NCBI RefSeq assembly: GCF_014696435.1 | Contig: NZ_JACJQG010000069.1 | Location: 1-55,262, forward strand | DNA from: Calothrix anomala FACHB-343 | Lineage (GTDB): Bacteria > Cyanobacteriota > Cyanobacteriia > Cyanobacteriales > Nostocaceae | Length of the DNA: 55,262 bases | Reading direction: 5' to 3' | Part shown: piece after piece, positions 1-55,262 of the stretch | Layout of the letters: the number at the start of each line of letters is the position of its first letter | Numbering within the stretch: the stretch's first letter is position 1 | Notes under the pieces: generated by a model | Told to the model about the DNA's origin: nothing | The model's database searches: none | What the model saw: the letters and a program-made list of their open reading frames with translations, nothing else | Position numbers and translations under genes: made by a program

Positions 1-26
1 CAGGGAGCAGGGGGAAAAATAATATT

Positions 27-114
27 AATTTGAAACAAGAATGCGACAGATTGTAGGGGCAATGCCTTGCCCTCCTATAATATATTGATGTGTCGCAAAC
101 ATTATTTGAATTGG
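27..114. repeat. Dispersed intergenic repeat, uninterrupted copy
   Basis: This stretch is clearly similar to sequence at about 7816-7857 joined to 8061-8117. Both share the aaacaagaat, ggcaatgcc and gcaaacattattt blocks in the same order. Here the copy is continuous; at 7.8-8.1 kb it is split by a 203-bp insertion. It therefore serves as the empty-site reference for that insertion. No gene is seen in it. Confidence 0.75.
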
Positions 115-162
115 AAGTTTTTAAGACGGAGACAAAACGCTTCTTAATGTTTCCCGCCCTAA

Positions 163-408
163 GCGATCGCTTAGTTGTGGCATTTGATAGCATGGTGATT
201 AAAGACTACGCGCTTGGGGGCATGGCAGTGCCAGTGCCCCTACAATTAACGATTATCAAACGCTTGCCAGTCTTTTGTGTCTGAAGCGATCGCTTATTTG
301 TGACATTTGATAGCATGGTGATTAAAGACTACGCCCTTGGGGGCATGGCAGTGCCAGTGCCCCTACAATTAACGATTATCAAATGCTTGCCAGTCTTTTG
401 TGCCTGAA
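163..408. repeat. Two tandem 123-bp units bounded by HIP1 sites
   Basis: Two units of exactly 123 bp (163-285 and 286-408) each begin with GCGATCGC, and a third GCGATCGC begins at 409. The units differ at only a few positions. Each contains an imperfect palindrome built on GGGGCATGGCAGTGCC followed by AGTGCCCC; a similar palindrome occurs near 7750-7780. The stretch 1-430 holds no convincing gene. A short plus-strand reading frame through it is made of repeat sequence. Confidence 0.85.
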
Positions 409-430
409 GCGATCGCTTACTTCTTAACCC

Positions 431-694
431 TTATAAATCATACACTTCACTGCGATGGGCGATCGCTTCCACAAATACCTGCATCAGTTCATCGTCTATC
501 GAATAGATTACCCTGTAATCTCCGATGCGATAACGATAGTACCCTGCATAATCTCCCTTGAGGGCTTTGATATTGGGGTGAGACTGGGGAGTTTGCTCTA
601 GCTGCTGCAAACAGCGAGCAATTTTTTTGGCTAAGGTTTTGTCAGCATTGATATACACCTTTTGCGCATCGGGATTGAGAAGAACTTCATACAT
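431..694 (-). CDS. RelE/ParE-family toxin
   Basis: An 87-residue basic protein with the compact RelE-superfamily pattern: an N-terminal helix pair (residues about 15-35, AKKIARCLQQLEQ), the central strand series YYRYRIGDYRVIYSI (about 52-66), and a C-terminal HRSEVYDL in which His and Tyr are typical of ribosome-dependent or ParE-like toxins. Length matches the family. Its start overlaps the stop of the upstream antitoxin gene by 8 bp, the usual translationally coupled order of antitoxin then toxin. From family knowledge it would cleave mRNA or poison gyrase unless bound by its partner; the target cannot be decided from sequence. Confidence 0.85.
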   Translation of the reverse strand: MYEVLLNPDAQKVYINADKTLAKKIARCLQQLEQTPQSHPNIKALKGDYAGYYRYRIGDYRVIYSIDDELMQVFVEAIAHRSEVYDL

Positions 695-965
695 CAGAAC
701 GCAGGTTTCTCCAGTTTGTGTATTCAGTTTTTGGGGTGGCTTGATTTTGCTTGATTTGCTCTAGCAATCCCGGAATTGCTAAAAGTTCTTGGGTTGCGGC
801 TTCGCTTTCAATATTTGCTAAATAAGACGCAAAATCAGTCAGTACTTGTAATCTTTCTGGCGATAATTGCTTGATGAATTCATTAAGTTGGCTCTGTAGT
901 TCTGTCACAGATACCAAAACTGCTGACTCTCGATCCTCAATTGGGGAGTTATCTGTAGTATTCAT
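687..965 (-). CDS. Antitoxin partner of the RelE-type toxin
   Basis: A 92-residue acidic protein just upstream of, and overlapping by 8 bp, the RelE-like toxin gene. Residues about 20-60 (VTELQSQLNEFIKQLSPERLQVLTDFASYLAN) look like a helical dimerisation segment, as in cyanobacterial antitoxins with a 'LSPERLQVLTDFASYL' core. The C-terminal 30 residues are polar and probably disordered until they wrap the toxin. I do not see a clear ribbon-helix-helix or AbrB DNA-binding motif, so autoregulation is only assumed by analogy. The call rests mainly on gene order and overlap; the domain family is not identified further. Confidence 0.72.
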   Translation of the reverse strand: MNTTDNSPIEDRESAVLVSVTELQSQLNEFIKQLSPERLQVLTDFASYLANIESEAATQELLAIPGLLEQIKQNQATPKTEYTNWRNLRSDV

Positions 966-1130
966 TGTCTACGAGAGCAAATTCAAGGTTTAGTGTCTAT
1001 TCTAAAATAACACCGTCTCAGGGCAAGCTAGTGGACTGACATAACTAAAATAGTGCATTAGATGTAGGTTGGGTTGAGGCTTTGCGAAACCCAACATGAA
1101 TTTCAGAAACTCAACATAGATGCTGCGGAA

Positions 1131-1160
1131 TTCAAAATTCAAAATTCAAAATTCAAAATT
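1131..1160. repeat. Heptanucleotide short tandem repeat (TTCAAAA)n
   Basis: Four tandem copies of a 7-bp unit, the reverse-complement family of the (TTTTGAA)n repeats found elsewhere in the window. Just upstream (about 1063-1120) is a GGTTGGGTTGAGG/AACCCAAC inverted motif, also seen near 26.9-27.0 kb. Such repeats are typical of heterocystous cyanobacteria and are not CRISPR arrays, because there are no spacers. Confidence 0.85.
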
Positions 1161-1218
1161 AAGACAGAATAAGGGTTTTGTCGATTTTGAATGGTCTGTT
1201 TATTTACGCCGTGCTGTA

Positions 1219-2934
1219 CTAGCTTGATTTACATGGTGACAAAACGCTTCCCAGTTTTTCTCGTCCTAAGCGATCGCCTATTTTACCCTCAGCAAAAACC
1301 CTCACTCCATTAATATACACTGCTTGCACAATCTCGTCGGAACCACGTTTGACTATGCGCGGTTCGTTATCTAACAGGGGATCTAAGATTTCTACTTGGG
1401 GACTGATGGGTTGATTTAAGGCATGGGGATTGAGTAATAATATATCGGCTTTCGCACCTACTTTTAGCACTCCCGTATTTAGCCGAAACCAAGCTGCTGG
1501 TTCGCCGGTAACGCGAGAAATCGCCGCTTCTGGGGTGAGAAATTTGGTTGTCACTGCTTGCTTGAGTAAAGACAAAGCGCCATCATAGTAACCCAGGTTA
1601 CGCACGTGAGCACCTGCATCAGTAAATCCTGGGAAGATATGGGGATGCTGCATCATGGCTAACCGTGGCTTTAAGCGGTCGTTTGCGCCTGTAGCTACCC
1701 AGCGCAAGTCTGTATCGTATTCTTGTAAAGCTTGTATAAATAAATCTATCGGTTCTTGCTTTTGGCGGCGGGCGATTTCGGCAAAATTTAAACCTTGCCA
1801 ACTGGCATCAGGACAATTAACCACTTCCATTAATTCTAATTGCCGATGAAATGATTTAAGCTGTTTATTCAGCCATTCTTGGCGAAATTGAGCGCAAAAA
1901 CTTGCCGAACGCCATAATTGTTGTCTTTCCTGGCGAGATTTACAACCGTTGAGCTGTGCGCCTGTAGGGAATTCTTCAAATAAGGGGGTAACAGGGCCAT
2001 CTGAGTAAATGGTAAAGGGTTCAGTTAAGGTTTGCAAGCGCACGTTACCGTTAAGCAGGCGATTCCAAATAAATAAGATAGGGGCAAATATGCGCCAGAG
2101 TTGGCGATTATGCACAGCATCTAAAGCCGAAAGAATTGTCAGCCGCAGTGGTTTACCAAAGCCAGAACCCATGCGCAGAATATCTACAAAAGAATTTAGC
2201 TTGTGTAAATTGGGCGTGACTTGAAACACGCGATCGCGTTTTTTACACAAATTTGCTAACATTGCATATTCCCTAAATTTGGCATGTTGGGAAGGAATAG
2301 TATAACCTTGCCATTCTCCGCTCATGCGGTGCCAAGGAAACATATCAATAGAAACGCCAACAAAGCCCGCATCTAAAGCATCGGCGGTAATGCGCTGCAT
2401 GAGTTTGAGTTCAAATTTGCTCGGCTGTACAGTTAAACTGCGTTCCAATCCCATGACGTAAGCGCGTAAAGCACTATGTCCCAATAATGGTGCTACATTG
2501 GGGCCTAGTGGTAACTGTTGTAAATGTTGTAAATATTCTCCTGGTGTTTGCCAAGCCAGAGATTTATTCAACCATTTGCTAATTAAGCGATGGGAAAGCG
2601 TCTCTACCCTTTGAAAAATATCTGCGAGAACTTGCGGTTCACCAATGGCAATTGACAAACTACAATTACCAATAACTACGCTAGTCACTCCATGACGCAC
2701 CGATTCACTTAATCCTGGGGCAATTTCCAACTCTAAATCGTAGTGCGTATGAATATCAATAAATCCCGGCGTCACCCACAACCCAGAGGCATCAACTATT
2801 TCTTTTGCTGGGGTAGATATGGCGGGAGAGATAGCAAAAATCTTGCCATTTTTAATCCCCACATCCCCCCGCACAGGCGCAGAGCCTAAACCATCAAAAA
2901 TTAACCCGTTTTGAATTAGTAAATCTAAATTCAT
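1219..2934 (-). CDS. Amidohydrolase, N-acyl-D-amino-acid deacylase family
   Basis: A 571-residue metal-dependent amidohydrolase. Residues 1-65 form the N-terminal beta-sandwich (LLIQNGLIFDG...DVGIKNGKI), followed by the metal-binding HxH motif in GFIDIHTHYDLE (about 57-68). The C-terminal half has TDAGAHVRNLGYYDG (about 437-451) and the closing sandwich GVLKVGAKADILLLNP plus VYINGVRV. This layout matches COG3653 D-aminoacylase/deacylase-like enzymes, usually 480-570 residues, which hydrolyse N-acyl or cyclic amide bonds; the substrate here is unknown. The start abuts an (ATGACAA)n repeat with several out-of-frame ATGs; 2934 is the only open in-frame choice. It stands alone between repeats, with no operon partner. 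Confidence 0.85.
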   Translation of the reverse strand: MNLDLLIQNGLIFDGLGSAPVRGDVGIKNGKIFAISPAISTPAKEIVDASGLWVTPGFIDIHTHYDLELEIAPGLSESVRHGVTSVVIGNCSLSIAIGEPQVLADIFQRVETLSHRLISKWLNKSLAWQTPGEYLQHLQQLPLGPNVAPLLGHSALRAYVMGLERSLTVQPSKFELKLMQRITADALDAGFVGVSIDMFPWHRMSGEWQGYTIPSQHAKFREYAMLANLCKKRDRVFQVTPNLHKLNSFVDILRMGSGFGKPLRLTILSALDAVHNRQLWRIFAPILFIWNRLLNGNVRLQTLTEPFTIYSDGPVTPLFEEFPTGAQLNGCKSRQERQQLWRSASFCAQFRQEWLNKQLKSFHRQLELMEVVNCPDASWQGLNFAEIARRQKQEPIDLFIQALQEYDTDLRWVATGANDRLKPRLAMMQHPHIFPGFTDAGAHVRNLGYYDGALSLLKQAVTTKFLTPEAAISRVTGEPAAWFRLNTGVLKVGAKADILLLNPHALNQPISPQVEILDPLLDNEPRIVKRGSDEIVQAVYINGVRVFAEGKIGDRLGREKLGSVLSPCKSS

Positions 2935-2963
2935 TTGTCATTTGTCATTTGTCATTTGTCATT
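2932..2963. repeat. (CATTTGT)n repeat overlapping a start codon
   Basis: Four copies of a 7-bp unit. The first copy contains the ATG of the amidohydrolase gene on the minus strand, so the translation initiation region is entirely repeat and has no recognisable Shine-Dalgarno sequence. ATGs recur every 7 nt in shifting frames; the one 21 nt upstream is in frame but meets TGA before the gene starts. Confidence 0.85.
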
Positions 2964-2988
2964 GGGAAAAAGTCAAATAAAATTCTTC

Positions 2989-3187
2989 ATTTTGAATTTT
3001 GAATTTTGAATTTTGAATTTTTTTTAACTGGCTCCCATGCTCTGCGTGGGAGCGATGATTGTGAGGCTCCGCCTCAATTTATCAGAAGACGAGGCAGAGC
3101 CTCGCAATACGCATTTCCAGCCGGAGGCTGGAAACGAGATAGTAAAATTCTTAATTTTGAATTTTGAATTTTGAATTTTGAATTTTT
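2989..3187. repeat. Four-hairpin element flanked by (TTTTGAA)n
   Basis: Two (TTTTGAA)n runs (about 2989-3021 and 3153-3187) flank a stretch with four successive perfect or near-perfect hairpins: GCTCCCA/TGGGAGC at 3031-3053, GAGGCTCCGCCTC at 3063-3075, GAGGCAGAGCCTC at 3091-3103, and TTCCAGC/GCTGGAA at 3115-3133. It lies between two minus-strand genes, so it could also end transcription of the upstream kinase gene. No coding content is seen. Confidence 0.8.
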
Positions 3188-3193
3188 TGTCCC

Positions 3194-6100
3194 CTACCCC
3201 CTCCCCCCCAAGGCGGCAACAATAAATAATAATCGCTCCGGTTCAATGGGTTTGGCGATGTGCATTTGAAATCCGGCGGCGAGGGCTTGGGCTTGTTCGG
3301 CTTCGGCTGCATAGGCGGTGAGGGCGGCGGCGGGAATTTGTCCGCCTGCTTCCGCATCCATTGCTCTGATTTGACGGATTAAATCATAACCGTCTTGTTC
3401 TGGTAAGCCAATGTCAGATAGCAACACATCATAACCAGTGGGGTTAGCCATTAAGGTAGATAAAGCAGCATTAGCTGAGGCTACGGCGGTGACTATGACT
3501 CCGTACTGCTCTAGGGTAAGGGAAAATAAATCGCGAATATCTGCTTCGTCATCGACGACTAAAACCCGCAAACCTGTTAATGAGGGGAGATTTTCTAAGG
3601 ATTGTTCTGGCTGGTTGGGAAAAACTAACTGGTTAACTGTTGGCTCGAAATTTGCGCTTAACTGAGTTTGCAAAGGTAGTCTAACTGTAAAAGTTGCCCC
3701 TTGTCCTTCTCCGGGGCTTTCGGCTTCTACTGTACCGCCGTGAAGTTCAACTAAATGACGCACGATGGAAAGTCCTAGCCCTAAACCAGGGTTGGTGCGT
3801 CTTCTGGTACCGTCAGCTTGGCGGAAGCGCTCGAAAATATAAGGAAGAAATTCAGGTGTAATACCTTGCCCTGTATCGCTGACTTGAATTTGAGCGTGAA
3901 CATCACTGTAATCTAAAATAATCTCAATTCTGCCCTCGGCTGGAGTAAATTTAATCGCGTTAGATAGTAAATTCCACATTACCTGTTGTAAGCGGGTAGA
4001 ATCGCCGTTAATTCTTCTGTCTGTGCTATCTAGCCGAGTGACAATTTGAATATTTTTGGCTTCAGCAGAAATCCTGACAACTTCAATGGCGGCGTTAATT
4101 ACAGGTACTAATTCCATGAATTCTGCATCCAGACGCAGCCTACCAGCGCTGATGCGAGAAATATCTAGCAAATCGCCAATTAACTGCGCCTGAGCGATGG
4201 CACTACGCTCAATTGCTGCTAGTCCTTGATTAATTATCTCCGGTGTGATATCTGGCCGTTGTAGCATTTGCGCCCACCCTAGTAAGGAGTTTAGGGGGTT
4301 GCGGAGTTCGTGAGACAAAATTGATAAAAATTCATCTTTGGCGCGGTTGGCGGTTTCGGCGGCGGTGCGAGCTGATTGTTCTTGAGTTAATAACTGAATG
4401 CGTTCAACTTCGAGTTGCTTTTGTTGGGTAATATCTTCAATAACTAAGAGAATTAATTGCATATTCTCAATTTGCGGCATTCTTCGCGCATTTAGCCGCA
4501 TAATTTTGTGCCCAATAGACTCAAAGTTATGCTCGACTTCTAAATCTTGAAATGGGGCGTTGCTGGGGATAACATCTTGTAGGAGCGATCGCAATAACGG
4601 AATATTCCACTGACCATTACCCAGTTCAAATATTAAGCGCTGTTCGGTTTCTGGTGGTAGTACTTGAAAGGTTTCGTAAAAACTGCGATTGGCTTTGACT
4701 ACCCGTAAATCTAAATCTAGCACCACAATCGATTCCCGCACGGTATCCACAATCGCCTCGGCGTAATCTCTGGAGGCGCGTAGCTGTTCGGCGCTGCGTT
4801 TTAGGGCGTCAATATCAACTAATACTACTACGGCACCGTCAATTTTATGATCGATTGTCCGGTAAGGTCGGATGCGCAAATCGTACCAATGTCCTTCAGT
4901 GTCTTGTACTTCCTGGGTTTTGAGGTTGAGGTTACCAATAACTTCTAAAATTTGCTCTTCTAAATCATCAATATTTAAATTGTGATTAATATCACTGATT
5001 GGTCGCCCAACATCCGTAGAAATTAGGTTAAAAATTTTCCCCGCCACTGGAGTAAAGCGGCGAATCCGCAAATCGCCACCCAACATGAGGATGGGAATAT
5101 TAATATTGCTGAGTAAATTTTGTAAATCGTTGGTTACCTGGGTAGATTCGAGATTGCGCCGTTGCAATTCATCGTTGATGGTGTTTAATTCTTCGTTGGT
5201 GGCTTGAATTTCTTCTTTAGCGGTTTCTAATTCCTCATTGGTACTTTGCAATTCTTCATTGCTAGAAAGAATTTCTTCGTTAGCAGCTCTGAGGTTTTGA
5301 TTAGTGGCTTGCTGTTCTTCAATAATTGATTGCAGATACTCTTTCGTGGTGGCTAACTCCTGCTTGAGGGCGTTAGTTTCCTGCTCTGCTGCTGCTTGTT
5401 TACCCCGGCGAGATTTTAAAGTGCGATCGCTCTCTGGTATTATATTAATTGTTGAGGCTGGCATATCTGCAAACATCACTAAAAAATAGGGTTCTTCCCC
5501 ACCGCGAGCTTTAAACGGTACCACATCCACCTTTACCAGTCTCACTTGACCGTTTTCAAAAATTTGGATACCTTCTTTACATACTGGTACCTGTCGCTGT
5601 TTTGCTTGATGAACCGCCGTGCGTAGTTCTAACCGCAGTTCTTCTTTTGCCATCTTTAACAAATTAAAGCTAGGTCTGCCGGCTGGCGGTTGCAGATAAG
5701 CACTAGTTTGTCCGCGAAATTGGAGTATTTCTAAATCATTGTCAATAATCACACCAACTGGAGCATACTGACTTAAAATGATTTGGTCAGCAGTTCTCTG
5801 CATTTCCATCTCATTCCAAGTATTATCGCTCACTGTTAACTGGGGAGTAGTGACCTTGAGGGAATAGTTATTAGCAATTAAATCTATACCCAACCGCGCT
5901 GGAGCCATTTTCCGGCTATATATCTTGGACTTTCTCTCCAATAAAGTAAATAAATCCGAAAATTCCCCTACAGTCTCGGAAGTGCCTAACATTAAAAAGC
6001 CACTAGACTTGAGACCATAATGAAACACGGGTAGAACTTTCTTCTGCACCGCGCTGCCCAAATAAATTAGCACGTTGCGGCAGGTAATTAAATCTAAGTG

Positions 6101-7411
6101 AGAAAAAGGCGGATCAGCAATTAAGTTTTGTCTGGCGAAAATACATAACTCCCGCACTGGCTTGCTAATTTGGTAACCACCTTCTACTTGCACAAAAAAG
6201 CGCTGTAGGCGTTCGGCAGAAACTTCGGCTACTTGACTGGGTGTATAAATCCCAATCCGCGCAATTTCAATTACTGCCTCACTAATATCTGTAGCAAAAA
6301 TTTGGATAGTTGTATTAATTACTTGATTTCCCAAAAACTCCAGCAAGCAAATAGCTATCGAGTAAGCTTCTTGACCGGTGGAACATCCCGCTACCCAAAT
6401 CCGAATCGGTGAATCTGGGGTATGGTTTTGGGTAATAATGGGGAAGACTTTGGTTTTTAAAGCGTCAAAAGATTCGCGATCGCGGAAAAAACTCGTCACT
6501 GTAATCAGCATATCTTGATACAGTGCCAAAACCTCTGCCGGATTTTCCACCAAATAGCGGACGTAATCTTCCAATCTTTCCAGCTTATACAAAATCATCC
6601 GCCGCAAAATTCGCCGCTTGAGAGTAGTTTGTTTGTAGTGGTTAAAGTCTACCCCCGTAGCCGCCCGCAATAAACTAAAGATAGTTGAGATAGCATCGCT
6701 GTTAGTTGGGATTGGCTCAGATACTTCCGTTGTTGCGGCTGGTGGCTGGCGTTGAATATAAGGATGGCGGCTGAGTTTTGCTAGTTCCTCAGCAATTTCT
6801 CGCGGAGTCAAAATAAAATCCACATTACCCGAAGCTACAGCCGTGTTTGGCATACCAGTAACTTTTGCCGAGTCTTGACACTGCGCAAAGGTAATACCAC
6901 CAGCTTCTTTAATAAATTCTAACCCCCTTGCCCCATCGCCATCGCTTCCCGACAGCACTATGCCAATGGCTTTATTTCCCCGCTCTTCTGCTAAAGAAAT
7001 CAAGAAAGCATCCACCGACATAAACAAACCATAAGTTTTCTCCCTGGGAGTCAGTTGCAACACTCCCTGAGAAACAGTCATTTTCGCATTTGGCGGAATC
7101 ACATATACGTGATTCGGTTCCACAACCATACCATTCTGTACTTCCCGCACAGGCATATTAGTTGAGCGAGACAAAATTTCACTCAACAAACTTTTTTGAT
7201 GGGGACTCAAGTGCTGAACTAATACAAACGCCATCCCCGTATCATTTGGTAAATGGCTGAGTAATTCCGTAAAAGCATCTAACCCACCCGCCGAAGCGCC
7301 CATTCCCACTATAGGAAATAATGTATTGTCATGATTGTCTTGTTCTTCATTTGTAGATTGACGAGCCGAAGAATTAGATGGAGATTTTTTAGCAGAACGC
7401 CTAGAGGTCAT
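3194..7411 (-). CDS. CheB-CheR-PAS hybrid histidine kinase with receiver
   Basis: A 1405-residue signalling protein. In order: CheB-type methylesterase (about 33-215; catalytic Ser in GASAGG, His in LVQHLSPHQKS, Asp in LSGSDGDGARGL); CheR methyltransferase (about 240-500; SAM loop VAGCSTGQEAYS, then DLITCRNVLIYL); an Asn/Glu-rich coiled coil (about 670-760, SSNEELQSTNEELETAKEE); two PAS domains (about 770-1010); HisKA with the phospho-His in LSHELRNPLNSL (about 1045); HATPase (about 1150-1265, GLGLGLSIVRHLV); and a receiver (about 1285-1405, VVDDEADIR, phospho-Asp in LLSDIGLPEQDG, Lys in AKPIEP). It is a cytosolic sensor with no membrane segments. Such CheB/CheR fusions are common in cyanobacteria; input and output are unknown. 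A PAS-CRP regulator is encoded 0.8 kb upstream on the same strand. Confidence 0.95.
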   Translation of the reverse strand: MTSRRSAKKSPSNSSARQSTNEEQDNHDNTLFPIVGMGASAGGLDAFTELLSHLPNDTGMAFVLVQHLSPHQKSLLSEILSRSTNMPVREVQNGMVVEPNHVYVIPPNAKMTVSQGVLQLTPREKTYGLFMSVDAFLISLAEERGNKAIGIVLSGSDGDGARGLEFIKEAGGITFAQCQDSAKVTGMPNTAVASGNVDFILTPREIAEELAKLSRHPYIQRQPPAATTEVSEPIPTNSDAISTIFSLLRAATGVDFNHYKQTTLKRRILRRMILYKLERLEDYVRYLVENPAEVLALYQDMLITVTSFFRDRESFDALKTKVFPIITQNHTPDSPIRIWVAGCSTGQEAYSIAICLLEFLGNQVINTTIQIFATDISEAVIEIARIGIYTPSQVAEVSAERLQRFFVQVEGGYQISKPVRELCIFARQNLIADPPFSHLDLITCRNVLIYLGSAVQKKVLPVFHYGLKSSGFLMLGTSETVGEFSDLFTLLERKSKIYSRKMAPARLGIDLIANNYSLKVTTPQLTVSDNTWNEMEMQRTADQIILSQYAPVGVIIDNDLEILQFRGQTSAYLQPPAGRPSFNLLKMAKEELRLELRTAVHQAKQRQVPVCKEGIQIFENGQVRLVKVDVVPFKARGGEEPYFLVMFADMPASTINIIPESDRTLKSRRGKQAAAEQETNALKQELATTKEYLQSIIEEQQATNQNLRAANEEILSSNEELQSTNEELETAKEEIQATNEELNTINDELQRRNLESTQVTNDLQNLLSNINIPILMLGGDLRIRRFTPVAGKIFNLISTDVGRPISDINHNLNIDDLEEQILEVIGNLNLKTQEVQDTEGHWYDLRIRPYRTIDHKIDGAVVVLVDIDALKRSAEQLRASRDYAEAIVDTVRESIVVLDLDLRVVKANRSFYETFQVLPPETEQRLIFELGNGQWNIPLLRSLLQDVIPSNAPFQDLEVEHNFESIGHKIMRLNARRMPQIENMQLILLVIEDITQQKQLEVERIQLLTQEQSARTAAETANRAKDEFLSILSHELRNPLNSLLGWAQMLQRPDITPEIINQGLAAIERSAIAQAQLIGDLLDISRISAGRLRLDAEFMELVPVINAAIEVVRISAEAKNIQIVTRLDSTDRRINGDSTRLQQVMWNLLSNAIKFTPAEGRIEIILDYSDVHAQIQVSDTGQGITPEFLPYIFERFRQADGTRRRTNPGLGLGLSIVRHLVELHGGTVEAESPGEGQGATFTVRLPLQTQLSANFEPTVNQLVFPNQPEQSLENLPSLTGLRVLVVDDEADIRDLFSLTLEQYGVIVTAVASANAALSTLMANPTGYDVLLSDIGLPEQDGYDLIRQIRAMDAEAGGQIPAAALTAYAAEAEQAQALAAGFQMHIAKPIEPERLLFIVAALGGRG

Positions 7412-7662
7412 GGTGTGGGTAATTAATACTGGGGGATGTTAAATATTCAGCAATTAAAACTACAGATATGCTTTGCACTTTATCAGATATTATGTCCAAT
7501 TAACTAGCGAACTGAAGCTTTAAGTTTTTAGCAAGATTTGTGCATTAAATCACATAGAAACTTAATTTTGGTCAAGCTTGATGTTATTATTTTATCCTGA
7601 TTTGCTAGACAAATTTATCTTGACTGTGGTATCGACATCCAGTTAACAAATATTAGTCTTCT

Positions 7663-8170
7663 TAGGGTGTGTTGTCGCGTAGCGCAACGCACCGATCAAG
7701 AATGTTTAAATATTTAAGTTTAATTAGGATAAGCGTTGCCCAGTCAGCGCTTCGGGGCATGGCAGTGCCAGTGCCCCTACAATCATAACTGGCAATCTGT
7801 TGTAAATTCTCATTGCAATTTAAAACAAGAATATAACAGTAAGAATATGGCAATGCCCATAGGTGTCAACTTAACGCACAACCCGGTTACCGCAAGGAAC
7901 TGAAGTTCCTTGCTAATAGCTAAAGTCATCTCAAGATGACTAAAATATGCGGCAAAATCTTCAGTCTACTTCAGTAGACTTGGACTATTAGCCTTGGAAT
8001 TCATTCCAAGGCGGATGACGCTTGTACAGAGGCTATTTTTACCTTAAGTTGACACCGATGGGCAATGCCATGCCCTCTAGAATAGATTGATATGCTGCAA
8101 ACATTATTTAAATTGATATTAGTTAATCAATATAAACAAGGTGCGTTGCGCTGCGCGACAACACACCCTA
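7663..8170. repeat. Composite repeat with 31-bp inverted ends
   Basis: The ends at 7663-7693 and 8140-8170 are inverted repeats matching at 30 of 31 positions (outer end TAGGGTGTGTTGTCGCG). Inside are a GGGGCATGGCAGTGCC palindrome (about 7756-7779), a copy of the repeat seen at 27-114, and, inserted in that copy, a MITE-like element at 7858-8060. No transposase gene is present. The whole gap 7412-8214 is explained by this nest plus AT-rich leader DNA of the kinase gene. Confidence 0.85.
7858..8060. mobile_element. MITE-like element with 9-bp target duplication
   Basis: A 203-bp non-coding element with terminal inverted repeats (7858-7874 and 8044-8060, 16 of 17 matching, core GGTGTCAACTTAA). 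It is flanked by a direct 9-bp duplication, GGCAATGCC, at 7849-7857 and 8061-8069. The related uninterrupted repeat at 27-114 has GGCAATGCC once, which supports real insertion. Inside are four hairpins: AAGGAACTGAAGTTCCTT, AGTCATCTCAAGATGACT, AGTCTACTTCAGTAGACT and CCTTGGAATTCATTCCAAGG. The mobilising transposase is unknown. Confidence 0.85.
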
Positions 8171-8214
8171 CATAAATATTTAAAAATAGGCTTTGTCATA
8201 TAACTGCTGACTAA

Positions 8215-9390
8215 TTATGAGCAAATGACATCTTTTAAAATCATGTGTTTGCGACTATCAAAACTAATCTTACCTTCTTGCTTTAATTTGCTCATAAAGC
8301 GGGTAATTGTCACTCTATTTGCACAACAAGCACTAGCAATATCTTCATGAGTTAAACGCACATTTAACCGCGTTCCTTCTGCCACAGGTTCGCCAATTTC
8401 TTGTTTGAGAAATTCTAAAAAGTAAGATAATCTTTCTTCTACTTGGCGCTTACCAGAAATTGCTAGTAAATATTCTGTTTGCTGCAATCGTTCATTAATT
8501 TTCGGTAAAAAGTTATGGCTAAGTGGCGGAGAAGCAGCAATTTCTGAGACATGAATCGATTGTAATTCTACTTCTGATAAAGCGATGGCTTGGTAAATTT
8601 TTAGAGAAGTCATGCTAGCACCAAATATCATCCCAGAGCCAACTAAACCAATGAGTACTTCTTCGCCTGTTTCACAGAAAGTACTAAGTTTTACCCAACC
8701 TCGACTAACTTGTAAAATCTGTAGCGGGTTGAGACTAATATTGTCTCCCTTATCATATTTATATAAGCGCTGATCTCTGATAACGCCGCTAACATTTTTC
8801 ATTCCTGCTGATTCCCATTTCTGGCGTTCAGTTATATTCCTAATTAACCAGTTGAGAGAAATTACTTTACCCTGTGCATTGCGAATAGCTGAAACTGTTA
8901 ACGCCGCATTAAAAATATCACCATGACGTTGTTGCAAGTTAATTAATAATTCTGTATTTCTATCAGATTCTTCTAAGCGGTTAATTTCCGTCCGCAATTG
9001 CTGACGTTCTTCGATGGGAACAAAATTAATAATTGGCTTACCAACTAAAAATTGTTGAGAAACATTGAGTAATTTAGCAGCCATTGGGTTAGCTTCACAG
9101 ATGATACCTGAGGCGTTACTGACTAAATAACCATCTGGCGCTGTATCGAATAAATCTTGATAACGTTGGCGTTCGGTTTCTAAAAAATTTTGTGTTTGGA
9201 TTAGTTCTTCATTTTGCTGATATAGTTCTTCAACCGCCAACTGCAATGTTTTTGAACTGTGATGAAGTTCCGCAAATGCTTGGGGTAGCATTTCCGATGG
9301 CATCCAAGGCAGAATAGTAGCAGTTTGATATAAATCTGCTAACCGCTTGTGCAAGACTTCTGTGCGTTGGAAGAACAGCTCTAGGTTCAT
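8215..9390 (-). CDS. PAS domain-CRP/FNR family transcription regulator
   Basis: A 391-residue fusion. Residues about 10-80 are helical or coiled coil; about 78-195 is a PAS domain (YQDLFDTAPDGYLVSNASGIICEANPMA, ending LIRNITERQ); about 200-300 resembles the CRP effector beta-roll (LQVSRGWVKLSTFCETGEEVLIGLVGSGMIFG); and about 335-391 is a CRP-type winged helix-turn-helix (LTHEDIASACCANRVTITRFMSKLKQEG). I do not see the Arg/Ser phosphate-binding signature of cAMP-responsive members, so the signal probably enters through PAS or redox; this is inference. The start at 9390 is the first ATG, preceded by AAGAGAGAAGCC. A strong palindrome lies about 110 bp upstream and could be an autoregulatory operator. 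Confidence 0.9.
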   Translation of the reverse strand: MNLELFFQRTEVLHKRLADLYQTATILPWMPSEMLPQAFAELHHSSKTLQLAVEELYQQNEELIQTQNFLETERQRYQDLFDTAPDGYLVSNASGIICEANPMAAKLLNVSQQFLVGKPIINFVPIEERQQLRTEINRLEESDRNTELLINLQQRHGDIFNAALTVSAIRNAQGKVISLNWLIRNITERQKWESAGMKNVSGVIRDQRLYKYDKGDNISLNPLQILQVSRGWVKLSTFCETGEEVLIGLVGSGMIFGASMTSLKIYQAIALSEVELQSIHVSEIAASPPLSHNFLPKINERLQQTEYLLAISGKRQVEERLSYFLEFLKQEIGEPVAEGTRLNVRLTHEDIASACCANRVTITRFMSKLKQEGKISFDSRKHMILKDVICS

Positions 9391-9498
9391 TGGCTTCTCT
9401 CTTGTTGCAGTTGTTAACTAAGTTTGAACGCTAGGAAGAAAAAACATTTAATATCATAACAAAATCAAATTTTTATTAAAAATCTTTTATACTGGATC

Positions 9499-9522
9499 GT
9501 TTGTGCAAATTTATGCACAAAC
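9499..9522. promoter_or_regulatory. Perfect inverted repeat, candidate operator
   Basis: The arms GTTTGTGCA and TGCACAAAC (9 bp each, perfect) are separated by a 6-bp AT-only spacer. The site is about 110 bp upstream of the PAS-CRP regulator start. CRP/FNR proteins bind similar dyads (TGTGA-N6-TCACA), but here the TGTG and CACA blocks are two bases further apart. Autoregulation is therefore a guess. Confidence 0.45.
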
Positions 9523-10226
9523 ACTAACTAAATCTATAGCTCAATAATTGCTTTAGATTTGCGTGTAAGTTAGGCTCTTCAAAGAATTAATAATAACATA
9601 GTGTACCAAAAACACCACATTTATTTAATGAAGTGTCAAAATGTACGTTTGTAGCTAATAACTCATCAGATGTTGGGCATAGGGCATCGGTTATAGGGCT
9701 TGGGGGTATGGAGATTGATGTTTGTCAAAGTAGTATTTTCCAGTTAGTTGTTTTTAAAAGTTTCATAAATTCCTACTTCATATTTAAAAGAAATAGGGTA
9801 AAGAAGGTTTTGTGATTTCTTTATTTCTACATTAATAGATTACTAACACAGAATATCTAGCCTGAAGACATATATATTTATTAAGTTTTACTGTCATTAA
9901 TGCTACATTTTACTCTGTAACAAAGCAATTTATTTTATATAGTAATTAAGTTAATTTTATGTTTATTTCTAGTGTAAATTATCTCATCAACCCATTGCTA
10001 TACTTGGATTTAGACACTTTCAGTATTATTTATGTAGTTGATTTTAACTTAACAATAATCAAAAGTGCTTAAGCAATATTAATACCTATTTAGTGATTTA
10101 TTTAACAAAAGAATAGCTCAGATGGTTATGGGAGAAAAATTTTTTACACCAGAGCATATAAGCGGATTTAGAATAATTGTAGTAAACCAAACTATATTAC
10201 AAAACGTAAATAGACTTGCACTCATT

Positions 10227-10349
10227 AGGGACTTCCAATTTAAAAAATAACCAATGGCTATGTAGGCAGAGGGGCAGGGGGCAGGGAGCAGGGGGAGTAA
10301 ACAAAAATCTCCTGAAATAAATTGGGTAATTTATCCTCTGGAAGTCCCT
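10227..10349. repeat. Small MITE-like element with 11-bp inverted ends
   Basis: The ends AGGGACTTCCA (10227-10237) and TGGAAGTCCCT (10339-10349) are perfect inverted repeats enclosing 101 bp with a purine-rich core (GGGGCAGGGGGCAGGGAGC). The core motif recurs at 1-16 and about 18054-18077. An (AATGACT)4 short tandem repeat follows at 10354-10381. No coding content is seen. Confidence 0.7.
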
Positions 10350-10450
10350 TACCAATGACTAATGACTAATGACTAATGACTATATTAAAGCCAAGCCACT
10401 CTTGTATGAATATGGGAGATAATCTTTAAAAGATACAGGGGTGAATTTCA

Positions 10451-12229
10451 TTGCGACCACAATCAGAACTCACTGAAAATTCGTCGATGCAAGCGATCCG
10501 GCGAGTGCTGGGGAGCTTGAGCAACTACCGGTGGATTTCTGTAGGAGCTTTATTAAGTCTCTTACTTTTGACAGTTGCGAACGCCGTTACCCCCCAATTA
10601 TTTCGCTGGGGAATCGATGGCGGAATTGTACCGCGCAATTTGCAAATTGTACTTTACAGTGCAGCTTGGATGGTAGTAGCAGCGATCGCACGGGGTTTGT
10701 TTAATTTTGGACAAAGCTACTGGGCGGAAGCCGCTTCCCAAGGTGTAGCCTATGATTTACGCAATAAGATTTTTAGCAAAATTCAAAACCTGAGTTTTAG
10801 CTATCACGATCGCTCGCAAACTTCCCAGCTATTAACTCGCGTTACCAGTGACATCGAGCAAATCCGCACCTTTATTGGTACTAGCTTAATTCAAGTCATC
10901 GGTGCAGTGGTGACATTAGTTAGTATTGCGGTTGTGCTGTTAATTATGAATTGGCAATTGGCATTAATTACTTTAACAGTAGTGCCAATTTCCGGCTGGT
11001 TAATGGCAAGATTTATCACCCGCAATCAAAAACTATTTGGACAAGTACAAGAACAATTAGGTAATTTAAATGCTATCTTGCAAGAGAATTTATTAGGAAT
11101 TAGGGTAGTTAAAGCTTTCGTGCGGGAGTCGGCGGAAAAGTCGCGTTACACCGCACTCAATGATAGCCTGGTCAAAGCGAATATGAAGACCATTGACGCT
11201 ATTCATAATACTTTCCCCTTTATTTTCTTGCTGAGTAACTTGGTAACTTTGGCTGTGTTTGCCTATGGAGGAGCGCAGGTAATTAATAATAATTTTTCCA
11301 TTGGCGAACTCGTAGCTTTTAACTCTTATTTAGTATTAATTCTCCAACCAATTTTACTCATTGGTTTTGCCGCTCCAGCGATCGCATCGGCGGCGGCTTC
11401 AGCCCAACGAGTTTATGAAGTGGTAGACGCCGCAGTGGAAATTCGCGATCGCGCTGATGCTGTGGAATTTGATACCTGCAGTGGGAGAATCACCTTTGAA
11501 AATGTCTCCTTTCGTTATCCCGGAGCCGCTACCCCCGCCTTAAAAAGTGTATCTTTTGAAACCAAGCCCAGAGAATTAATCGCCATCTTAGGCATGACAG
11601 GTTCCGGTAAAAGCACCATCATGAACTTGATTCCCCGCTTTTATGACGTTACCGCAGGCTCAATTCGCATCGATGGGCGAGATGTGCGGGATTTTAGCTT
11701 AAAAAGTTTGCGATCGCATATTGGCATCGTCTTCCAAGAAACCACCTTATTCTCTGGTACCATCCGCGAGAATATCACCTATGCTAAACCCCACGCCAGC
11801 TTGGCAGAAGTGATTTCCGTCGCCAAAACTGCGCAGATTCATGATTTTATCACCAGCCTACCCGATAGCTACGAAACCATAGTCGGGGAAAGGGGTATAG
11901 GTTTATCGGGAGGACAAAAACAGCGAATTGCGATCGCTCGTACCTTACTCACCGATTACAGCATTCTCATCTTAGATGACAGTACCTCTGCAGTTGATGC
12001 TCAAACAGCCGCCCAAATCCAAGCCGAACTCGATAATTTCATGCGCCAAAAAGCCTGTGTCACCTTTGTCGTAGCCCAACGCATCAGTACAGTCAAAAAT
12101 GCCGATCGCATATTTTTAATTGATAAAGGACGCTTAGTCGCCCAAGGAACCCATGAACAATTGATGCGCACCAGCCCGCTTTACGGCGTAATTTTGGAAT
12201 CTCAAGTCAAGCAAAAGGAGAACAAATGA
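10451..12229 (+). CDS. ABC exporter half-transporter, degenerate Walker B
   Basis: A 592-residue exporter subunit: six-helix transmembrane domain (about 30-320), then a nucleotide-binding domain with Walker A GMTGSGKST (about 382-390), Q-loop FQETTLF, signature LSGGQKQR, and Walker B ILILDDSTSAVD, where Asp replaces the usual catalytic Glu. I chose the TTG start at 10451 because AGGGGTGA lies 6 nt upstream; the in-frame ATG at 10487 has no ribosome-binding site. The stop overlaps the next gene's ATG by 4 bp (ATGA), so the two subunits are co-translated. By family knowledge this would be the degenerate-site half of a heterodimeric exporter. The substrate is unknown; lipids, drugs or peptides are possible. 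Confidence 0.92.
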   Translation: MRPQSELTENSSMQAIRRVLGSLSNYRWISVGALLSLLLLTVANAVTPQLFRWGIDGGIVPRNLQIVLYSAAWMVVAAIARGLFNFGQSYWAEAASQGVAYDLRNKIFSKIQNLSFSYHDRSQTSQLLTRVTSDIEQIRTFIGTSLIQVIGAVVTLVSIAVVLLIMNWQLALITLTVVPISGWLMARFITRNQKLFGQVQEQLGNLNAILQENLLGIRVVKAFVRESAEKSRYTALNDSLVKANMKTIDAIHNTFPFIFLLSNLVTLAVFAYGGAQVINNNFSIGELVAFNSYLVLILQPILLIGFAAPAIASAAASAQRVYEVVDAAVEIRDRADAVEFDTCSGRITFENVSFRYPGAATPALKSVSFETKPRELIAILGMTGSGKSTIMNLIPRFYDVTAGSIRIDGRDVRDFSLKSLRSHIGIVFQETTLFSGTIRENITYAKPHASLAEVISVAKTAQIHDFITSLPDSYETIVGERGIGLSGGQKQRIAIARTLLTDYSILILDDSTSAVDAQTAAQIQAELDNFMRQKACVTFVVAQRISTVKNADRIFLIDKGRLVAQGTHEQLMRTSPLYGVILESQVKQKENK

Positions 12230-14013
12230 GAGGTATGGGCCCAGTTGTTGCATCTGAGCAACAAGCAACTAATCAAGTCTCCACTTTGCGCCGCTTTGTA
12301 CAATATTTCCAACCTTACCGCAAAGAAATTCCTCTAGCCTTGACATTTGTCTTAATTGGTGCATCAACACAAGCGATCGGGCCTTTTTTACTCGGTTGGT
12401 CTGTTGATAACTTAATTGCCAAAGGTAATTTACAGGATTTACTGCTGTTATTACTCTTACTAGCGCTAATTTATAGTCTGGGTATTTTGGCAATTCGTGG
12501 TCAAATTATGCGCGTCGGTTGGATTATGCAGCGCTTGTTGGCACAATTGCGACAAGATATTTTTCTGAAAATTCAAAGTTTACCATTAAGCTTTTTTGAC
12601 CGCAGCGAAGCCGGCGATTTAATGAGCCGTCTGCTGAATGATGTTAACACGGTAAATCAGGCATTTGGACAGACAATCGCTCAAATGCTAGGTAACATTT
12701 TCAGCTTGGTAGGTATTGTGATTGCGATGCTGGCAATTAATCTGCAACTGGGTTTATTAAGCAACCTCGTTGTCCCCGTGATGATTATCACTACCAGCTT
12801 GTTTGCGCGCTGGGCTAGAGATAAATTTCGGGTTACCAGAGAAACTATCGGCGAACTTTCCGCCAAGCTAGAAGAAGATATTGGTAGTGTGCGGGAAGCT
12901 CAAGCCTTTAATCGCGTACATCTTAACATTGCCGAATTCGATATCCTCAACGCCGCCAACCGCGACGCTAATGTGGAAGCTGTCGCTATTACTGCGGCAT
13001 TTTTACCATCAATTGATTTTCTCAATACCTTAGCAACTGCTGGGGTTTTGGCTTATGGTGGTTATTTGGCTGTGACTGGCGGCGCAACTGTGGGTGTAGT
13101 CACATCATTTTTATTGTATGTGCAGCAATTCTTTCGCCCGATCCAAATCCTTAGCCAATTTTACACCCAAGCACAATCAGCCTTTGCTGGCTTAGAGCGA
13201 ATTTTCTTTCTGCTAGATGAACCATCTCAACTGAAAGATGCCGCCAATGCGACGGAAATGCCAGAAATTCAAGGTGAGGTAACTTTTGTTGATGTTAAAT
13301 TTGGCTATAACCCCAACCAAATGGTGCTGAAAGGTGTAAATTTACAAGCTAAACCAGGGCAAATGATTGCCTTAGTCGGCCCCACAGGCTCAGGCAAAAC
13401 GACGATTATTAACTTAATTCTGCGGTTTTATGATGTCTCGGAAGGCGCAGTAGAAATTGATGGCATTGATGTGCGGAGTGTTACCCAAGCCAGTTTACGC
13501 CGACAAATTGGCATAGTGCTGCAAGATAATATTTTATTTAGCGGCACTGTGGCGGAAAATATCGCTTTTGGTTTGCCTCATGCTACCCAAGCGGAAATTG
13601 AAGCGGCGGCACAGATGGCGAATGTCCATGAATTTATTACCTCATTACCTCACGGTTACAGCACTCAACTAGGCGAAAGAGGCGCACCTCTCAGCCAAGG
13701 ACAACGCCAACTGATTAGTATTGCCCGTGCGGTATTGATTAACCCGAAAATTTTGATTTTGGATGAAGCTACTAGTAGTATAGATACACGTACCGAAGCT
13801 TTAGTCCAAAATGCGATCGCCCGTTTATTAAAAGGTCGTACTAGTTTCGTAATTGCCCACCGTCTCAGTACTGTTACCCAAGCCGACCAAGTGCTAGTCA
13901 TCCAGCAAGGACAAATCGTTGAACGGGGAACCCATACCGAACTGATTGCCGAGCAAGGTGTCTATGCCAACCTATACGCCCTGCAATTAGGTGCAGCCAC
14001 AACATCAGTTTAG
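12226..14013 (+). CDS. ABC exporter half-transporter, canonical Walker B
   Basis: A 595-residue partner of the preceding subunit, with a transmembrane domain (about 35-330) and a nucleotide-binding domain: Walker A GPTGSGKTT (about 387-395), LQDNILF, signature LSQGQRQL, canonical Walker B ILILDEATSSID with the catalytic Glu, and switch His in AHRLS. The signature carries Gln in place of the first Gly of LSGGQ. In a heterodimer that signature faces the other subunit's Asp-substituted Walker B, so both deviations fall in one composite ATP site. The start follows AAAGGAGA in the end of the upstream gene. A (TTGGGCA)4 repeat begins at the stop codon. There is no linked substrate gene, and a link to the peptide cluster 6 kb away is unproven. 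Confidence 0.93.
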   Translation: MRGMGPVVASEQQATNQVSTLRRFVQYFQPYRKEIPLALTFVLIGASTQAIGPFLLGWSVDNLIAKGNLQDLLLLLLLLALIYSLGILAIRGQIMRVGWIMQRLLAQLRQDIFLKIQSLPLSFFDRSEAGDLMSRLLNDVNTVNQAFGQTIAQMLGNIFSLVGIVIAMLAINLQLGLLSNLVVPVMIITTSLFARWARDKFRVTRETIGELSAKLEEDIGSVREAQAFNRVHLNIAEFDILNAANRDANVEAVAITAAFLPSIDFLNTLATAGVLAYGGYLAVTGGATVGVVTSFLLYVQQFFRPIQILSQFYTQAQSAFAGLERIFFLLDEPSQLKDAANATEMPEIQGEVTFVDVKFGYNPNQMVLKGVNLQAKPGQMIALVGPTGSGKTTIINLILRFYDVSEGAVEIDGIDVRSVTQASLRRQIGIVLQDNILFSGTVAENIAFGLPHATQAEIEAAAQMANVHEFITSLPHGYSTQLGERGAPLSQGQRQLISIARAVLINPKILILDEATSSIDTRTEALVQNAIARLLKGRTSFVIAHRLSTVTQADQVLVIQQGQIVERGTHTELIAEQGVYANLYALQLGAATTSV

Positions 14014-14443
14014 TTGGGCATTGGGCATTGGGCATTGGGCATTGGTAATTTCTTCCCTATACCTATCTGGCTGATACTTTACAGCAGTTTTCATATATTT
14101 AGACCACAGGCTGATATCTGTATTTCTTTGTTAGTTTGCAACGGCAGTTGCTACCCTTCGGGAACGCTTTCAGCGAACAAGTCGGGAAACCGCAAGGGCG
14201 CACTGCCTCGCCTTTGCGCCTACCCTTCGGGTTCCGCCTTTGGCGGTATGCGTGAGATATAAAATTGTGGTTCATGTACCTGAAAATAGCTGTAATACCA
14301 ATTTGAAAAATGATTGCGACAGATGGAAATCTGAAACGCTTATCCAATAAATGTTTCACAATCCAAAATCTAAAATCTAAAATCCAAAATGGTATAAGGT
14401 GAAGCCTTTGCCCCATGCCCAATGCCCAATGCCCAATGCCCAA
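14014..14443. repeat. Inverted pair of 28-bp heptamer arrays with repeat filler
   Basis: Exactly four TTGGGCA units at 14014-14041 face exactly four TGCCCAA units at 14416-14443, giving 28-bp perfect inverted repeats 374 bp apart. Between them are a repeat-like stretch (about 14145-14255, with TACCCTTCGGG twice) and a CCAAAATCTAAAATC-type tandem repeat (about 14360-14392). The gap between the ABC gene and the pentapeptide gene holds no convincing gene; short frames on both strands are made of this repeat DNA. The array could fold into a long hairpin in transcripts from either side. Confidence 0.75.
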
Positions 14444-14463
14444 TGCCCCCACTATAAATGCGA

Positions 14464-15267
14464 TCAAGTTTCCAGGCTGGCGCGTGTGGTACGACGGGTT
14501 AAAGCATGAGGTGTATCTAGCTCTTGTGCTGGTTGGCTTAAAAGGCGCGATCGCATCTCCTCACTTAGTCCCTGAACATGGGTAAAATCTGCCCCAGCAA
14601 TGCTTTCTAGTTGCTCAAATTCCACGCCAGTCAAGTCTGCTGCGCGTAAATCAGCACCGGCTAAATTGGCTCCATTTAACCGCGCATTACGTAAACATAC
14701 TCCCGGTAACCAGGCTTTGCGCAAATCAGCCTGACTTAATCTTGCTCCTTGAAGATTCGCACGAGTTAGATCCGCTCCCCCTAAATAAGCACCCAACATA
14801 CTTGCACCCTGTAAATCAGCATGACGCAAGTTAGCTGTATTTAATTGGGCACCATTCAAATAGGCATTAGGCCCAATAGCTCCCGAAGATTTGTAATTAA
14901 AGCCTTCAGGAAACAAGGTTTGGCTATCATATCTCGCGCCTAGCAGCTTGGTATCGGTCAAATTAGCTCCTCGTAAATCCGCACCACTGAGATCTACTCT
15001 GTACATACAAGCTGCCTGTAAATTAGCATCTGTTAAAATTGCATGACTGAGATCTGCTGCTCGTAAATCAGCGCCACTGAGATCTGCTGCACTCAAATCC
15101 GCTTTGCTCAGATTGGCGCGAATCAAAATAGCTTGATGTAAATTAGCTCTTTGCAGTTCTAAACCACTGAGGTTGAATTGATATAAATCTGCTTGCGTCA
15201 GAGCAATTCCCGCCTTGAGGACAGCCAAAACATCTAGAGGTGTCTTTTGAGTCTCTCTGCCGATCAT
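14464..15267 (-). CDS. Pentapeptide-repeat protein
   Basis: About 267 residues from the start chosen here. The A(D/N)Lxx pentapeptide pattern runs almost continuously (LSGLELQRANLHQAILIRANLSKADLSAADLS..., then ADLQGASMLGAYLGGADL) for most of the length, with one interruption (about residues 118-140) in which the repeat register is lost. Such repeats fold into a right-handed quadrilateral beta-helix, and family functions range from gyrase protection to scaffolding. A longer frame to 15363 exists, but its N-terminus (FKIQNLKSKI) is translated short tandem repeat, so I prefer the ATG at 15267 (MIGRETQK). The short N-terminal helical segment (LDVLAVLKAGIALTQADLYQ) is common in cyanobacterial members. 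No signal peptide is seen. Confidence 0.85.
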   Translation of the reverse strand: MIGRETQKTPLDVLAVLKAGIALTQADLYQFNLSGLELQRANLHQAILIRANLSKADLSAADLSGADLRAADLSHAILTDANLQAACMYRVDLSGADLRGANLTDTKLLGARYDSQTLFPEGFNYKSSGAIGPNAYLNGAQLNTANLRHADLQGASMLGAYLGGADLTRANLQGARLSQADLRKAWLPGVCLRNARLNGANLAGADLRAADLTGVEFEQLESIAGADFTHVQGLSEEMRSRLLSQPAQELDTPHALTRRTTRASLET

Positions 15268-15625
15268 GAATTGAAATTGTGAGATTATTGTAGGGGTATT
15301 GTACCGCGATATATCTACCCGAATTTTAGATTTTAAATTTTGGATTTTGAATTGAAGATTCACAATTTAAAAGGGTCTGATAGCAAACTAATTCATTTTC
15401 GCTCCGTCAGAAGCAAGCTACGCGGAACAATTCTCACATCCACAATTAAACCTCGTCCATTTTGAAACCAGGAGTAGTGCGGGCATCTTGCCCGCTACTA
15501 CCACCAGGGAGCAAGATGCTCCCACTACTTTTAAAACTATGGTTCTCAAAATAGATGTGGTTTATTTATGTCTTTGCTTGGAGTTAATCTAAAATCCAAA
15601 ATCCAAAATTGTTTGAGGATCAGCT
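15268..15625. repeat. Intergenic region with two hairpin repeats
   Basis: This divergent gap should hold the promoters of the pentapeptide gene (minus) and the phycoerythrin-related operon (plus). It contains tandem-repeat-like AT DNA (about 15320-15360 and 15590-15610) and two strong hairpins: 15473-15499 (GCGGGCA/TGCCCGC core) and 15507-15523 (GGGAGCA/TGCTCCC). GAGGA at 15615-15619 is the ribosome-binding site of the next gene. No small gene is evident. Confidence 0.6.
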
Positions 15626-16195
15626 ATGCCTTTTGTACAACCAATGACCATGATGGAGTTTTTTCATAAGAGTGAAGGAGTTTGGTTTACTCAGCGTACG
15701 GTGCATCACTTTGATGCGGTGGCGGATCAGTCGGGAGAATCAAAGCTGTATGTGGGAGTAATTACAGTCCAAGATCCCAGAGTAAAAGCTATATGTGAAG
15801 CGCAAGGAATCGATCCAGCCAAGGCTAAGGGCGGCGCTAGCTTTATGTGGCAAGAACATGACGACGATCGCAAACCCGATCCGGAACGTGCGGCTGTTTT
15901 AATTGATGTACCAGATGATGAGACAGGGCGATCGGGAAAATTGCTGCGGAACCAAGGCTATGTGGAAAAAATTCCTGTAGTTAGCCGTTATTGGTTCGGA
16001 CAAGACGGCATTTTAACCATCGATACCGAATATGAAACCAACCAGGGACAGGAACGTTGCTGGTTTATGACTGATGATTTTCGGGTACGTGTAAGCACGG
16101 TGCGAATGTTGAATGGCGTATATTTAATGACTTATTGCTCTGAGCGACGCTATTTAACTGAGACAAATTTAGCGCAAATGGTAGAACACAATTGA
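15626..16195 (+). CDS. CpeS/CpcS-family phycobiliprotein bilin lyase
   Basis: A 189-residue lipocalin-like lyase. The opening MEFFHKSEGVWFTQRTVHHFD and later strands (GASFMWQEHDD, SRYWFGQDGILTIDTEYE, ERCWFMTDDFRVRVST, SERRY) match the CpeS/CpcS/CpcU family, about 180-195 residues, which attaches bilins to Cys82-equivalent sites of phycobiliproteins. It sits first in a plus-strand group with pebA, pebB and a CpeF-like gene, so phycoerythrobilin attachment to phycoerythrin is the likely job; the precise subfamily (CpeS, CpeU or CpcU) is not settled by eye. GAGGA lies 6 nt before the ATG. A HIP1-rich 200-bp gap separates it from pebA. Confidence 0.88.
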   Translation: MPFVQPMTMMEFFHKSEGVWFTQRTVHHFDAVADQSGESKLYVGVITVQDPRVKAICEAQGIDPAKAKGGASFMWQEHDDDRKPDPERAAVLIDVPDDETGRSGKLLRNQGYVEKIPVVSRYWFGQDGILTIDTEYETNQGQERCWFMTDDFRVRVSTVRMLNGVYLMTYCSERRYLTETNLAQMVEHN

Positions 16196-16395
16196 TCTAG
16201 AGCAGCCCTATAAAGTCTATATCAGATAGTTCTTGGGCAGAATATCCTGTAGTTTTTGGGCGATCGCATCCTCTAGGTATTGCGCGATCGCTTCCGGCTA
16301 ACGTTAAGGATCGTTACTTTGTTTAATATATTCGAGACGGCGAATCTGCGAATCCTCTATTCTCTGGGATTAAGGCAAATTAGTCTCTAACTTTT

Positions 16396-17127
16396 ATGTA
16401 TAAGTGCTTCCTTGAGCATCTGGAACAATCGCTTTTGCAACGGTTTACATTAGAGAGTCGTCCGATTCCCTCCGGACTAGAGTATCAGGTGAGCGATCGC
16501 GGCAGAAATCCCGCCACAATTCAAAGTTGGTGTTATCAATGCCCAGAATTACGCAAAATCCGCTATACATATATCGATGCAGGCGCAAGCGCTCAAATCT
16601 TTAATAGTGTGATTTATCCCAGTCATCACTACGATTTGCCCTTACTCGGCATTGACTTTCTGTCTTTCGGACAAGTGAAAAACCTGATTGTGATGGATTT
16701 CCAGCCTCTATTTCAAGATGAAGCCTACTTGAGGAAGTACATCTACCCATTGCAGACATTGCGCGATAAGTATCCAGACTTGGCGCAAAATCTGGAAATG
16801 AAATTTTATGACGCTAATCAGTACTTCTCAAAATATCTGTTATTTGCCAAAACCGATGCCGAAACAGTCAAAACGAGGGTATTTGCAGCCTTCAAAGACT
16901 ATCTAAACTTGTATTGGAAGATGCTAGCCCAAGCCAAACCTCTGATCGATCAGTCAGATATTCAACGGATTGTCAAAGCACAAAAAGACTACGACCAATA
17001 TAGTGCCGATCGCGATCCTGCATCTGGATTATTCAGCAGCTACTTTGGTCATCAATGGTCAGAACGATTTTTACATGAATTTTTATTTGAGGATGCTGTG
17101 CCATTAGCAGCTGTAGCAACCAAATAG
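16396..17127 (+). CDS. pebA: 15,16-dihydrobiliverdin:ferredoxin oxidoreductase PebA
   Basis: A 243-residue ferredoxin-dependent bilin reductase. It resembles PebA rather than PebB: IQSWCYQCPELRKIRYTYIDAGASAQIFNSVIYP, YDLPLLGIDFLSFG, MDFQPLFQDEAYLRKY, the NQYFSKYLLFAK block, and the ending DPASGLFSSYFGHQWSERFLHEFLF. PebA reduces biliverdin IXalpha at the 15,16 double bond to dihydrobiliverdin, which PebB takes directly to phycoerythrobilin. The acidic and His residues lining the bilin pocket lie in the YDLP and NQYFS regions. pebB follows after 167 bp, in line with a pebAB operon. This implies that the host makes phycoerythrin or phycoerythrocyanin-type pigments. Confidence 0.95.
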   Translation: MYKCFLEHLEQSLLQRFTLESRPIPSGLEYQVSDRGRNPATIQSWCYQCPELRKIRYTYIDAGASAQIFNSVIYPSHHYDLPLLGIDFLSFGQVKNLIVMDFQPLFQDEAYLRKYIYPLQTLRDKYPDLAQNLEMKFYDANQYFSKYLLFAKTDAETVKTRVFAAFKDYLNLYWKMLAQAKPLIDQSDIQRIVKAQKDYDQYSADRDPASGLFSSYFGHQWSERFLHEFLFEDAVPLAAVATK

Positions 17128-17294
17128 AGATAGGATTTAAGCACAAAACCTCTCAAACTCTTATTCCTCTGTGGACTCTGCGCCCTCTGCGGTTTATTTT
17201 TCAGTTGTTATTGTGTAGGTTTTGAAAGATTTAAATCTACATCACCACAACAAAATCCGGTGATTGTTCATTTTGAATTTGGAGCGAAGCGAAG

Positions 17295-18050
17295 TTGACT
17301 CTCTATCAGCCATTTTTAGATTACGCGATCGCGCTTTTACAGAATCGTTTAAATTTGCAGTCTTATCCTATTCCTGCTGGCTTTGAGTCCAAACAAGCAA
17401 CAGTAGGTAAAGGCAAACATCAAGAAGAAGTTTTAACAACTAGCTACGCCTATCAAACTAGCAAACTCCGGCAAATTCGAGCCGCCCACGTACAGGGAGG
17501 TAACTCACTTCAGGTGTTAAACTTCGTCATTTTTCCTCACCTGAATTATGATTTACCCTTCTTTGGTGCAGATTTAGTCACCTTACCCGGAGGACACTTA
17601 ATCGCCCTCGATATGCAACCCCTATTTCGCGATGATTTAGGATATCAGGCCAAGTATACCCAACCTATCCTGCCAATTTTCCAGACGCATCAGCAGCATC
17701 TCCCTTGGGGCGGGGACTTCCCCGAAGAAGCCCAGCCCTTTTTCTCACCCGCCTTTCTCTGGACGCGCCCCCAGCAAACCGAGGTAGTAGAAACCCATGT
17801 ATTTGCAGCTTTTAAAGCCTATCTCCAAGCCTACCTAGATTTTGTTGACCAAGCACAACCCGTCACCGACTCCAAATATTTAGCCGAAATTGAACAAGCC
17901 CAACTTCGTTATCTCCGCTACCGCGCCGAAAAAGATCCAGCAAGAGGAATGTTCACCCGTTTTTACGGTACTGAGTGGACAGAAGAATATATTCACGGCT
18001 TCCTCTTCGATTTGGAAAGAAAACTCGCATTATCAGGAGCTAGGGGCTAA
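17295..18050 (+). CDS. pebB: Phycoerythrobilin:ferredoxin oxidoreductase PebB
   Basis: A 251-residue ferredoxin-dependent bilin reductase of the PebB type: [77 protein letters not shown], and the ending [32 protein letters not shown]. It reduces 15,16-dihydrobiliverdin to phycoerythrobilin by attack on the A-ring diene. The start is TTG at 17295, with GGAG 10 nt upstream and no early in-frame ATG; a weak start could lower PebB relative to PebA. It is preceded by a CTCTGCGCCCTCTGCGG dispersed repeat (about 17165-17201) inside the operon. Confidence 0.95.
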
Positions 18051-18100
18051 GAAGCAGAGGGGCAGGGAGCAGGGGGACAAGGAAGATAAATGAAAATTGT

Positions 18101-18124
18101 AGAGACGCGATTAATCGCGTCTCT
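18101..18124. repeat. Perfect 24-bp palindrome
   Basis: AGAGACGCGATT followed by its exact reverse complement, between pebB and the next gene. The region is followed by TGCCCAATGCCCATGCC short repeats (18124-18160). It can form a 12-bp stem in RNA and may act as a processing site or weak terminator. The sequence has the look of a dispersed genomic repeat. Confidence 0.75.
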
Positions 18125-18197
18125 GCCCAATGCCCATGCCCAATGCCCCATGCCCATTTTCCTATGCTTTAGTCACTGAAATCTGAGAAAATTTAAC

Positions 18198-18476
18198 ATG
18201 GGCATTTTAAAACTACTTTTAGCAAATAAAACAGATATGTCTGACACTACAGAACTCACAGCAAACGCTCAAACTGACTCCGAAGAATTGACTCTAGCGA
18301 TCGCAGAATTAGAACAATATCGGGAACGTCTGGTTAACGATACCTTGTCAATGGCACAAAAGGCTAAAGTGATGAAGGCACAAGCCCTTGCTAGCCTGCA
18401 ACCTCAACTTACCCAGATAGACGCTACTCTAGAGTCGCTACGTCAGCAGCAATCTGCTTTGACATCTGGTAATTAG
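18198..18476 (+). CDS. Small coiled-coil protein of unknown function
   Basis: A 92-residue protein I do not recognise. After a polar N-terminus, residues about 28-88 are almost entirely helical and heptad-like (LTLAIAELEQYRERLVNDTLSMAQKAKVMKAQALASLQPQLTQIDATLESLRQQQSAL), so a coiled coil is likely. No Cys, membrane segment or signal peptide is seen. The true start may be the second ATG at 18237 (MSDTTELT). It lies between pebB and the CpeF-like lyase gene on the same strand, 34 bp before the latter, so a role alongside phycoerythrin assembly is suggested by position only. Confidence 0.65.
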   Translation: MGILKLLLANKTDMSDTTELTANAQTDSEELTLAIAELEQYRERLVNDTLSMAQKAKVMKAQALASLQPQLTQIDATLESLRQQQSALTSGN

Positions 18477-18510
18477 AGGCTTTCAAAATAACGGTGATAG
18501 GGAATTTGTG

Positions 18511-19422
18511 ATGAGTCAATCGCTCAATATTGACACTCCAGGGGTGAACGATTCCATCCTGCGAGTACAAGCTGAAAATGATGCTTTGGTTCAAAGAGTA
18601 AATGAGCAGATTTCACTAGAAATCTTCGATGCTACAGATGAAACAGTTCTCAAGCAACTCGTAGAGGGTTTAGGAGATCCGCGAGGATTAGTGCGACTGC
18701 GGTTTGCGGAAACTTTGGGTGAAATTGGTGAAGCTGCAACACCATTTCTCATAGAAGCGCTGAAAAATCATTCTAATGTAGTGGTGCGACGGGCTGCTGC
18801 TAAAACACTCACCATCATTGCCGATCCTCGTGCTGTACCAGACTTGCTTCAGGCTTTTCTGAATGATGAAGATACGGTAGTCAGAAGTTCAGCCGCAGGG
18901 GCGTTAGCTAGGACAGGAGAAGCTTCTGTACCAGCGTTGCTTGACATTTTAGCATCAGATGAACATCCCCAAGATATTAAAGGTCATGCTGCATGGGCTT
19001 TGGCGTTTATTGGCTCAGAAGCAGCAGATTATCTATATAAAGCATTAAATGCTGCCTCTTTAGATGTAAGATGTGCCGTGATTGGTGCTTTGGGTCATGT
19101 AGCCCAAGAACAGTCAGATGAAAAGTCTTGCAACTTGCTGGTTTCTGCTTTGACAGATCCAGAAGCGCTAATTCGCACAGAAGCCGCCGCCGCCTTGGGA
19201 CAAGTGAATTATCCTCCCTCTGTACCGCATTTAATTCTGGCACTTCACGATTCTGATTTGGATGTGAGAAAAGCCGCAATTAATTCTCTGGGTAAAATTG
19301 GCGATCGCGCAGCTAATGAACCATTACAGGCGCTACTCAATGATGAACAGGAAGTAGTGCGGATTTTAGCGAAATTAGCGATCGCCCAAATTGAACGCCA
19401 GTCACAAGAAGATGATTGGTAA
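18511..19422 (+). CDS. HEAT-repeat bilin lyase, CpeF-like
   Basis: A protein of about 303 residues made of PBS-lyase HEAT repeats (VRLRFAETLGEIGEAATPFLIEAL, VVRRAAAKTLTIIADPRAVPDLLQAF, VRSSAAGALARTG, VRCAVIGALGHVA, IRTEAAAALGQVNYPPSVPHLILAL, VRKAAINSLGKIGD). Length and single-block HEAT layout fit the CpeF/MpeV group better than CpeZ (about 205) or CpeY (about 430). In Fremyella CpeF attaches the doubly linked phycoerythrobilin of beta-phycoerythrin (known function). The context with pebA, pebB and a CpeS-type lyase supports a phycoerythrin lyase or chaperone. The start is ATG 18511; an adjacent GTG at 18508 shares the AGGGAA ribosome-binding site. Confidence 0.75.
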   Translation: MSQSLNIDTPGVNDSILRVQAENDALVQRVNEQISLEIFDATDETVLKQLVEGLGDPRGLVRLRFAETLGEIGEAATPFLIEALKNHSNVVVRRAAAKTLTIIADPRAVPDLLQAFLNDEDTVVRSSAAGALARTGEASVPALLDILASDEHPQDIKGHAAWALAFIGSEAADYLYKALNAASLDVRCAVIGALGHVAQEQSDEKSCNLLVSALTDPEALIRTEAAAALGQVNYPPSVPHLILALHDSDLDVRKAAINSLGKIGDRAANEPLQALLNDEQEVVRILAKLAIAQIERQSQEDDW

Positions 19423-20102
19423 AGATTCTGGTCAGCGGCTACTAGCAAACTTTGCAATACCACAAGCAGTTAGGCACAGTATGCTGCACCAGGATTTTAG
19501 TTGGCTATACCTCAGGTTTCTAGCTTTCTCTAGAATGGTACATCCTCTCCATTAAAGTAGATTATTGGGCAGATATCAATTTGTATTGAAATCAGTTTGA
19601 TATACCCATCAGAAAATCAGCCGTCAACGAGATGAATCTGGCGATCGCTCTTATTTATCCACAAACTGTTTACCACATTCCTTACAGAGATAGCACTGCT
19701 TCCCCCGTCGATAGCCATTTTTAGACAACTGCGACGATTCACACAATACCTTTGCCAAAATAAGAGGGTAAAAAAATTTTGGCAAAAATGGCTACTTGAC
19801 CCATACATAAGCGTTCGGCTTACAAGGGAGGTTGTCAGCCCAAACCCTTGATACTGCGACAATACGCCAAAAAAATCCTTGTGGGAAACCTGGAAGGAAT
19901 TTTTAGGACTTATTGTTTTTGCCAAACATTAGAGAACAGCGAGTTAATAGTGAAAGCATCATCAACTCACCCTCGTAAATTGGCAACGGTATTGAATAAT
20001 GAAGTGGGTATGGATTGGGTACGTCGTAATTTTGCCAGCTTTCCTAATGTCGTTTCGCCTCAGCTATCCATGCAGCGCCACCTAAATTAGAATTTGAGGA
20101 TA
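19423..20102. other. Relic zone between phycoerythrin genes and NRPS operon
   Basis: This 680-bp gap separates the end of the plus-strand phycoerythrin group from the 3' end of the minus-strand NRPS operon. It contains an IS1-like transposase fragment (19651-19758). Two overlapping short frames, one on each strand (about 19617-19925 and 19848-20090), resemble nothing I know and look like decayed sequence. No clear terminator hairpin is seen for either convergent unit. Confidence 0.5.
19651..19758 (-). pseudogene. IS1-family transposase zinc-ribbon fragment
   Basis: The minus strand reads AKVLCESSQLSKNGYRRGKQ followed by CYLCKECGKQFVDK and a stop. This matches the N-terminal zinc ribbon (C-x2-x...C-x2-C) of cyanobacterial IS1-type transposases, in which FVD continues into a helix-turn-helix. 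Here it stops after about 35 codons with no downstream catalytic DDE part in the same frame. It is a decayed remnant and may mark an old insertion at the boundary of the NRPS operon. Confidence 0.55.
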
Positions 20103-21554
20103 TTAAGGTAAAAATTCACCTTCTCTGAGTTTTGATATACTATTTTTAACAGCCTGAATAATATGATTAATGTCTTCATCTGTATGGGCTGTAGATAAAA
20201 ATCCTCCATTTCCTCTCAACATAACTCCCTGGTTAAGCAGATGATAATAAAGTAAATCATAAGCTAAGGAAATTTCTGAGTTTATCGCATCTTCTTCGCT
20301 ATTATCTCCTGAGTAAACCGGGCCAAAAATTGAACCGAAATTTGTCAGTTGAATAGGTAAATCTTCTTGATCAAAGTAATCATTCAGGGTTTTAACAAAT
20401 TTAGTTGTACGTTGATTTAACTCTGTTTGTAGAGTAGAACCTTTAGTTTTTAAATATTCTAAAACTGCTTTAGCTGCTGCTAAAGCTAGAGGATGTTTGC
20501 AGTAAGTTCCAGCAAAAAAAGTAGTGTTTTGGTGAGGCGATGATAAATCTCCATAATTCCACATTCCACCATCGATCGCATCCATAAAATTAGCTTTGCC
20601 TGCAATGATGCCGATCGCAATTCCGCCACCTACTATTTTACCATAGGCGGCAATATCTGCTTCAATGCCAAACCAAGCTTGCGCGCCACCTGGATGAATG
20701 CGAAAACCTGTCACCATTTCATCGAAAATTAATGCTATTCCCGATTTTTGGGTGATTTTTCTGAGTTGTTGCAGAAAGGCTTGGGGTTGTAGATCTAAAT
20801 TTTCTCTTTGAACTGGCTCAACTAACACCGCAGCTAATTCTTGCGCGTAATTGGCGATCGCGTCAAGTGATTCTGGTTCACCATATTTTAAAACTAAAAT
20901 ATCTGCAACAAAATTCGCTGGTATTCCTGATGCAATTGGTACAGTTTGTAAATTCTTATCTATAATTTTTCCTTTCCCTAGCGTACCATCAAAATGTCCG
21001 TGATAAGAGTGAGAAAATATAACAATTTTATTACGTCTTGTAACTGTTCTTGCCATCCTAATTGCTGTCATGATGGCTTCTGTACCTGTATTACTAAAAG
21101 CGACTCGCTCCATTTTTGTGAGTTCGCAAATCAGTTGAGCAACTTCACCAATAATTTCTGATTGGGAACCTAATTGTATACCTTTTTCTAGTTGTGCGGC
21201 TAATGCTTCTTTAATAAAATCTGGATTATGTCCGAACAGATTCACGCCATATCCCATGACTAAATCTATATATTCATTTCCATCCACATCCCATATTTTG
21301 CAGCCAGAAGAATTTTTAGTAACAATAGGGTAATAAATTTCTTTGAGCGGAAATTGGAAATCCACAAAGGTTTTATTATCGGCTAAAAATGGGCGATTAG
21401 CTTGGGCTAGTTGTTTTGATGTTTTGGTTTTCTGGTTATAGCGGATAATAAAATTCTCTAAATATTCTCGCTGACTTGTGGTTAAATTTACAGTGGATAA
21501 TATTTCACTGAGTTTTTGGGTATCTGTTGGAGAGCTTTCTTGGGCGATAAACAT
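20103..21554 (-). CDS. PLP class III aminotransferase, GSAM/AMT type
   Basis: About 483 residues from ATG 21554. A fold-type I class III aminotransferase related to glutamate-1-semialdehyde aminomutase and to AMT domains of PKS/NRPS systems: NTGTEAIMTAIRMAR, SHSYHGHFDG, ALIFDEMVTGFR, PLP lysine in AAYGKIVGGG, then TTFFAGTYCKHPLALAAA. A longer frame to 21653 would overlap the methyltransferase gene; 21554 (MFIAQESS) leaves a 26-bp gap and is preferred. As last gene of the NRPS operon, after a reductase-terminated synthetase, the attractive role is amination of the released peptide aldehyde, as MxcL does in myxochelin B synthesis (known precedent). This role is inference; an amino-precursor enzyme is the alternative. 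Confidence 0.82.
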   Translation of the reverse strand: MFIAQESSPTDTQKLSEILSTVNLTTSQREYLENFIIRYNQKTKTSKQLAQANRPFLADNKTFVDFQFPLKEIYYPIVTKNSSGCKIWDVDGNEYIDLVMGYGVNLFGHNPDFIKEALAAQLEKGIQLGSQSEIIGEVAQLICELTKMERVAFSNTGTEAIMTAIRMARTVTRRNKIVIFSHSYHGHFDGTLGKGKIIDKNLQTVPIASGIPANFVADILVLKYGEPESLDAIANYAQELAAVLVEPVQRENLDLQPQAFLQQLRKITQKSGIALIFDEMVTGFRIHPGGAQAWFGIEADIAAYGKIVGGGIAIGIIAGKANFMDAIDGGMWNYGDLSSPHQNTTFFAGTYCKHPLALAAAKAVLEYLKTKGSTLQTELNQRTTKFVKTLNDYFDQEDLPIQLTNFGSIFGPVYSGDNSEEDAINSEISLAYDLLYYHLLNQGVMLRGNGGFLSTAHTDEDINHIIQAVKNSISKLREGEFLP

Positions 21555-21580
21555 ATATTTTAGTTGATAAACGATCGCTT

Positions 21581-22327
21581 TTATTTGGTGCAGACAAAAT
21601 AGGCTACAATAGCATCTTCTGTTTTTGCGAGAATATCTTCTTTGTTGTAGCATTCTATTTGGGAGAATCCTACATTTTTGAGCGCAGATATTATTTGTGT
21701 TTGAAAATAGCCTTTAACTAACCAAGTAATATCATGACGTTGCCAATTTTGGTTAATTAATTCAAATATAGTAATATCGATTGTACCAATTTTTTCTTCT
21801 GAGTTATAGCTCCGCCTTAATGCCCAAGCATACTCATCTTGAATATCTCCAAGCATGGAGTTATTCCAATCAGATTGATAACGCCGATCTAGGCTTAAGT
21901 CGAACATGAATAAGCCATCGGGGAGGAGTGCTGTATATACGTTTTTAAATACTTTGGTTAATTCTTCGATGTTGATAATATGATTAAGTCCATAATCTGT
22001 GGAAACTACTCCATGAAAATTGGATGATAATTGAAAATCACGCACATCATTAAGGATAAACTGAGCATTGGGGGCGTTATTTTTGGCATATTCTATAAGT
22101 TTTTCAGAGCCATCAAGTCCAGTGACTTGATATCCTTTTTGGACTAGTTTCTGTGCTAAATGTCCTGCTCCACAGCACAGATCAAGAATTTGGGATGATT
22201 GGGGGAGATGGTTGAGTAGTAATTTTTCTATGTCAGGAAGTAGTGATTCACTAACTTCTGGGCCCCAAATTTCATTGATGATGCGTGCAAAGGAATTGTA
22301 AGCGGAATAATGAGTTGATGTAAGCAT
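21581..22327 (-). CDS. SAM-dependent class I methyltransferase
   Basis: A 248-residue stand-alone methyltransferase with the Rossmann SAM motif ILDLCCGAGHLAQKL (about 46-60), acidic post-II GLDGSEKLIEYAK, motif II region DVRDFQL, and post-motif FMFDLSLD. This UbiE/methyltransf_25-like type includes N-, O- and C-methyltransferases, and the target cannot be deduced. It lies in the NRPS operon between the terminating synthetase and the aminotransferase, so it most likely decorates the peptide, perhaps on a Dab/Orn nitrogen, the new terminal amine or a hydroxyl. It does not resemble FkbG-type O-methyltransferases, so it should not be taken as the missing methoxymalonyl enzyme. Confidence 0.85.
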   Translation of the reverse strand: MLTSTHYSAYNSFARIINEIWGPEVSESLLPDIEKLLLNHLPQSSQILDLCCGAGHLAQKLVQKGYQVTGLDGSEKLIEYAKNNAPNAQFILNDVRDFQLSSNFHGVVSTDYGLNHIINIEELTKVFKNVYTALLPDGLFMFDLSLDRRYQSDWNNSMLGDIQDEYAWALRRSYNSEEKIGTIDITIFELINQNWQRHDITWLVKGYFQTQIISALKNVGFSQIECYNKEDILAKTEDAIVAYFVCTK

Positions 22328-22340
22328 AAGTTTTGGGTTT

Positions 22341-22390
22341 TAAACGCAAAGGAACGCGGAGGTTAGCGCAAAGTTTCGCAGAGTTTTATT
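22341..22390. repeat. Dispersed CGCGGAGG/CGCAAAG repeat in operon gap
   Basis: AACGCAAAGGAACGCGGAGG and the following GCGCAAAGTTTCGCAGAG belong to a short repeat family. Related copies are at about 17165-17201, 35996-36045 and 52365-52416. This copy fills the gap between the terminal NRPS and methyltransferase genes. Confidence 0.7.
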
Positions 22391-22391
22391 G

Positions 22392-25300
22392 TTAGCTATG
22401 GTTTGGGGGATTTTTTAAGAAACTATTATGAATTAGGTAGGAAAGGTAGGTATTTAACAGGTGTTGATTTAGTGGTGGACAAGTAATTGTCGTTTCTGCT
22501 AATCCAGTTAGGGTATTTTGCATGTCAATTTGCTGGATTGGGGAATCTTCTGTATTGGTGTTTTGAGATTCTTTATGAGTAAGTGTTGCAACTAGGGGAG
22601 ATAAGGGATTATTAGGTGATCGCTCAATTTCTTTTAATAGTTTGAAACGCCATTCTGGGTAGTCAATTGCTTGAAGTGGATAGCCAAAAGAGATGATTGA
22701 ATTTACTACTTCTTCCCAAGCTAAAGGTTGAGGGTTGATGATGTGAAAAACTTTGCCTAATGAGGTTGGTTGTTGTGATAAATAAATTATGGCTTGACTG
22801 GCGTAATCTACAGGGGTTAAGTTAACCATTGTGTCATCATTGGGGACGCTACCGAGTTGGATACAACCCCGAATCATTCTGAAGGTATGATCGTCGATAT
22901 TGCAAACACCTGTTTGACTATTTCCGGAAATTCTTCCAGGTCGATATATAGATATGGGAATTCCGCGATCGCCTGCAATTTGTACTAAGTTTTCTGCTAC
23001 CCATTTACTCTGTGTATAGCCACTACTGACATTTTTACCGTGATTGATGGGGGTATCTTCTCGAATTAGTTTTAAATTGGAATCAGCCGCATTAACAACG
23101 CCAATGGTAGAAATAAAATGTACTGGCTTGACTTTAATTTGTGCGGCTAATCTTAATATTTCTTGAGTTCCTAATACATTGGCGGCTTTGAGTTGAGAAT
23201 AAGGATAAGTGAAATTAACAAATGCACCATTATGATAAATGACATCAATTTTGGCGGCGATTTCTGCAAATTTATCGGCTGTCAGTCCTAACAGTGGTTG
23301 AGATAAATCTCCTATTAAGGGAATAATGCGTTGATGGCAGCTTTCATCCCATAATAAATAAGATTTTAAATGATTTTGTAGTCGTTGTGTAGCAATTTCA
23401 TTTGTTTGCGCTCGAATTAAACAATAGATATCGGCTGTGGTTTTCTGTAGGAGTTCGTAAAGTAAAAAAGCTCCCAAGAAACCTGTTGCACCTGTTAATA
23501 AAATCGCTGTAGGTGGGGTGGATTGGGGTATATATTTAGTCGCAGGAATAATTGCTGCATCTAAAACAACTTCAGAATCAAGATTAATATCTAAAGTAGC
23601 TATTTGTGTGTTGTTTATTTGCGCAGCTAAATCAGCAACAGTAGGTGCATCAAATAAAACTTTTAATGGTAATTCTACGCTAAATATTTTGCGGAGCTTT
23701 GCCAATAGTTGAGTGATGAGTAAGGAATGTCCGCCCAATTCAAAGAAATTATCGTGAATTCCTACTTGTTCTAATCCTAAAATTTCTGCCCAAATTTCCG
23801 CTAATTGTCTTTCTAAATCTGTACGTGGTGCCACATAAAGCTGTTCTAGTTCGGGACGAGTTTGTTCAGGATTTGGTAGTGCTTGATAGTCAATTTTACC
23901 GTTAGCTGTTAATGGTAATGCTTTGAGTAATATGAAACTAGAGGGTATGGCGTATTCGGGTAATTTATCTACACAAAAGTTGCGCAGAACAGTGGCGATC
24001 GCTTGATAATTTTGATGGATAAGGCGGAACTGGGGCGTAGTAACTATATATGCTACTAAACGTTTGTTGCTATTTGTGTCTTCTGTAGTTGTCACCACTA
24101 CTTCTTGCACGCCTGAATGTTGTTTGATGGTGGTTTCTATTTCCTCTAATTCAATGCGGAAACCTCTGATTTTGACTTGGCGATCGCTTCGTCCGAGAAA
24201 TTCTAAATTTCCATCATTTAAATAGCGTACTTTGTCACCTGTTTTATATAAAATTGCTTGAGAATCAGATGCAAAAGGATTTTGAATAAATCTGGCGGTT
24301 GTGAGTTCTGGTTGATTTAAATAACCTCTAGCTAATCCCGCACCACCGATATACAACTCACCCGGAACGCCTATAGGTACAAGTTGCAATTGTTCGTCTA
24401 AAACATAAACTAGAGTATTAGCTAAAGGTTTTCCTAAAGGAACAGTAGATGATAGTTGTTGTGTTTGTTGAGGAATTGAGTAAGTTAATGCTCCTACGGT
24501 TGTTTCTGTAGGGCCATAATGATTAAAAATCTGACATTCAGGTGATAATTTTTGAATCTGATTTATTAATTGCCAATTGCTAGCTTCACCACCTAAAATT
24601 AAACTTTTTCGAGGTATAATTAACGCAGTTTGAGCTACAGCCAAAAGCGCAGTTAGATGAGAGGGAACTATTTTCAGATAGTCTATCGGATGCTGCTGAA
24701 AATAATCCGCAAGTGCTTGAGCATCTGCTGCTGTTTCTTGGGGAATAATATGCAGACATCCACCTGTACATAATGAGGGAAAGATGACGGTATTACCTAA
24801 ATCTGCTGCGAAGGTGGAAACTGTAGCAAAGCTAGCATTTTTCGCTAAGTTTAATCTGTCGATGATTGCATAAATATAGTTAACAAGTTGACGATGTTCG
24901 ACTAAAACAGCTTTGGGGTTACCTGTAGAACCAGAAGTATAGATAGCATATACTAAATTTTCTGGCTTGGCTGTTGTTGTTAAATTGTCTGGATTGCTTT
25001 GGTTAATTAGTTCCCAGTCTGTATCCAGACAAATTATTTGTGTATTGTCTGCGGGAATTTTACTAATTAGCGATCGCTGTGTTAAAAGTACAGATACACC
25101 AGCATCTTGTAAGCGATAAGCTAAAGCTGCTGTTGGTAGTGCAGGATCTAGGGGTAGGTAAGCACCTCCAGCTTTGAGGATACCCAGGATTGCAACTATA
25201 TTATCAAGCGATGCCTTCGGCAACGTCTTCGACGAACGCTCTATATATAAACCTACCAATACCTCTGGCTTGACTCCTAACCCTCTTAAGTAAGATGCTA

Positions 25301-26786
25301 GGCGATTGGCGCGTAAATTTAACTCTGCATAAGTTAATTGTTGTTCTCCAAAGACAACCGCAATCTGATGAGGAGTTTGATTGACTTGTTCCTCAAATAG
25401 CTGATGAAAGCATTTATCTTGAGGATAGTTAGTCTGAGTATTATTAAATTCTACTAATAATTGATGACGTTCTTCACTATCAATAATTTCCAACTGTCCT
25501 ACAGACACATTTGGGTTAGTAATCACACTTGTAACTAAAGTGTGAAATTGTCTAGCTAAACGTTGAATAGTTTCGGCTGTAAATAGATGAGAGTTGTAAG
25601 CAAACTCTGTAATTAGAGAATCTTGCTGTTGAATGCAATTGAGTTTAAGTTTAAATCTTTCCCAGCAAACAAATTTTTGGTAAATAGAGAACTCTACACC
25701 ATCAGCATTGTATGTTTCTGGTGTTCCTTCCAATTCAAAACAAATCGGTAGACTTAGCCATTCCTGCTGACTACTTCTAATATCTGCTTCTAAAAAATAT
25801 TCCTGATACTGTTCCCCTTGGCGATGTTGTTCGCTAATATATGCTAAAACTTCTGCAAATTTAAATTCTGGAGTAAGCGGACAACTTAAAGGTAAAAATT
25901 TAGCTAATAATCCTAGAGTTTCATGTAGCTCTTCGTACTTTCTGCCATTATATAAATTATGTATAAGAATTTCTGATTGTTTGCTTAAACGCCAAATTAA
26001 TATATACCAACAAGTCAAGAAAAAATTATGATAATTTGTATTATTTAATATTACAAAATCAGCTATATTTCTGGTTAAATCTGTGGGTAAAGCAAGAGAG
26101 TAAATATCAGGCTGGAAATCTAGCTGATGATTATGACTTAATTCAAAATAAAGTTTTGCATATTCTATATTTTTAAATTCTTTTTCTTGCCAATAGTTTT
26201 TACCAATTTTGGCATCTTCTTCTGTTAAAAGCTCATTTTGCCATTCTGAAAATTGCAAATATTGTACAGGCTCATCTGTAAAATCTTTACCCTGTAAGCA
26301 AAGAGAATAACTAAGGCTAATTTCTTTCACCAGATTTTGCATTGTCCAACCATCCGCATATAAAGATGGCAAACTGATAATTAAAATATATCGATCATCA
26401 GCTAGAGATAATAACGAAAACCGCACCAAATCTGCTGTTTCTGATTGAGAAACTAAGCATCTTTCTTCTTCAATTAATTCTGCAATTTTAAGTTGTTGTT
26501 CCTGCTGCTTAAAATTCCGCAAGTTAATACAGCACCACGATACATTGCTTGATGCATTAATTACCTGAAGAGGAAACTTAATCCCTGGTCGGCGGTGAAA
26601 ACTTGTCCGTAAAATTTCATGACGATTAACAACTTTGTGCGTAGCTGCTTGCAAAACTTCTATATCAACTATTCCTGTCAACAAAATAGCAACTTGAGAC
26701 ACATAAATCTGGCTATCTTGTTGTAATAACCACAGACGCTTTTGTTGGGGAGAAAGTTGAAAACCTTCTAATATTTCACTTTTCAT
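22392..26786 (-). CDS. NRPS: C-like(no His)-A(Asp)-PCP-thioester reductase
   Basis: A 1464-residue terminal module. Residues 1-430 are a C-like domain whose HHxxxDG slot reads PSLYADG (140-146), with both His lost. The A domain (about 455-960) has pocket residues D-L-T-K-I-G-H-V-G (FAADLGNT, YLKIVPSHL, LILGGE, NHYGPTETTVG), nearly the known Asp code DLTKVGHIG. PCP has LGGHSLL (about 1015). The C-terminal Lys2-type reductase (about 1085-1440) has NADPH motif LTGATGFLG and the Y-x3-K pair in SGYTQSKW. It should load Asp and release the peptide as aldehyde or alcohol. The His-less C-like domain resembles the interface domain that recruits Asp beta-hydroxylases; the partner would be the TauD domain of the preceding synthetase. 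An 8-residue repeat-derived insertion lies near residues 519-526. Confidence 0.92.
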   Translation of the reverse strand: MKSEILEGFQLSPQQKRLWLLQQDSQIYVSQVAILLTGIVDIEVLQAATHKVVNRHEILRTSFHRRPGIKFPLQVINASSNVSWCCINLRNFKQQEQQLKIAELIEEERCLVSQSETADLVRFSLLSLADDRYILIISLPSLYADGWTMQNLVKEISLSYSLCLQGKDFTDEPVQYLQFSEWQNELLTEEDAKIGKNYWQEKEFKNIEYAKLYFELSHNHQLDFQPDIYSLALPTDLTRNIADFVILNNTNYHNFFLTCWYILIWRLSKQSEILIHNLYNGRKYEELHETLGLLAKFLPLSCPLTPEFKFAEVLAYISEQHRQGEQYQEYFLEADIRSSQQEWLSLPICFELEGTPETYNADGVEFSIYQKFVCWERFKLKLNCIQQQDSLITEFAYNSHLFTAETIQRLARQFHTLVTSVITNPNVSVGQLEIIDSEERHQLLVEFNNTQTNYPQDKCFHQLFEEQVNQTPHQIAVVFGEQQLTYAELNLRANRLASYLRGLGVKPEVLVGLYIERSSKTLPKASLDNIVAILGILKAGGAYLPLDPALPTAALAYRLQDAGVSVLLTQRSLISKIPADNTQIICLDTDWELINQSNPDNLTTTAKPENLVYAIYTSGSTGNPKAVLVEHRQLVNYIYAIIDRLNLAKNASFATVSTFAADLGNTVIFPSLCTGGCLHIIPQETAADAQALADYFQQHPIDYLKIVPSHLTALLAVAQTALIIPRKSLILGGEASNWQLINQIQKLSPECQIFNHYGPTETTVGALTYSIPQQTQQLSSTVPLGKPLANTLVYVLDEQLQLVPIGVPGELYIGGAGLARGYLNQPELTTARFIQNPFASDSQAILYKTGDKVRYLNDGNLEFLGRSDRQVKIRGFRIELEEIETTIKQHSGVQEVVVTTTEDTNSNKRLVAYIVTTPQFRLIHQNYQAIATVLRNFCVDKLPEYAIPSSFILLKALPLTANGKIDYQALPNPEQTRPELEQLYVAPRTDLERQLAEIWAEILGLEQVGIHDNFFELGGHSLLITQLLAKLRKIFSVELPLKVLFDAPTVADLAAQINNTQIATLDINLDSEVVLDAAIIPATKYIPQSTPPTAILLTGATGFLGAFLLYELLQKTTADIYCLIRAQTNEIATQRLQNHLKSYLLWDESCHQRIIPLIGDLSQPLLGLTADKFAEIAAKIDVIYHNGAFVNFTYPYSQLKAANVLGTQEILRLAAQIKVKPVHFISTIGVVNAADSNLKLIREDTPINHGKNVSSGYTQSKWVAENLVQIAGDRGIPISIYRPGRISGNSQTGVCNIDDHTFRMIRGCIQLGSVPNDDTMVNLTPVDYASQAIIYLSQQPTSLGKVFHIINPQPLAWEEVVNSIISFGYPLQAIDYPEWRFKLLKEIERSPNNPLSPLVATLTHKESQNTNTEDSPIQQIDMQNTLTGLAETTITCPPLNQHLLNTYLSYLIHNSFLKNPPNHS
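25209..25232. repeat. 24-bp in-frame insertion in an NRPS A domain
   Basis: Other A domains here read ERSLDMI or similar; this one reads ERS-SKTLPKAS-LDNIVAILG, eight extra residues encoded by GC-rich DNA (CCTTCGGCAACGTCTTCGAC) in an AT-rich gene. The wider segment AGCG...CGCT (25207-25240) has small inverted arms and resembles short dispersed repeats. The frame is kept. Confidence 0.75.
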
Positions 26787-26872
26787 AATTCACTCCTAAT
26801 TAAACATAAATTACGCAAAAATTAGCAAAAACCTTGATTTATTTAACCGCCAAGAACGCCAAGAATTAGTGG

Positions 26873-27039
26873 ATGTGGGTTGGGTTGAGGAATGTAGATG
26901 CGGAGAGGTGAGCCAGTCCGGTGGACGGGTTCCCCGGCATAAAGGAACTGGCGAACCCGAAGGGCTTACCGTAGGGTAAACCAACAATTACAGAACTTTG
27001 GATTGTTGGGTTTTACGACTTTTTACCCAACCTACGCAT
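26873..27039. repeat. Repeat element in the NRPS operon gap
   Basis: The 253-bp gap between two NRPS genes carries GGATGTGGGTTGGGTTGAGG at its left and an inverted counterpart, ACCCAACCTACGCATC, at its right. Between them is a CCGGTGGACGGG...GGCGAACCCGAAGGG block resembling dispersed repeats. A (TTTTGAA)n run (from 27042) continues into the 3' end of the upstream gene. No ribosome-binding or coding content is seen beyond the next start. Confidence 0.65.
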
Positions 27040-30000
27040 CTAATTTTGAATTTTGAATTTTGAATTTTGAATTGTTAATATTTCCCCCATCGCTACCACA
27101 ATTTTGCGTGGCCCCACATAAGGAAAGCGACCATGAGCAGTTAACATATTGTCCAACATCAATACATCTCCTTGCTGCCAAGGAAAGCTAATGGTAGCTT
27201 GTTGATAAACTTGATTAATTTCTGCCATCACTTCAGCTTCAATTGCAGAACCATCACCGTAATAGACATTACGTGGCAGATTTTCTTCACCAAACATTGA
27301 TAATAAAGATTCTCTAACCGTGGGTTCTAAACATGAGATGTGATGTAACTGAATTTGATTAAAAAATACTTTTTCTTTGGTGTGGGGATGATTGACTATT
27401 GCTGGTCTAATTTGGCGAGTGCGTAAATTATTATTTGCTAGCCATTCAAACTCAATTCCAGCTTGATGACAATAATTTTCTACTACTGTTTTATCGCTGG
27501 TGTGAAAAAAGTCTTGCCAACTTACATCTAATCCTTCTATATAATTCCGAACATACATTAATTGCTTTTTCTCTAAAGTTTCTCTAATTTGAGAATCAAG
27601 CAGTTGATAAAGTTGGCGACAGTCTACAATTGGTGTTTCTCCTCCTTGTTGTGCTGGTTGCAAACAGAAAAACCAGATTTTCAACGGCCAGCAGTGCATA
27701 TGAGAACTTTCGTTATGAAAGAGAATTGCTTGATCTGCTGGATAAGGTGTAGAACCATAAACTTTACTACCAAATTCTTCCCGTGGTAAGTCGCCGTATT
27801 CACCAAATAATTCTGGACAAATAGCTTGCGCTAATTGTTCAAATCTCGCTACAGAATCAATCTGACAATCACGGAAAAGAATTGCGCCGTGATGTTGTAG
27901 CTTACTGCTGAGAAATTCTCGATTATTTCTAGCCCAATCAATAATATCAAATTCGCTAATATTTGGCTTAATTACCAAAGGAATTATTTGTTCTGGTTGG
28001 AGATAATCGATTTTAACTAACTCTCCTGCTGGTAATTTAACAGATTTTGGTTTAATGCCCATAAACTTTTTAAATTTACTGGCTTCTTGGTTGATTTCTC
28101 CCATATTTTTTTGTTGCTTTTCAGCTTTTGTAAGCATATCTAAAGTATTGATTCGAGCATCTGGATTAGTGACAATACTATGCAGAAGTTCTTGAAAATG
28201 TTCGGACATACGCAAGATTGTCGCCGTATCAAAAAGGTCTGCGTTATAACACCAACTAGCTTCAATTTCCTGCTCTATTTCTGACACAAACAAAGCCAAA
28301 TCAAATTTAGCTTTTTGATTGTTAGCTTCTAAGGGAAGTAATGTTAAACCTGGAAGTTCTAAGTTAGCTGTAGGCACGTTATCCATCACCAATAACACCT
28401 GAAATAATGGTGTATGGCTTAAACTTCGTTCTGGTTGTAGTTCCTCTACCAACTTTTCAAAAGGTAAGTCTTGGTGATTGTATGCTCCTAAAGTTACCTC
28501 TCTGACTCGCTGCAAAAGTTCTCGAAAACTAGGGTAACCACCAAGGTTAGTGCGTAACACTAGCAGGTTGACAAAAAAACCAATTAGTCCTTCTGTTTCG
28601 GCTCGGTTACGGTTGGCGACATCAGTACCGATAACAATGTCATCTTGTCCGGTATAGCGGTATAGCATTGTTTGTAAACCAGCCACCATTGTCATAAATA
28701 GGGTGACATCGGCTTCACGGCTGAGTTTTTCCAGTGCTATAGACAGTTCTGTTGATAGTTTGAAGGTGTGGATACCACTACGGTTGGTGTTTGCTTTAGT
28801 TTGGGAGTAGGGTAAGTTTAGTACTGGTAAAGAACCAGCAAGTTGCTGCTTCCAGTAGCTAAGTTGAGTTTGTAGCATTTCTCCTTGCAACCACTCTCTT
28901 TGCCAAACTGCAAAGTCTGCATACTGAATAGATAATTCTGCTAAGGGAGAAGCTTCTCCATCCAAGTATGCTTGATAAATAACTGTTAATTCTCTAATCA
29001 ATATCCCCATCGACCAAGCATCAGAGATAATATGATGCATTGCGAACAGTACTATATGTTCTGTAGGGTTCAATTTTAGGAGAGACAGCCGCAATAAAGG
29101 CGCTTGAGTTAAATCAAAAGGCTGTTGCGCCGCTTGGGTAATTAGCTGTTGTACTGCTGCTGCTTGGGCTGGTGCTGAAAGTGTTTGTAGGTCGATTACT
29201 GGTAAAGTTAATTGTAATTCAGGGATAATAACCTGCACTGGTTGTCCATCTACAGCAATAAACTGGGTGCGTAAAATTTCGTGTCGTCTGATAATTTCGT
29301 TAATGCTTTGTTCAAGTGCTGTAATATTTAGCGAACCTTGAAGGCGAAAACCATTGAAGATATTGTAAGCAGAATTACCAGGCTGCAATTGATCGATAAA
29401 CCACAGTCTATTTTGTGCAAAAGATAAGGGTAATTTTACTTGCCGCGAACAAGGGAGAATGGGGTAATTTTGCCAATTTTGTCCCTGCATCACCATTGTT
29501 TGAATTACGGCAGCTAATTTAGCAATAGTAGGAGATTCAAACAAACAGCGCAATGGTAATTCTAAATGCAAAATCTGACGAATTCGGGAAATTAGTTGAG
29601 TAGCTAGTAAGGAATGTCCACCTAATTCAAAGAAGTGATCGTGAATGCCTAATTTCTCAATTCCTAATACCTGTTTCCAAATTCCAACTAACATCTGTTG
29701 CACAGGTGTAGAAGCAGGAACAAAATTTGATTGTTGGATTAACTGTGTCGCGTCGGGTAGTGGTAAAGCTTGACGATCTACTTTACCATTTGGTGTTAAT
29801 GGTAGTGCCTCTAAGATGACAAAAGCATTTGGTAGCATATAGTTAGGCAGCTTTGACTCTAAAAAGCGACGCAGTTCACTACTAGTCAGTTGATTGGGAG
29901 CATCGAGAGCGATATATGCTACTAGTGTTTTATTACCTGGTTCATCTTCTCTCAGCAGAACTACACTAGCCAAGATACCAGGGTGTTGATTAATAACTGC

Positions 30001-32760
30001 TTCAATTTCTCTGAGTTCAATGCGGAAGCCCCGAAGCTTGATTTGATAATCCAGTCTGCCTAAAAATTCAATATTACCATCTGCTAAATATTTGGCTTTG
30101 TCGCCTGTTTTATATAATCGTTTTTCTCCGTTCCAAAGGATAAATTTCTCTGTTGTTAAATCTGGGCGATGTAAATAACCTTGAGCTAATCCTACTCCAC
30201 CGATGTAAATTTCTCCGGAAATACCAATAGGAACTAGTTGGAGGTGTGAGTCTAATATATAAATTTCTGTGTTAGCTAATGGACGACCAATGGGAACTAA
30301 TTTATTATCAGATAACTTGATTTCTGTCGATTCAAAATATGTACTATCAATAGTCGCTTCTGTAACTCCATAAGAATTAATCAAGCGTGTTTGTTCGCCA
30401 CAAAAACGTTGAAATTCTTGGTAGTCTTTAACATATAAAGTATCTGAACCAACTACTAGTAAGCGCATGAAGTGAAGATTTTGCTCAGTTCTTTCTAGAT
30501 ATTGAACTAAGTTCTTCAACACAACAGGAACAAACTCGGCACTATCAACTTTTTCTGCGAGCATGAGTTGATATAATTTTTCGGCTTCTAACAGCCATTC
30601 ACGGGGACACAAGACTAACTTAGCACCACTACAAAGAGCGCGAATTAAATCCCCAGAAAAGACATCAAAGGCAAAACTTGCCATTTGCAAATGACTAGTT
30701 AGACAATCAAGCTGATAGGCTTTTGCCCAAGCATAAAATTTATTTACCAAACTGCAATGCGCGATCGCTACTCCTTTAGACTTACCTGTAGAGCCTGATG
30801 TATAAATTACATAGGCTAAATCATCTGGGGTGCTATGAGTCACCGGATTTACCTGACTCTGTTGCGAGATTATCTGCCAGTCTGTATCTAAACAAACTAG
30901 AGAGCAATTTTTAATTGGTAAGCTTGACAATAGCTTTTGTTGAGTTAGCAACACCGTAACTTGTGAATCATGCAACATGAAGCTCAAGCGTTCTTGAGGA
31001 TAAGCAGGATCTAAAGGTAGATATGCACCACCGGCTTTGAGAACTCCTAATAATGCCACAATCATCTCAATAGAGCGCTCGATACAAATACCAACTAGTA
31101 CATTTTGATGTACTCCTAAGGAATGTAAGTAATGTGCTAGTTGATTAGCTTTGGTATTGAGTTCCCTATAGGTTAATTGCTGATTTTTATAGACAACTGC
31201 TACTGCATCCGGAGTGCATTCTACCTGCTGCTGAAATAGTTCTTGGATACATTTATCGCTGGGATAGTCAACTGCTGTCTGGTTCCACTCTCGTAGTAAT
31301 TGATGTTGCTCAAATGGTGTTAATAGTGGCAAATTCGCCAAACTTTGCTCAGGTTGGGCAACTATTGCAGCTAACAATACCTGAAAATGTCCCAACATCC
31401 GCTCAATTGTACTGGCATTAAACAAGTCAGTGCTGTACTCTATTGTTCCAGCTAAACCCTGTTCTGTCTCTGCCATTGTGACAGCCAAATCAAAAATTGC
31501 TGTCTGTCTCTGTTCTGACAGCAAACTGAAAGTCAATTCTGGCAATTTTAACTCTTGTACAGGCTCATTGTGGAAGTCAAACATCACATCAAATAGAGGG
31601 TTGCGATTGAGATGACGCTCTGGTTGGAGTTCTTCTACTAGCTGCTCAAAAGGTAAATCTTGGTGCGCGTAAGCTCCTAATGTGACTTCCCGAACTTGCT
31701 GAAGTAACTGACGAAAACTAGGATTACCAGCTAAGTTAGTCCGCAATACTAAGGTATTGACAAAAAAGCCGATTAATGGTTCTATTTCAGCCCGATGACG
31801 ATTAGCGATCGCAGTTCCCACAACAATGTCATCTTGCTGACTGTAGCGATGTAGTAAAATTTTAAAGGCTGTCAGCAAAGTCATAAATAAGGTGACTCCT
31901 TCTTGCTGTGAGAGCGCCTTCAGAGCTTTGGTGAGAGACTCTGACAGTAAGAAGAATTTGGTATTACCTTGATAGCTAAGAATTGCTGGACGAGGATAAT
32001 CGTGGGGTAAATCTAGTAATGGTGGCGTAGTACCTAAGTGATTTCGCCAGTAAGATATCTGGGTATTTATTACCTCTGTTGTTAAGTACTGTCGCTGCCA
32101 AACTGCAAAGTCTGCATATTGAATCGGCAGTTCTGGTAGAGGTGCGGGCTGGTTATTAGCTAAAGCTGTGTATATTTTTGCAACTTCTTCCACTAAAATT
32201 CCTACTGACCAACCATCAGAAACAATATGGTGAGTTGTAAATAATACTACATGTTCTATGGCACTCAGCTTGAGTATGGTAACTCGCAGTAATGGCCCTT
32301 GCTCTAAGTTAAAAGGTTGCTGTGCTTCTTGTGCGGCTAGTTTTTGTACTTCCTGTTCTTGGAGGTTTGGAGTTAGGTTTTGTAAATCGACTAGCGGTAA
32401 TGTCAAATCAACAGCTGAATTGATGACTTGGACTGGTTTATCGTTGACGATGGTAAAAGTTGTACGTAATGTTTCGTGTCGCCTAATGATTTCCTTGAGG
32501 CTCTGTTTTAATATGGCAATGTTGAGTTGACCAGTTAGACGTAAAGCTGTGGGTTGATTATAAAAAGGATTGTTTGGTTCTAGCTGGGAGAGAAACCAAA
32601 GTCTTTGTTGGGCAAATGATAAAGGAAAATGGTTAGAATCCCGGCTTTGGCGTGGGATTTGGGAAGGTGCAATTATTGCTTGTTTTTGGTTGAGCCGTTG
32701 CAGCAGCAACTCGCGTTTTTCAGGAGATAATTGGGCAATACGTTGGTTTAAGTCGCTCAT
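27040..32760 (-). CDS. NRPS: C-A(Orn/Dab?)-PCP-C-TauD beta-hydroxylase
   Basis: A 1906-residue synthetase. C1 (about 45-475, HHIVSDG), A (about 500-1005), PCP (about 1030-1095, LGGHSLL), C2 (about 1110-1545, HHIISDA), and a C-terminal Fe(II)/2-oxoglutarate TauD/SyrP-like domain (about 1565-1895) with iron ligands in FHNESSH and distal AHGR followed by GPRK. A-domain pocket residues D-V-G-E-L-V-S-I-D resemble the ornithine/diaminobutyrate code DVGEIGSID. I infer that C2 condenses the following Asp while the hydroxylase beta-hydroxylates it on the next protein's PCP. The gene starts inside the end of the upstream gene (ATGA overlap). The last residues (IQNSKFKIQN) and stop are encoded by a (TTTTGAA)n repeat. 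Confidence 0.92.
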   Translation of the reverse strand: MSDLNQRIAQLSPEKRELLLQRLNQKQAIIAPSQIPRQSRDSNHFPLSFAQQRLWFLSQLEPNNPFYNQPTALRLTGQLNIAILKQSLKEIIRRHETLRTTFTIVNDKPVQVINSAVDLTLPLVDLQNLTPNLQEQEVQKLAAQEAQQPFNLEQGPLLRVTILKLSAIEHVVLFTTHHIVSDGWSVGILVEEVAKIYTALANNQPAPLPELPIQYADFAVWQRQYLTTEVINTQISYWRNHLGTTPPLLDLPHDYPRPAILSYQGNTKFFLLSESLTKALKALSQQEGVTLFMTLLTAFKILLHRYSQQDDIVVGTAIANRHRAEIEPLIGFFVNTLVLRTNLAGNPSFRQLLQQVREVTLGAYAHQDLPFEQLVEELQPERHLNRNPLFDVMFDFHNEPVQELKLPELTFSLLSEQRQTAIFDLAVTMAETEQGLAGTIEYSTDLFNASTIERMLGHFQVLLAAIVAQPEQSLANLPLLTPFEQHQLLREWNQTAVDYPSDKCIQELFQQQVECTPDAVAVVYKNQQLTYRELNTKANQLAHYLHSLGVHQNVLVGICIERSIEMIVALLGVLKAGGAYLPLDPAYPQERLSFMLHDSQVTVLLTQQKLLSSLPIKNCSLVCLDTDWQIISQQSQVNPVTHSTPDDLAYVIYTSGSTGKSKGVAIAHCSLVNKFYAWAKAYQLDCLTSHLQMASFAFDVFSGDLIRALCSGAKLVLCPREWLLEAEKLYQLMLAEKVDSAEFVPVVLKNLVQYLERTEQNLHFMRLLVVGSDTLYVKDYQEFQRFCGEQTRLINSYGVTEATIDSTYFESTEIKLSDNKLVPIGRPLANTEIYILDSHLQLVPIGISGEIYIGGVGLAQGYLHRPDLTTEKFILWNGEKRLYKTGDKAKYLADGNIEFLGRLDYQIKLRGFRIELREIEAVINQHPGILASVVLLREDEPGNKTLVAYIALDAPNQLTSSELRRFLESKLPNYMLPNAFVILEALPLTPNGKVDRQALPLPDATQLIQQSNFVPASTPVQQMLVGIWKQVLGIEKLGIHDHFFELGGHSLLATQLISRIRQILHLELPLRCLFESPTIAKLAAVIQTMVMQGQNWQNYPILPCSRQVKLPLSFAQNRLWFIDQLQPGNSAYNIFNGFRLQGSLNITALEQSINEIIRRHEILRTQFIAVDGQPVQVIIPELQLTLPVIDLQTLSAPAQAAAVQQLITQAAQQPFDLTQAPLLRLSLLKLNPTEHIVLFAMHHIISDAWSMGILIRELTVIYQAYLDGEASPLAELSIQYADFAVWQREWLQGEMLQTQLSYWKQQLAGSLPVLNLPYSQTKANTNRSGIHTFKLSTELSIALEKLSREADVTLFMTMVAGLQTMLYRYTGQDDIVIGTDVANRNRAETEGLIGFFVNLLVLRTNLGGYPSFRELLQRVREVTLGAYNHQDLPFEKLVEELQPERSLSHTPLFQVLLVMDNVPTANLELPGLTLLPLEANNQKAKFDLALFVSEIEQEIEASWCYNADLFDTATILRMSEHFQELLHSIVTNPDARINTLDMLTKAEKQQKNMGEINQEASKFKKFMGIKPKSVKLPAGELVKIDYLQPEQIIPLVIKPNISEFDIIDWARNNREFLSSKLQHHGAILFRDCQIDSVARFEQLAQAICPELFGEYGDLPREEFGSKVYGSTPYPADQAILFHNESSHMHCWPLKIWFFCLQPAQQGGETPIVDCRQLYQLLDSQIRETLEKKQLMYVRNYIEGLDVSWQDFFHTSDKTVVENYCHQAGIEFEWLANNNLRTRQIRPAIVNHPHTKEKVFFNQIQLHHISCLEPTVRESLLSMFGEENLPRNVYYGDGSAIEAEVMAEINQVYQQATISFPWQQGDVLMLDNMLTAHGRFPYVGPRKIVVAMGEILTIQNSKFKIQN

Positions 32761-35700
32761 AAATCTGCTTTTTCCTCTAACTCTGCTAAAATCTCAGCTA
32801 GCATTGCCGCATCTGTTTGTTGTGCTAAATTTTGGGCTACCATTACCGCTAAATCTGCGACAGTCGGAGCATCAAAAAACTGACGCAAAGATAACTCTAC
32901 TTGCAAAGTTTGACGGATGCGGGAAATGATTTGTGTAGCTAGTAAAGAATGTCCTCCCAATTCAAAGAAACCGTCATAAATTCCCACTCGTTCAACGCCG
33001 AGAATTTCTCGCCAAATTTGCGCGATCGCATTTTCTGTTTGATTGCGAGGAGCCACAAAGGTAGCTGTTAATTCTGATGCAATTTGCTCTGGTGCTGGTA
33101 GTTTTTCGCGATCTATTTTGCCGTTAGTTGTTAATGGTAAACTCTTCAACTTCACAAAGGCTGAAGGAACCATGTATTCTGGTAGTTTTTCTCGCAAAAA
33201 AGCACGTAAATCTGATGATTGGGGAATTGAGGATTTTGGCTCAAAGACAATATAAGCTACTAAACGCTTGTCACCCGGTACATCTTCACGACTGCAAACA
33301 ATCGCCTGTTGTACTGCTGGATGTTGTTGTAAAGTAAATAAGATTTCTTCTAGTTCAATGCGAAAACCGCGAATTTTTACCTGATCGTCAACTCGTCCTA
33401 AAAATTCTAGATTTCCATCTGGTAAATAGCGAGCTAAATCCCCTGTTTTATATAAACGATGAGATGGTGAATTATTAAATGGATGGGGAATAAATTTTTC
33501 CCTTGTCAGTTCGCTGAAATTTAAGTAACCCCTTGCTAAACTATCCCCACCAATATAAATTTCTCCCGGTACGCCAATTGGTACTGGTTGCAGATAAGAG
33601 TCTAGCAGGTAAATTTGTGTATTAGCGATCGCTTTCCCAATTGGTACAGTCGCACAGTCAACCCGAATTTGCTCGATAGGATAAGTCAATACCCCAACGG
33701 TGGTTTCTGTAGGGCCATAATGGTTAAAAATCTGACAATCCGGGGCTAATTGCTCAATTTGCGCAATTAACTGCCAACTACAAGTTTCTCCACCTAAAAT
33801 TAAGCGTTTTCGAGGTAATATTTTTCGAGATTGATCTGTGAGTAAAGCTGCAAGATGAGCCGGAACTATCTTCAGACAGTCAATGTTGTGGCGATGAAAA
33901 TACTCTCCTAGTGCTTCGGGGTTAGTAGCGCGTTCTTGGGAAATTATATGCAGACATCCACCGCCACACAAAGCCGGAAAAATCATGGTATTCCCCAAGT
34001 CAGCTGCAAAGGTAGCAACATGAGCAAAGCTACGACAGTCAGAAAAATCGATTTTTGCGCCAATTCCTTGAAGATAGTTGCACAGTTGACGATGCTCAAC
34101 CGCCACACCTTTTGGCTTACCTGTAGAGCCAGAGGTAAACAAAACATAAACTAAATTCTCTGGCTTAACGTCAGTTTGAGGATTTTCGTCACTTTGTTGA
34201 GCGATGATTGCGGAATCTGCATCTAAACATAATACCTTTGGTGGATGCTCTTGAAGTTGTTTAAGTAACTGCTGTTGAGTTATTAATACTTGTACTTGCG
34301 CATCTGCTAACATCTGCGCTAAACGCTGATGTGGATAGTTTGGATCTAAAGGTATATATGCACCGCCAGCTTTCAATATTCCCAGCAATCCAATTATCAT
34401 GTCTAGGGAACGTTCAACATAAAGCCCTACCAAAGTTTCCGCCCCTACCCCCAGAGTACGGAGATAATGGGCTAGTTGATTGGCGCGGGTATTTAACTGT
34501 GTATAGGTTAATTGCTGCTGCTCAAACACAACAGCGATTTCATCGGGCGTGCGTTTGACTTGTTCCTCAAAAAGCTGATGAATACATCTATCTAGAGACT
34601 GATTTACCCTCGTATGATTAAATTCTACAAGTAGTTGTTGTAACTCGCGATCGCTAAGAATATTTAACCGACTGATAGGGGTTTCGGGATGTGCGATCGC
34701 ATCTTGTAATAATATCTCAAACTGTTCCGATAATGTTTTGATATCCTCAAACTTATATAATCGCTCATCAAAATGAAACTCACTAATTAAAGCGTTCCCT
34801 TGCTGACAACAAGTTAACTTAATTTTAAACTTATCAATACAAGAGTAATACTTAACCCAAGAAAACGATAGGTCTGCGCTAGAATCATTTTCAGTTAATT
34901 CTGCAAACTCAAAAGCAACTGGACAAAAATCAGCCGATTTTAAACTATCTTCCCATGTAAAATATTCTTGCCATTCCCTAGCATTATCTACCGCATTATG
35001 TATATGTTGTAATATTTCGCTAAATTTTATTTCCCCTGGGACATGACAGGCAATCGGTAAATATTTTGATAATAATCCTAATGCTTGGTCTAATTCCGCA
35101 TATTTTCTACCATCCCCAACAATTCCTACACATAAATCTGATTTTCTAGTAACTTTACCCAGCAATATCAACCAACAAGCCAGTAAAACATCAGCAATAT
35201 TTACCTGATATTTTAAAGATATTAACTCTATTTTTTCAACTAGATAATTATCAATATTTAAAGATATACATTGCGGTTTAAAGCCACCCTGAGCAATTTG
35301 TTTATTTTCAAACCAAAAACTAAAATCATCAATCGCGGTAATATCTTGCTTGCGCCAATATTCTTTACCTAAATCTGACTCATCCGACTCCAAAAGTTGA
35401 TTTTGCCATTCTGCAATATCAGCATATTGTAGCGGCTCCTCATCCAGATTTTGACCATACAAGCAAGCCCTATAAGCAACAATAATCTGATTTAACAAAT
35501 ATTTAAGAGTACAATCATCTGCAATCAAAGCAGATAAACTTAAAACTAAAATATGTTTATTTGCAGATAACCTGATAACAACCACTTGCAGAGGTGGTTT
35601 ATTTTCCCCATCAAAAGGTAAACTTTTTAGCTCATTAAATATTTTATTTAGGCGATTTTCTTGCTCTATTTCCGACAAATTACCAAGATATAATTCAGTA

Positions 35701-35957
35701 ATCCCAACTTCATAATTATCTGCGATCGCCTGTAATGGTATTTCCATTTCTGGTAGACGATAAAAAGTAGTACGCAAAATTTCGTACCCCTCAACAACAT
35801 TTTGCCAAGCAGATTTTAAAACATCAATATTGAGATTACCAGCAATCGAAACCGCACCTTGAACCCTAAATACTGATAGATCCTCACTCTTTGCTAACAA
35901 CCAAATCCGCTTTTGCTGCGGAGATAATCTAAATCCCTCAACTGGTTCCACTCGCAT
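32757..35957 (-). CDS. NRPS: C-like(no His)-A(Asp)-PCP
   Basis: A 1066-residue module from ATG 35957 (MRVEPVEGFRLSPQQK), preceded by AGGGGTG; a longer frame to 36029 is translated repeat DNA and is rejected. The N-terminal C-like domain (1-430) has SALIADD where HHxxxDG should be (142-148), so it cannot act as a normal condensation domain. A (about 450-945) gives D-L-T-K-I-G-H-V-G, an aspartate-type pocket identical to that of the terminal module. PCP LGGHSLL is at about 1000. Sequence and pocket similarity to the 22.4-26.8 kb module suggest duplication. It sits directly after a free TauD hydroxylase and a free docking-C protein, which should supply hydroxylation and peptide-bond formation in trans. 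It overlaps the next gene by 4 bp. Confidence 0.9.
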   Translation of the reverse strand: MRVEPVEGFRLSPQQKRIWLLAKSEDLSVFRVQGAVSIAGNLNIDVLKSAWQNVVEGYEILRTTFYRLPEMEIPLQAIADNYEVGITELYLGNLSEIEQENRLNKIFNELKSLPFDGENKPPLQVVVIRLSANKHILVLSLSALIADDCTLKYLLNQIIVAYRACLYGQNLDEEPLQYADIAEWQNQLLESDESDLGKEYWRKQDITAIDDFSFWFENKQIAQGGFKPQCISLNIDNYLVEKIELISLKYQVNIADVLLACWLILLGKVTRKSDLCVGIVGDGRKYAELDQALGLLSKYLPIACHVPGEIKFSEILQHIHNAVDNAREWQEYFTWEDSLKSADFCPVAFEFAELTENDSSADLSFSWVKYYSCIDKFKIKLTCCQQGNALISEFHFDERLYKFEDIKTLSEQFEILLQDAIAHPETPISRLNILSDRELQQLLVEFNHTRVNQSLDRCIHQLFEEQVKRTPDEIAVVFEQQQLTYTQLNTRANQLAHYLRTLGVGAETLVGLYVERSLDMIIGLLGILKAGGAYIPLDPNYPHQRLAQMLADAQVQVLITQQQLLKQLQEHPPKVLCLDADSAIIAQQSDENPQTDVKPENLVYVLFTSGSTGKPKGVAVEHRQLCNYLQGIGAKIDFSDCRSFAHVATFAADLGNTMIFPALCGGGCLHIISQERATNPEALGEYFHRHNIDCLKIVPAHLAALLTDQSRKILPRKRLILGGETCSWQLIAQIEQLAPDCQIFNHYGPTETTVGVLTYPIEQIRVDCATVPIGKAIANTQIYLLDSYLQPVPIGVPGEIYIGGDSLARGYLNFSELTREKFIPHPFNNSPSHRLYKTGDLARYLPDGNLEFLGRVDDQVKIRGFRIELEEILFTLQQHPAVQQAIVCSREDVPGDKRLVAYIVFEPKSSIPQSSDLRAFLREKLPEYMVPSAFVKLKSLPLTTNGKIDREKLPAPEQIASELTATFVAPRNQTENAIAQIWREILGVERVGIYDGFFELGGHSLLATQIISRIRQTLQVELSLRQFFDAPTVADLAVMVAQNLAQQTDAAMLAEILAELEEKADL

Positions 35958-35995
35958 ATTAACAACACCCCTTTTATCACAATCAATAATCAAAA

Positions 35996-36045
35996 ACTCT
36001 GCGCACCTCCGCGCTTCCCTCCGCGCCACTTTGCGTTTAAAACTC
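35996..36045. repeat. Dispersed CGCGGAGG/CGCAAAG repeat in operon gap
   Basis: CTCTGCGCACCTCCGCGC and TCCGCGCCACTTTGCGTTTA are a copy of the family also found at 17.17, 22.34 and 52.37 kb. It lies in the leader of the Asp-module gene and creates a false N-terminal extension of its reading frame. Confidence 0.7.
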
Positions 36046-36067
36046 TTCCTTTCCCACTCACCCCAAC

Positions 36068-37114
36068 CTAACCATTAGAAACCTTATACTCCTCCGCCAT
36101 CCCAACCACAACCTTACGTGAACCTTGAAACGGCATCCTCCCATGAGCAGATAACATATTATCTAATAACAACACATCTCCCTCTTGCCAAGGAAAAATA
36201 ATTGCTTCTTGCCAATAAATTTCTCTAATCTCGTCTAATATAGAATCTTCAATAACAGAACCATCACCATAATAAGCATTACGGGGTAAATCTTCTGCTG
36301 AAAAATCACTCAACAACTGAGCGCGAACAATAGAATCTAAACTAGAGATATGAAATAAATGAGCTTGATTAAACCAAACTATTTCTGATGTTTGGGGATG
36401 CTGGGCAACAGCTTGACAAACTTGACGAGTTCTTAAGCTAAAACCAGAAGTTTCAGTATCTCTCCACTCTAATTCAATTCCAGCTTGATGACAATATGTT
36501 TCTACATCCAGCTTATTGTTAGTATTAAAAACATCTTGCCATGATAAATCTAATCCTACACCATAATTTCGCACATACATTACCCCTTTTTTTAAAAAAT
36601 TTTCCTTAATTTTGGCATTGATCCGCGAAAAAACTTTGCGACTATCAACAATAGGCGTTTCTCCGCCTTGCTCCGCTTTCTTAATGCAAAAAAAGGCAAT
36701 TTTTAAAGGCCAAGTACGAGAGTAAGACATTTCATTATGTAGAGGAATGAAATGATTAGCCGGATATTCTGTAGAAGTATAGATATTACCGCTAACATGA
36801 TTACGTGGTGTAGAACGGTAAGAATATTCCAGCAACTTCCCAGAAAGAGCTTGAATAAATTGCTGAAACTCAGCCACATCTTTGACATTAAAACCTCGAA
36901 ATAAAATACCCCCATGCTCTAATATTTTGTTTTCAATCCAAGAGTGATTATTTTGAGTCCAAATAGCCAGATTTAAGTTATCAAAATTTGGTTGAACAAC
37001 TAGAGGAAGCGAGCTTTCTGGCTGTAAATATGATGTCTGAATTAATTCTGCTGAAGATATATTTACAGACTTACGAGAAATAGAACTTAATTGTTTGATA
37101 TTTGGTTTCGTCAT
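36068..37114 (-). CDS. TauD/SyrP-like Fe(II)/2-oxoglutarate hydroxylase
   Basis: A 348-residue non-heme iron oxygenase. Iron ligands are His126 and Glu128 in LHNEMSY and His324 in AHGRM, with Arg333 placed to bind 2-oxoglutarate. GGETPIVDSR and PRNAYYGDGSVIE are typical of the SyrP/clavaminate-synthase-like group. It is closely similar to the hydroxylase domain at the end of the 1906-residue NRPS, as if one were a detached copy of the other. SyrP-type enzymes beta-hydroxylate Asp tethered to a carrier protein (known); the next gene encodes an Asp-type module. I therefore infer that it makes beta-hydroxyaspartate there. It is a soluble protein without a signal peptide. Confidence 0.9.
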   Translation of the reverse strand: MTKPNIKQLSSISRKSVNISSAELIQTSYLQPESSLPLVVQPNFDNLNLAIWTQNNHSWIENKILEHGGILFRGFNVKDVAEFQQFIQALSGKLLEYSYRSTPRNHVSGNIYTSTEYPANHFIPLHNEMSYSRTWPLKIAFFCIKKAEQGGETPIVDSRKVFSRINAKIKENFLKKGVMYVRNYGVGLDLSWQDVFNTNNKLDVETYCHQAGIELEWRDTETSGFSLRTRQVCQAVAQHPQTSEIVWFNQAHLFHISSLDSIVRAQLLSDFSAEDLPRNAYYGDGSVIEDSILDEIREIYWQEAIIFPWQEGDVLLLDNMLSAHGRMPFQGSRKVVVGMAEEYKVSNG

Positions 37115-37168
37115 TTCATAATGTTCCCTAATATTAATGATTTATCGTACACTGAATAAAGATATCTT

Positions 37169-37208
37169 AAATTTTGAATTTTGAATTTTGAATTTTGAAT
37201 TTTGAATT
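37169..37208. repeat. (TTTTGAA)n tandem repeat in operon gap
   Basis: About five tandem heptamers lie directly after the stop codon of the docking-C gene, between it and the free hydroxylase gene. The same repeat lies at the 3' end of the 1906-residue NRPS gene. Confidence 0.85.
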
Positions 37209-37209
37209 A

Positions 37210-38850
37210 TTAAATATTCCGAACTGCTCTGCGTTTAGCTATTGTTAATTTTTGCCGCTCAGTTGCTTGCAAATTATTTTTTTTCATTTGCTGCTGTTCC
37301 CGATCGATTTTATTTAAAAGTTCGACAATTTCCTGTAATTTTATCTCTGGTTTAGCAACAACATGCTGTATAATGACTTCAAACTGCTCAATCAATCGAG
37401 AAATACTCACCTTATCAAATAGGTGCGTTTTATACTCAAAAGAACCCTGAATACCTGCTGAAGTTTCCCACATAGATAAAAGCAAATCATGTCGTACTGT
37501 TCGAGTTTCAATATCGAATGGAGTTAAGATTAAATCTGGTAGTTGCAACTGTGGCATAGGATTATTGTCCAGAACAAACCATGCTTGGTACAGTGGATGA
37601 TTATTTAAACTTCTTTGTGGTTGTAGTTCTTCTACTAGCTTTTCAAAAGGTAAGTCTTGGTGAGCATATGCTTCTAATGTTACTTGACGCGATCGCGCTA
37701 ATAATTCTCGGAAACTAGGATTTCCCGATAAGTCAATCCGTAGCACTAAAGTATTCACAAAAAATCCAATCAGTTTCTCAATTTCCACTCGATTGCGGTT
37801 AGCAATGGGTGAACCCACTCTAATATCTAAAGTACCTGTAAAGCAGTAAAGCAAAACTTCAAAAGCCGCCAACAATGTCATGAATAAAGTCACACCCTCC
37901 TGACGACTAAGCACATATATAGCTTTGCTTAATTCTTGACTCAATGTAAATGATTCCTCAGCACCTTGAGTAGTTTCATTTGTCAAATTTACAGACTGTC
38001 TGGGGAATTTTAACTGCGGATGAATATTACCTAGTTTTTGTTTCCAATAATTTAGCTGGGTTTGTAATCTCTCTCCTTGCAACCATTGACGTTGCCAAAC
38101 AGCAAAATCTGCATACTGTATAGGTAATTCTGCAAATGGTGACGGTTTACCCTGACAAAAAGCTGAATACAGTGCTACGAATTCCTCAACTAATATCCCC
38201 ATAGACCAAGCATCTGAAACAATATGGTGAATTGTTAGCAGTATGATGTATTCTTCTGGGTGCAACTGTACCAAATTCACCCTCAATAAAGGAGATTTAG
38301 TTAAATCAAAACGTTGTTGCGCCGCTTGTATAGTCAAGTGACGTATTTGTTTTTCTTGTTCCCATAAAGAGCATTCATCCAAACTAATAATTGAAATAGC
38401 AAAATCTAAGCTAGGAGCAATAATTTGTATTGGTTGACCATCTACCGTTTGAAAGCTTGTTCGTAAAGCTTCATGGCGATTGATAATTTCCTGGAAACTT
38501 TGTTGTAATGCGGCTAAATTTAATTTTCCTTGCAGTCTAACAGCCGCAGATATATTATACGATGAACTATCTGGTTCTAACTGAGCTAAAAACCACAGTC
38601 TTTGCTGCGCAAATGATAGCGGTAAATTTTCTGCGCGTGGTATTGAAGAAATAAGCTGTTGATCGAAATCTAAAACTGAATTGTTATTAGATATCAAATT
38701 CAGGATATCTTGTTTGCGTCTAGCTAATTCTTCTCTAATCGCTGGTGTAAGTACATTTTTGGGAGCGCTACAACGTAAGCGATTATCTTCAACCCAAAGC
38801 TTAATATCTAAACTGCAAAGTTCAGCTAAAAATTCTGTAATAGTTTTCAT
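37210..38850 (-). CDS. Free-standing docking-condensation protein
   Basis: 546 residues: an N-terminal TubC-type docking domain (about 1-55, ITEFLAELCSLDIKLWVEDNRLRCSAPK...LTPAIREELARRKQDIL), then a complete LCL-like condensation domain (about 70-500) with LSFAQQRLWFLAQLEPDSSSYN and active site HHIVSDA, and a basic tail. There is no A or PCP domain. With the next gene (TauD) it is the two-gene equivalent of the C2-TauD end of the 1906-residue NRPS. It should join the upstream Dab-type residue to the Asp carried by the following module. Its ATG overlaps the stop of the upstream NRPS gene (ATGA), so the two are translationally coupled. Confidence 0.9.
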   Translation of the reverse strand: MKTITEFLAELCSLDIKLWVEDNRLRCSAPKNVLTPAIREELARRKQDILNLISNNNSVLDFDQQLISSIPRAENLPLSFAQQRLWFLAQLEPDSSSYNISAAVRLQGKLNLAALQQSFQEIINRHEALRTSFQTVDGQPIQIIAPSLDFAISIISLDECSLWEQEKQIRHLTIQAAQQRFDLTKSPLLRVNLVQLHPEEYIILLTIHHIVSDAWSMGILVEEFVALYSAFCQGKPSPFAELPIQYADFAVWQRQWLQGERLQTQLNYWKQKLGNIHPQLKFPRQSVNLTNETTQGAEESFTLSQELSKAIYVLSRQEGVTLFMTLLAAFEVLLYCFTGTLDIRVGSPIANRNRVEIEKLIGFFVNTLVLRIDLSGNPSFRELLARSRQVTLEAYAHQDLPFEKLVEELQPQRSLNNHPLYQAWFVLDNNPMPQLQLPDLILTPFDIETRTVRHDLLLSMWETSAGIQGSFEYKTHLFDKVSISRLIEQFEVIIQHVVAKPEIKLQEIVELLNKIDREQQQMKKNNLQATERQKLTIAKRRAVRNI

Positions 38851-41732
38851 AATTCTATCTCTTCTCGGTCATTATCTAACTTATTTGGAGACACAAATTG
38901 TAATTGCTTAATTGTCAACATATTTTCAATAGTTGGAACAATTTGAGCAACTGTTGGTGCTTCAAATAAACTACGTAAAGGTAACTCAATCTTAAAAGCT
39001 TCCCGTAACCTAGAAATAGCCTGGGTTGCTAGTAAAGAATGTCCACCCAAATCAAAAAAATCATCGTGAATACCGATATGTTCTTGCTTTAATACCTGAC
39101 CCCAAATATCAGCAACTATCTCTTCTGTAGGAGTACGAGGTGCAACAAAGCCAAATTCTGATTCATTTTGAAAACTTGGTATAGGTAATGCTTGGCGATC
39201 TACTTTTCCACTAGGCGCTAAAGGTAATGCTTCTAGCAAGACAATGAAAGAAGGTATCATGTGTCCTGGTAGTTTTTCTTGCAGAAAATTGCGTAACTCT
39301 GAAATAAGTTTGCTACTGTTTATATCATCTCGATCCAACTCAGATTGAGGTACAACATAAGCCACCAAACGCTTGTCGTCAGGGTTTTCTTCTCTAACTA
39401 CAACTACAACATTTTTAACTGCTTGGTGTTGACCCAACAATGACTCAATCTCTCCTAATTCTACGCGGAAACCACGTATTTTGACCTGATGGTCAATACG
39501 TCCGAGAAATTCTATATTTCCATCAGGAAGCCATCTTCCTAAATCTCCAGTTTTATAAATTAAATCTGGGCGATTTCCTGGTAACTTCTGAGCAAAATCT
39601 GTAAACGGATTGGGAACAAAACTTAACTGAGTTTTTTCTTCATTTTTCCAGTAACCAGCACCTACACCAATTCCCGATACACAAATTTCTCCAGGAGCGC
39701 CAATAGGTAATAATTTCATTTGCTCATCGAGAATATAGAGATTGAGGTTAGCTAGTGGTTTTCCAATGGGAATTGTTCGTTGATTTTCTGGTAAAGGTTT
39801 ATCAACAATAAATTGAGTGATATCATCAGCAGCTTCGCTAGGGCCATAAGCATTCACAATCTTGATATTAGGGTATATTTCCAGCCACTGATTTACCCAT
39901 TTAATCGCTACAGATTCACCCGATAGCATCATCCATTGCAAATTGGGTAGTTCCCTTTCTGCGTTTGGTAATTGCGAAATATATTCCAGCAATCCGCCAA
40001 ATAAAGCTGGTACTAATTCCACTACGGTAATTTTTTCTGCTTTCAGTATTTTAAATAATTGTTCAGGAATAGCAACGGTTTCAATATCTACAATGACAGT
40101 CTTTCCACCGATTAAAAGTGGTGCTAAAAATTGCCATACAGAAATATCCGTTGATGAAGGTGCGCTTTGTAAAAAGCAAAATTCTGCGGTTAATTTTAGC
40201 TCATCAAACTGGGCATAAATATGATTAATAGCACCATCATGTCTCACCATTGTTCCTTTTGGTAATCCTGTAGAACCGGAAGTATAAATCGTGTAAGCTA
40301 TGTCACTTCCTTTGTTGACTGGCTCTATATTTTCTGGGGAAATATTACTAAAATCAAGTTGTTGGTAGATGATTAATTCCTGGTTATGAGTCCAATTTAT
40401 ATTGTCGGTAATGACTTCATTGAAAGCGGCGGGAAACTCCATCCCCTTGTGGGTGGAGAGGGACAGCCGCCCCGCCGCTTTGGGCATTGCGCATGGGGCA
40501 TTGGTGATTTCTTCCCCATGCCCAAAAACTCCCTCCCCTTGTGGGTGGAGTTTTTTATCTAAACAAATAATAGACTTTAATTGAGAACATTTATCTATTA
40601 AGTCATTCAAAATATTTAATAAATTAGCATCAGTCAAGAGAAACTTAACTTCGCTATTGGTTAACATATATTCAATTCGATTTGCAGGATAACTACTATC
40701 AATAGGTACGTACACTCCACCTGCTTTGTATATAGCCAGAATAGCAATCAAAAAATTTATGTCTCGGTCTTTAAATATACCTACTAAGTCGCCTTTACTA
40801 ATTCCTAGTTGACGTAATGTAATAGCCAACTGATTAGCAGCTTCATTTAGTTCTTGATAAGTTAATTTTTTTTGTTGATGAACTACAGCTATATTATGCG
40901 GGGTTTTATATACCTGCTGTTCAAATAACTGATCGATTGTTTGCTCAACTGGATATGATTGATGATTATTATTGAAATGTTTCAATAGCTGATATCTATC
41001 ACATTCTGAGAATAAAGTAATATCTGAGATATTTTCATTGATATTATTGAGCGCGTTTGTCAAAAAAATACTGTAGTATCTGCTAAATAGGTTGATATTC
41101 TCATCTCGAAAAAGATGGTCGCTATACTCTATATTGAGAGTAATGGATTCTTCATTAATCAAAAAAGAAAACACCAGATCGCAATCGCCATCAGTGATAA
41201 TATTCTTATCGTGAATATTTTCTAATAAAACTACTACATTAAACAATGGACAACGATTAGACACTGATGAGATGTTTAATAACGAAATTAACTCTTCTAA
41301 ATCGCAGTTTTGATTGTTGTAAGCACCGATAATTTCATCTTTAACTTGTAAAAGATAATCTTTGAAGGATATGTGAGATTTTACCTGAGTCCGCAAAGGA
41401 ATAAATTTGGCTTTCACATCATTTGTAGCAATTTCTGCATATCTAGGTATTCCCGCGATCGCATCATTTTTGCGACTATATTTATATAACAAGATATTCA
41501 ATGCAGATAACAGTATCCAGTAAGTTGAAAATTCAGAACCTCGACTGAGTTTGATGATTTTTTGAGATACATCATGGGATAGTTCCAAGCCCAGAGACTT
41601 GTTTCTCATACAAGGAAATACAGGTCTGACATAATCCAGCATGAGATTAGTTTCTGGAAGTTCTCCTGATAACTTATTTAGCCAATAAATTTTTTGCGCT
41701 AATAAGTCGTTTTTATGTTCTTGTCCATCCAT
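38847..41732 (-). CDS. NRPS: half-C-A(Dab?)-PCP
   Basis: 961 residues. The protein starts with only the C-terminal lobe of a condensation domain (about 15-235, YWLNKLSGELPETNL to DITLFSECDRYQLL); the lobe with HHxxxDG is absent. A domain (about 255-825) pocket residues are D-I-W-E-M-S-A-D-D (TDISVWQ, VVELVP, MMLSGES, NAYGPSEAADD), acidic and close to the DIWELTADD pattern I recall for 2,4-diaminobutyrate. PCP LGGHSLL is at about 880. The A domain has about 48 extra residues (about 388-441) encoded by a hairpin-rich repeat. The EctB-type gene just upstream supports Dab as substrate. Condensation must come from elsewhere, possibly the free C protein two genes upstream. Confidence 0.9.
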   Translation of the reverse strand: MDGQEHKNDLLAQKIYWLNKLSGELPETNLMLDYVRPVFPCMRNKSLGLELSHDVSQKIIKLSRGSEFSTYWILLSALNILLYKYSRKNDAIAGIPRYAEIATNDVKAKFIPLRTQVKSHISFKDYLLQVKDEIIGAYNNQNCDLEELISLLNISSVSNRCPLFNVVVLLENIHDKNIITDGDCDLVFSFLINEESITLNIEYSDHLFRDENINLFSRYYSIFLTNALNNINENISDITLFSECDRYQLLKHFNNNHQSYPVEQTIDQLFEQQVYKTPHNIAVVHQQKKLTYQELNEAANQLAITLRQLGISKGDLVGIFKDRDINFLIAILAIYKAGGVYVPIDSSYPANRIEYMLTNSEVKFLLTDANLLNILNDLIDKCSQLKSIICLDKKLHPQGEGVFGHGEEITNAPCAMPKAAGRLSLSTHKGMEFPAAFNEVITDNINWTHNQELIIYQQLDFSNISPENIEPVNKGSDIAYTIYTSGSTGLPKGTMVRHDGAINHIYAQFDELKLTAEFCFLQSAPSSTDISVWQFLAPLLIGGKTVIVDIETVAIPEQLFKILKAEKITVVELVPALFGGLLEYISQLPNAERELPNLQWMMLSGESVAIKWVNQWLEIYPNIKIVNAYGPSEAADDITQFIVDKPLPENQRTIPIGKPLANLNLYILDEQMKLLPIGAPGEICVSGIGVGAGYWKNEEKTQLSFVPNPFTDFAQKLPGNRPDLIYKTGDLGRWLPDGNIEFLGRIDHQVKIRGFRVELGEIESLLGQHQAVKNVVVVVREENPDDKRLVAYVVPQSELDRDDINSSKLISELRNFLQEKLPGHMIPSFIVLLEALPLAPSGKVDRQALPIPSFQNESEFGFVAPRTPTEEIVADIWGQVLKQEHIGIHDDFFDLGGHSLLATQAISRLREAFKIELPLRSLFEAPTVAQIVPTIENMLTIKQLQFVSPNKLDNDREEIEL
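40423..40551. repeat. Hairpin-rich repeat inserted in-frame in an NRPS A domain
   Basis: The ends AAAGCGGCGGG (40423-40433) and CCCGCCGCTTT (40471-40481) form perfect inverted arms. ACTCC(A/C)TCCCCTTGTGGG occurs twice (about 40436-40458 and 40528-40550), each a hairpin, and GCATGGGG/CCCCATGC forms a third. The composition is GC-rich in an AT-rich gene, and TGCCCAA-type words match intergenic repeats. It adds about 48 codons relative to the sister A domain without a stop. Confidence 0.85.
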
Positions 41733-41788
41733 ATTTATATCCTCCTAAAAAATACTGGTTGATTAATAAAGTCAATAAGCTTAATTAC

Positions 41789-43045
41789 TTAATTTTGTAG
41801 ACAGTCCTTAAAAGCTTGCTTGAGGATTAAACAACCTTTTTGTAAAGTAAACATATCAATTACCAAAGGAGGTAAAATTTTAATTACCGTATCATTTCTA
41901 CCTGCCGTTTCAACTATTAATCCTAGTTCAAAACAACGTGATGTTATGCTTTTAGCAAAATTTTTACCGCCGAAATTTTGAACATCAATACCCCAAATCA
42001 TGCCAATTCCCCGGATGATTATGTTTTCGCTAATTGCTGCTATTTCTTGATTCAAAAATTCTTTTAAAAAAAGCTCTTTTTCTTTAACATCTAATTCCAA
42101 AGAACTACTTTCTCTATACTCTAAAGCCGCCGTAGCTCCAATAAATGCTAATTGATTACCACGAAAAGTACCGTTATGTTCGCCTGGTTCCCATATATCT
42201 AATTCTGGTTTAATTAATAGTAGTGACATTGGTAATCCATAGCCACTAATAGATTTAGATAGTATGACCATATCGGGAACTATACCTGCTCTTTCAAAAG
42301 AAAAGAAAGCGCCTGTTCTACCACAACCAACTTGAATATCATCACAGATTAATAAAATATCATGCTCGTCACACAACTTTCGCAATCTTTGCATCCATTC
42401 AATGGGAGCAACAATCACTCCCCCTTCAGCTTGCACTGTTTCAAAGATAATTGCGGCTGGTTTTTCTATACCCGAATTGACATCATTTAAAACTGAGTCT
42501 ATATATTTTATAGTGTCAAAACTCTCCATAAATCCGTAGGGGTAAGGCATAAAGGTGACATTATTTAAGGTGCCAATTGTACCTGCCTTAATTCCCTTAT
42601 TAGCAGTAATTGCTAAACTACCTAAAGTCATGCCATGATAAGCTCCCATAAAAGAGAATATACCTGGATTCTTTTTGACTTTTCTCGCTAATTTTAAAGC
42701 TGCTTCTACCGCATTAGTTCCAGTCGGGCCGCAGAACTGAATGCGATAATCTAGCTGTTTTGCAGTTAATACTGTCTCATTAAATTTTGCTAAAAATTTC
42801 TCTTTTGCAGAAGTATACATATCTAAACCATGTGATATTCCATCTGCGTTTAAATAAGATATAATTTGATTTTTGATATAGTCATGATTGTGTCCGTAGT
42901 TTAAAGCACCCGCACCTGCAAAAAAATCTATATATTCTTGACCTGATTCATCATAAACAATGGAACCCTTAGCCCGATGAAATATTGTCGGGAAATTGCG
43001 ACAATAACTTCTGACGTTTGATTCACATTTTTCAAAAATATTCAT
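41789..43045 (-). CDS. Diaminobutyrate:2-oxoglutarate aminotransferase, EctB type
   Basis: A 418-residue PLP class III aminotransferase closely resembling EctB/PvdH: VRSYCRNFPTIFHRAKGS, EYIDFFAGAGALNYGHN, CGPTGTNAVEAALKLARKVK, GAYHGMTLGSLAITANKG, LICDDIQVGCGRTG, PLP lysine in LSKSISGYGLP, and GTFRGNQLAF. Known members convert aspartate 4-semialdehyde plus glutamate to L-2,4-diaminobutyrate. No ectA or ectC is nearby, so ectoine synthesis is unlikely. Its place inside the NRPS operon, beside two A domains with acidic pockets, argues that it supplies Dab for the peptide, as PvdH does for pyoverdine. It is 56 bp upstream of the Dab-type module gene. Confidence 0.9.
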   Translation of the reverse strand: MNIFEKCESNVRSYCRNFPTIFHRAKGSIVYDESGQEYIDFFAGAGALNYGHNHDYIKNQIISYLNADGISHGLDMYTSAKEKFLAKFNETVLTAKQLDYRIQFCGPTGTNAVEAALKLARKVKKNPGIFSFMGAYHGMTLGSLAITANKGIKAGTIGTLNNVTFMPYPYGFMESFDTIKYIDSVLNDVNSGIEKPAAIIFETVQAEGGVIVAPIEWMQRLRKLCDEHDILLICDDIQVGCGRTGAFFSFERAGIVPDMVILSKSISGYGLPMSLLLIKPELDIWEPGEHNGTFRGNQLAFIGATAALEYRESSSLELDVKEKELFLKEFLNQEIAAISENIIIRGIGMIWGIDVQNFGGKNFAKSITSRCFELGLIVETAGRNDTVIKILPPLVIDMFTLQKGCLILKQAFKDCLQN

Positions 43046-43081
43046 GGTTTTGGCTACTGTGATGACAATAATTGAATTGAC

Positions 43082-44473
43082 TTAAACAAAATCGAAATTT
43101 AATGACATTTGGTTTTTGAGTATGACTAATTCAGGATGGAGTGTTTGCTCTGTTAAAGACAATAATTCCTGAATAGTTAAATTCAGATTATCCGCCATAT
43201 TTTCGAGTAATATTTTCAGATGCTCCAGGATATTTACAATAGTTGCTGCCGCAAAAAGCTGGAAGTCGTAATTAATGCCAATTGTCAGTTCTGAACCAGG
43301 ATATCCAACTATCGTTAAAGGATAATTAGTTTTGTAAAAAGAATTATGTTCAGAAATATTTAAACTTCCCCATTCTTCCAAAAATCTGCCTGTTTTTTGG
43401 TTTTCAAATACAACAAAGCTAGCAAATAATGGCAGATTTCCTCTTACTTGACTACACTTTTGCACATCTACCAAGGGGTAGTATTCATATTCCCGAATTT
43501 CTACTAATTGAGTTTGTAATTCTTGCAGCCAAGGTAATAAATCATCATCCATATTTACCTTGATGTTTACTGGTAAGGTATTCACCATTTCTCCTACCAT
43601 TAACTCTGCTCCTGGTAAATCTACTGGGCGACCGGAAAAAGTACAGCCATAGATAACATTATTTTTGCCACTATAGTGACATAGAAGTATCGCCCAAGCT
43701 CCTTGAACAAGGGTATTTATAGTTAAGTGATGTTGTCTTGCTAATGTTTCTAAATTTTTTGTAGTTGCTGCCGATAAGCTAATTTGTATATCCTCGTAGC
43801 GTTCTTCTAAATTAGATAATTTCTGGGAATAAAGATTAGCTAAAGAAGTAGGCTCTGTGACTTCTCTAAGTTGCTGTCGCCAAAATTCTGCTGCTTGAGA
43901 TAAATCCTGTTGTTGTAACCAATTAATATAGTCTCCAAAGCAACTACCAGAAATTAAAGGCGCATCTTGATTTTGGGAATATGCTTCATAAATTTCAATA
44001 ACATCCTTTAATAAAAAGGGAATAGACCAGCCATCAAGAATAATCAAATGCCAAACGCAGACAAAGTAGTAAACTTTATCTTCTACTTGAAACAAAGCTA
44101 GGCGGATTAGAGGCGCTTGGGAAAAATCAAAACCCCGCAGGCGATCGCTCTTGAGAAAAAACTTTAATTTTGCTTGCTGTGCATCTGGCGCAATTTCCCG
44201 CCAATCTTGGTATTCTATAGGGACTTCGACTTGGTCATGTACAACTTGTAATGGTTTTTCTAATTCTTCCCAATAGAAACTAGTGCGTAATACTGTATGT
44301 AGGGCTGATAATTGTTGCCAAGCACGTTCAAAAGCAGAACGATTGAGATTGCCTTTAAAAGTGTAGATGTCCTGCATGTGGTAAAGTCCCAGTTCAGGGG
44401 CGTGCAGAGCATGAAACAAAATACCATGCTGTATGGGAGATAGTGGGTATATATCTTGAATGTCTTCTCTCAT
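43082..44473 (-). CDS. Free-standing condensation domain, catalytic His replaced
   Basis: A 463-residue protein that is one complete condensation domain (IQDIYPLSPIQHGILFHALHAP at 5-26 through the C-terminal lobe to about 440). The opening is of the type that normally follows an LGGDS carrier, and the upstream NRPS ends with LGGDSI. The active-site motif reads HLIILDG (142-148): the second, catalytic His is Leu143 (codon TTG). It could be a structural or acceptor-gating domain, or act together with the half-C of the module two genes on; this is inference. It overlaps the upstream NRPS gene by 4 bp and precedes the EctB-type gene by 36 bp. Confidence 0.88.
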   Translation of the reverse strand: MREDIQDIYPLSPIQHGILFHALHAPELGLYHMQDIYTFKGNLNRSAFERAWQQLSALHTVLRTSFYWEELEKPLQVVHDQVEVPIEYQDWREIAPDAQQAKLKFFLKSDRLRGFDFSQAPLIRLALFQVEDKVYYFVCVWHLIILDGWSIPFLLKDVIEIYEAYSQNQDAPLISGSCFGDYINWLQQQDLSQAAEFWRQQLREVTEPTSLANLYSQKLSNLEERYEDIQISLSAATTKNLETLARQHHLTINTLVQGAWAILLCHYSGKNNVIYGCTFSGRPVDLPGAELMVGEMVNTLPVNIKVNMDDDLLPWLQELQTQLVEIREYEYYPLVDVQKCSQVRGNLPLFASFVVFENQKTGRFLEEWGSLNISEHNSFYKTNYPLTIVGYPGSELTIGINYDFQLFAAATIVNILEHLKILLENMADNLNLTIQELLSLTEQTLHPELVILKNQMSLNFDFV

Positions 44474-47400
44474 ATTTTTTGATTTTTACTTGTTCGTTTG
44501 ACTTTTGCTAAAAATCGGTCAAGTTCTGTTTGATTCAAGTTGGCTTTGGAGAAGTGAGCAGATGTATCCTTGTTCGTAACTTTTTGTTCTGCTTGAATTA
44601 CATTTTGGGTAACAGCTACACTGGCCAAATTTGCCACTGTTTGATGTTGAAATAATTGTTTAACAGTTAGTTTTATCCCAGCTTGATTAGCTTTAGTGAT
44701 GACGACAATCGCCACAATAGAATCCCCACCTAATTCAAAAAAGTTATCGAAAATTCCTACTCGATCCACACCCAAAACTTCTGTAAAAATTTCAGTCAGT
44801 TTAGTTTCTACAAAATTACGAGGTTTTACTAGTTCCTGATTTACTCCAAGTTTTGCTATATCCGGTGCAGGTAGGGCTTTGCGGTCAACTTTACCATTAG
44901 GAGTAAGTGGTAATGCTTCTAATGTGACAAAAGCTGCTGGTATCATGTAGTTTGGCAACTTTGTCTCTAAGAAATTGCGTAGTTCAGAAATATTTGGTGT
45001 TAGCTCTTTTGTGGGGACAATATAAGCTACTAGACGTTGAGAAGCTGAATCTTCTCGTACCGTAACAACAGTTTCTCGCACTCCTGAATATTGGCTAATA
45101 ACTGCCTCAATTTCTCCTAATTCAATGCGGAAACCACGAATTTTTACTTGGTTATCAATTCGACCAAGATATTCGATTTCTCTATTGGGTAAATACCGCG
45201 CTAAGTCGCCAGTTTTATATAAACGTGCTGATGCGCGATCGCTAAAAGGATGAGGGATAAATTTTTCTACTGTTAAATCTGGACGGTTGAAATAACCTCT
45301 AGCTAGTCCTGCTCCACCAATACATAATTCCCCTGGTACACCGTCAGGAACTAACTGATTATATTGGTCAAGGATGTAAAGTTGTGTGTTAGCAATTGGG
45401 GAACTAATGGTTACTGTTTTGTTAACAGTTTTTATTTGGCTAGCGGCTGACCAAATGGTGGTTTCTGTCGGGCCATACATATTCCATAAAGAACTACATC
45501 TTTGTAATAATTGACTCGCTAAAGGTGCAGATAAAGCTTCTCCACCACAGAGAATTTTTAATTGAAGATTTTCATCCCAACCTGCGGCTAAAAGTAACTG
45601 CCATGTCGCTGGTGTAGCTTGCATGACTGTTGCTTTTGATGCTTTGATTTTTGCTAACAATTGGATGCCATCAGCGATAATTTCTTGACTAGCTACTATT
45701 AAACAAGCACCAACTATGAGAGGTAGAAAAATTTCTAAGGCGGCAATATCAAAAGAATATGTTGTAACTGCTAGTAATTTATCTTGAGATGTTAATCCTG
45801 GGGCTTGTTTCATGGAGTACAAAAAGTTACTCAGAGCCATGTGAGGAATTTGTACACCTTTTGGTTTGCCTGTAGAACCAGAAGTATAAATAATATAAGC
45901 TAAGTTCTCAGTTGTGAGTTCAGAAGATAAACTATTTTGGCTTTGTTGGGCTATGAGATGCCAATCACTATCTAGACAAACTATTTGCCCTTGATGCTGT
46001 GGTAATAATTCTAGTAATGAGGCTTGAGTTAGTAATACTGAAGCTTGGGTATCTTCTAATATATATTCTAACCTTTGTTGGGGATAATTAGGGTCAAGGG
46101 GTATATAAGCACCACCAGCTTTGAGAATTGCTAATAACCCAATTACCATTTCTAAAGAACGCTCGATACATATCCCAACTAATACTTCTGGCTTGACTCC
46201 TAGAGAACGTAAATAATGAGCGAGTTGATTTGCTTTGGCGTTGAGTTCTTGATAGGTTAATTGTTGATTTTCATAGACAACTGCAACGGCGTCTGGTGTT
46301 TTTTCTACTTGTTGTGCAAATAGTTCATGGATAAATTCATCAACAGGATAGGTAATTTCTGTGTTGTGTGACGGTTGTAATAGTTGATGCTTTTCAGATG
46401 CTGTTAACAATGGTAACTGAGATAAACGCTGTTGTGGATTGGCGATAATTCCTTCTAGTAAGGTTTGGAAATGCCCTGCCATCCGCTTGATTGTGCTTGC
46501 TTGAAATAAATCGCTATTGTATTCAAAATTAGCAACTAAACCCTCGATAGTTTCTGTCATATCTAGGGTTAAATCAAATTTGGCAGTACCACTGTCAACA
46601 GGTAAATAATTTAAAGTTAAGCCAGGTAATTCTAAAGCTGACATCGATGCATTTTGCAGCACAAACATCACTTGAAATAGGGGTGTATGGCTTAAATTGC
46701 GTTGAGGTTGTAGTTCTTCTACTAACAACTCAAAAGGTAAATCTTGATGAGCGTAAGCACCTAAAGCAACTTCTCGCACCCGTTTTAGTAATTCAATAAA
46801 ACTGGGATTTCCAGCTAAGTTAGTTCGCAGTACAAGGGTATTAATAAATAGTCCAATCAGCCCTTCTAGCTCGATGCGATCGCGGTTAGCAATTGGCGAA
46901 CCGATCGCCAAATCTTCGCTACCTGTGTAACGGTATAATAGGGTTTGGAAAGCTGCTAGCAAGGTCATAAACAAGGTAGTTCCCTGTTGCTGACTCAACT
47001 GATTTAAGCCTACAGATAGCTGCTGGGGTAACTTAAAACTGTATGTAGCACCTTGAAAGCTTTGAATGGGGGGACGAGGAAAATCTGTTGGTAACTCTAA
47101 TAATTCTGGTACACCCTTTAACTGCTGTCGCCAGTAAGATATCTGCGATTCTAGTCTTTCTCCTTGTAACCATTGTCGCTGCCAATCTGCAAAATCGACA
47201 TATTGAATGGGTAATTCAGCTAATGGTGCGGGTTGTGCTTGACAAAAAGCTTGATACAAAGTGACAAATTCACGCAGTAAAATATCTGTTGACCAAGCAT
47301 CAGAGGCGATATGATGCATTGTCAAAAGTAATATATGTTCTTGTTCGCTCAGGCGCAATAATTTGACTCGCAGTAAGCAACCATTATTTAAATCAAATGG

Positions 47401-50400
47401 TATTTGTGCTTCTTCTGTCGTTTGTTTTTTAACTTCTAATTCTTGTTGATTGGCAGGTAAATTACTAATATCTAATATGGGCAATTGTACTACATCTGGT
47501 GGTAAGATAACCGCCACAGGTTGCCCTTCTATAGTTTGAAAATTAGTGCGTAAGGCTTCGTGACGGCGTAAAATTTCTTGAAAAGTTTGTTGTAAGGCTT
47601 TGATATTCAGGTTTCCCTGTAAACGCACAGCACTGGGCATATTATAAGCAGAACTGTGCATTTCTAACTGAGCCAAAAACCAGAATCGCTGTTGCGCAAA
47701 GGATAAGGGTAAATGAGGCGATCGCGCAATTCGTGTAATCTTTATTTCTTCAACCTGCGAGTTAGTTTTAGTGGCTTTTTCAATATCTTTAGCTAACCCG
47801 GCTATTGTGGGTTTTTCAAATATTCGCCGTAAAGGAAGTTCTATTTGAAAAGTTTGTCTTATTTGGGAAATCAAACGAGTTGCAAGTAAAGAATGTCCTC
47901 CTAAATTAAAGAAATTATGGTGAATGCCTATATTGTCAATTCCTAATATTTCTGTCCAGATATTGACAAGCTGCTTTTCAATTGCTGTCGAAGGTGCAAT
48001 AAAATCTGATGGGGATGATAATTGTGTGATTTTTGGTGCTGGTAATGCCCGCCGATCTAACTTACCATTAGGTGTGATTGGTAATGCTTCTAATGCCACA
48101 AAAGCAGCAGGTATCATATATTCAGGGAGTTTTTGCTCAAGAAATTCCCGTAAGTCTATGGCTAATTGCTCCTGAGAATGTTGTACAAAATATGCAACCA
48201 AGCGGCGATCGCCGGGAATATCTTCTCTAGCAATAACCACAGCTTCACCCACATTTGGATGTTGCTTAATAACTGCTTCAATTTCTCCTAATTCAATGCG
48301 GAAACCACGAATTTTGACTTGATTATCTATACGTCCAAGAAATTCAATATTACCATCACTTAACCATCTACCTAAATCACCAGTTTTATAAATAAAATCT
48401 GTATTAGTTCCTGGTAAAGGTTTTGCAGTAGAAATAAAGGGATTAGGAATAAAGCTTAAATTAGTCTTGTGTTCGTTCTTCCAATAGCCTAAACCAACGC
48501 CAAATCCAGAAACACAAATTTCCCCAGGTACACCAATTGGAACTAATTGCATTTGTGAATCGAGAATATACAGATTGAGATTTGCTAAAGGTTTACCAAT
48601 GGGAACTGTCAGAGAATTTTCTGGTAAAGGCTGGTCAATAATCATTTGGGTAATATCATCAGCAGCTTCGGTAGGGCCGTAAGCATTAACAACTTTGATG
48701 TCTGGGTAAAGTTGCAACCATCGATTTACGAGTGGAACTGATGCAGATTCTCCTGTTACCATCATCCATTGAAGATTTGGTAATAATCTTTGCTCTGGGG
48801 ATAAATTAGCAACATAATCTAGTAAAGCGGTGAGAACGACCGGGACTAATTCAACAATAGTAATATTGTGTTTTTGAATAACTTGAAATAATTCGCTAGG
48901 GCTACAAACTGTGTCTGTATCAACTATGATAGTTTTGCCACCAATCAAAATAGGTGCTAAAAATTGCCATACAGAAATGTCTGAAGAAGCAGGCGCACTT
49001 TGGATAAAAGTTAATGATTCTGTTAATTTTAGAGCGTCAAATTGAGCATAAATATGATTAATTGCGCCACCATGCCTAATAATTGCTCCTTTGGGAGACC
49101 CAGTTGAGCCGGATGTATAAATCATATAAGCTGGAGCAACACCAGTATGATTTGTTGTTAAGTTTTCTGTTGCTAGGTGAGCAAAATTCAACTGGTTATA
49201 TATTTTGATACTTTTGGTTTGTGCAAGTAATTTTTGGTCAGCTTTACTGTCTAAAAATATTAAATGCTTTAATTGCGGACAATCTATAAATAAATGAGTA
49301 TCTTGCCAGCTAGAATCTGTTAACAAAAATCTAACTTCACTGTTAGATACCATGTATCTAATTCTCGATTCTGGGTAAGTGCTATCAATGGGAACATAGA
49401 CTCCACCTGCTTTGAAAATAGCCAGTATAGCGATGAGAAAGTTAATATCCCGTTGTTTGACAATAGCGATGAATTCTCCCTGTTGAACTCCTAAATTTTG
49501 GAGAAATCTGGCTAGTTGGTTGGCTTTAATATTTAGCTCTTGATAGGTTAATTGACTGTCTGCAAATACTACTGCTATTTTTTCTGGTGTTTTTATTACC
49601 TGTTTTTCAAATAATTCATGAATGCATTTATCAACAGGATAGGCAACTTCTGTATTATTCCACTGTTGTAATAACTGCTGCTGTTCAGATGCTGTTAGCA
49701 GGGGTAATGAGGCAATTTTCTGCTGTGGAGTAGCAATAATTCCTGCTAGCAAAGTCTGAAAATGTTCGGTTATACGGTTAATAGTATCTGCATTAAATAA
49801 ATCACTACTATATTCAAATTTACCTATAATTTCTTCTTGCTGTTCTACCATATCTAGGCTTAAATCAAACTGAGCCGTTGCACTTTCTGTACCTGATATA
49901 GTTAAAGTTAGTTCTCCTATTTCCAAAGCTGGCATAGGGCTATTATTAAGGGAAAACCAAACTTGAAAAAGCGGGTTATGGCTAAGATTGCGTTCTGGTT
50001 GAATTTCTTCTACTAACTGTTCAAAAGGTAAATCTTGGTGGGTATAAGCATCTAATGTTGTCTGTTTAACTCTTGCTAATAAATCGAGAAAACTCGGATT
50101 ACCACTGACATCAGTTCGCAACACTAAAGTATTGACAAAAAAACCGATTAACTTTTCAATTTGGGGAAGATTACGATTAGCGATCGCAGTCCCAATAATA
50201 ATATCCTCTTGTTGACTGTAGCGATAAAGTAGAATTTTAAAAGCAGTCAGCAATGTCATAAATAAAGTAGCGCCTGCTTGCTGACTCAGTGCTTTGATTG
50301 CGGTGGTTAAAGATTTAGGAATAGTGAAAGTATGGGTTTTCCCTTTATAAGATTGTACCGCCGGGCGAGGATAATCTTGTGGGAGTTGTAAGACTGGTAA

Positions 50401-51153
50401 AGAGCCGCCTAATTGTTGTTTCCAGTAATTTTTTTGAGATGTTAGTGCTTCTCCTTGTAAGTATTCTTTTTGCCAAATAGCAAAGTCTCCATACTGAATT
50501 GGTAGTTCAGCTAAGGATGAAGTTTTATCTTCACAAAAAGCTGGATATAGCGCTAATAATTCATGTATTAATACACCTATTGACCAACCATCAGAAACAA
50601 TATGATGCATGGTAAATAATAATATATGCTCTGTTGGATTTAGCTGTATTAACTTGGCTCTTAATAACAAATCATCGTTGAGATCAAATGGTTGATTTGC
50701 TTCTTGTGATGCTAGTTTTTGGATTTCTGCTGATTGTTGATTTATCGCTAGTTCGCTAATATCAATTAATGTAATAAATAATGTTTTTGAAGAATGAATA
50801 AATGCTACAGGTTTATCTTCAATAGTTTGAAAATTACAGCGCAAAACTTCATGGCGGTTGATAATTTCTTGCAAACTATCTTGCAAAGCCTGATAGTTTA
50901 GTTTTCCTTGGAGACGAACTACAGCAGATATATTATAAAATGGGTTGTCTGGCTCTAATTGTGCCAAAAACCATAGCCGTTGTTGAGAGAAAGATAAAGG
51001 AACAGGATTATGTTGAGAACGACGGGGAATAAATTTTTCTGGTTTATCTAGTTTAAGTTCACCTCGCAAGCGTTTTTCTAAAAGTGCTTGTTTTGCTGGT
51101 GATAGTTGAGAACGTCTCAGAGAAATTTCATTTTTTTTGTTATTCATAGTCAT
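44470..51153 (-). CDS. NRPS: C-A(Dab?)-PCP-C-A(Gly)-PCP
   Basis: A 2227-residue two-module synthetase. The N-terminal helical segment (SPAKQALLEKRLRGEL) is followed by C1 (about 48-480, HHIVSDG 183-189), A1 (about 505-1000) with pocket D-I-W-E-M-T-A-D-D (probably Dab), PCP1 LGGHSLL, C2 (about 1110-1545, HHIASDA), A2 (about 1565-2075) with pocket D-I-L-Q-L-G-M-I-W, a near match to the glycine code DILQLGLIW, and PCP2 LGGDSIV. A1 is a close paralogue of the A domain of the 961-residue module. C1 shows that an upstream donor is expected, so this is not the first unit of the assembly line. The start at 51153 (MTMNNK) is 44 bp from the fkbH-like gene. Confidence 0.93.
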   Translation of the reverse strand: MTMNNKKNEISLRRSQLSPAKQALLEKRLRGELKLDKPEKFIPRRSQHNPVPLSFSQQRLWFLAQLEPDNPFYNISAVVRLQGKLNYQALQDSLQEIINRHEVLRCNFQTIEDKPVAFIHSSKTLFITLIDISELAINQQSAEIQKLASQEANQPFDLNDDLLLRAKLIQLNPTEHILLFTMHHIVSDGWSIGVLIHELLALYPAFCEDKTSSLAELPIQYGDFAIWQKEYLQGEALTSQKNYWKQQLGGSLPVLQLPQDYPRPAVQSYKGKTHTFTIPKSLTTAIKALSQQAGATLFMTLLTAFKILLYRYSQQEDIIIGTAIANRNLPQIEKLIGFFVNTLVLRTDVSGNPSFLDLLARVKQTTLDAYTHQDLPFEQLVEEIQPERNLSHNPLFQVWFSLNNSPMPALEIGELTLTISGTESATAQFDLSLDMVEQQEEIIGKFEYSSDLFNADTINRITEHFQTLLAGIIATPQQKIASLPLLTASEQQQLLQQWNNTEVAYPVDKCIHELFEKQVIKTPEKIAVVFADSQLTYQELNIKANQLARFLQNLGVQQGEFIAIVKQRDINFLIAILAIFKAGGVYVPIDSTYPESRIRYMVSNSEVRFLLTDSSWQDTHLFIDCPQLKHLIFLDSKADQKLLAQTKSIKIYNQLNFAHLATENLTTNHTGVAPAYMIYTSGSTGSPKGAIIRHGGAINHIYAQFDALKLTESLTFIQSAPASSDISVWQFLAPILIGGKTIIVDTDTVCSPSELFQVIQKHNITIVELVPVVLTALLDYVANLSPEQRLLPNLQWMMVTGESASVPLVNRWLQLYPDIKVVNAYGPTEAADDITQMIIDQPLPENSLTVPIGKPLANLNLYILDSQMQLVPIGVPGEICVSGFGVGLGYWKNEHKTNLSFIPNPFISTAKPLPGTNTDFIYKTGDLGRWLSDGNIEFLGRIDNQVKIRGFRIELGEIEAVIKQHPNVGEAVVIAREDIPGDRRLVAYFVQHSQEQLAIDLREFLEQKLPEYMIPAAFVALEALPITPNGKLDRRALPAPKITQLSSPSDFIAPSTAIEKQLVNIWTEILGIDNIGIHHNFFNLGGHSLLATRLISQIRQTFQIELPLRRIFEKPTIAGLAKDIEKATKTNSQVEEIKITRIARSPHLPLSFAQQRFWFLAQLEMHSSAYNMPSAVRLQGNLNIKALQQTFQEILRRHEALRTNFQTIEGQPVAVILPPDVVQLPILDISNLPANQQELEVKKQTTEEAQIPFDLNNGCLLRVKLLRLSEQEHILLLTMHHIASDAWSTDILLREFVTLYQAFCQAQPAPLAELPIQYVDFADWQRQWLQGERLESQISYWRQQLKGVPELLELPTDFPRPPIQSFQGATYSFKLPQQLSVGLNQLSQQQGTTLFMTLLAAFQTLLYRYTGSEDLAIGSPIANRDRIELEGLIGLFINTLVLRTNLAGNPSFIELLKRVREVALGAYAHQDLPFELLVEELQPQRNLSHTPLFQVMFVLQNASMSALELPGLTLNYLPVDSGTAKFDLTLDMTETIEGLVANFEYNSDLFQASTIKRMAGHFQTLLEGIIANPQQRLSQLPLLTASEKHQLLQPSHNTEITYPVDEFIHELFAQQVEKTPDAVAVVYENQQLTYQELNAKANQLAHYLRSLGVKPEVLVGICIERSLEMVIGLLAILKAGGAYIPLDPNYPQQRLEYILEDTQASVLLTQASLLELLPQHQGQIVCLDSDWHLIAQQSQNSLSSELTTENLAYIIYTSGSTGKPKGVQIPHMALSNFLYSMKQAPGLTSQDKLLAVTTYSFDIAALEIFLPLIVGACLIVASQEIIADGIQLLAKIKASKATVMQATPATWQLLLAAGWDENLQLKILCGGEALSAPLASQLLQRCSSLWNMYGPTETTIWSAASQIKTVNKTVTISSPIANTQLYILDQYNQLVPDGVPGELCIGGAGLARGYFNRPDLTVEKFIPHPFSDRASARLYKTGDLARYLPNREIEYLGRIDNQVKIRGFRIELGEIEAVISQYSGVRETVVTVREDSASQRLVAYIVPTKELTPNISELRNFLETKLPNYMIPAAFVTLEALPLTPNGKVDRKALPAPDIAKLGVNQELVKPRNFVETKLTEIFTEVLGVDRVGIFDNFFELGGDSIVAIVVITKANQAGIKLTVKQLFQHQTVANLASVAVTQNVIQAEQKVTNKDTSAHFSKANLNQTELDRFLAKVKRTSKNQKI

Positions 51154-51197
51154 GCATAATTTTTGAAATATATATACCCATTCCCATCTCTCAGAAA

Positions 51198-52265
51198 TTA
51201 ATTCGCCTGAAATTTAATATATGCAGGTACAGGCTGAATCCGGGTTAAATCATTTTCCAGTAATATCACAGCATCATTACTAGCAACTTCTTTAAAGCCA
51301 GCAAATTTATAAGATATATACATCATGCGATTGCGATTATTAGATACAAATTCTGCTAGGAGGCGGACATTATTGTTTTTAGCTAAACTCATGACATAAT
51401 TCAACATCACTGTTCCCACACCTCTTGACATCACGCGACAAGACATGAGTAAAAGCTTGATTTTCCAAATATCCGCTTGACATTCAATTAATACTAAACC
51501 GATTTTTCCGTAGCTTCCATATTTATCTTCTAAAGTTGCAATTAACAATTTATGGTTTTTGGAATTACGAAAATTATTGAGTTCATCATAGGAATATGTA
51601 TAACCAGTTGTATTTAATTGGTTAGTGCGTAAGGTTAATTCTTCTGCGCGTTGTAAATCTTCTTCTTGTGCCAAGGATATAGTAAAATTCATGTTGAGCG
51701 TAGCCAAGAATTCTTCGGCTGTGCCGATAAAATCTTTCTCAGCATTTTGACGTTCAATATCACTAATATACATTAATCTTCTCATGGCAGAATCTTCCGT
51801 CAAAAACCGGGGATTCATCACAGCCATATCGAGAATATTAGCAATTTTATCAGCATTAATACAAATAATTTCTGGTACAGAAAACTTGACTTCTTCGAGT
51901 TCAAATAATTGATCATCAACAAAGGCGATCGCATCGAGTCCAATATTCAATGATTTGGCAATTTCTTTGATAGAAGCCGCCTTAGAATTCCAGTTAATTT
52001 GGGGATATAAAAAATAATCTTTCAGTCCAAAATCTGCCAATTTAGCTATAGCTGTTGCATAATCATTCTTACTAGCAACAGATTGTAAAATTCCCCGCTT
52101 GTCTAAAGTTTGAATAATATTTACTATATCTCTTCGTAAAGCAACTTTTTCATCTTCTAATAAAACCCCGTGCCATAAAGTATTATCTAAATCCCAAACA
52201 ACACATTTAATAACTTTTTTATCTTCTTGTTGACTATTCAAATTTGTTTCTTGAGTACTAATCAT
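51198..52265 (-). CDS. FkbH-like HAD-family glyceryl transferase/phosphatase
   Basis: 355 residues, the family's usual length. N-terminal HAD phosphatase (about 15-170) with DxDxT nucleophile motif VVWDLDNTLWHG, then SVASKND and FVDDQLFELEEVK; C-terminal GNAT-like half (about 190-345, GSYGKIGLVLIE, MSRGVGTVMLNYVM, NRNRMMY). FkbH-type enzymes take 1,3-bisphosphoglycerate, dephosphorylate it and load glyceryl onto an ACP (known). With the three upstream genes it forms the core of the methoxymalonyl/hydroxymalonyl-ACP pathway. No FkbG-type O-methyltransferase is beside it, so hydroxymalonyl-ACP, or glyceryl-ACP used directly, is the likely product. Confidence 0.9.
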   Translation of the reverse strand: MISTQETNLNSQQEDKKVIKCVVWDLDNTLWHGVLLEDEKVALRRDIVNIIQTLDKRGILQSVASKNDYATAIAKLADFGLKDYFLYPQINWNSKAASIKEIAKSLNIGLDAIAFVDDQLFELEEVKFSVPEIICINADKIANILDMAVMNPRFLTEDSAMRRLMYISDIERQNAEKDFIGTAEEFLATLNMNFTISLAQEEDLQRAEELTLRTNQLNTTGYTYSYDELNNFRNSKNHKLLIATLEDKYGSYGKIGLVLIECQADIWKIKLLLMSCRVMSRGVGTVMLNYVMSLAKNNNVRLLAEFVSNNRNRMMYISYKFAGFKEVASNDAVILLENDLTRIQPVPAYIKFQAN

Positions 52266-52364
52266 TGTGAACCTTCTCTATTCTTTTCCTATCTCATCAT
52301 TAATGCAAAATATAGCCTTTACTCACCCTCTAAAATACTTAATGCATTACGTATAAAACTGAAC

Positions 52365-52416
52365 AAACCTCCGCGAAACTTTGCGATTAACTCTGCGCCC
52401 CTCTGCGTTAAAAAAT
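52365..52416. repeat. Dispersed CGCGGAGG/CGCAAAG repeat in operon gap
   Basis: CCTCCGCGAAACTTTGCG and CTCTGCGCCCCTCTGCGTTA form another copy of the family at 17.17, 22.34 and 36.0 kb. It occupies the 189-bp gap between the acyl-CoA dehydrogenase and fkbH-like genes. Confidence 0.7.
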
Positions 52417-52454
52417 ATTAATTCTGTACCTCACTCAAGCAAAAAATTATTACC

Positions 52455-53639
52455 CTAAACCCTCCTTATTAATTTACCTTCCCAATCACTAGAAACGCTG
52501 GAAATAAAATAATCTTGATATCCTGATTCAGCAATGGTAATTTCTTGAATTTGAGTGCTACCTTCAATAATTTCCATAACTTTGGCATCCCGTAAATACC
52601 GTTCCACAGGATACTCACTACTACAACCATTTCCGCCATGAATTTGCACAGCATCATTAGCTATTTTAGTTGCTGCGGTAGATGCAAAATACTTAGCAAT
52701 AGAAGTTTCTATAATCGAGTTAGGATGGTTAATATCTTTGAGATAACCGGCTTGATAACATAACAATCTTGCAGCTTTGATGTTAGCTATCATCTGAGTT
52801 ATCTTTTGGCGAATTAATTGATGTTCTTTGAGGTAGACATCAAATTGTTTGCGATCGCTAGTATATTGAATGCAAGCTTCTAAACAAGCTTGAGCAATAC
52901 CTACACAACCACAGGCTACACTATATCTACCATAATCAAGGGCAGAAGCAGCAATGTAAGCAAAGCCAAAACCTAATTTACCGACTAAATTTTCTGCTGC
53001 TACCTCACAGTTATTCAACTGCAATTCTGCTAGCATTGATGCTCTAGTACCTAAAATACCAGACATCGGTTTTATCAAAAGACCTGGATTATTTTTTTTG
53101 ACTAAAAAAGCAGTTGGTTTACCGTCACATTTAGCAAATACCAAAAATACATCTGCTATTTGTCCATAGGTAATCCATTTTTTTCTTCCATTTAAAATAT
53201 AAGCATTACCTGTAAATGTTGCTGTTGTTTCTACACTTTTAGCATCGCTACCTACATTCGGTTCGCTTAATGCAAAAGCACCTATAATTTCTCCCAATGC
53301 TAGTTTAGGGAGCCAATAATCTTTTTGAGATTTACTTCCCCATTTGCATAAAGCCTGAGAAACCATATTATGAACTGTTAGCAAACTCCGTATAGAAGAA
53401 CATCCCCGGCCAATTTCTTCGTTGAGAATACCGTAACTAATCATGTCCATTCCTTCACCGCCATATTCTTGTGGTAATACAGCGCCAAGAAAACCACGTT
53501 GAGCAATTTTTTTGATTAGTTCAGGGGGAGTAAATTCTTTTCTATCCCATTCACCAGCTTCAGGAAATATTTCCTCATTTACCAAAGCTCTAATTTCAGC
53601 TTGATAACTTTTTTGTTGCGGAGTTAGTTCTAGTTTCAT
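52455..53639 (-). CDS. Acyl-CoA dehydrogenase-like, FkbI type
   Basis: A 394-residue flavoprotein of the acyl-CoA dehydrogenase family: N-terminal helical domain, FALSEPNVGSDAKS and KKWITYGQIADVFLVFAK (FAD and substrate region, about 125-170), DYGRYSVACGCVGIAQACLEACIQY, DRKQFDVYLKEHQLIRQKI, QIHGGNG, and the catalytic-base region VMEIIEGSTQIQEI. In the FkbI/AsmL role it oxidises ACP-bound intermediates (known pathway), together with the 3-hydroxyacyl-CoA dehydrogenase-like protein. It overlaps the ACP gene by 4 bp, as expected for an enzyme acting on that ACP. The family alone would allow other acyl substrates; context decides. Confidence 0.9.
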   Translation of the reverse strand: MKLELTPQQKSYQAEIRALVNEEIFPEAGEWDRKEFTPPELIKKIAQRGFLGAVLPQEYGGEGMDMISYGILNEEIGRGCSSIRSLLTVHNMVSQALCKWGSKSQKDYWLPKLALGEIIGAFALSEPNVGSDAKSVETTATFTGNAYILNGRKKWITYGQIADVFLVFAKCDGKPTAFLVKKNNPGLLIKPMSGILGTRASMLAELQLNNCEVAAENLVGKLGFGFAYIAASALDYGRYSVACGCVGIAQACLEACIQYTSDRKQFDVYLKEHQLIRQKITQMIANIKAARLLCYQAGYLKDINHPNSIIETSIAKYFASTAATKIANDAVQIHGGNGCSSEYPVERYLRDAKVMEIIEGSTQIQEITIAESGYQDYFISSVSSDWEGKLIRRV

Positions 53640-53884
53640 AAGACTATTTTTGCTGTTTTTCGCTCAACTAAATTAGCGAGAGAATTAATAGTACGAAAAT
53701 TATCAAATTCCAAGTCTTCGTTTTCTATATTAATTTGAAATTCTTGCTCTATAAATAAAACAAGCTGCATCGCAAACATGGAATTAACAAAGCCTAGCGT
53801 AAAAATATCTTCGTCAACTTGCAAGTCATGATTACCAAAAAATCTTGAAAGAAATGCTTTAATTTGAGTTTGTATTTTATTCAT
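53636..53884 (-). CDS. Dedicated acyl carrier protein, FkbJ type
   Basis: An 82-residue discrete carrier protein. The phosphopantetheine Ser is Ser35 in GFVNSMFAMQLVLFIEQEF, a variant typical of FkbJ-like ACPs rather than fatty-acid ACP (DSLD). The remaining helices (EDLEFDNFRTINSLANLVERK) are normal for the fold. It should carry the glycerate-derived unit while the neighbouring dehydrogenases and the FkbH-like enzyme act on it. The gene overlaps the acyl-CoA dehydrogenase gene by 4 bp and follows the dehydrogenase gene after 22 bp. Confidence 0.88.
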   Translation of the reverse strand: MNKIQTQIKAFLSRFFGNHDLQVDEDIFTLGFVNSMFAMQLVLFIEQEFQINIENEDLEFDNFRTINSLANLVERKTAKIVL

Positions 53885-53906
53885 TTTGCTGATTGCTTCC
53901 TATTTA

Positions 53907-54761
53907 CTATTGATATACATAAAAGCCTTTACCATTTTTTCTTCCATATAGTCCAGCATCTACCATTTTTTTGAGTAAAGGACATGGTCTATATTTACTA
54001 TCGTTAAAGTTTTCATACAAAACTTCAATAGAAAATAAAATTGTGTCTAAGCCTATTAAATCTGCTGTTTCTAAAGGCCCCATTTTATGACCAAAACAGC
54101 CTTTAAAGATTTTATCTATATCTGCTGCTGTTGCAACTTGGTCTTGTAATAAGAAAACAGCTTCGTTAATAGTTAACATTAATACGCGATTAGAAACAAA
54201 ACCGGGTGAATCATTAACAATTACCCATTCTTTACCCATCTGAGCTAGCATTTTTTGGGCTATCTCAATTGTGGTTTCTGAAGTATGGTAGCCGCGAATC
54301 ATCTCTACCATTGGCTTCATGGGTACGGGGTTCATGAAGTGAATACCAAGCACTTTATCGGCACGTTTCGTAGCCGAAGCAATGCGGGTAATGGGAATTG
54401 CGGAGGTATTAGCAGCAAATACACAATCTGCTGGGCAGATGGCATCTATTAAGGAATATACTTGTTTTTTATTATCCCATTTTTCGGTGACATTTTCTAT
54501 AACAAAGTCAGCATTTTCTAAAAGTTTATAGTCGGTTGAAAATTCTATTCTGTTAATAACTTCTTCTAGATTAATTGTTTTGTCTGTTTTTTGAAATAAA
54601 GACTGGAAGCGAATATTGTTTTTAATTTCTTGTTGGGCTTTATCGAGAATTTCTGCTTTAATATCTACCAAAATTACATCATGGCCTGTTTGCGCAAGAT
54701 TTTGGGCGACTCCTATACCCATGACACCTGCACCAACCACACCGACAGTTTGAATTTTCAT
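53907..54761 (-). CDS. 3-hydroxyacyl-CoA dehydrogenase-like, FkbK type
   Basis: A 284-residue NAD(P)-dependent dehydrogenase resembling 3-hydroxybutyryl-CoA dehydrogenase. Nucleotide motif VGVVGAGVMGIGVA (7-20), acidic end of beta2 VDIKAEI, catalytic LGIHFMNPVPMKPMVEMIRG with His, SPGFVSNRVLM, and C-terminal GPLETADLIGLDT...GRKNGKGFYVY. In the FkbK role it oxidises ACP-bound glycerate at C3 (known pathway). It is the first complete gene of the operon visible here. Upstream, a 28-nt hairpin repeat (54817-54844) and the truncated carrier domain intervene; no clear Fur-type box was found. Confidence 0.88.
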   Translation of the reverse strand: MKIQTVGVVGAGVMGIGVAQNLAQTGHDVILVDIKAEILDKAQQEIKNNIRFQSLFQKTDKTINLEEVINRIEFSTDYKLLENADFVIENVTEKWDNKKQVYSLIDAICPADCVFAANTSAIPITRIASATKRADKVLGIHFMNPVPMKPMVEMIRGYHTSETTIEIAQKMLAQMGKEWVIVNDSPGFVSNRVLMLTINEAVFLLQDQVATAADIDKIFKGCFGHKMGPLETADLIGLDTILFSIEVLYENFNDSKYRPCPLLKKMVDAGLYGRKNGKGFYVYQ

Positions 54762-54816
54762 AATTGTTATCCTGAATAGATTGACATTTTTGTAATTTAT
54801 TAAATTTAGATAATGC

Positions 54817-54844
54817 GGTGCGTTACACTTCGTGATAACGCACC
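54817..54844. repeat. GGTGCGTTA/TAACGCACC hairpin repeat
   Basis: Nine-base perfect arms with an inner CAC/GTG pair form a compact hairpin, followed by CCTACAT. GGTGCGTT...ACACACCCTA-type ends at 7.66 and 8.14 kb are related in sequence. It lies between the orphan carrier-domain remnant and the first complete operon gene and could influence readthrough. Confidence 0.6.
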
Positions 54845-54863
54845 CTACATATACTAAAAATTG

Positions 54864-55175
54864 TTAGGTTGACAGTTGCATATCAGATGTTTCTTCTAAT
54901 TTTTCTAATTCTTCGATGAGAATTTCTTCAATTACTAAGGCGAATTCAGCAATAGTTGGAGCTTCAAACAAAAGACGTACTGGGAAGTCAATTTGAAAAA
55001 TTGTGCGCAGTTGCGAAATTAAGACTGTTCCTGTTAATGAGTCGCCACCTAATGCAAAGAAGCTGTCATGAATTCCTATTTGTTCAATACCGAGAAACTG
55101 TTGATAAACTTCAACTAGTTTTTGCTCTAGTTCGTTAGTAGGTGGAGCATAAGCATTTTGGTTCTTTAGGACTTG
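54864..55175 (-). pseudogene. Orphan carrier domain, 3' remnant of a PKS/NRPS gene
   Basis: The minus strand encodes 103 residues ending ETSDMQLST: APPTNELEQKLVEVYQQFLG, then IGIHDSFFALGGDSLTGTVL with the phosphopantetheine Ser, then PVRLLFEAPTIAEFALVIEE. This is a normal C-terminal PCP/ACP domain. An in-frame TAA at 55176-55178 lies just upstream, there is no ATG/GTG/TTG start before the carrier core, and upstream DNA to the window edge shows no A, KS or other domain. It looks like the 3' end of a megasynthase gene cut off by an insertion, deletion or stop. The DNA from 55179 is AT-rich and unrecognised. Confidence 0.75.
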
Positions 55176-55262
55176 TTATGCTAAACAATGAAATAAAAAG
55201 GCAAAAAGCAGTAAAAAATTCATCCAAACAATGAACAAAAACCTTGTTCTACTTGACACAGA

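Follow-up and report, generated by a model that had tools for sequence, protein, structure and literature searches.

The window analysed here, a whole stretch of 55,262 nucleotides from Calothrix anomala FACHB-343, probably holds most of the operon for a cyanochelin-like lipopeptide siderophore, a reading built on observed gene content, domain order, pockets, motifs and conservation, from which the substrates, tailoring order, product and iron binding would follow. Twelve genes on the minus strand (20103-52265) carry six adenylation (A) domains, two TauD hydroxylases, EctB, a thioester reductase, an aminotransferase and a methyltransferase (Table 1). ORFs together with Pfam and NCBIfam profiles recovered every part named in a preliminary description of this DNA, within the stretch it had delimited, and two TauD domains accompanied by two DLTKIGHVG A domains uphold its siderophore-type NRPS with two beta-hydroxy-Asp modules. 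Its free peptide beginning with Dab has to be given up: the operon continues past the contig end, and the parts in the window are the 3′ portion of a fatty-acid-ligase/NRPS/PKS/PKS/NRPS line. That description also passed over FkbK, ACP, FkbI and FkbH (51198-54761), a half condensation (C) domain (40968-41732), and the missing HHxxxDG histidines of three C-type domains. GC content in 2-kb steps is 34-41% across the operon and 42-45% in nine of ten steps to its left, and a tRNA search across the window returned none.

Calothrix brevissima NIES-22 possesses an intact colinear homologue, 95-97% identical in DNA to the window over most of its length, whose upstream part consists of TonB receptor, DUF1636, MFS, FAAL-C-A, KS-AT-KR and KS-AT-MT. 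Since a fatty-acid ligase and two PKS genes belong to the upstream part of this homologue, a lipopeptide is the expected product. Both the fatty acyl ligase and the PKS genes lie outside the window itself and were met in NIES-22 and on contig C7 of the window genome, which holds the upstream half (TonB receptor, periplasmic binding protein, DUF1636, MFS, FAAL and PKS genes); the receptor maps to L021:16787-19426 in NIES-22 and to C7:18999-21638 in the window genome. The same plan is shared by the window and six named strains in a domain layout of seven clusters, a count that is descriptive and no independent test, as the six were chosen since parts of the plan had already been seen there.

Table 1. 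Features on the analysed stretch, with strand and basis of assignment.
Feature	Position	Strand	Basis
Aminotransferase, class III	20103..21653	-	PF00202; start probably 21554 as in NIES-22
SAM methyltransferase	21581..22327	-	Methyltransf_25
NRPS5: interface-type C without HHxxxDG-A(DLTKIGHVG, Asp)-T-thioester reductase	22392..26786	-	Pockets, motifs, NCBIfam
NRPS4: C-A(DVGEVGSID, Orn type)-T-C-TauD (fused beta-hydroxylase)	27040..32760	-	Domain profiles, pocket, motifs
NRPS3: interface-type C without HHxxxDG-A(DLTKIGHVG, Asp)-T	32757..36029	-	Pocket, motif alignment
Stand-alone TauD/SyrP-type Asp beta-hydroxylase	36068..37114	-	PF02668; HNE, AHGR
TubC_N docking domain + C domain with HHIVSDA	37210..38850	-	Pfam, motif
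NRPS2: half C-A(DIWEMSADD, Dab type)-T	38847..41732	-	Pfam, pocket
Half C domain (C-terminal lobe only), start of NRPS2 protein	40968..41732	-	Condensation 186-455/456
EctB, diaminobutyrate-2-oxoglutarate transaminase	41789..43045	-	TIGR02407 above cut-off
Stand-alone full-length C domain, WHLIILDG	43082..44473	-	Pfam Condensation 2-450/456
NRPS1: C-A(DIWEMTADD, Dab type)-T-C-A(DILQLGMIW, Gly type)-T	44470..51153	-	Domain profiles, pockets
FkbH, first step to hydroxymalonyl-ACP	51198..52265	-	TIGR01686 above cut-off
FkbI-type acyl-CoA dehydrogenase	52455..53639	-	Acyl-CoA_dh domains
FkbJ-type discrete acyl carrier protein, 82 aa	53636..53884	-	Translation
FkbK-type 3-hydroxyacyl-CoA dehydrogenase	53907..54761	-	3HCDH_N + 3HCDH; adjoins ACP-FkbI-FkbH in relatives
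PKS2 3′ remnant (carrier domain), severed from rest of PKS2	54862..55159	-	96% DNA match to NIES-22 PKS2 3′ end
End of insertion-sequence-like element	55156..55262	.	Identical 107 bases at contig C1:1-107

In the proposed scheme, the upstream ligase would activate a fatty acid, which would be coupled to a Ser-type residue before two PKS modules extend the chain; of these, PKS2 would take hydroxymalonyl-ACP from FkbH, ACP, FkbI and FkbK. The methyltransferase domain of PKS2 would probably methylate the same carbon, yielding an alpha-hydroxy (perhaps alpha-hydroxy-alpha-methyl) beta-keto unit. The NRPSs would then add Dab, Gly, Dab, beta-OH-Asp, Orn and beta-OH-Asp in turn, carrier-bound Asp being presumably hydroxylated by a TauD domain held by a C-like interface domain that lacks the catalytic histidines. 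Finally the reductase would release an aldehyde, which the aminotransferase would convert to an amine and the methyltransferase may methylate; both beta-OH-Asp units would bind Fe(III), as might the alpha-hydroxy unit of the polyketide part.

The pockets, taken from a MAFFT alignment for which motifs of the window itself were the anchors, read, in biosynthetic order, DIWEMTADD, DILQLGMIW, DIWEMSADD, DLTKIGHVG, DVGEVGSID and DLTKIGHVG. Five agree with the earlier reading, and the alignment corrects the fifth, previously given as DVGELVSID. We take DVGEVGSID to be an ornithine-type code and, likewise, DIWEMTADD and DIWEMSADD to be Dab-type pockets; a literature search for Dab and Orn pocket codes found none.

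Interface-type C domains have the C fold without the HHxxxDG histidines and stand between a hydroxylase and an Asp A domain. Those of NRPS3 and NRPS5 match the Condensation profile and have SLSALIADD and SLPSLYADG at the motif site, with no HHxxxDG histidines. A loose pattern picked out IHNLYDG in one interface domain of Aliterella, a candidate rejected on alignment, which puts SLPSLRADS at the motif site. Both TauD domains retain the HNE and AHGR motifs, and the nearest solved chain of the stand-alone one is At3g21360; compared with the enzymes of Leptolyngbya sp. NIES-3755, identity is 65% for the fused and 55% for the stand-alone domain. Hydroxylase clades CyanoBH_Asp1 and CyanoBH_Asp2 are named in PMC12971057.

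The nearest system is the cyanochelin B cluster (ccs) on plasmid 2 of Leptolyngbya sp. NIES-3755, and the suggested relation to cyanochelins gains from the identity of both Asp pockets, DLTKIGHVG, with the two of that cluster. It shares with the window line a FAAL start, a PKS with a methyltransferase, a terminal reductase and two Asp hydroxylases (one fused, the other stand-alone), behind each of which come an interface-type C domain and an A domain for Asp. However, its PKS bears a luciferase-like monooxygenase domain, taken to supply the alpha-oxygen, where the window group has the hydroxymalonyl cassette; in the stretches of it examined, neither an FkbH cassette nor EctB, a half C or an aminotransferase was found, and its product is reported to contain a thiazoline, Phe, Gly, Ser and ethanolamine. 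A Leptolyngbya boryana cluster on pLBX has a TonB receptor and repeats TauD, interface-A-T, C-A-T-C-TauD and interface-A-T in the window's order, but it is annotated with thioesterase II and acylase, and FkbH, reductase and aminotransferase were not found in the stretch examined. Myxochelin, a catechol siderophore without hydroxy-Asp made with the MxcG reductase and the MxcL aminotransferase, likewise comes from an NRPS ending in a reductase with a class III aminotransferase; MxcG is the best NCBIfam model for the window's reductase NRPS, at 696.3 bits far under its cut-off of 2300, whereas the window's aminotransferase is closest in the PDB to the AMT domain of mycosubtilin synthase. The window's combination was not found in the open-access papers searched (a scope outside which lie the 2021 cyanochelin paper, the leptochelin paper and MIBiG), which also gave no matching system for FkbH or hydroxymalonyl with siderophore, or for Dab with hydroxyaspartate. 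From sequence, the product is best placed beside the cyanochelins, a known siderophore class that its assembly line resembles. The cyanobacterial clusters with a hydroxymalonyl-ACP cassette in place of the monooxygenase domain form a testable group, in which the cassette may be an alternative way of making the same type of iron ligand.

The earlier suggestion of reductive release, possibly with an amine at the end, is backed by a terminal reductase that passes TIGR01746 (377.6 bits, cut-off 213.35) and has the motifs GYTQSK and GATGFLG (SDR), together with the class III aminotransferase. The methyltransferase gene lies between these two in the window, NIES-22, FACHB-152 and XA010, and probably acts on the released end, as we infer; a different cluster in Nostoc favosum and N. 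mirabile also has the order reductase-methyltransferase-aminotransferase. As for the aminotransferase, identity as HemL (glutamate-1-semialdehyde aminomutase) was dropped at 289.9 bits against a TIGR00713 cut-off of 527.3. Its nearest solved chains are those of the mycosubtilin synthase AMT domain (474.8 and 474.4 bits; glutamate-semialdehyde aminomutase comes next at 208.8), a domain that acts on a beta-ketoacyl carrier, so the enzyme's target may be PKS2 rather than the aldehyde. It is quite possible that it works in trans on PKS2, turning the beta-keto group into a beta-amine, while release by the reductase gives an aldehyde end or, as with cyanochelin B, an alcohol end. Consistent with this, PKS2 has no KR, the aminotransferase is present in all seven clusters compared (chosen with this in view), and an alcohol end is reported for cyanochelin B, where a reductase works without aminotransferase. 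Against it, in the same seven clusters the aminotransferase gene comes after that of the reductase, either immediately or behind the methyltransferase, and on the two Nostoc contigs with the three-gene order the sole PKS in view has a KR, although those clusters may extend further.

The hydroxymalonyl-ACP set is complete, with FkbH (TIGR01686, 274.4 bits, cut-off 146.65), a discrete ACP, FkbI and FkbK side by side. FkbI, FkbK and a discrete ACP stay together in most cyanobacterial FkbH loci, and a similar ACP occupies the FkbJ position in many of 80 FkbH loci. In the FkbG-K methoxymalonyl-ACP pathway of FK506/FK520, homologues of FkbH, FkbI, FkbJ and FkbK occur together as here; by contrast the window's cassette has no FkbG-type O-methyltransferase, only ACP, FkbI and FkbH lying between FkbK and NRPS1, and hydroxymalonyl rather than methoxymalonyl is therefore expected. 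PKS2 carries a methyltransferase domain and a GYSIGE acyltransferase (AT), with no ketoreductase. Where an AT was in view, the GYS form was seen at 43 of 47 cyanobacterial FkbH loci (4 lacked it), against 2 of the 30 AT loci listed out of 36 AT matches in five same-genus genomes, both being this PKS2; among 23 non-cyanobacterial FkbH loci, five had an AT in view and one of them had GYS. GYSxGE offers a candidate sequence mark of the AT that probably takes this rare unit in cyanobacteria. It is rather unlikely that the FkbH set loads another unit, such as glyceryl, or that the unit is O-methylated to methoxymalonyl. For suomilide biosynthesis, loading of glycerate by an FkbH-like domain has been proposed; yet glycerate loading needs neither the oxidising pair FkbI and FkbK nor a discrete ACP, all of which are present. 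PKS2 does have its methyltransferase domain, which shares only 35% identity with its cyanochelin B counterpart and could be an O-methyltransferase, but the cassette is without a methyltransferase gene.

EctB passes the curated TIGR02407 cut-off (581.0 bits against 552.2), in agreement with the Dab supply previously assigned to it. The Dab module brings together a stand-alone C domain, EctB and an A domain that has just the C-terminal half of a C domain in front of it; the arrangement is conserved. Predicted structure gives the half C a likeness to C domains. It is kept across genera, and an assembly accident was dropped as its explanation, for it opens the protein in NIES-22 and other genera too. 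In the window the stand-alone C domain has Leu in place of the second His of HHxxxDG, the catalytic residue expected in an active C domain; that such domains are always dead was nevertheless discarded, since three of five further loci keep HHxxxDG. The conserved half C is tied to Dab-type modules, and a literature search on truncated C domains gave no matching system. One could speculate, though it is quite unlikely to be right, that this is a new kind of NRPS module in which the stand-alone C and the C-terminal lobe form a composite site closing Gly-Dab into an ectoine-like cyclic amidine (tetrahydropyrimidine) instead of simply a peptide bond, and that hydroxymalonyl together with C-methylation gives rise to a tertiary alpha-hydroxy group as a third iron ligand. 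We know of no siderophore route of the latter kind.

That the peptide has another role, as a protease inhibitor or a signalling or antimicrobial lipopeptide, appears very unlikely. Membrane-active lipopeptides also contain fatty acyl, Dab and Orn, and a scan of seven gaps for Fur-box-like sites gave nothing convincing: the score in the PKS2-FkbK gap was reached by 2 of 200 shuffles and the best scores in the other six by 11-99.5% of shuffles. On the other side, genes for a TonB receptor, Peripla_BP_2, DUF1636 and an MFS exporter stand directly upstream on C7, in the same gene order as in NIES-22, and beta-OH-Asp is treated in published work as a metallophore mark.

Near 55155 an insertion-sequence-like element parts PKS2 from its carrier domain in the window genome; with PKS2 split in this way, this strain probably makes no product and its copy is probably silent. 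Although the window copy has this insertion, one C domain reduced to a half and another lacking its catalytic His, it is highly improbable that the cluster is a decaying remnant everywhere, as the long frames are open and PKS2 is whole in NIES-22, and the half C and the rest of the cluster are conserved across genera. The window's own strain is a poor choice of culture for the product, and intact copies exist in relatives.

Those relatives further reveal a natural swap. The first A domain of NRPS1 has DVGEVGSID in NIES-22, Tolypothrix FACHB-123 and Nostoc XA010 and DIWEMTADD in the window, so that sister strains differ by an exchange from Orn type to Dab type. A search of 99 genomes (E 1e-150) found no recent donor for the swapped A core, the best non-window match being 77% identical; its identity to NRPS2 of the same operon is 75%.

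The window is one entire contig (G000:C111, 55262 bases) of a genome of 9.24 Mb in 144 contigs, and all of its biosynthetic genes lie on the minus strand, from 20103 through the right end. Alignment of the A domains at the nine pocket positions gave DIWEMTADD, DILQLGMIW, DIWEMSADD, DLTKIGHVG, DVGEVGSID, and DLTKIGHVG; five of the six codes of the preliminary description stand, and the fifth, which had been shifted, is replaced by DVGEVGSID. By the known codes, these pockets presumably translate as Dab, Gly, Dab, Asp, Orn, and Asp. The Dab reading is backed by EctB within the operon. The Asp reading is backed by the characterised cyanochelin B cluster, which has the same Asp pockets and makes a product with two beta-OH-Asp (PMC12628792). 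A TauD and a C′ domain, that is, a C-type domain with HHxxxDG replaced by SLSALIADD or SLPSLYADG, precede every Asp A domain in the window. At the aligned motif site both histidines are absent in all 19 C′ domains compared (two each in seven clusters, NIES-3755, and L. boryana; one in G107:C184), which fits the interface-domain idea reportedly put forward by Reitz and colleagues; the open-access literature searched yielded no paper on such interface domains.

Genes of the operon in the window, in biosynthetic order
Feature	Position	Strand	Domains	Place in order
FkbK	53907-54761	-		first
Discrete ACP	53636-53884	-		second, after FkbK
FkbI	52455-53639	-		third, after ACP
FkbH	51198-52265	-		fourth, after FkbI
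NRPS1		-	C-A-T-C-A-T	after FkbH
Stand-alone C domain, then EctB		-		between NRPS1 and NRPS2
NRPS2		-	half C-A-T	after EctB
TubC_N-C protein, then TauD		-		between NRPS2 and NRPS3
NRPS3		-	C′-A-T	after TauD
NRPS4		-	C-A-T-C-TauD	after NRPS3
NRPS5		-	C′-A-T-reductase	after NRPS4
Methyltransferase, then class III aminotransferase		-		last genes, after NRPS5

A homologue of the whole operon stands on one contig in a genome of the same genus, Calothrix brevissima NIES-22 (G001, AP018207.1), and the operon DNA of the two is 95-97% identical across most of its length. Upstream of fkbK, NIES-22 carries a TonB receptor, a further gene, DUF1636, an MFS transporter, a FAAL-ACP-C-A-T protein with the A-domain pocket DVWHISLID, which we take to be of the Ser type, PKS1 (KS-AT-KR-ACP), and PKS2 (KS-AT-methyltransferase-ACP, without KR). 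The genes preceding fkbK there are found in the window's genome on contig C7, where the counterpart of that additional gene scores above the Peripla_BP_2 cut-off (73.0 against 27.5 bits). Compared with NIES-22, the FAAL protein of C7 (G000:C7:8956-15240, L027) has an FkbM-type methyltransferase domain inside its Ser-type A domain, which was not found in the NIES-22 FAAL protein, and PKS1 has diverged to 68% protein identity. With NIES-22 PKS2 as query, C7 matches through base 3963 and the window from base 3956, an overlap of 8 bases; the inverted sequences at both contig ends (window 55156-55262; C7:1-106) are alike at 24 of 27 positions, and the last 107 bases of the window are found again at C1:1-107, on another contig of the genome. 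The pattern suggests an insertion sequence, flanked by a target duplication of 7-8 nt, that splits PKS2 from its carrier domain; since both contigs end inside the insertion, no transposase is in view. We infer that this strain's copy of the cluster would not be working. The window also has runs of a seven-base unit (AATTTTG/CAAAATT), in both orientations, close to gene ends (1129-1164, 2964-3188, 27025-27084, 37153-37212), and, at 135-380, two 123-nt units in tandem that are 89% alike, with a partial copy again at 7747-7783.

Scanning genome contigs with FkbH turned up 190 related stretches, and the best 80 of these were analysed. In their neighbourhoods the FkbK-ACP-FkbI-FkbH set occurs in NRPS-PKS surroundings in many cyanobacteria, and at least 13 of the 80 contain a TauD match (E 1e-30), a lower bound because no stretch exceeds 21 kb. 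Six relatives were set beside the window, namely NIES-22, Nostoc FACHB-152, Nostoc XA010, Aliterella atlantica CENA595, Gloeocapsa UFS-A4-WI-NPMV-4B04, and Cyanosarcina radialis HA8281-LM2. All six had been picked for already-visible parts of the plan, so their agreement is a description of the group, not a test. In all seven clusters the compared order opens with KS-AT(GHSIGE)-KR, KS-AT(GYSIGE)-methyltransferase without a detected KR, and the Fkb genes, as it does at loci L057 and L058, left out of the comparison. The seven continue with a variable NRPS middle, TauD, C′-A, C-A-C-TauD, C′-A(Asp)-reductase, and aminotransferase, with a methyltransferase gene close to the cluster end in five. 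At the first hydroxylated position FACHB-152 and XA010 have the pocket DSALIAEVW (L182-L187), which resembles a His code, and it is possible that their clusters specify beta-OH-His, giving mixed beta-OH-His/beta-OH-Asp siderophores with the Fkb cassette. The order reductase, methyltransferase, aminotransferase is also seen in another Nostoc NRPS cluster (L197-L203; G111:C191, G110:C231).

Judged by its parts and their order, the cluster probably works like the cyanochelins and belongs beside them. The 2021 cyanochelin paper reportedly described about two dozen more clusters of cyanochelin type, and the window's group may be among these. Two clades of cyanobacterial Asp hydroxylases are named in PMC12971057, so that the class is a recognised one. 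FkbH, Dab, and hydroxy-Asp were not seen in the available part of the lusichelin paper and were absent from the fatuamide paper by term search of its text. No report of a beta-OH-Asp siderophore cluster with an Fkb cassette, and no description of the half C Dab module, turned up in the open-access literature searched; within that literature, these two features of a known class would be new.

Were the Fkb set to supply hydroxymalonyl-ACP, an acyltransferase (AT) distinct from the malonyl ones would be expected, and the AT motif is GYSIGE in PKS2 versus GHSIGE in PKS1. By pattern search of the 57 cyanobacterial FkbH loci among the best 80 of 190, a GYS AT is present in 43 of the 47 with an AT in view, the exceptions being L069, L075, L086, and L101. 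Among 23 FkbH loci of other bacteria an AT is in view in five and is of the GYS form in only one, so that any such mark would be confined to cyanobacteria. A same-genus survey of five genomes, two with and three without FkbH, gave 36 AT matches (30 loci read, six unread), and the GYS AT occurs in two of the 30, both being this PKS2. In cyanobacteria the GYS AT correlates well with the Fkb set, a correlation that does not itself establish the specificity of the AT. The methyltransferase domain of PKS2 shares 35% identity with its counterpart in the cyanochelin B PKS, and cyanochelin B is described as having, beside the thiazoline, a carbon that carries an oxygen as well as a methyl group (PMC12628792); by analogy, PKS2 and the Fkb set would give a 2-hydroxy-2-methyl unit.

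At the other end, the order of reductase then aminotransferase suggests that the reductase would yield an aldehyde and the aminotransferase then an amine, and we lean somewhat towards a product with an amine end. The aminotransferase could instead act on the methyltransferase-bearing, KR-less PKS2 rather than on the released aldehyde. A search of 15 genomes, out of 16 loci submitted, found it at 64-95% identity in six, which are the six relatives compared above, and at 60% or less in six of the other nine, with none in three. In the same six, no KR is seen in the PKS that precedes FkbK and bears the methyltransferase, so action on PKS2 would be possible, and the nearest solved relative of the enzyme, the mycosubtilin AMT domain, points the same way; against it, in the other Nostoc cluster mentioned above, in Nostoc favosum and N. 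mirabile, reductase, methyltransferase, and aminotransferase stand together on contigs where the sole PKS in view has a KR.

The pocket of the first NRPS1 A domain is DVGEVGSID (presumably Orn type) in NIES-22, Tolypothrix FACHB-123, and Nostoc XA010 (L056, L058, L060), DVGDVGSID in Aliterella, and DILQLGMIW in FACHB-152; in L057 the code was unreadable. Of the closest loci compared, the window alone carries a Dab-type code there; a more distant locus, L085, likewise has DIWELTADD. Between the window and NIES-22 the flanks are 93-97% identical, whereas about 1.05 kb of the A core (window 48420-49480, minus strand) is unalignable. Since the flanks are alike and the Dab-type code is unique among the closest loci, the window's state is probably derived; no close donor for the swapped core was found.

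The N-terminus of NRPS2 covers only positions 186-455 of the C-domain model. Such a half C precedes a Dab-type A domain also in L063, L071, L072, L079, L081, L087, and L094, at 40-60% identity, and is present in at least 6 of 242 genomes of the class, the window's and five others (E 1e-40; candidates scored only partly in many genomes). In those five it starts 12-21 residues past the last stop before it, and the A domain that comes next has the motifs of DIWE..ADD. Its predicted structure has a middling mean pLDDT of 70.5, with residues 1-35 and 143-163 below 50, and in Foldseek the model matches C domains from solved NRPS structures best (query TM 0.5-0.64, large rmsd). A stand-alone C protein lies upstream of the half C in all loci with enough DNA in view, and EctB stands between the two in most, being absent in L079, L087, and L094. 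On our reading of the sequences, the separate C would condense in trans and the half C would be a platform for the A domain. The motif of the stand-alone C is HHxxxDG in L213-L215 and RHFxIADG in L212 and L052; in L063, L071, L072, L076, and L079 Asn replaces the first His while the second is retained, and the second His is Leu in the window, L056, L058, L081, L087, L091, and L094. The catalytic His is thus lost in the window's group, where condensation in trans by this C does not account for the bond-forming step. Locus L052, on plasmid pn1 of Nostoc sp. UHCC 0926, combines C-EctB-half C with two Asp-type pockets and a GYSIGE acyltransferase.
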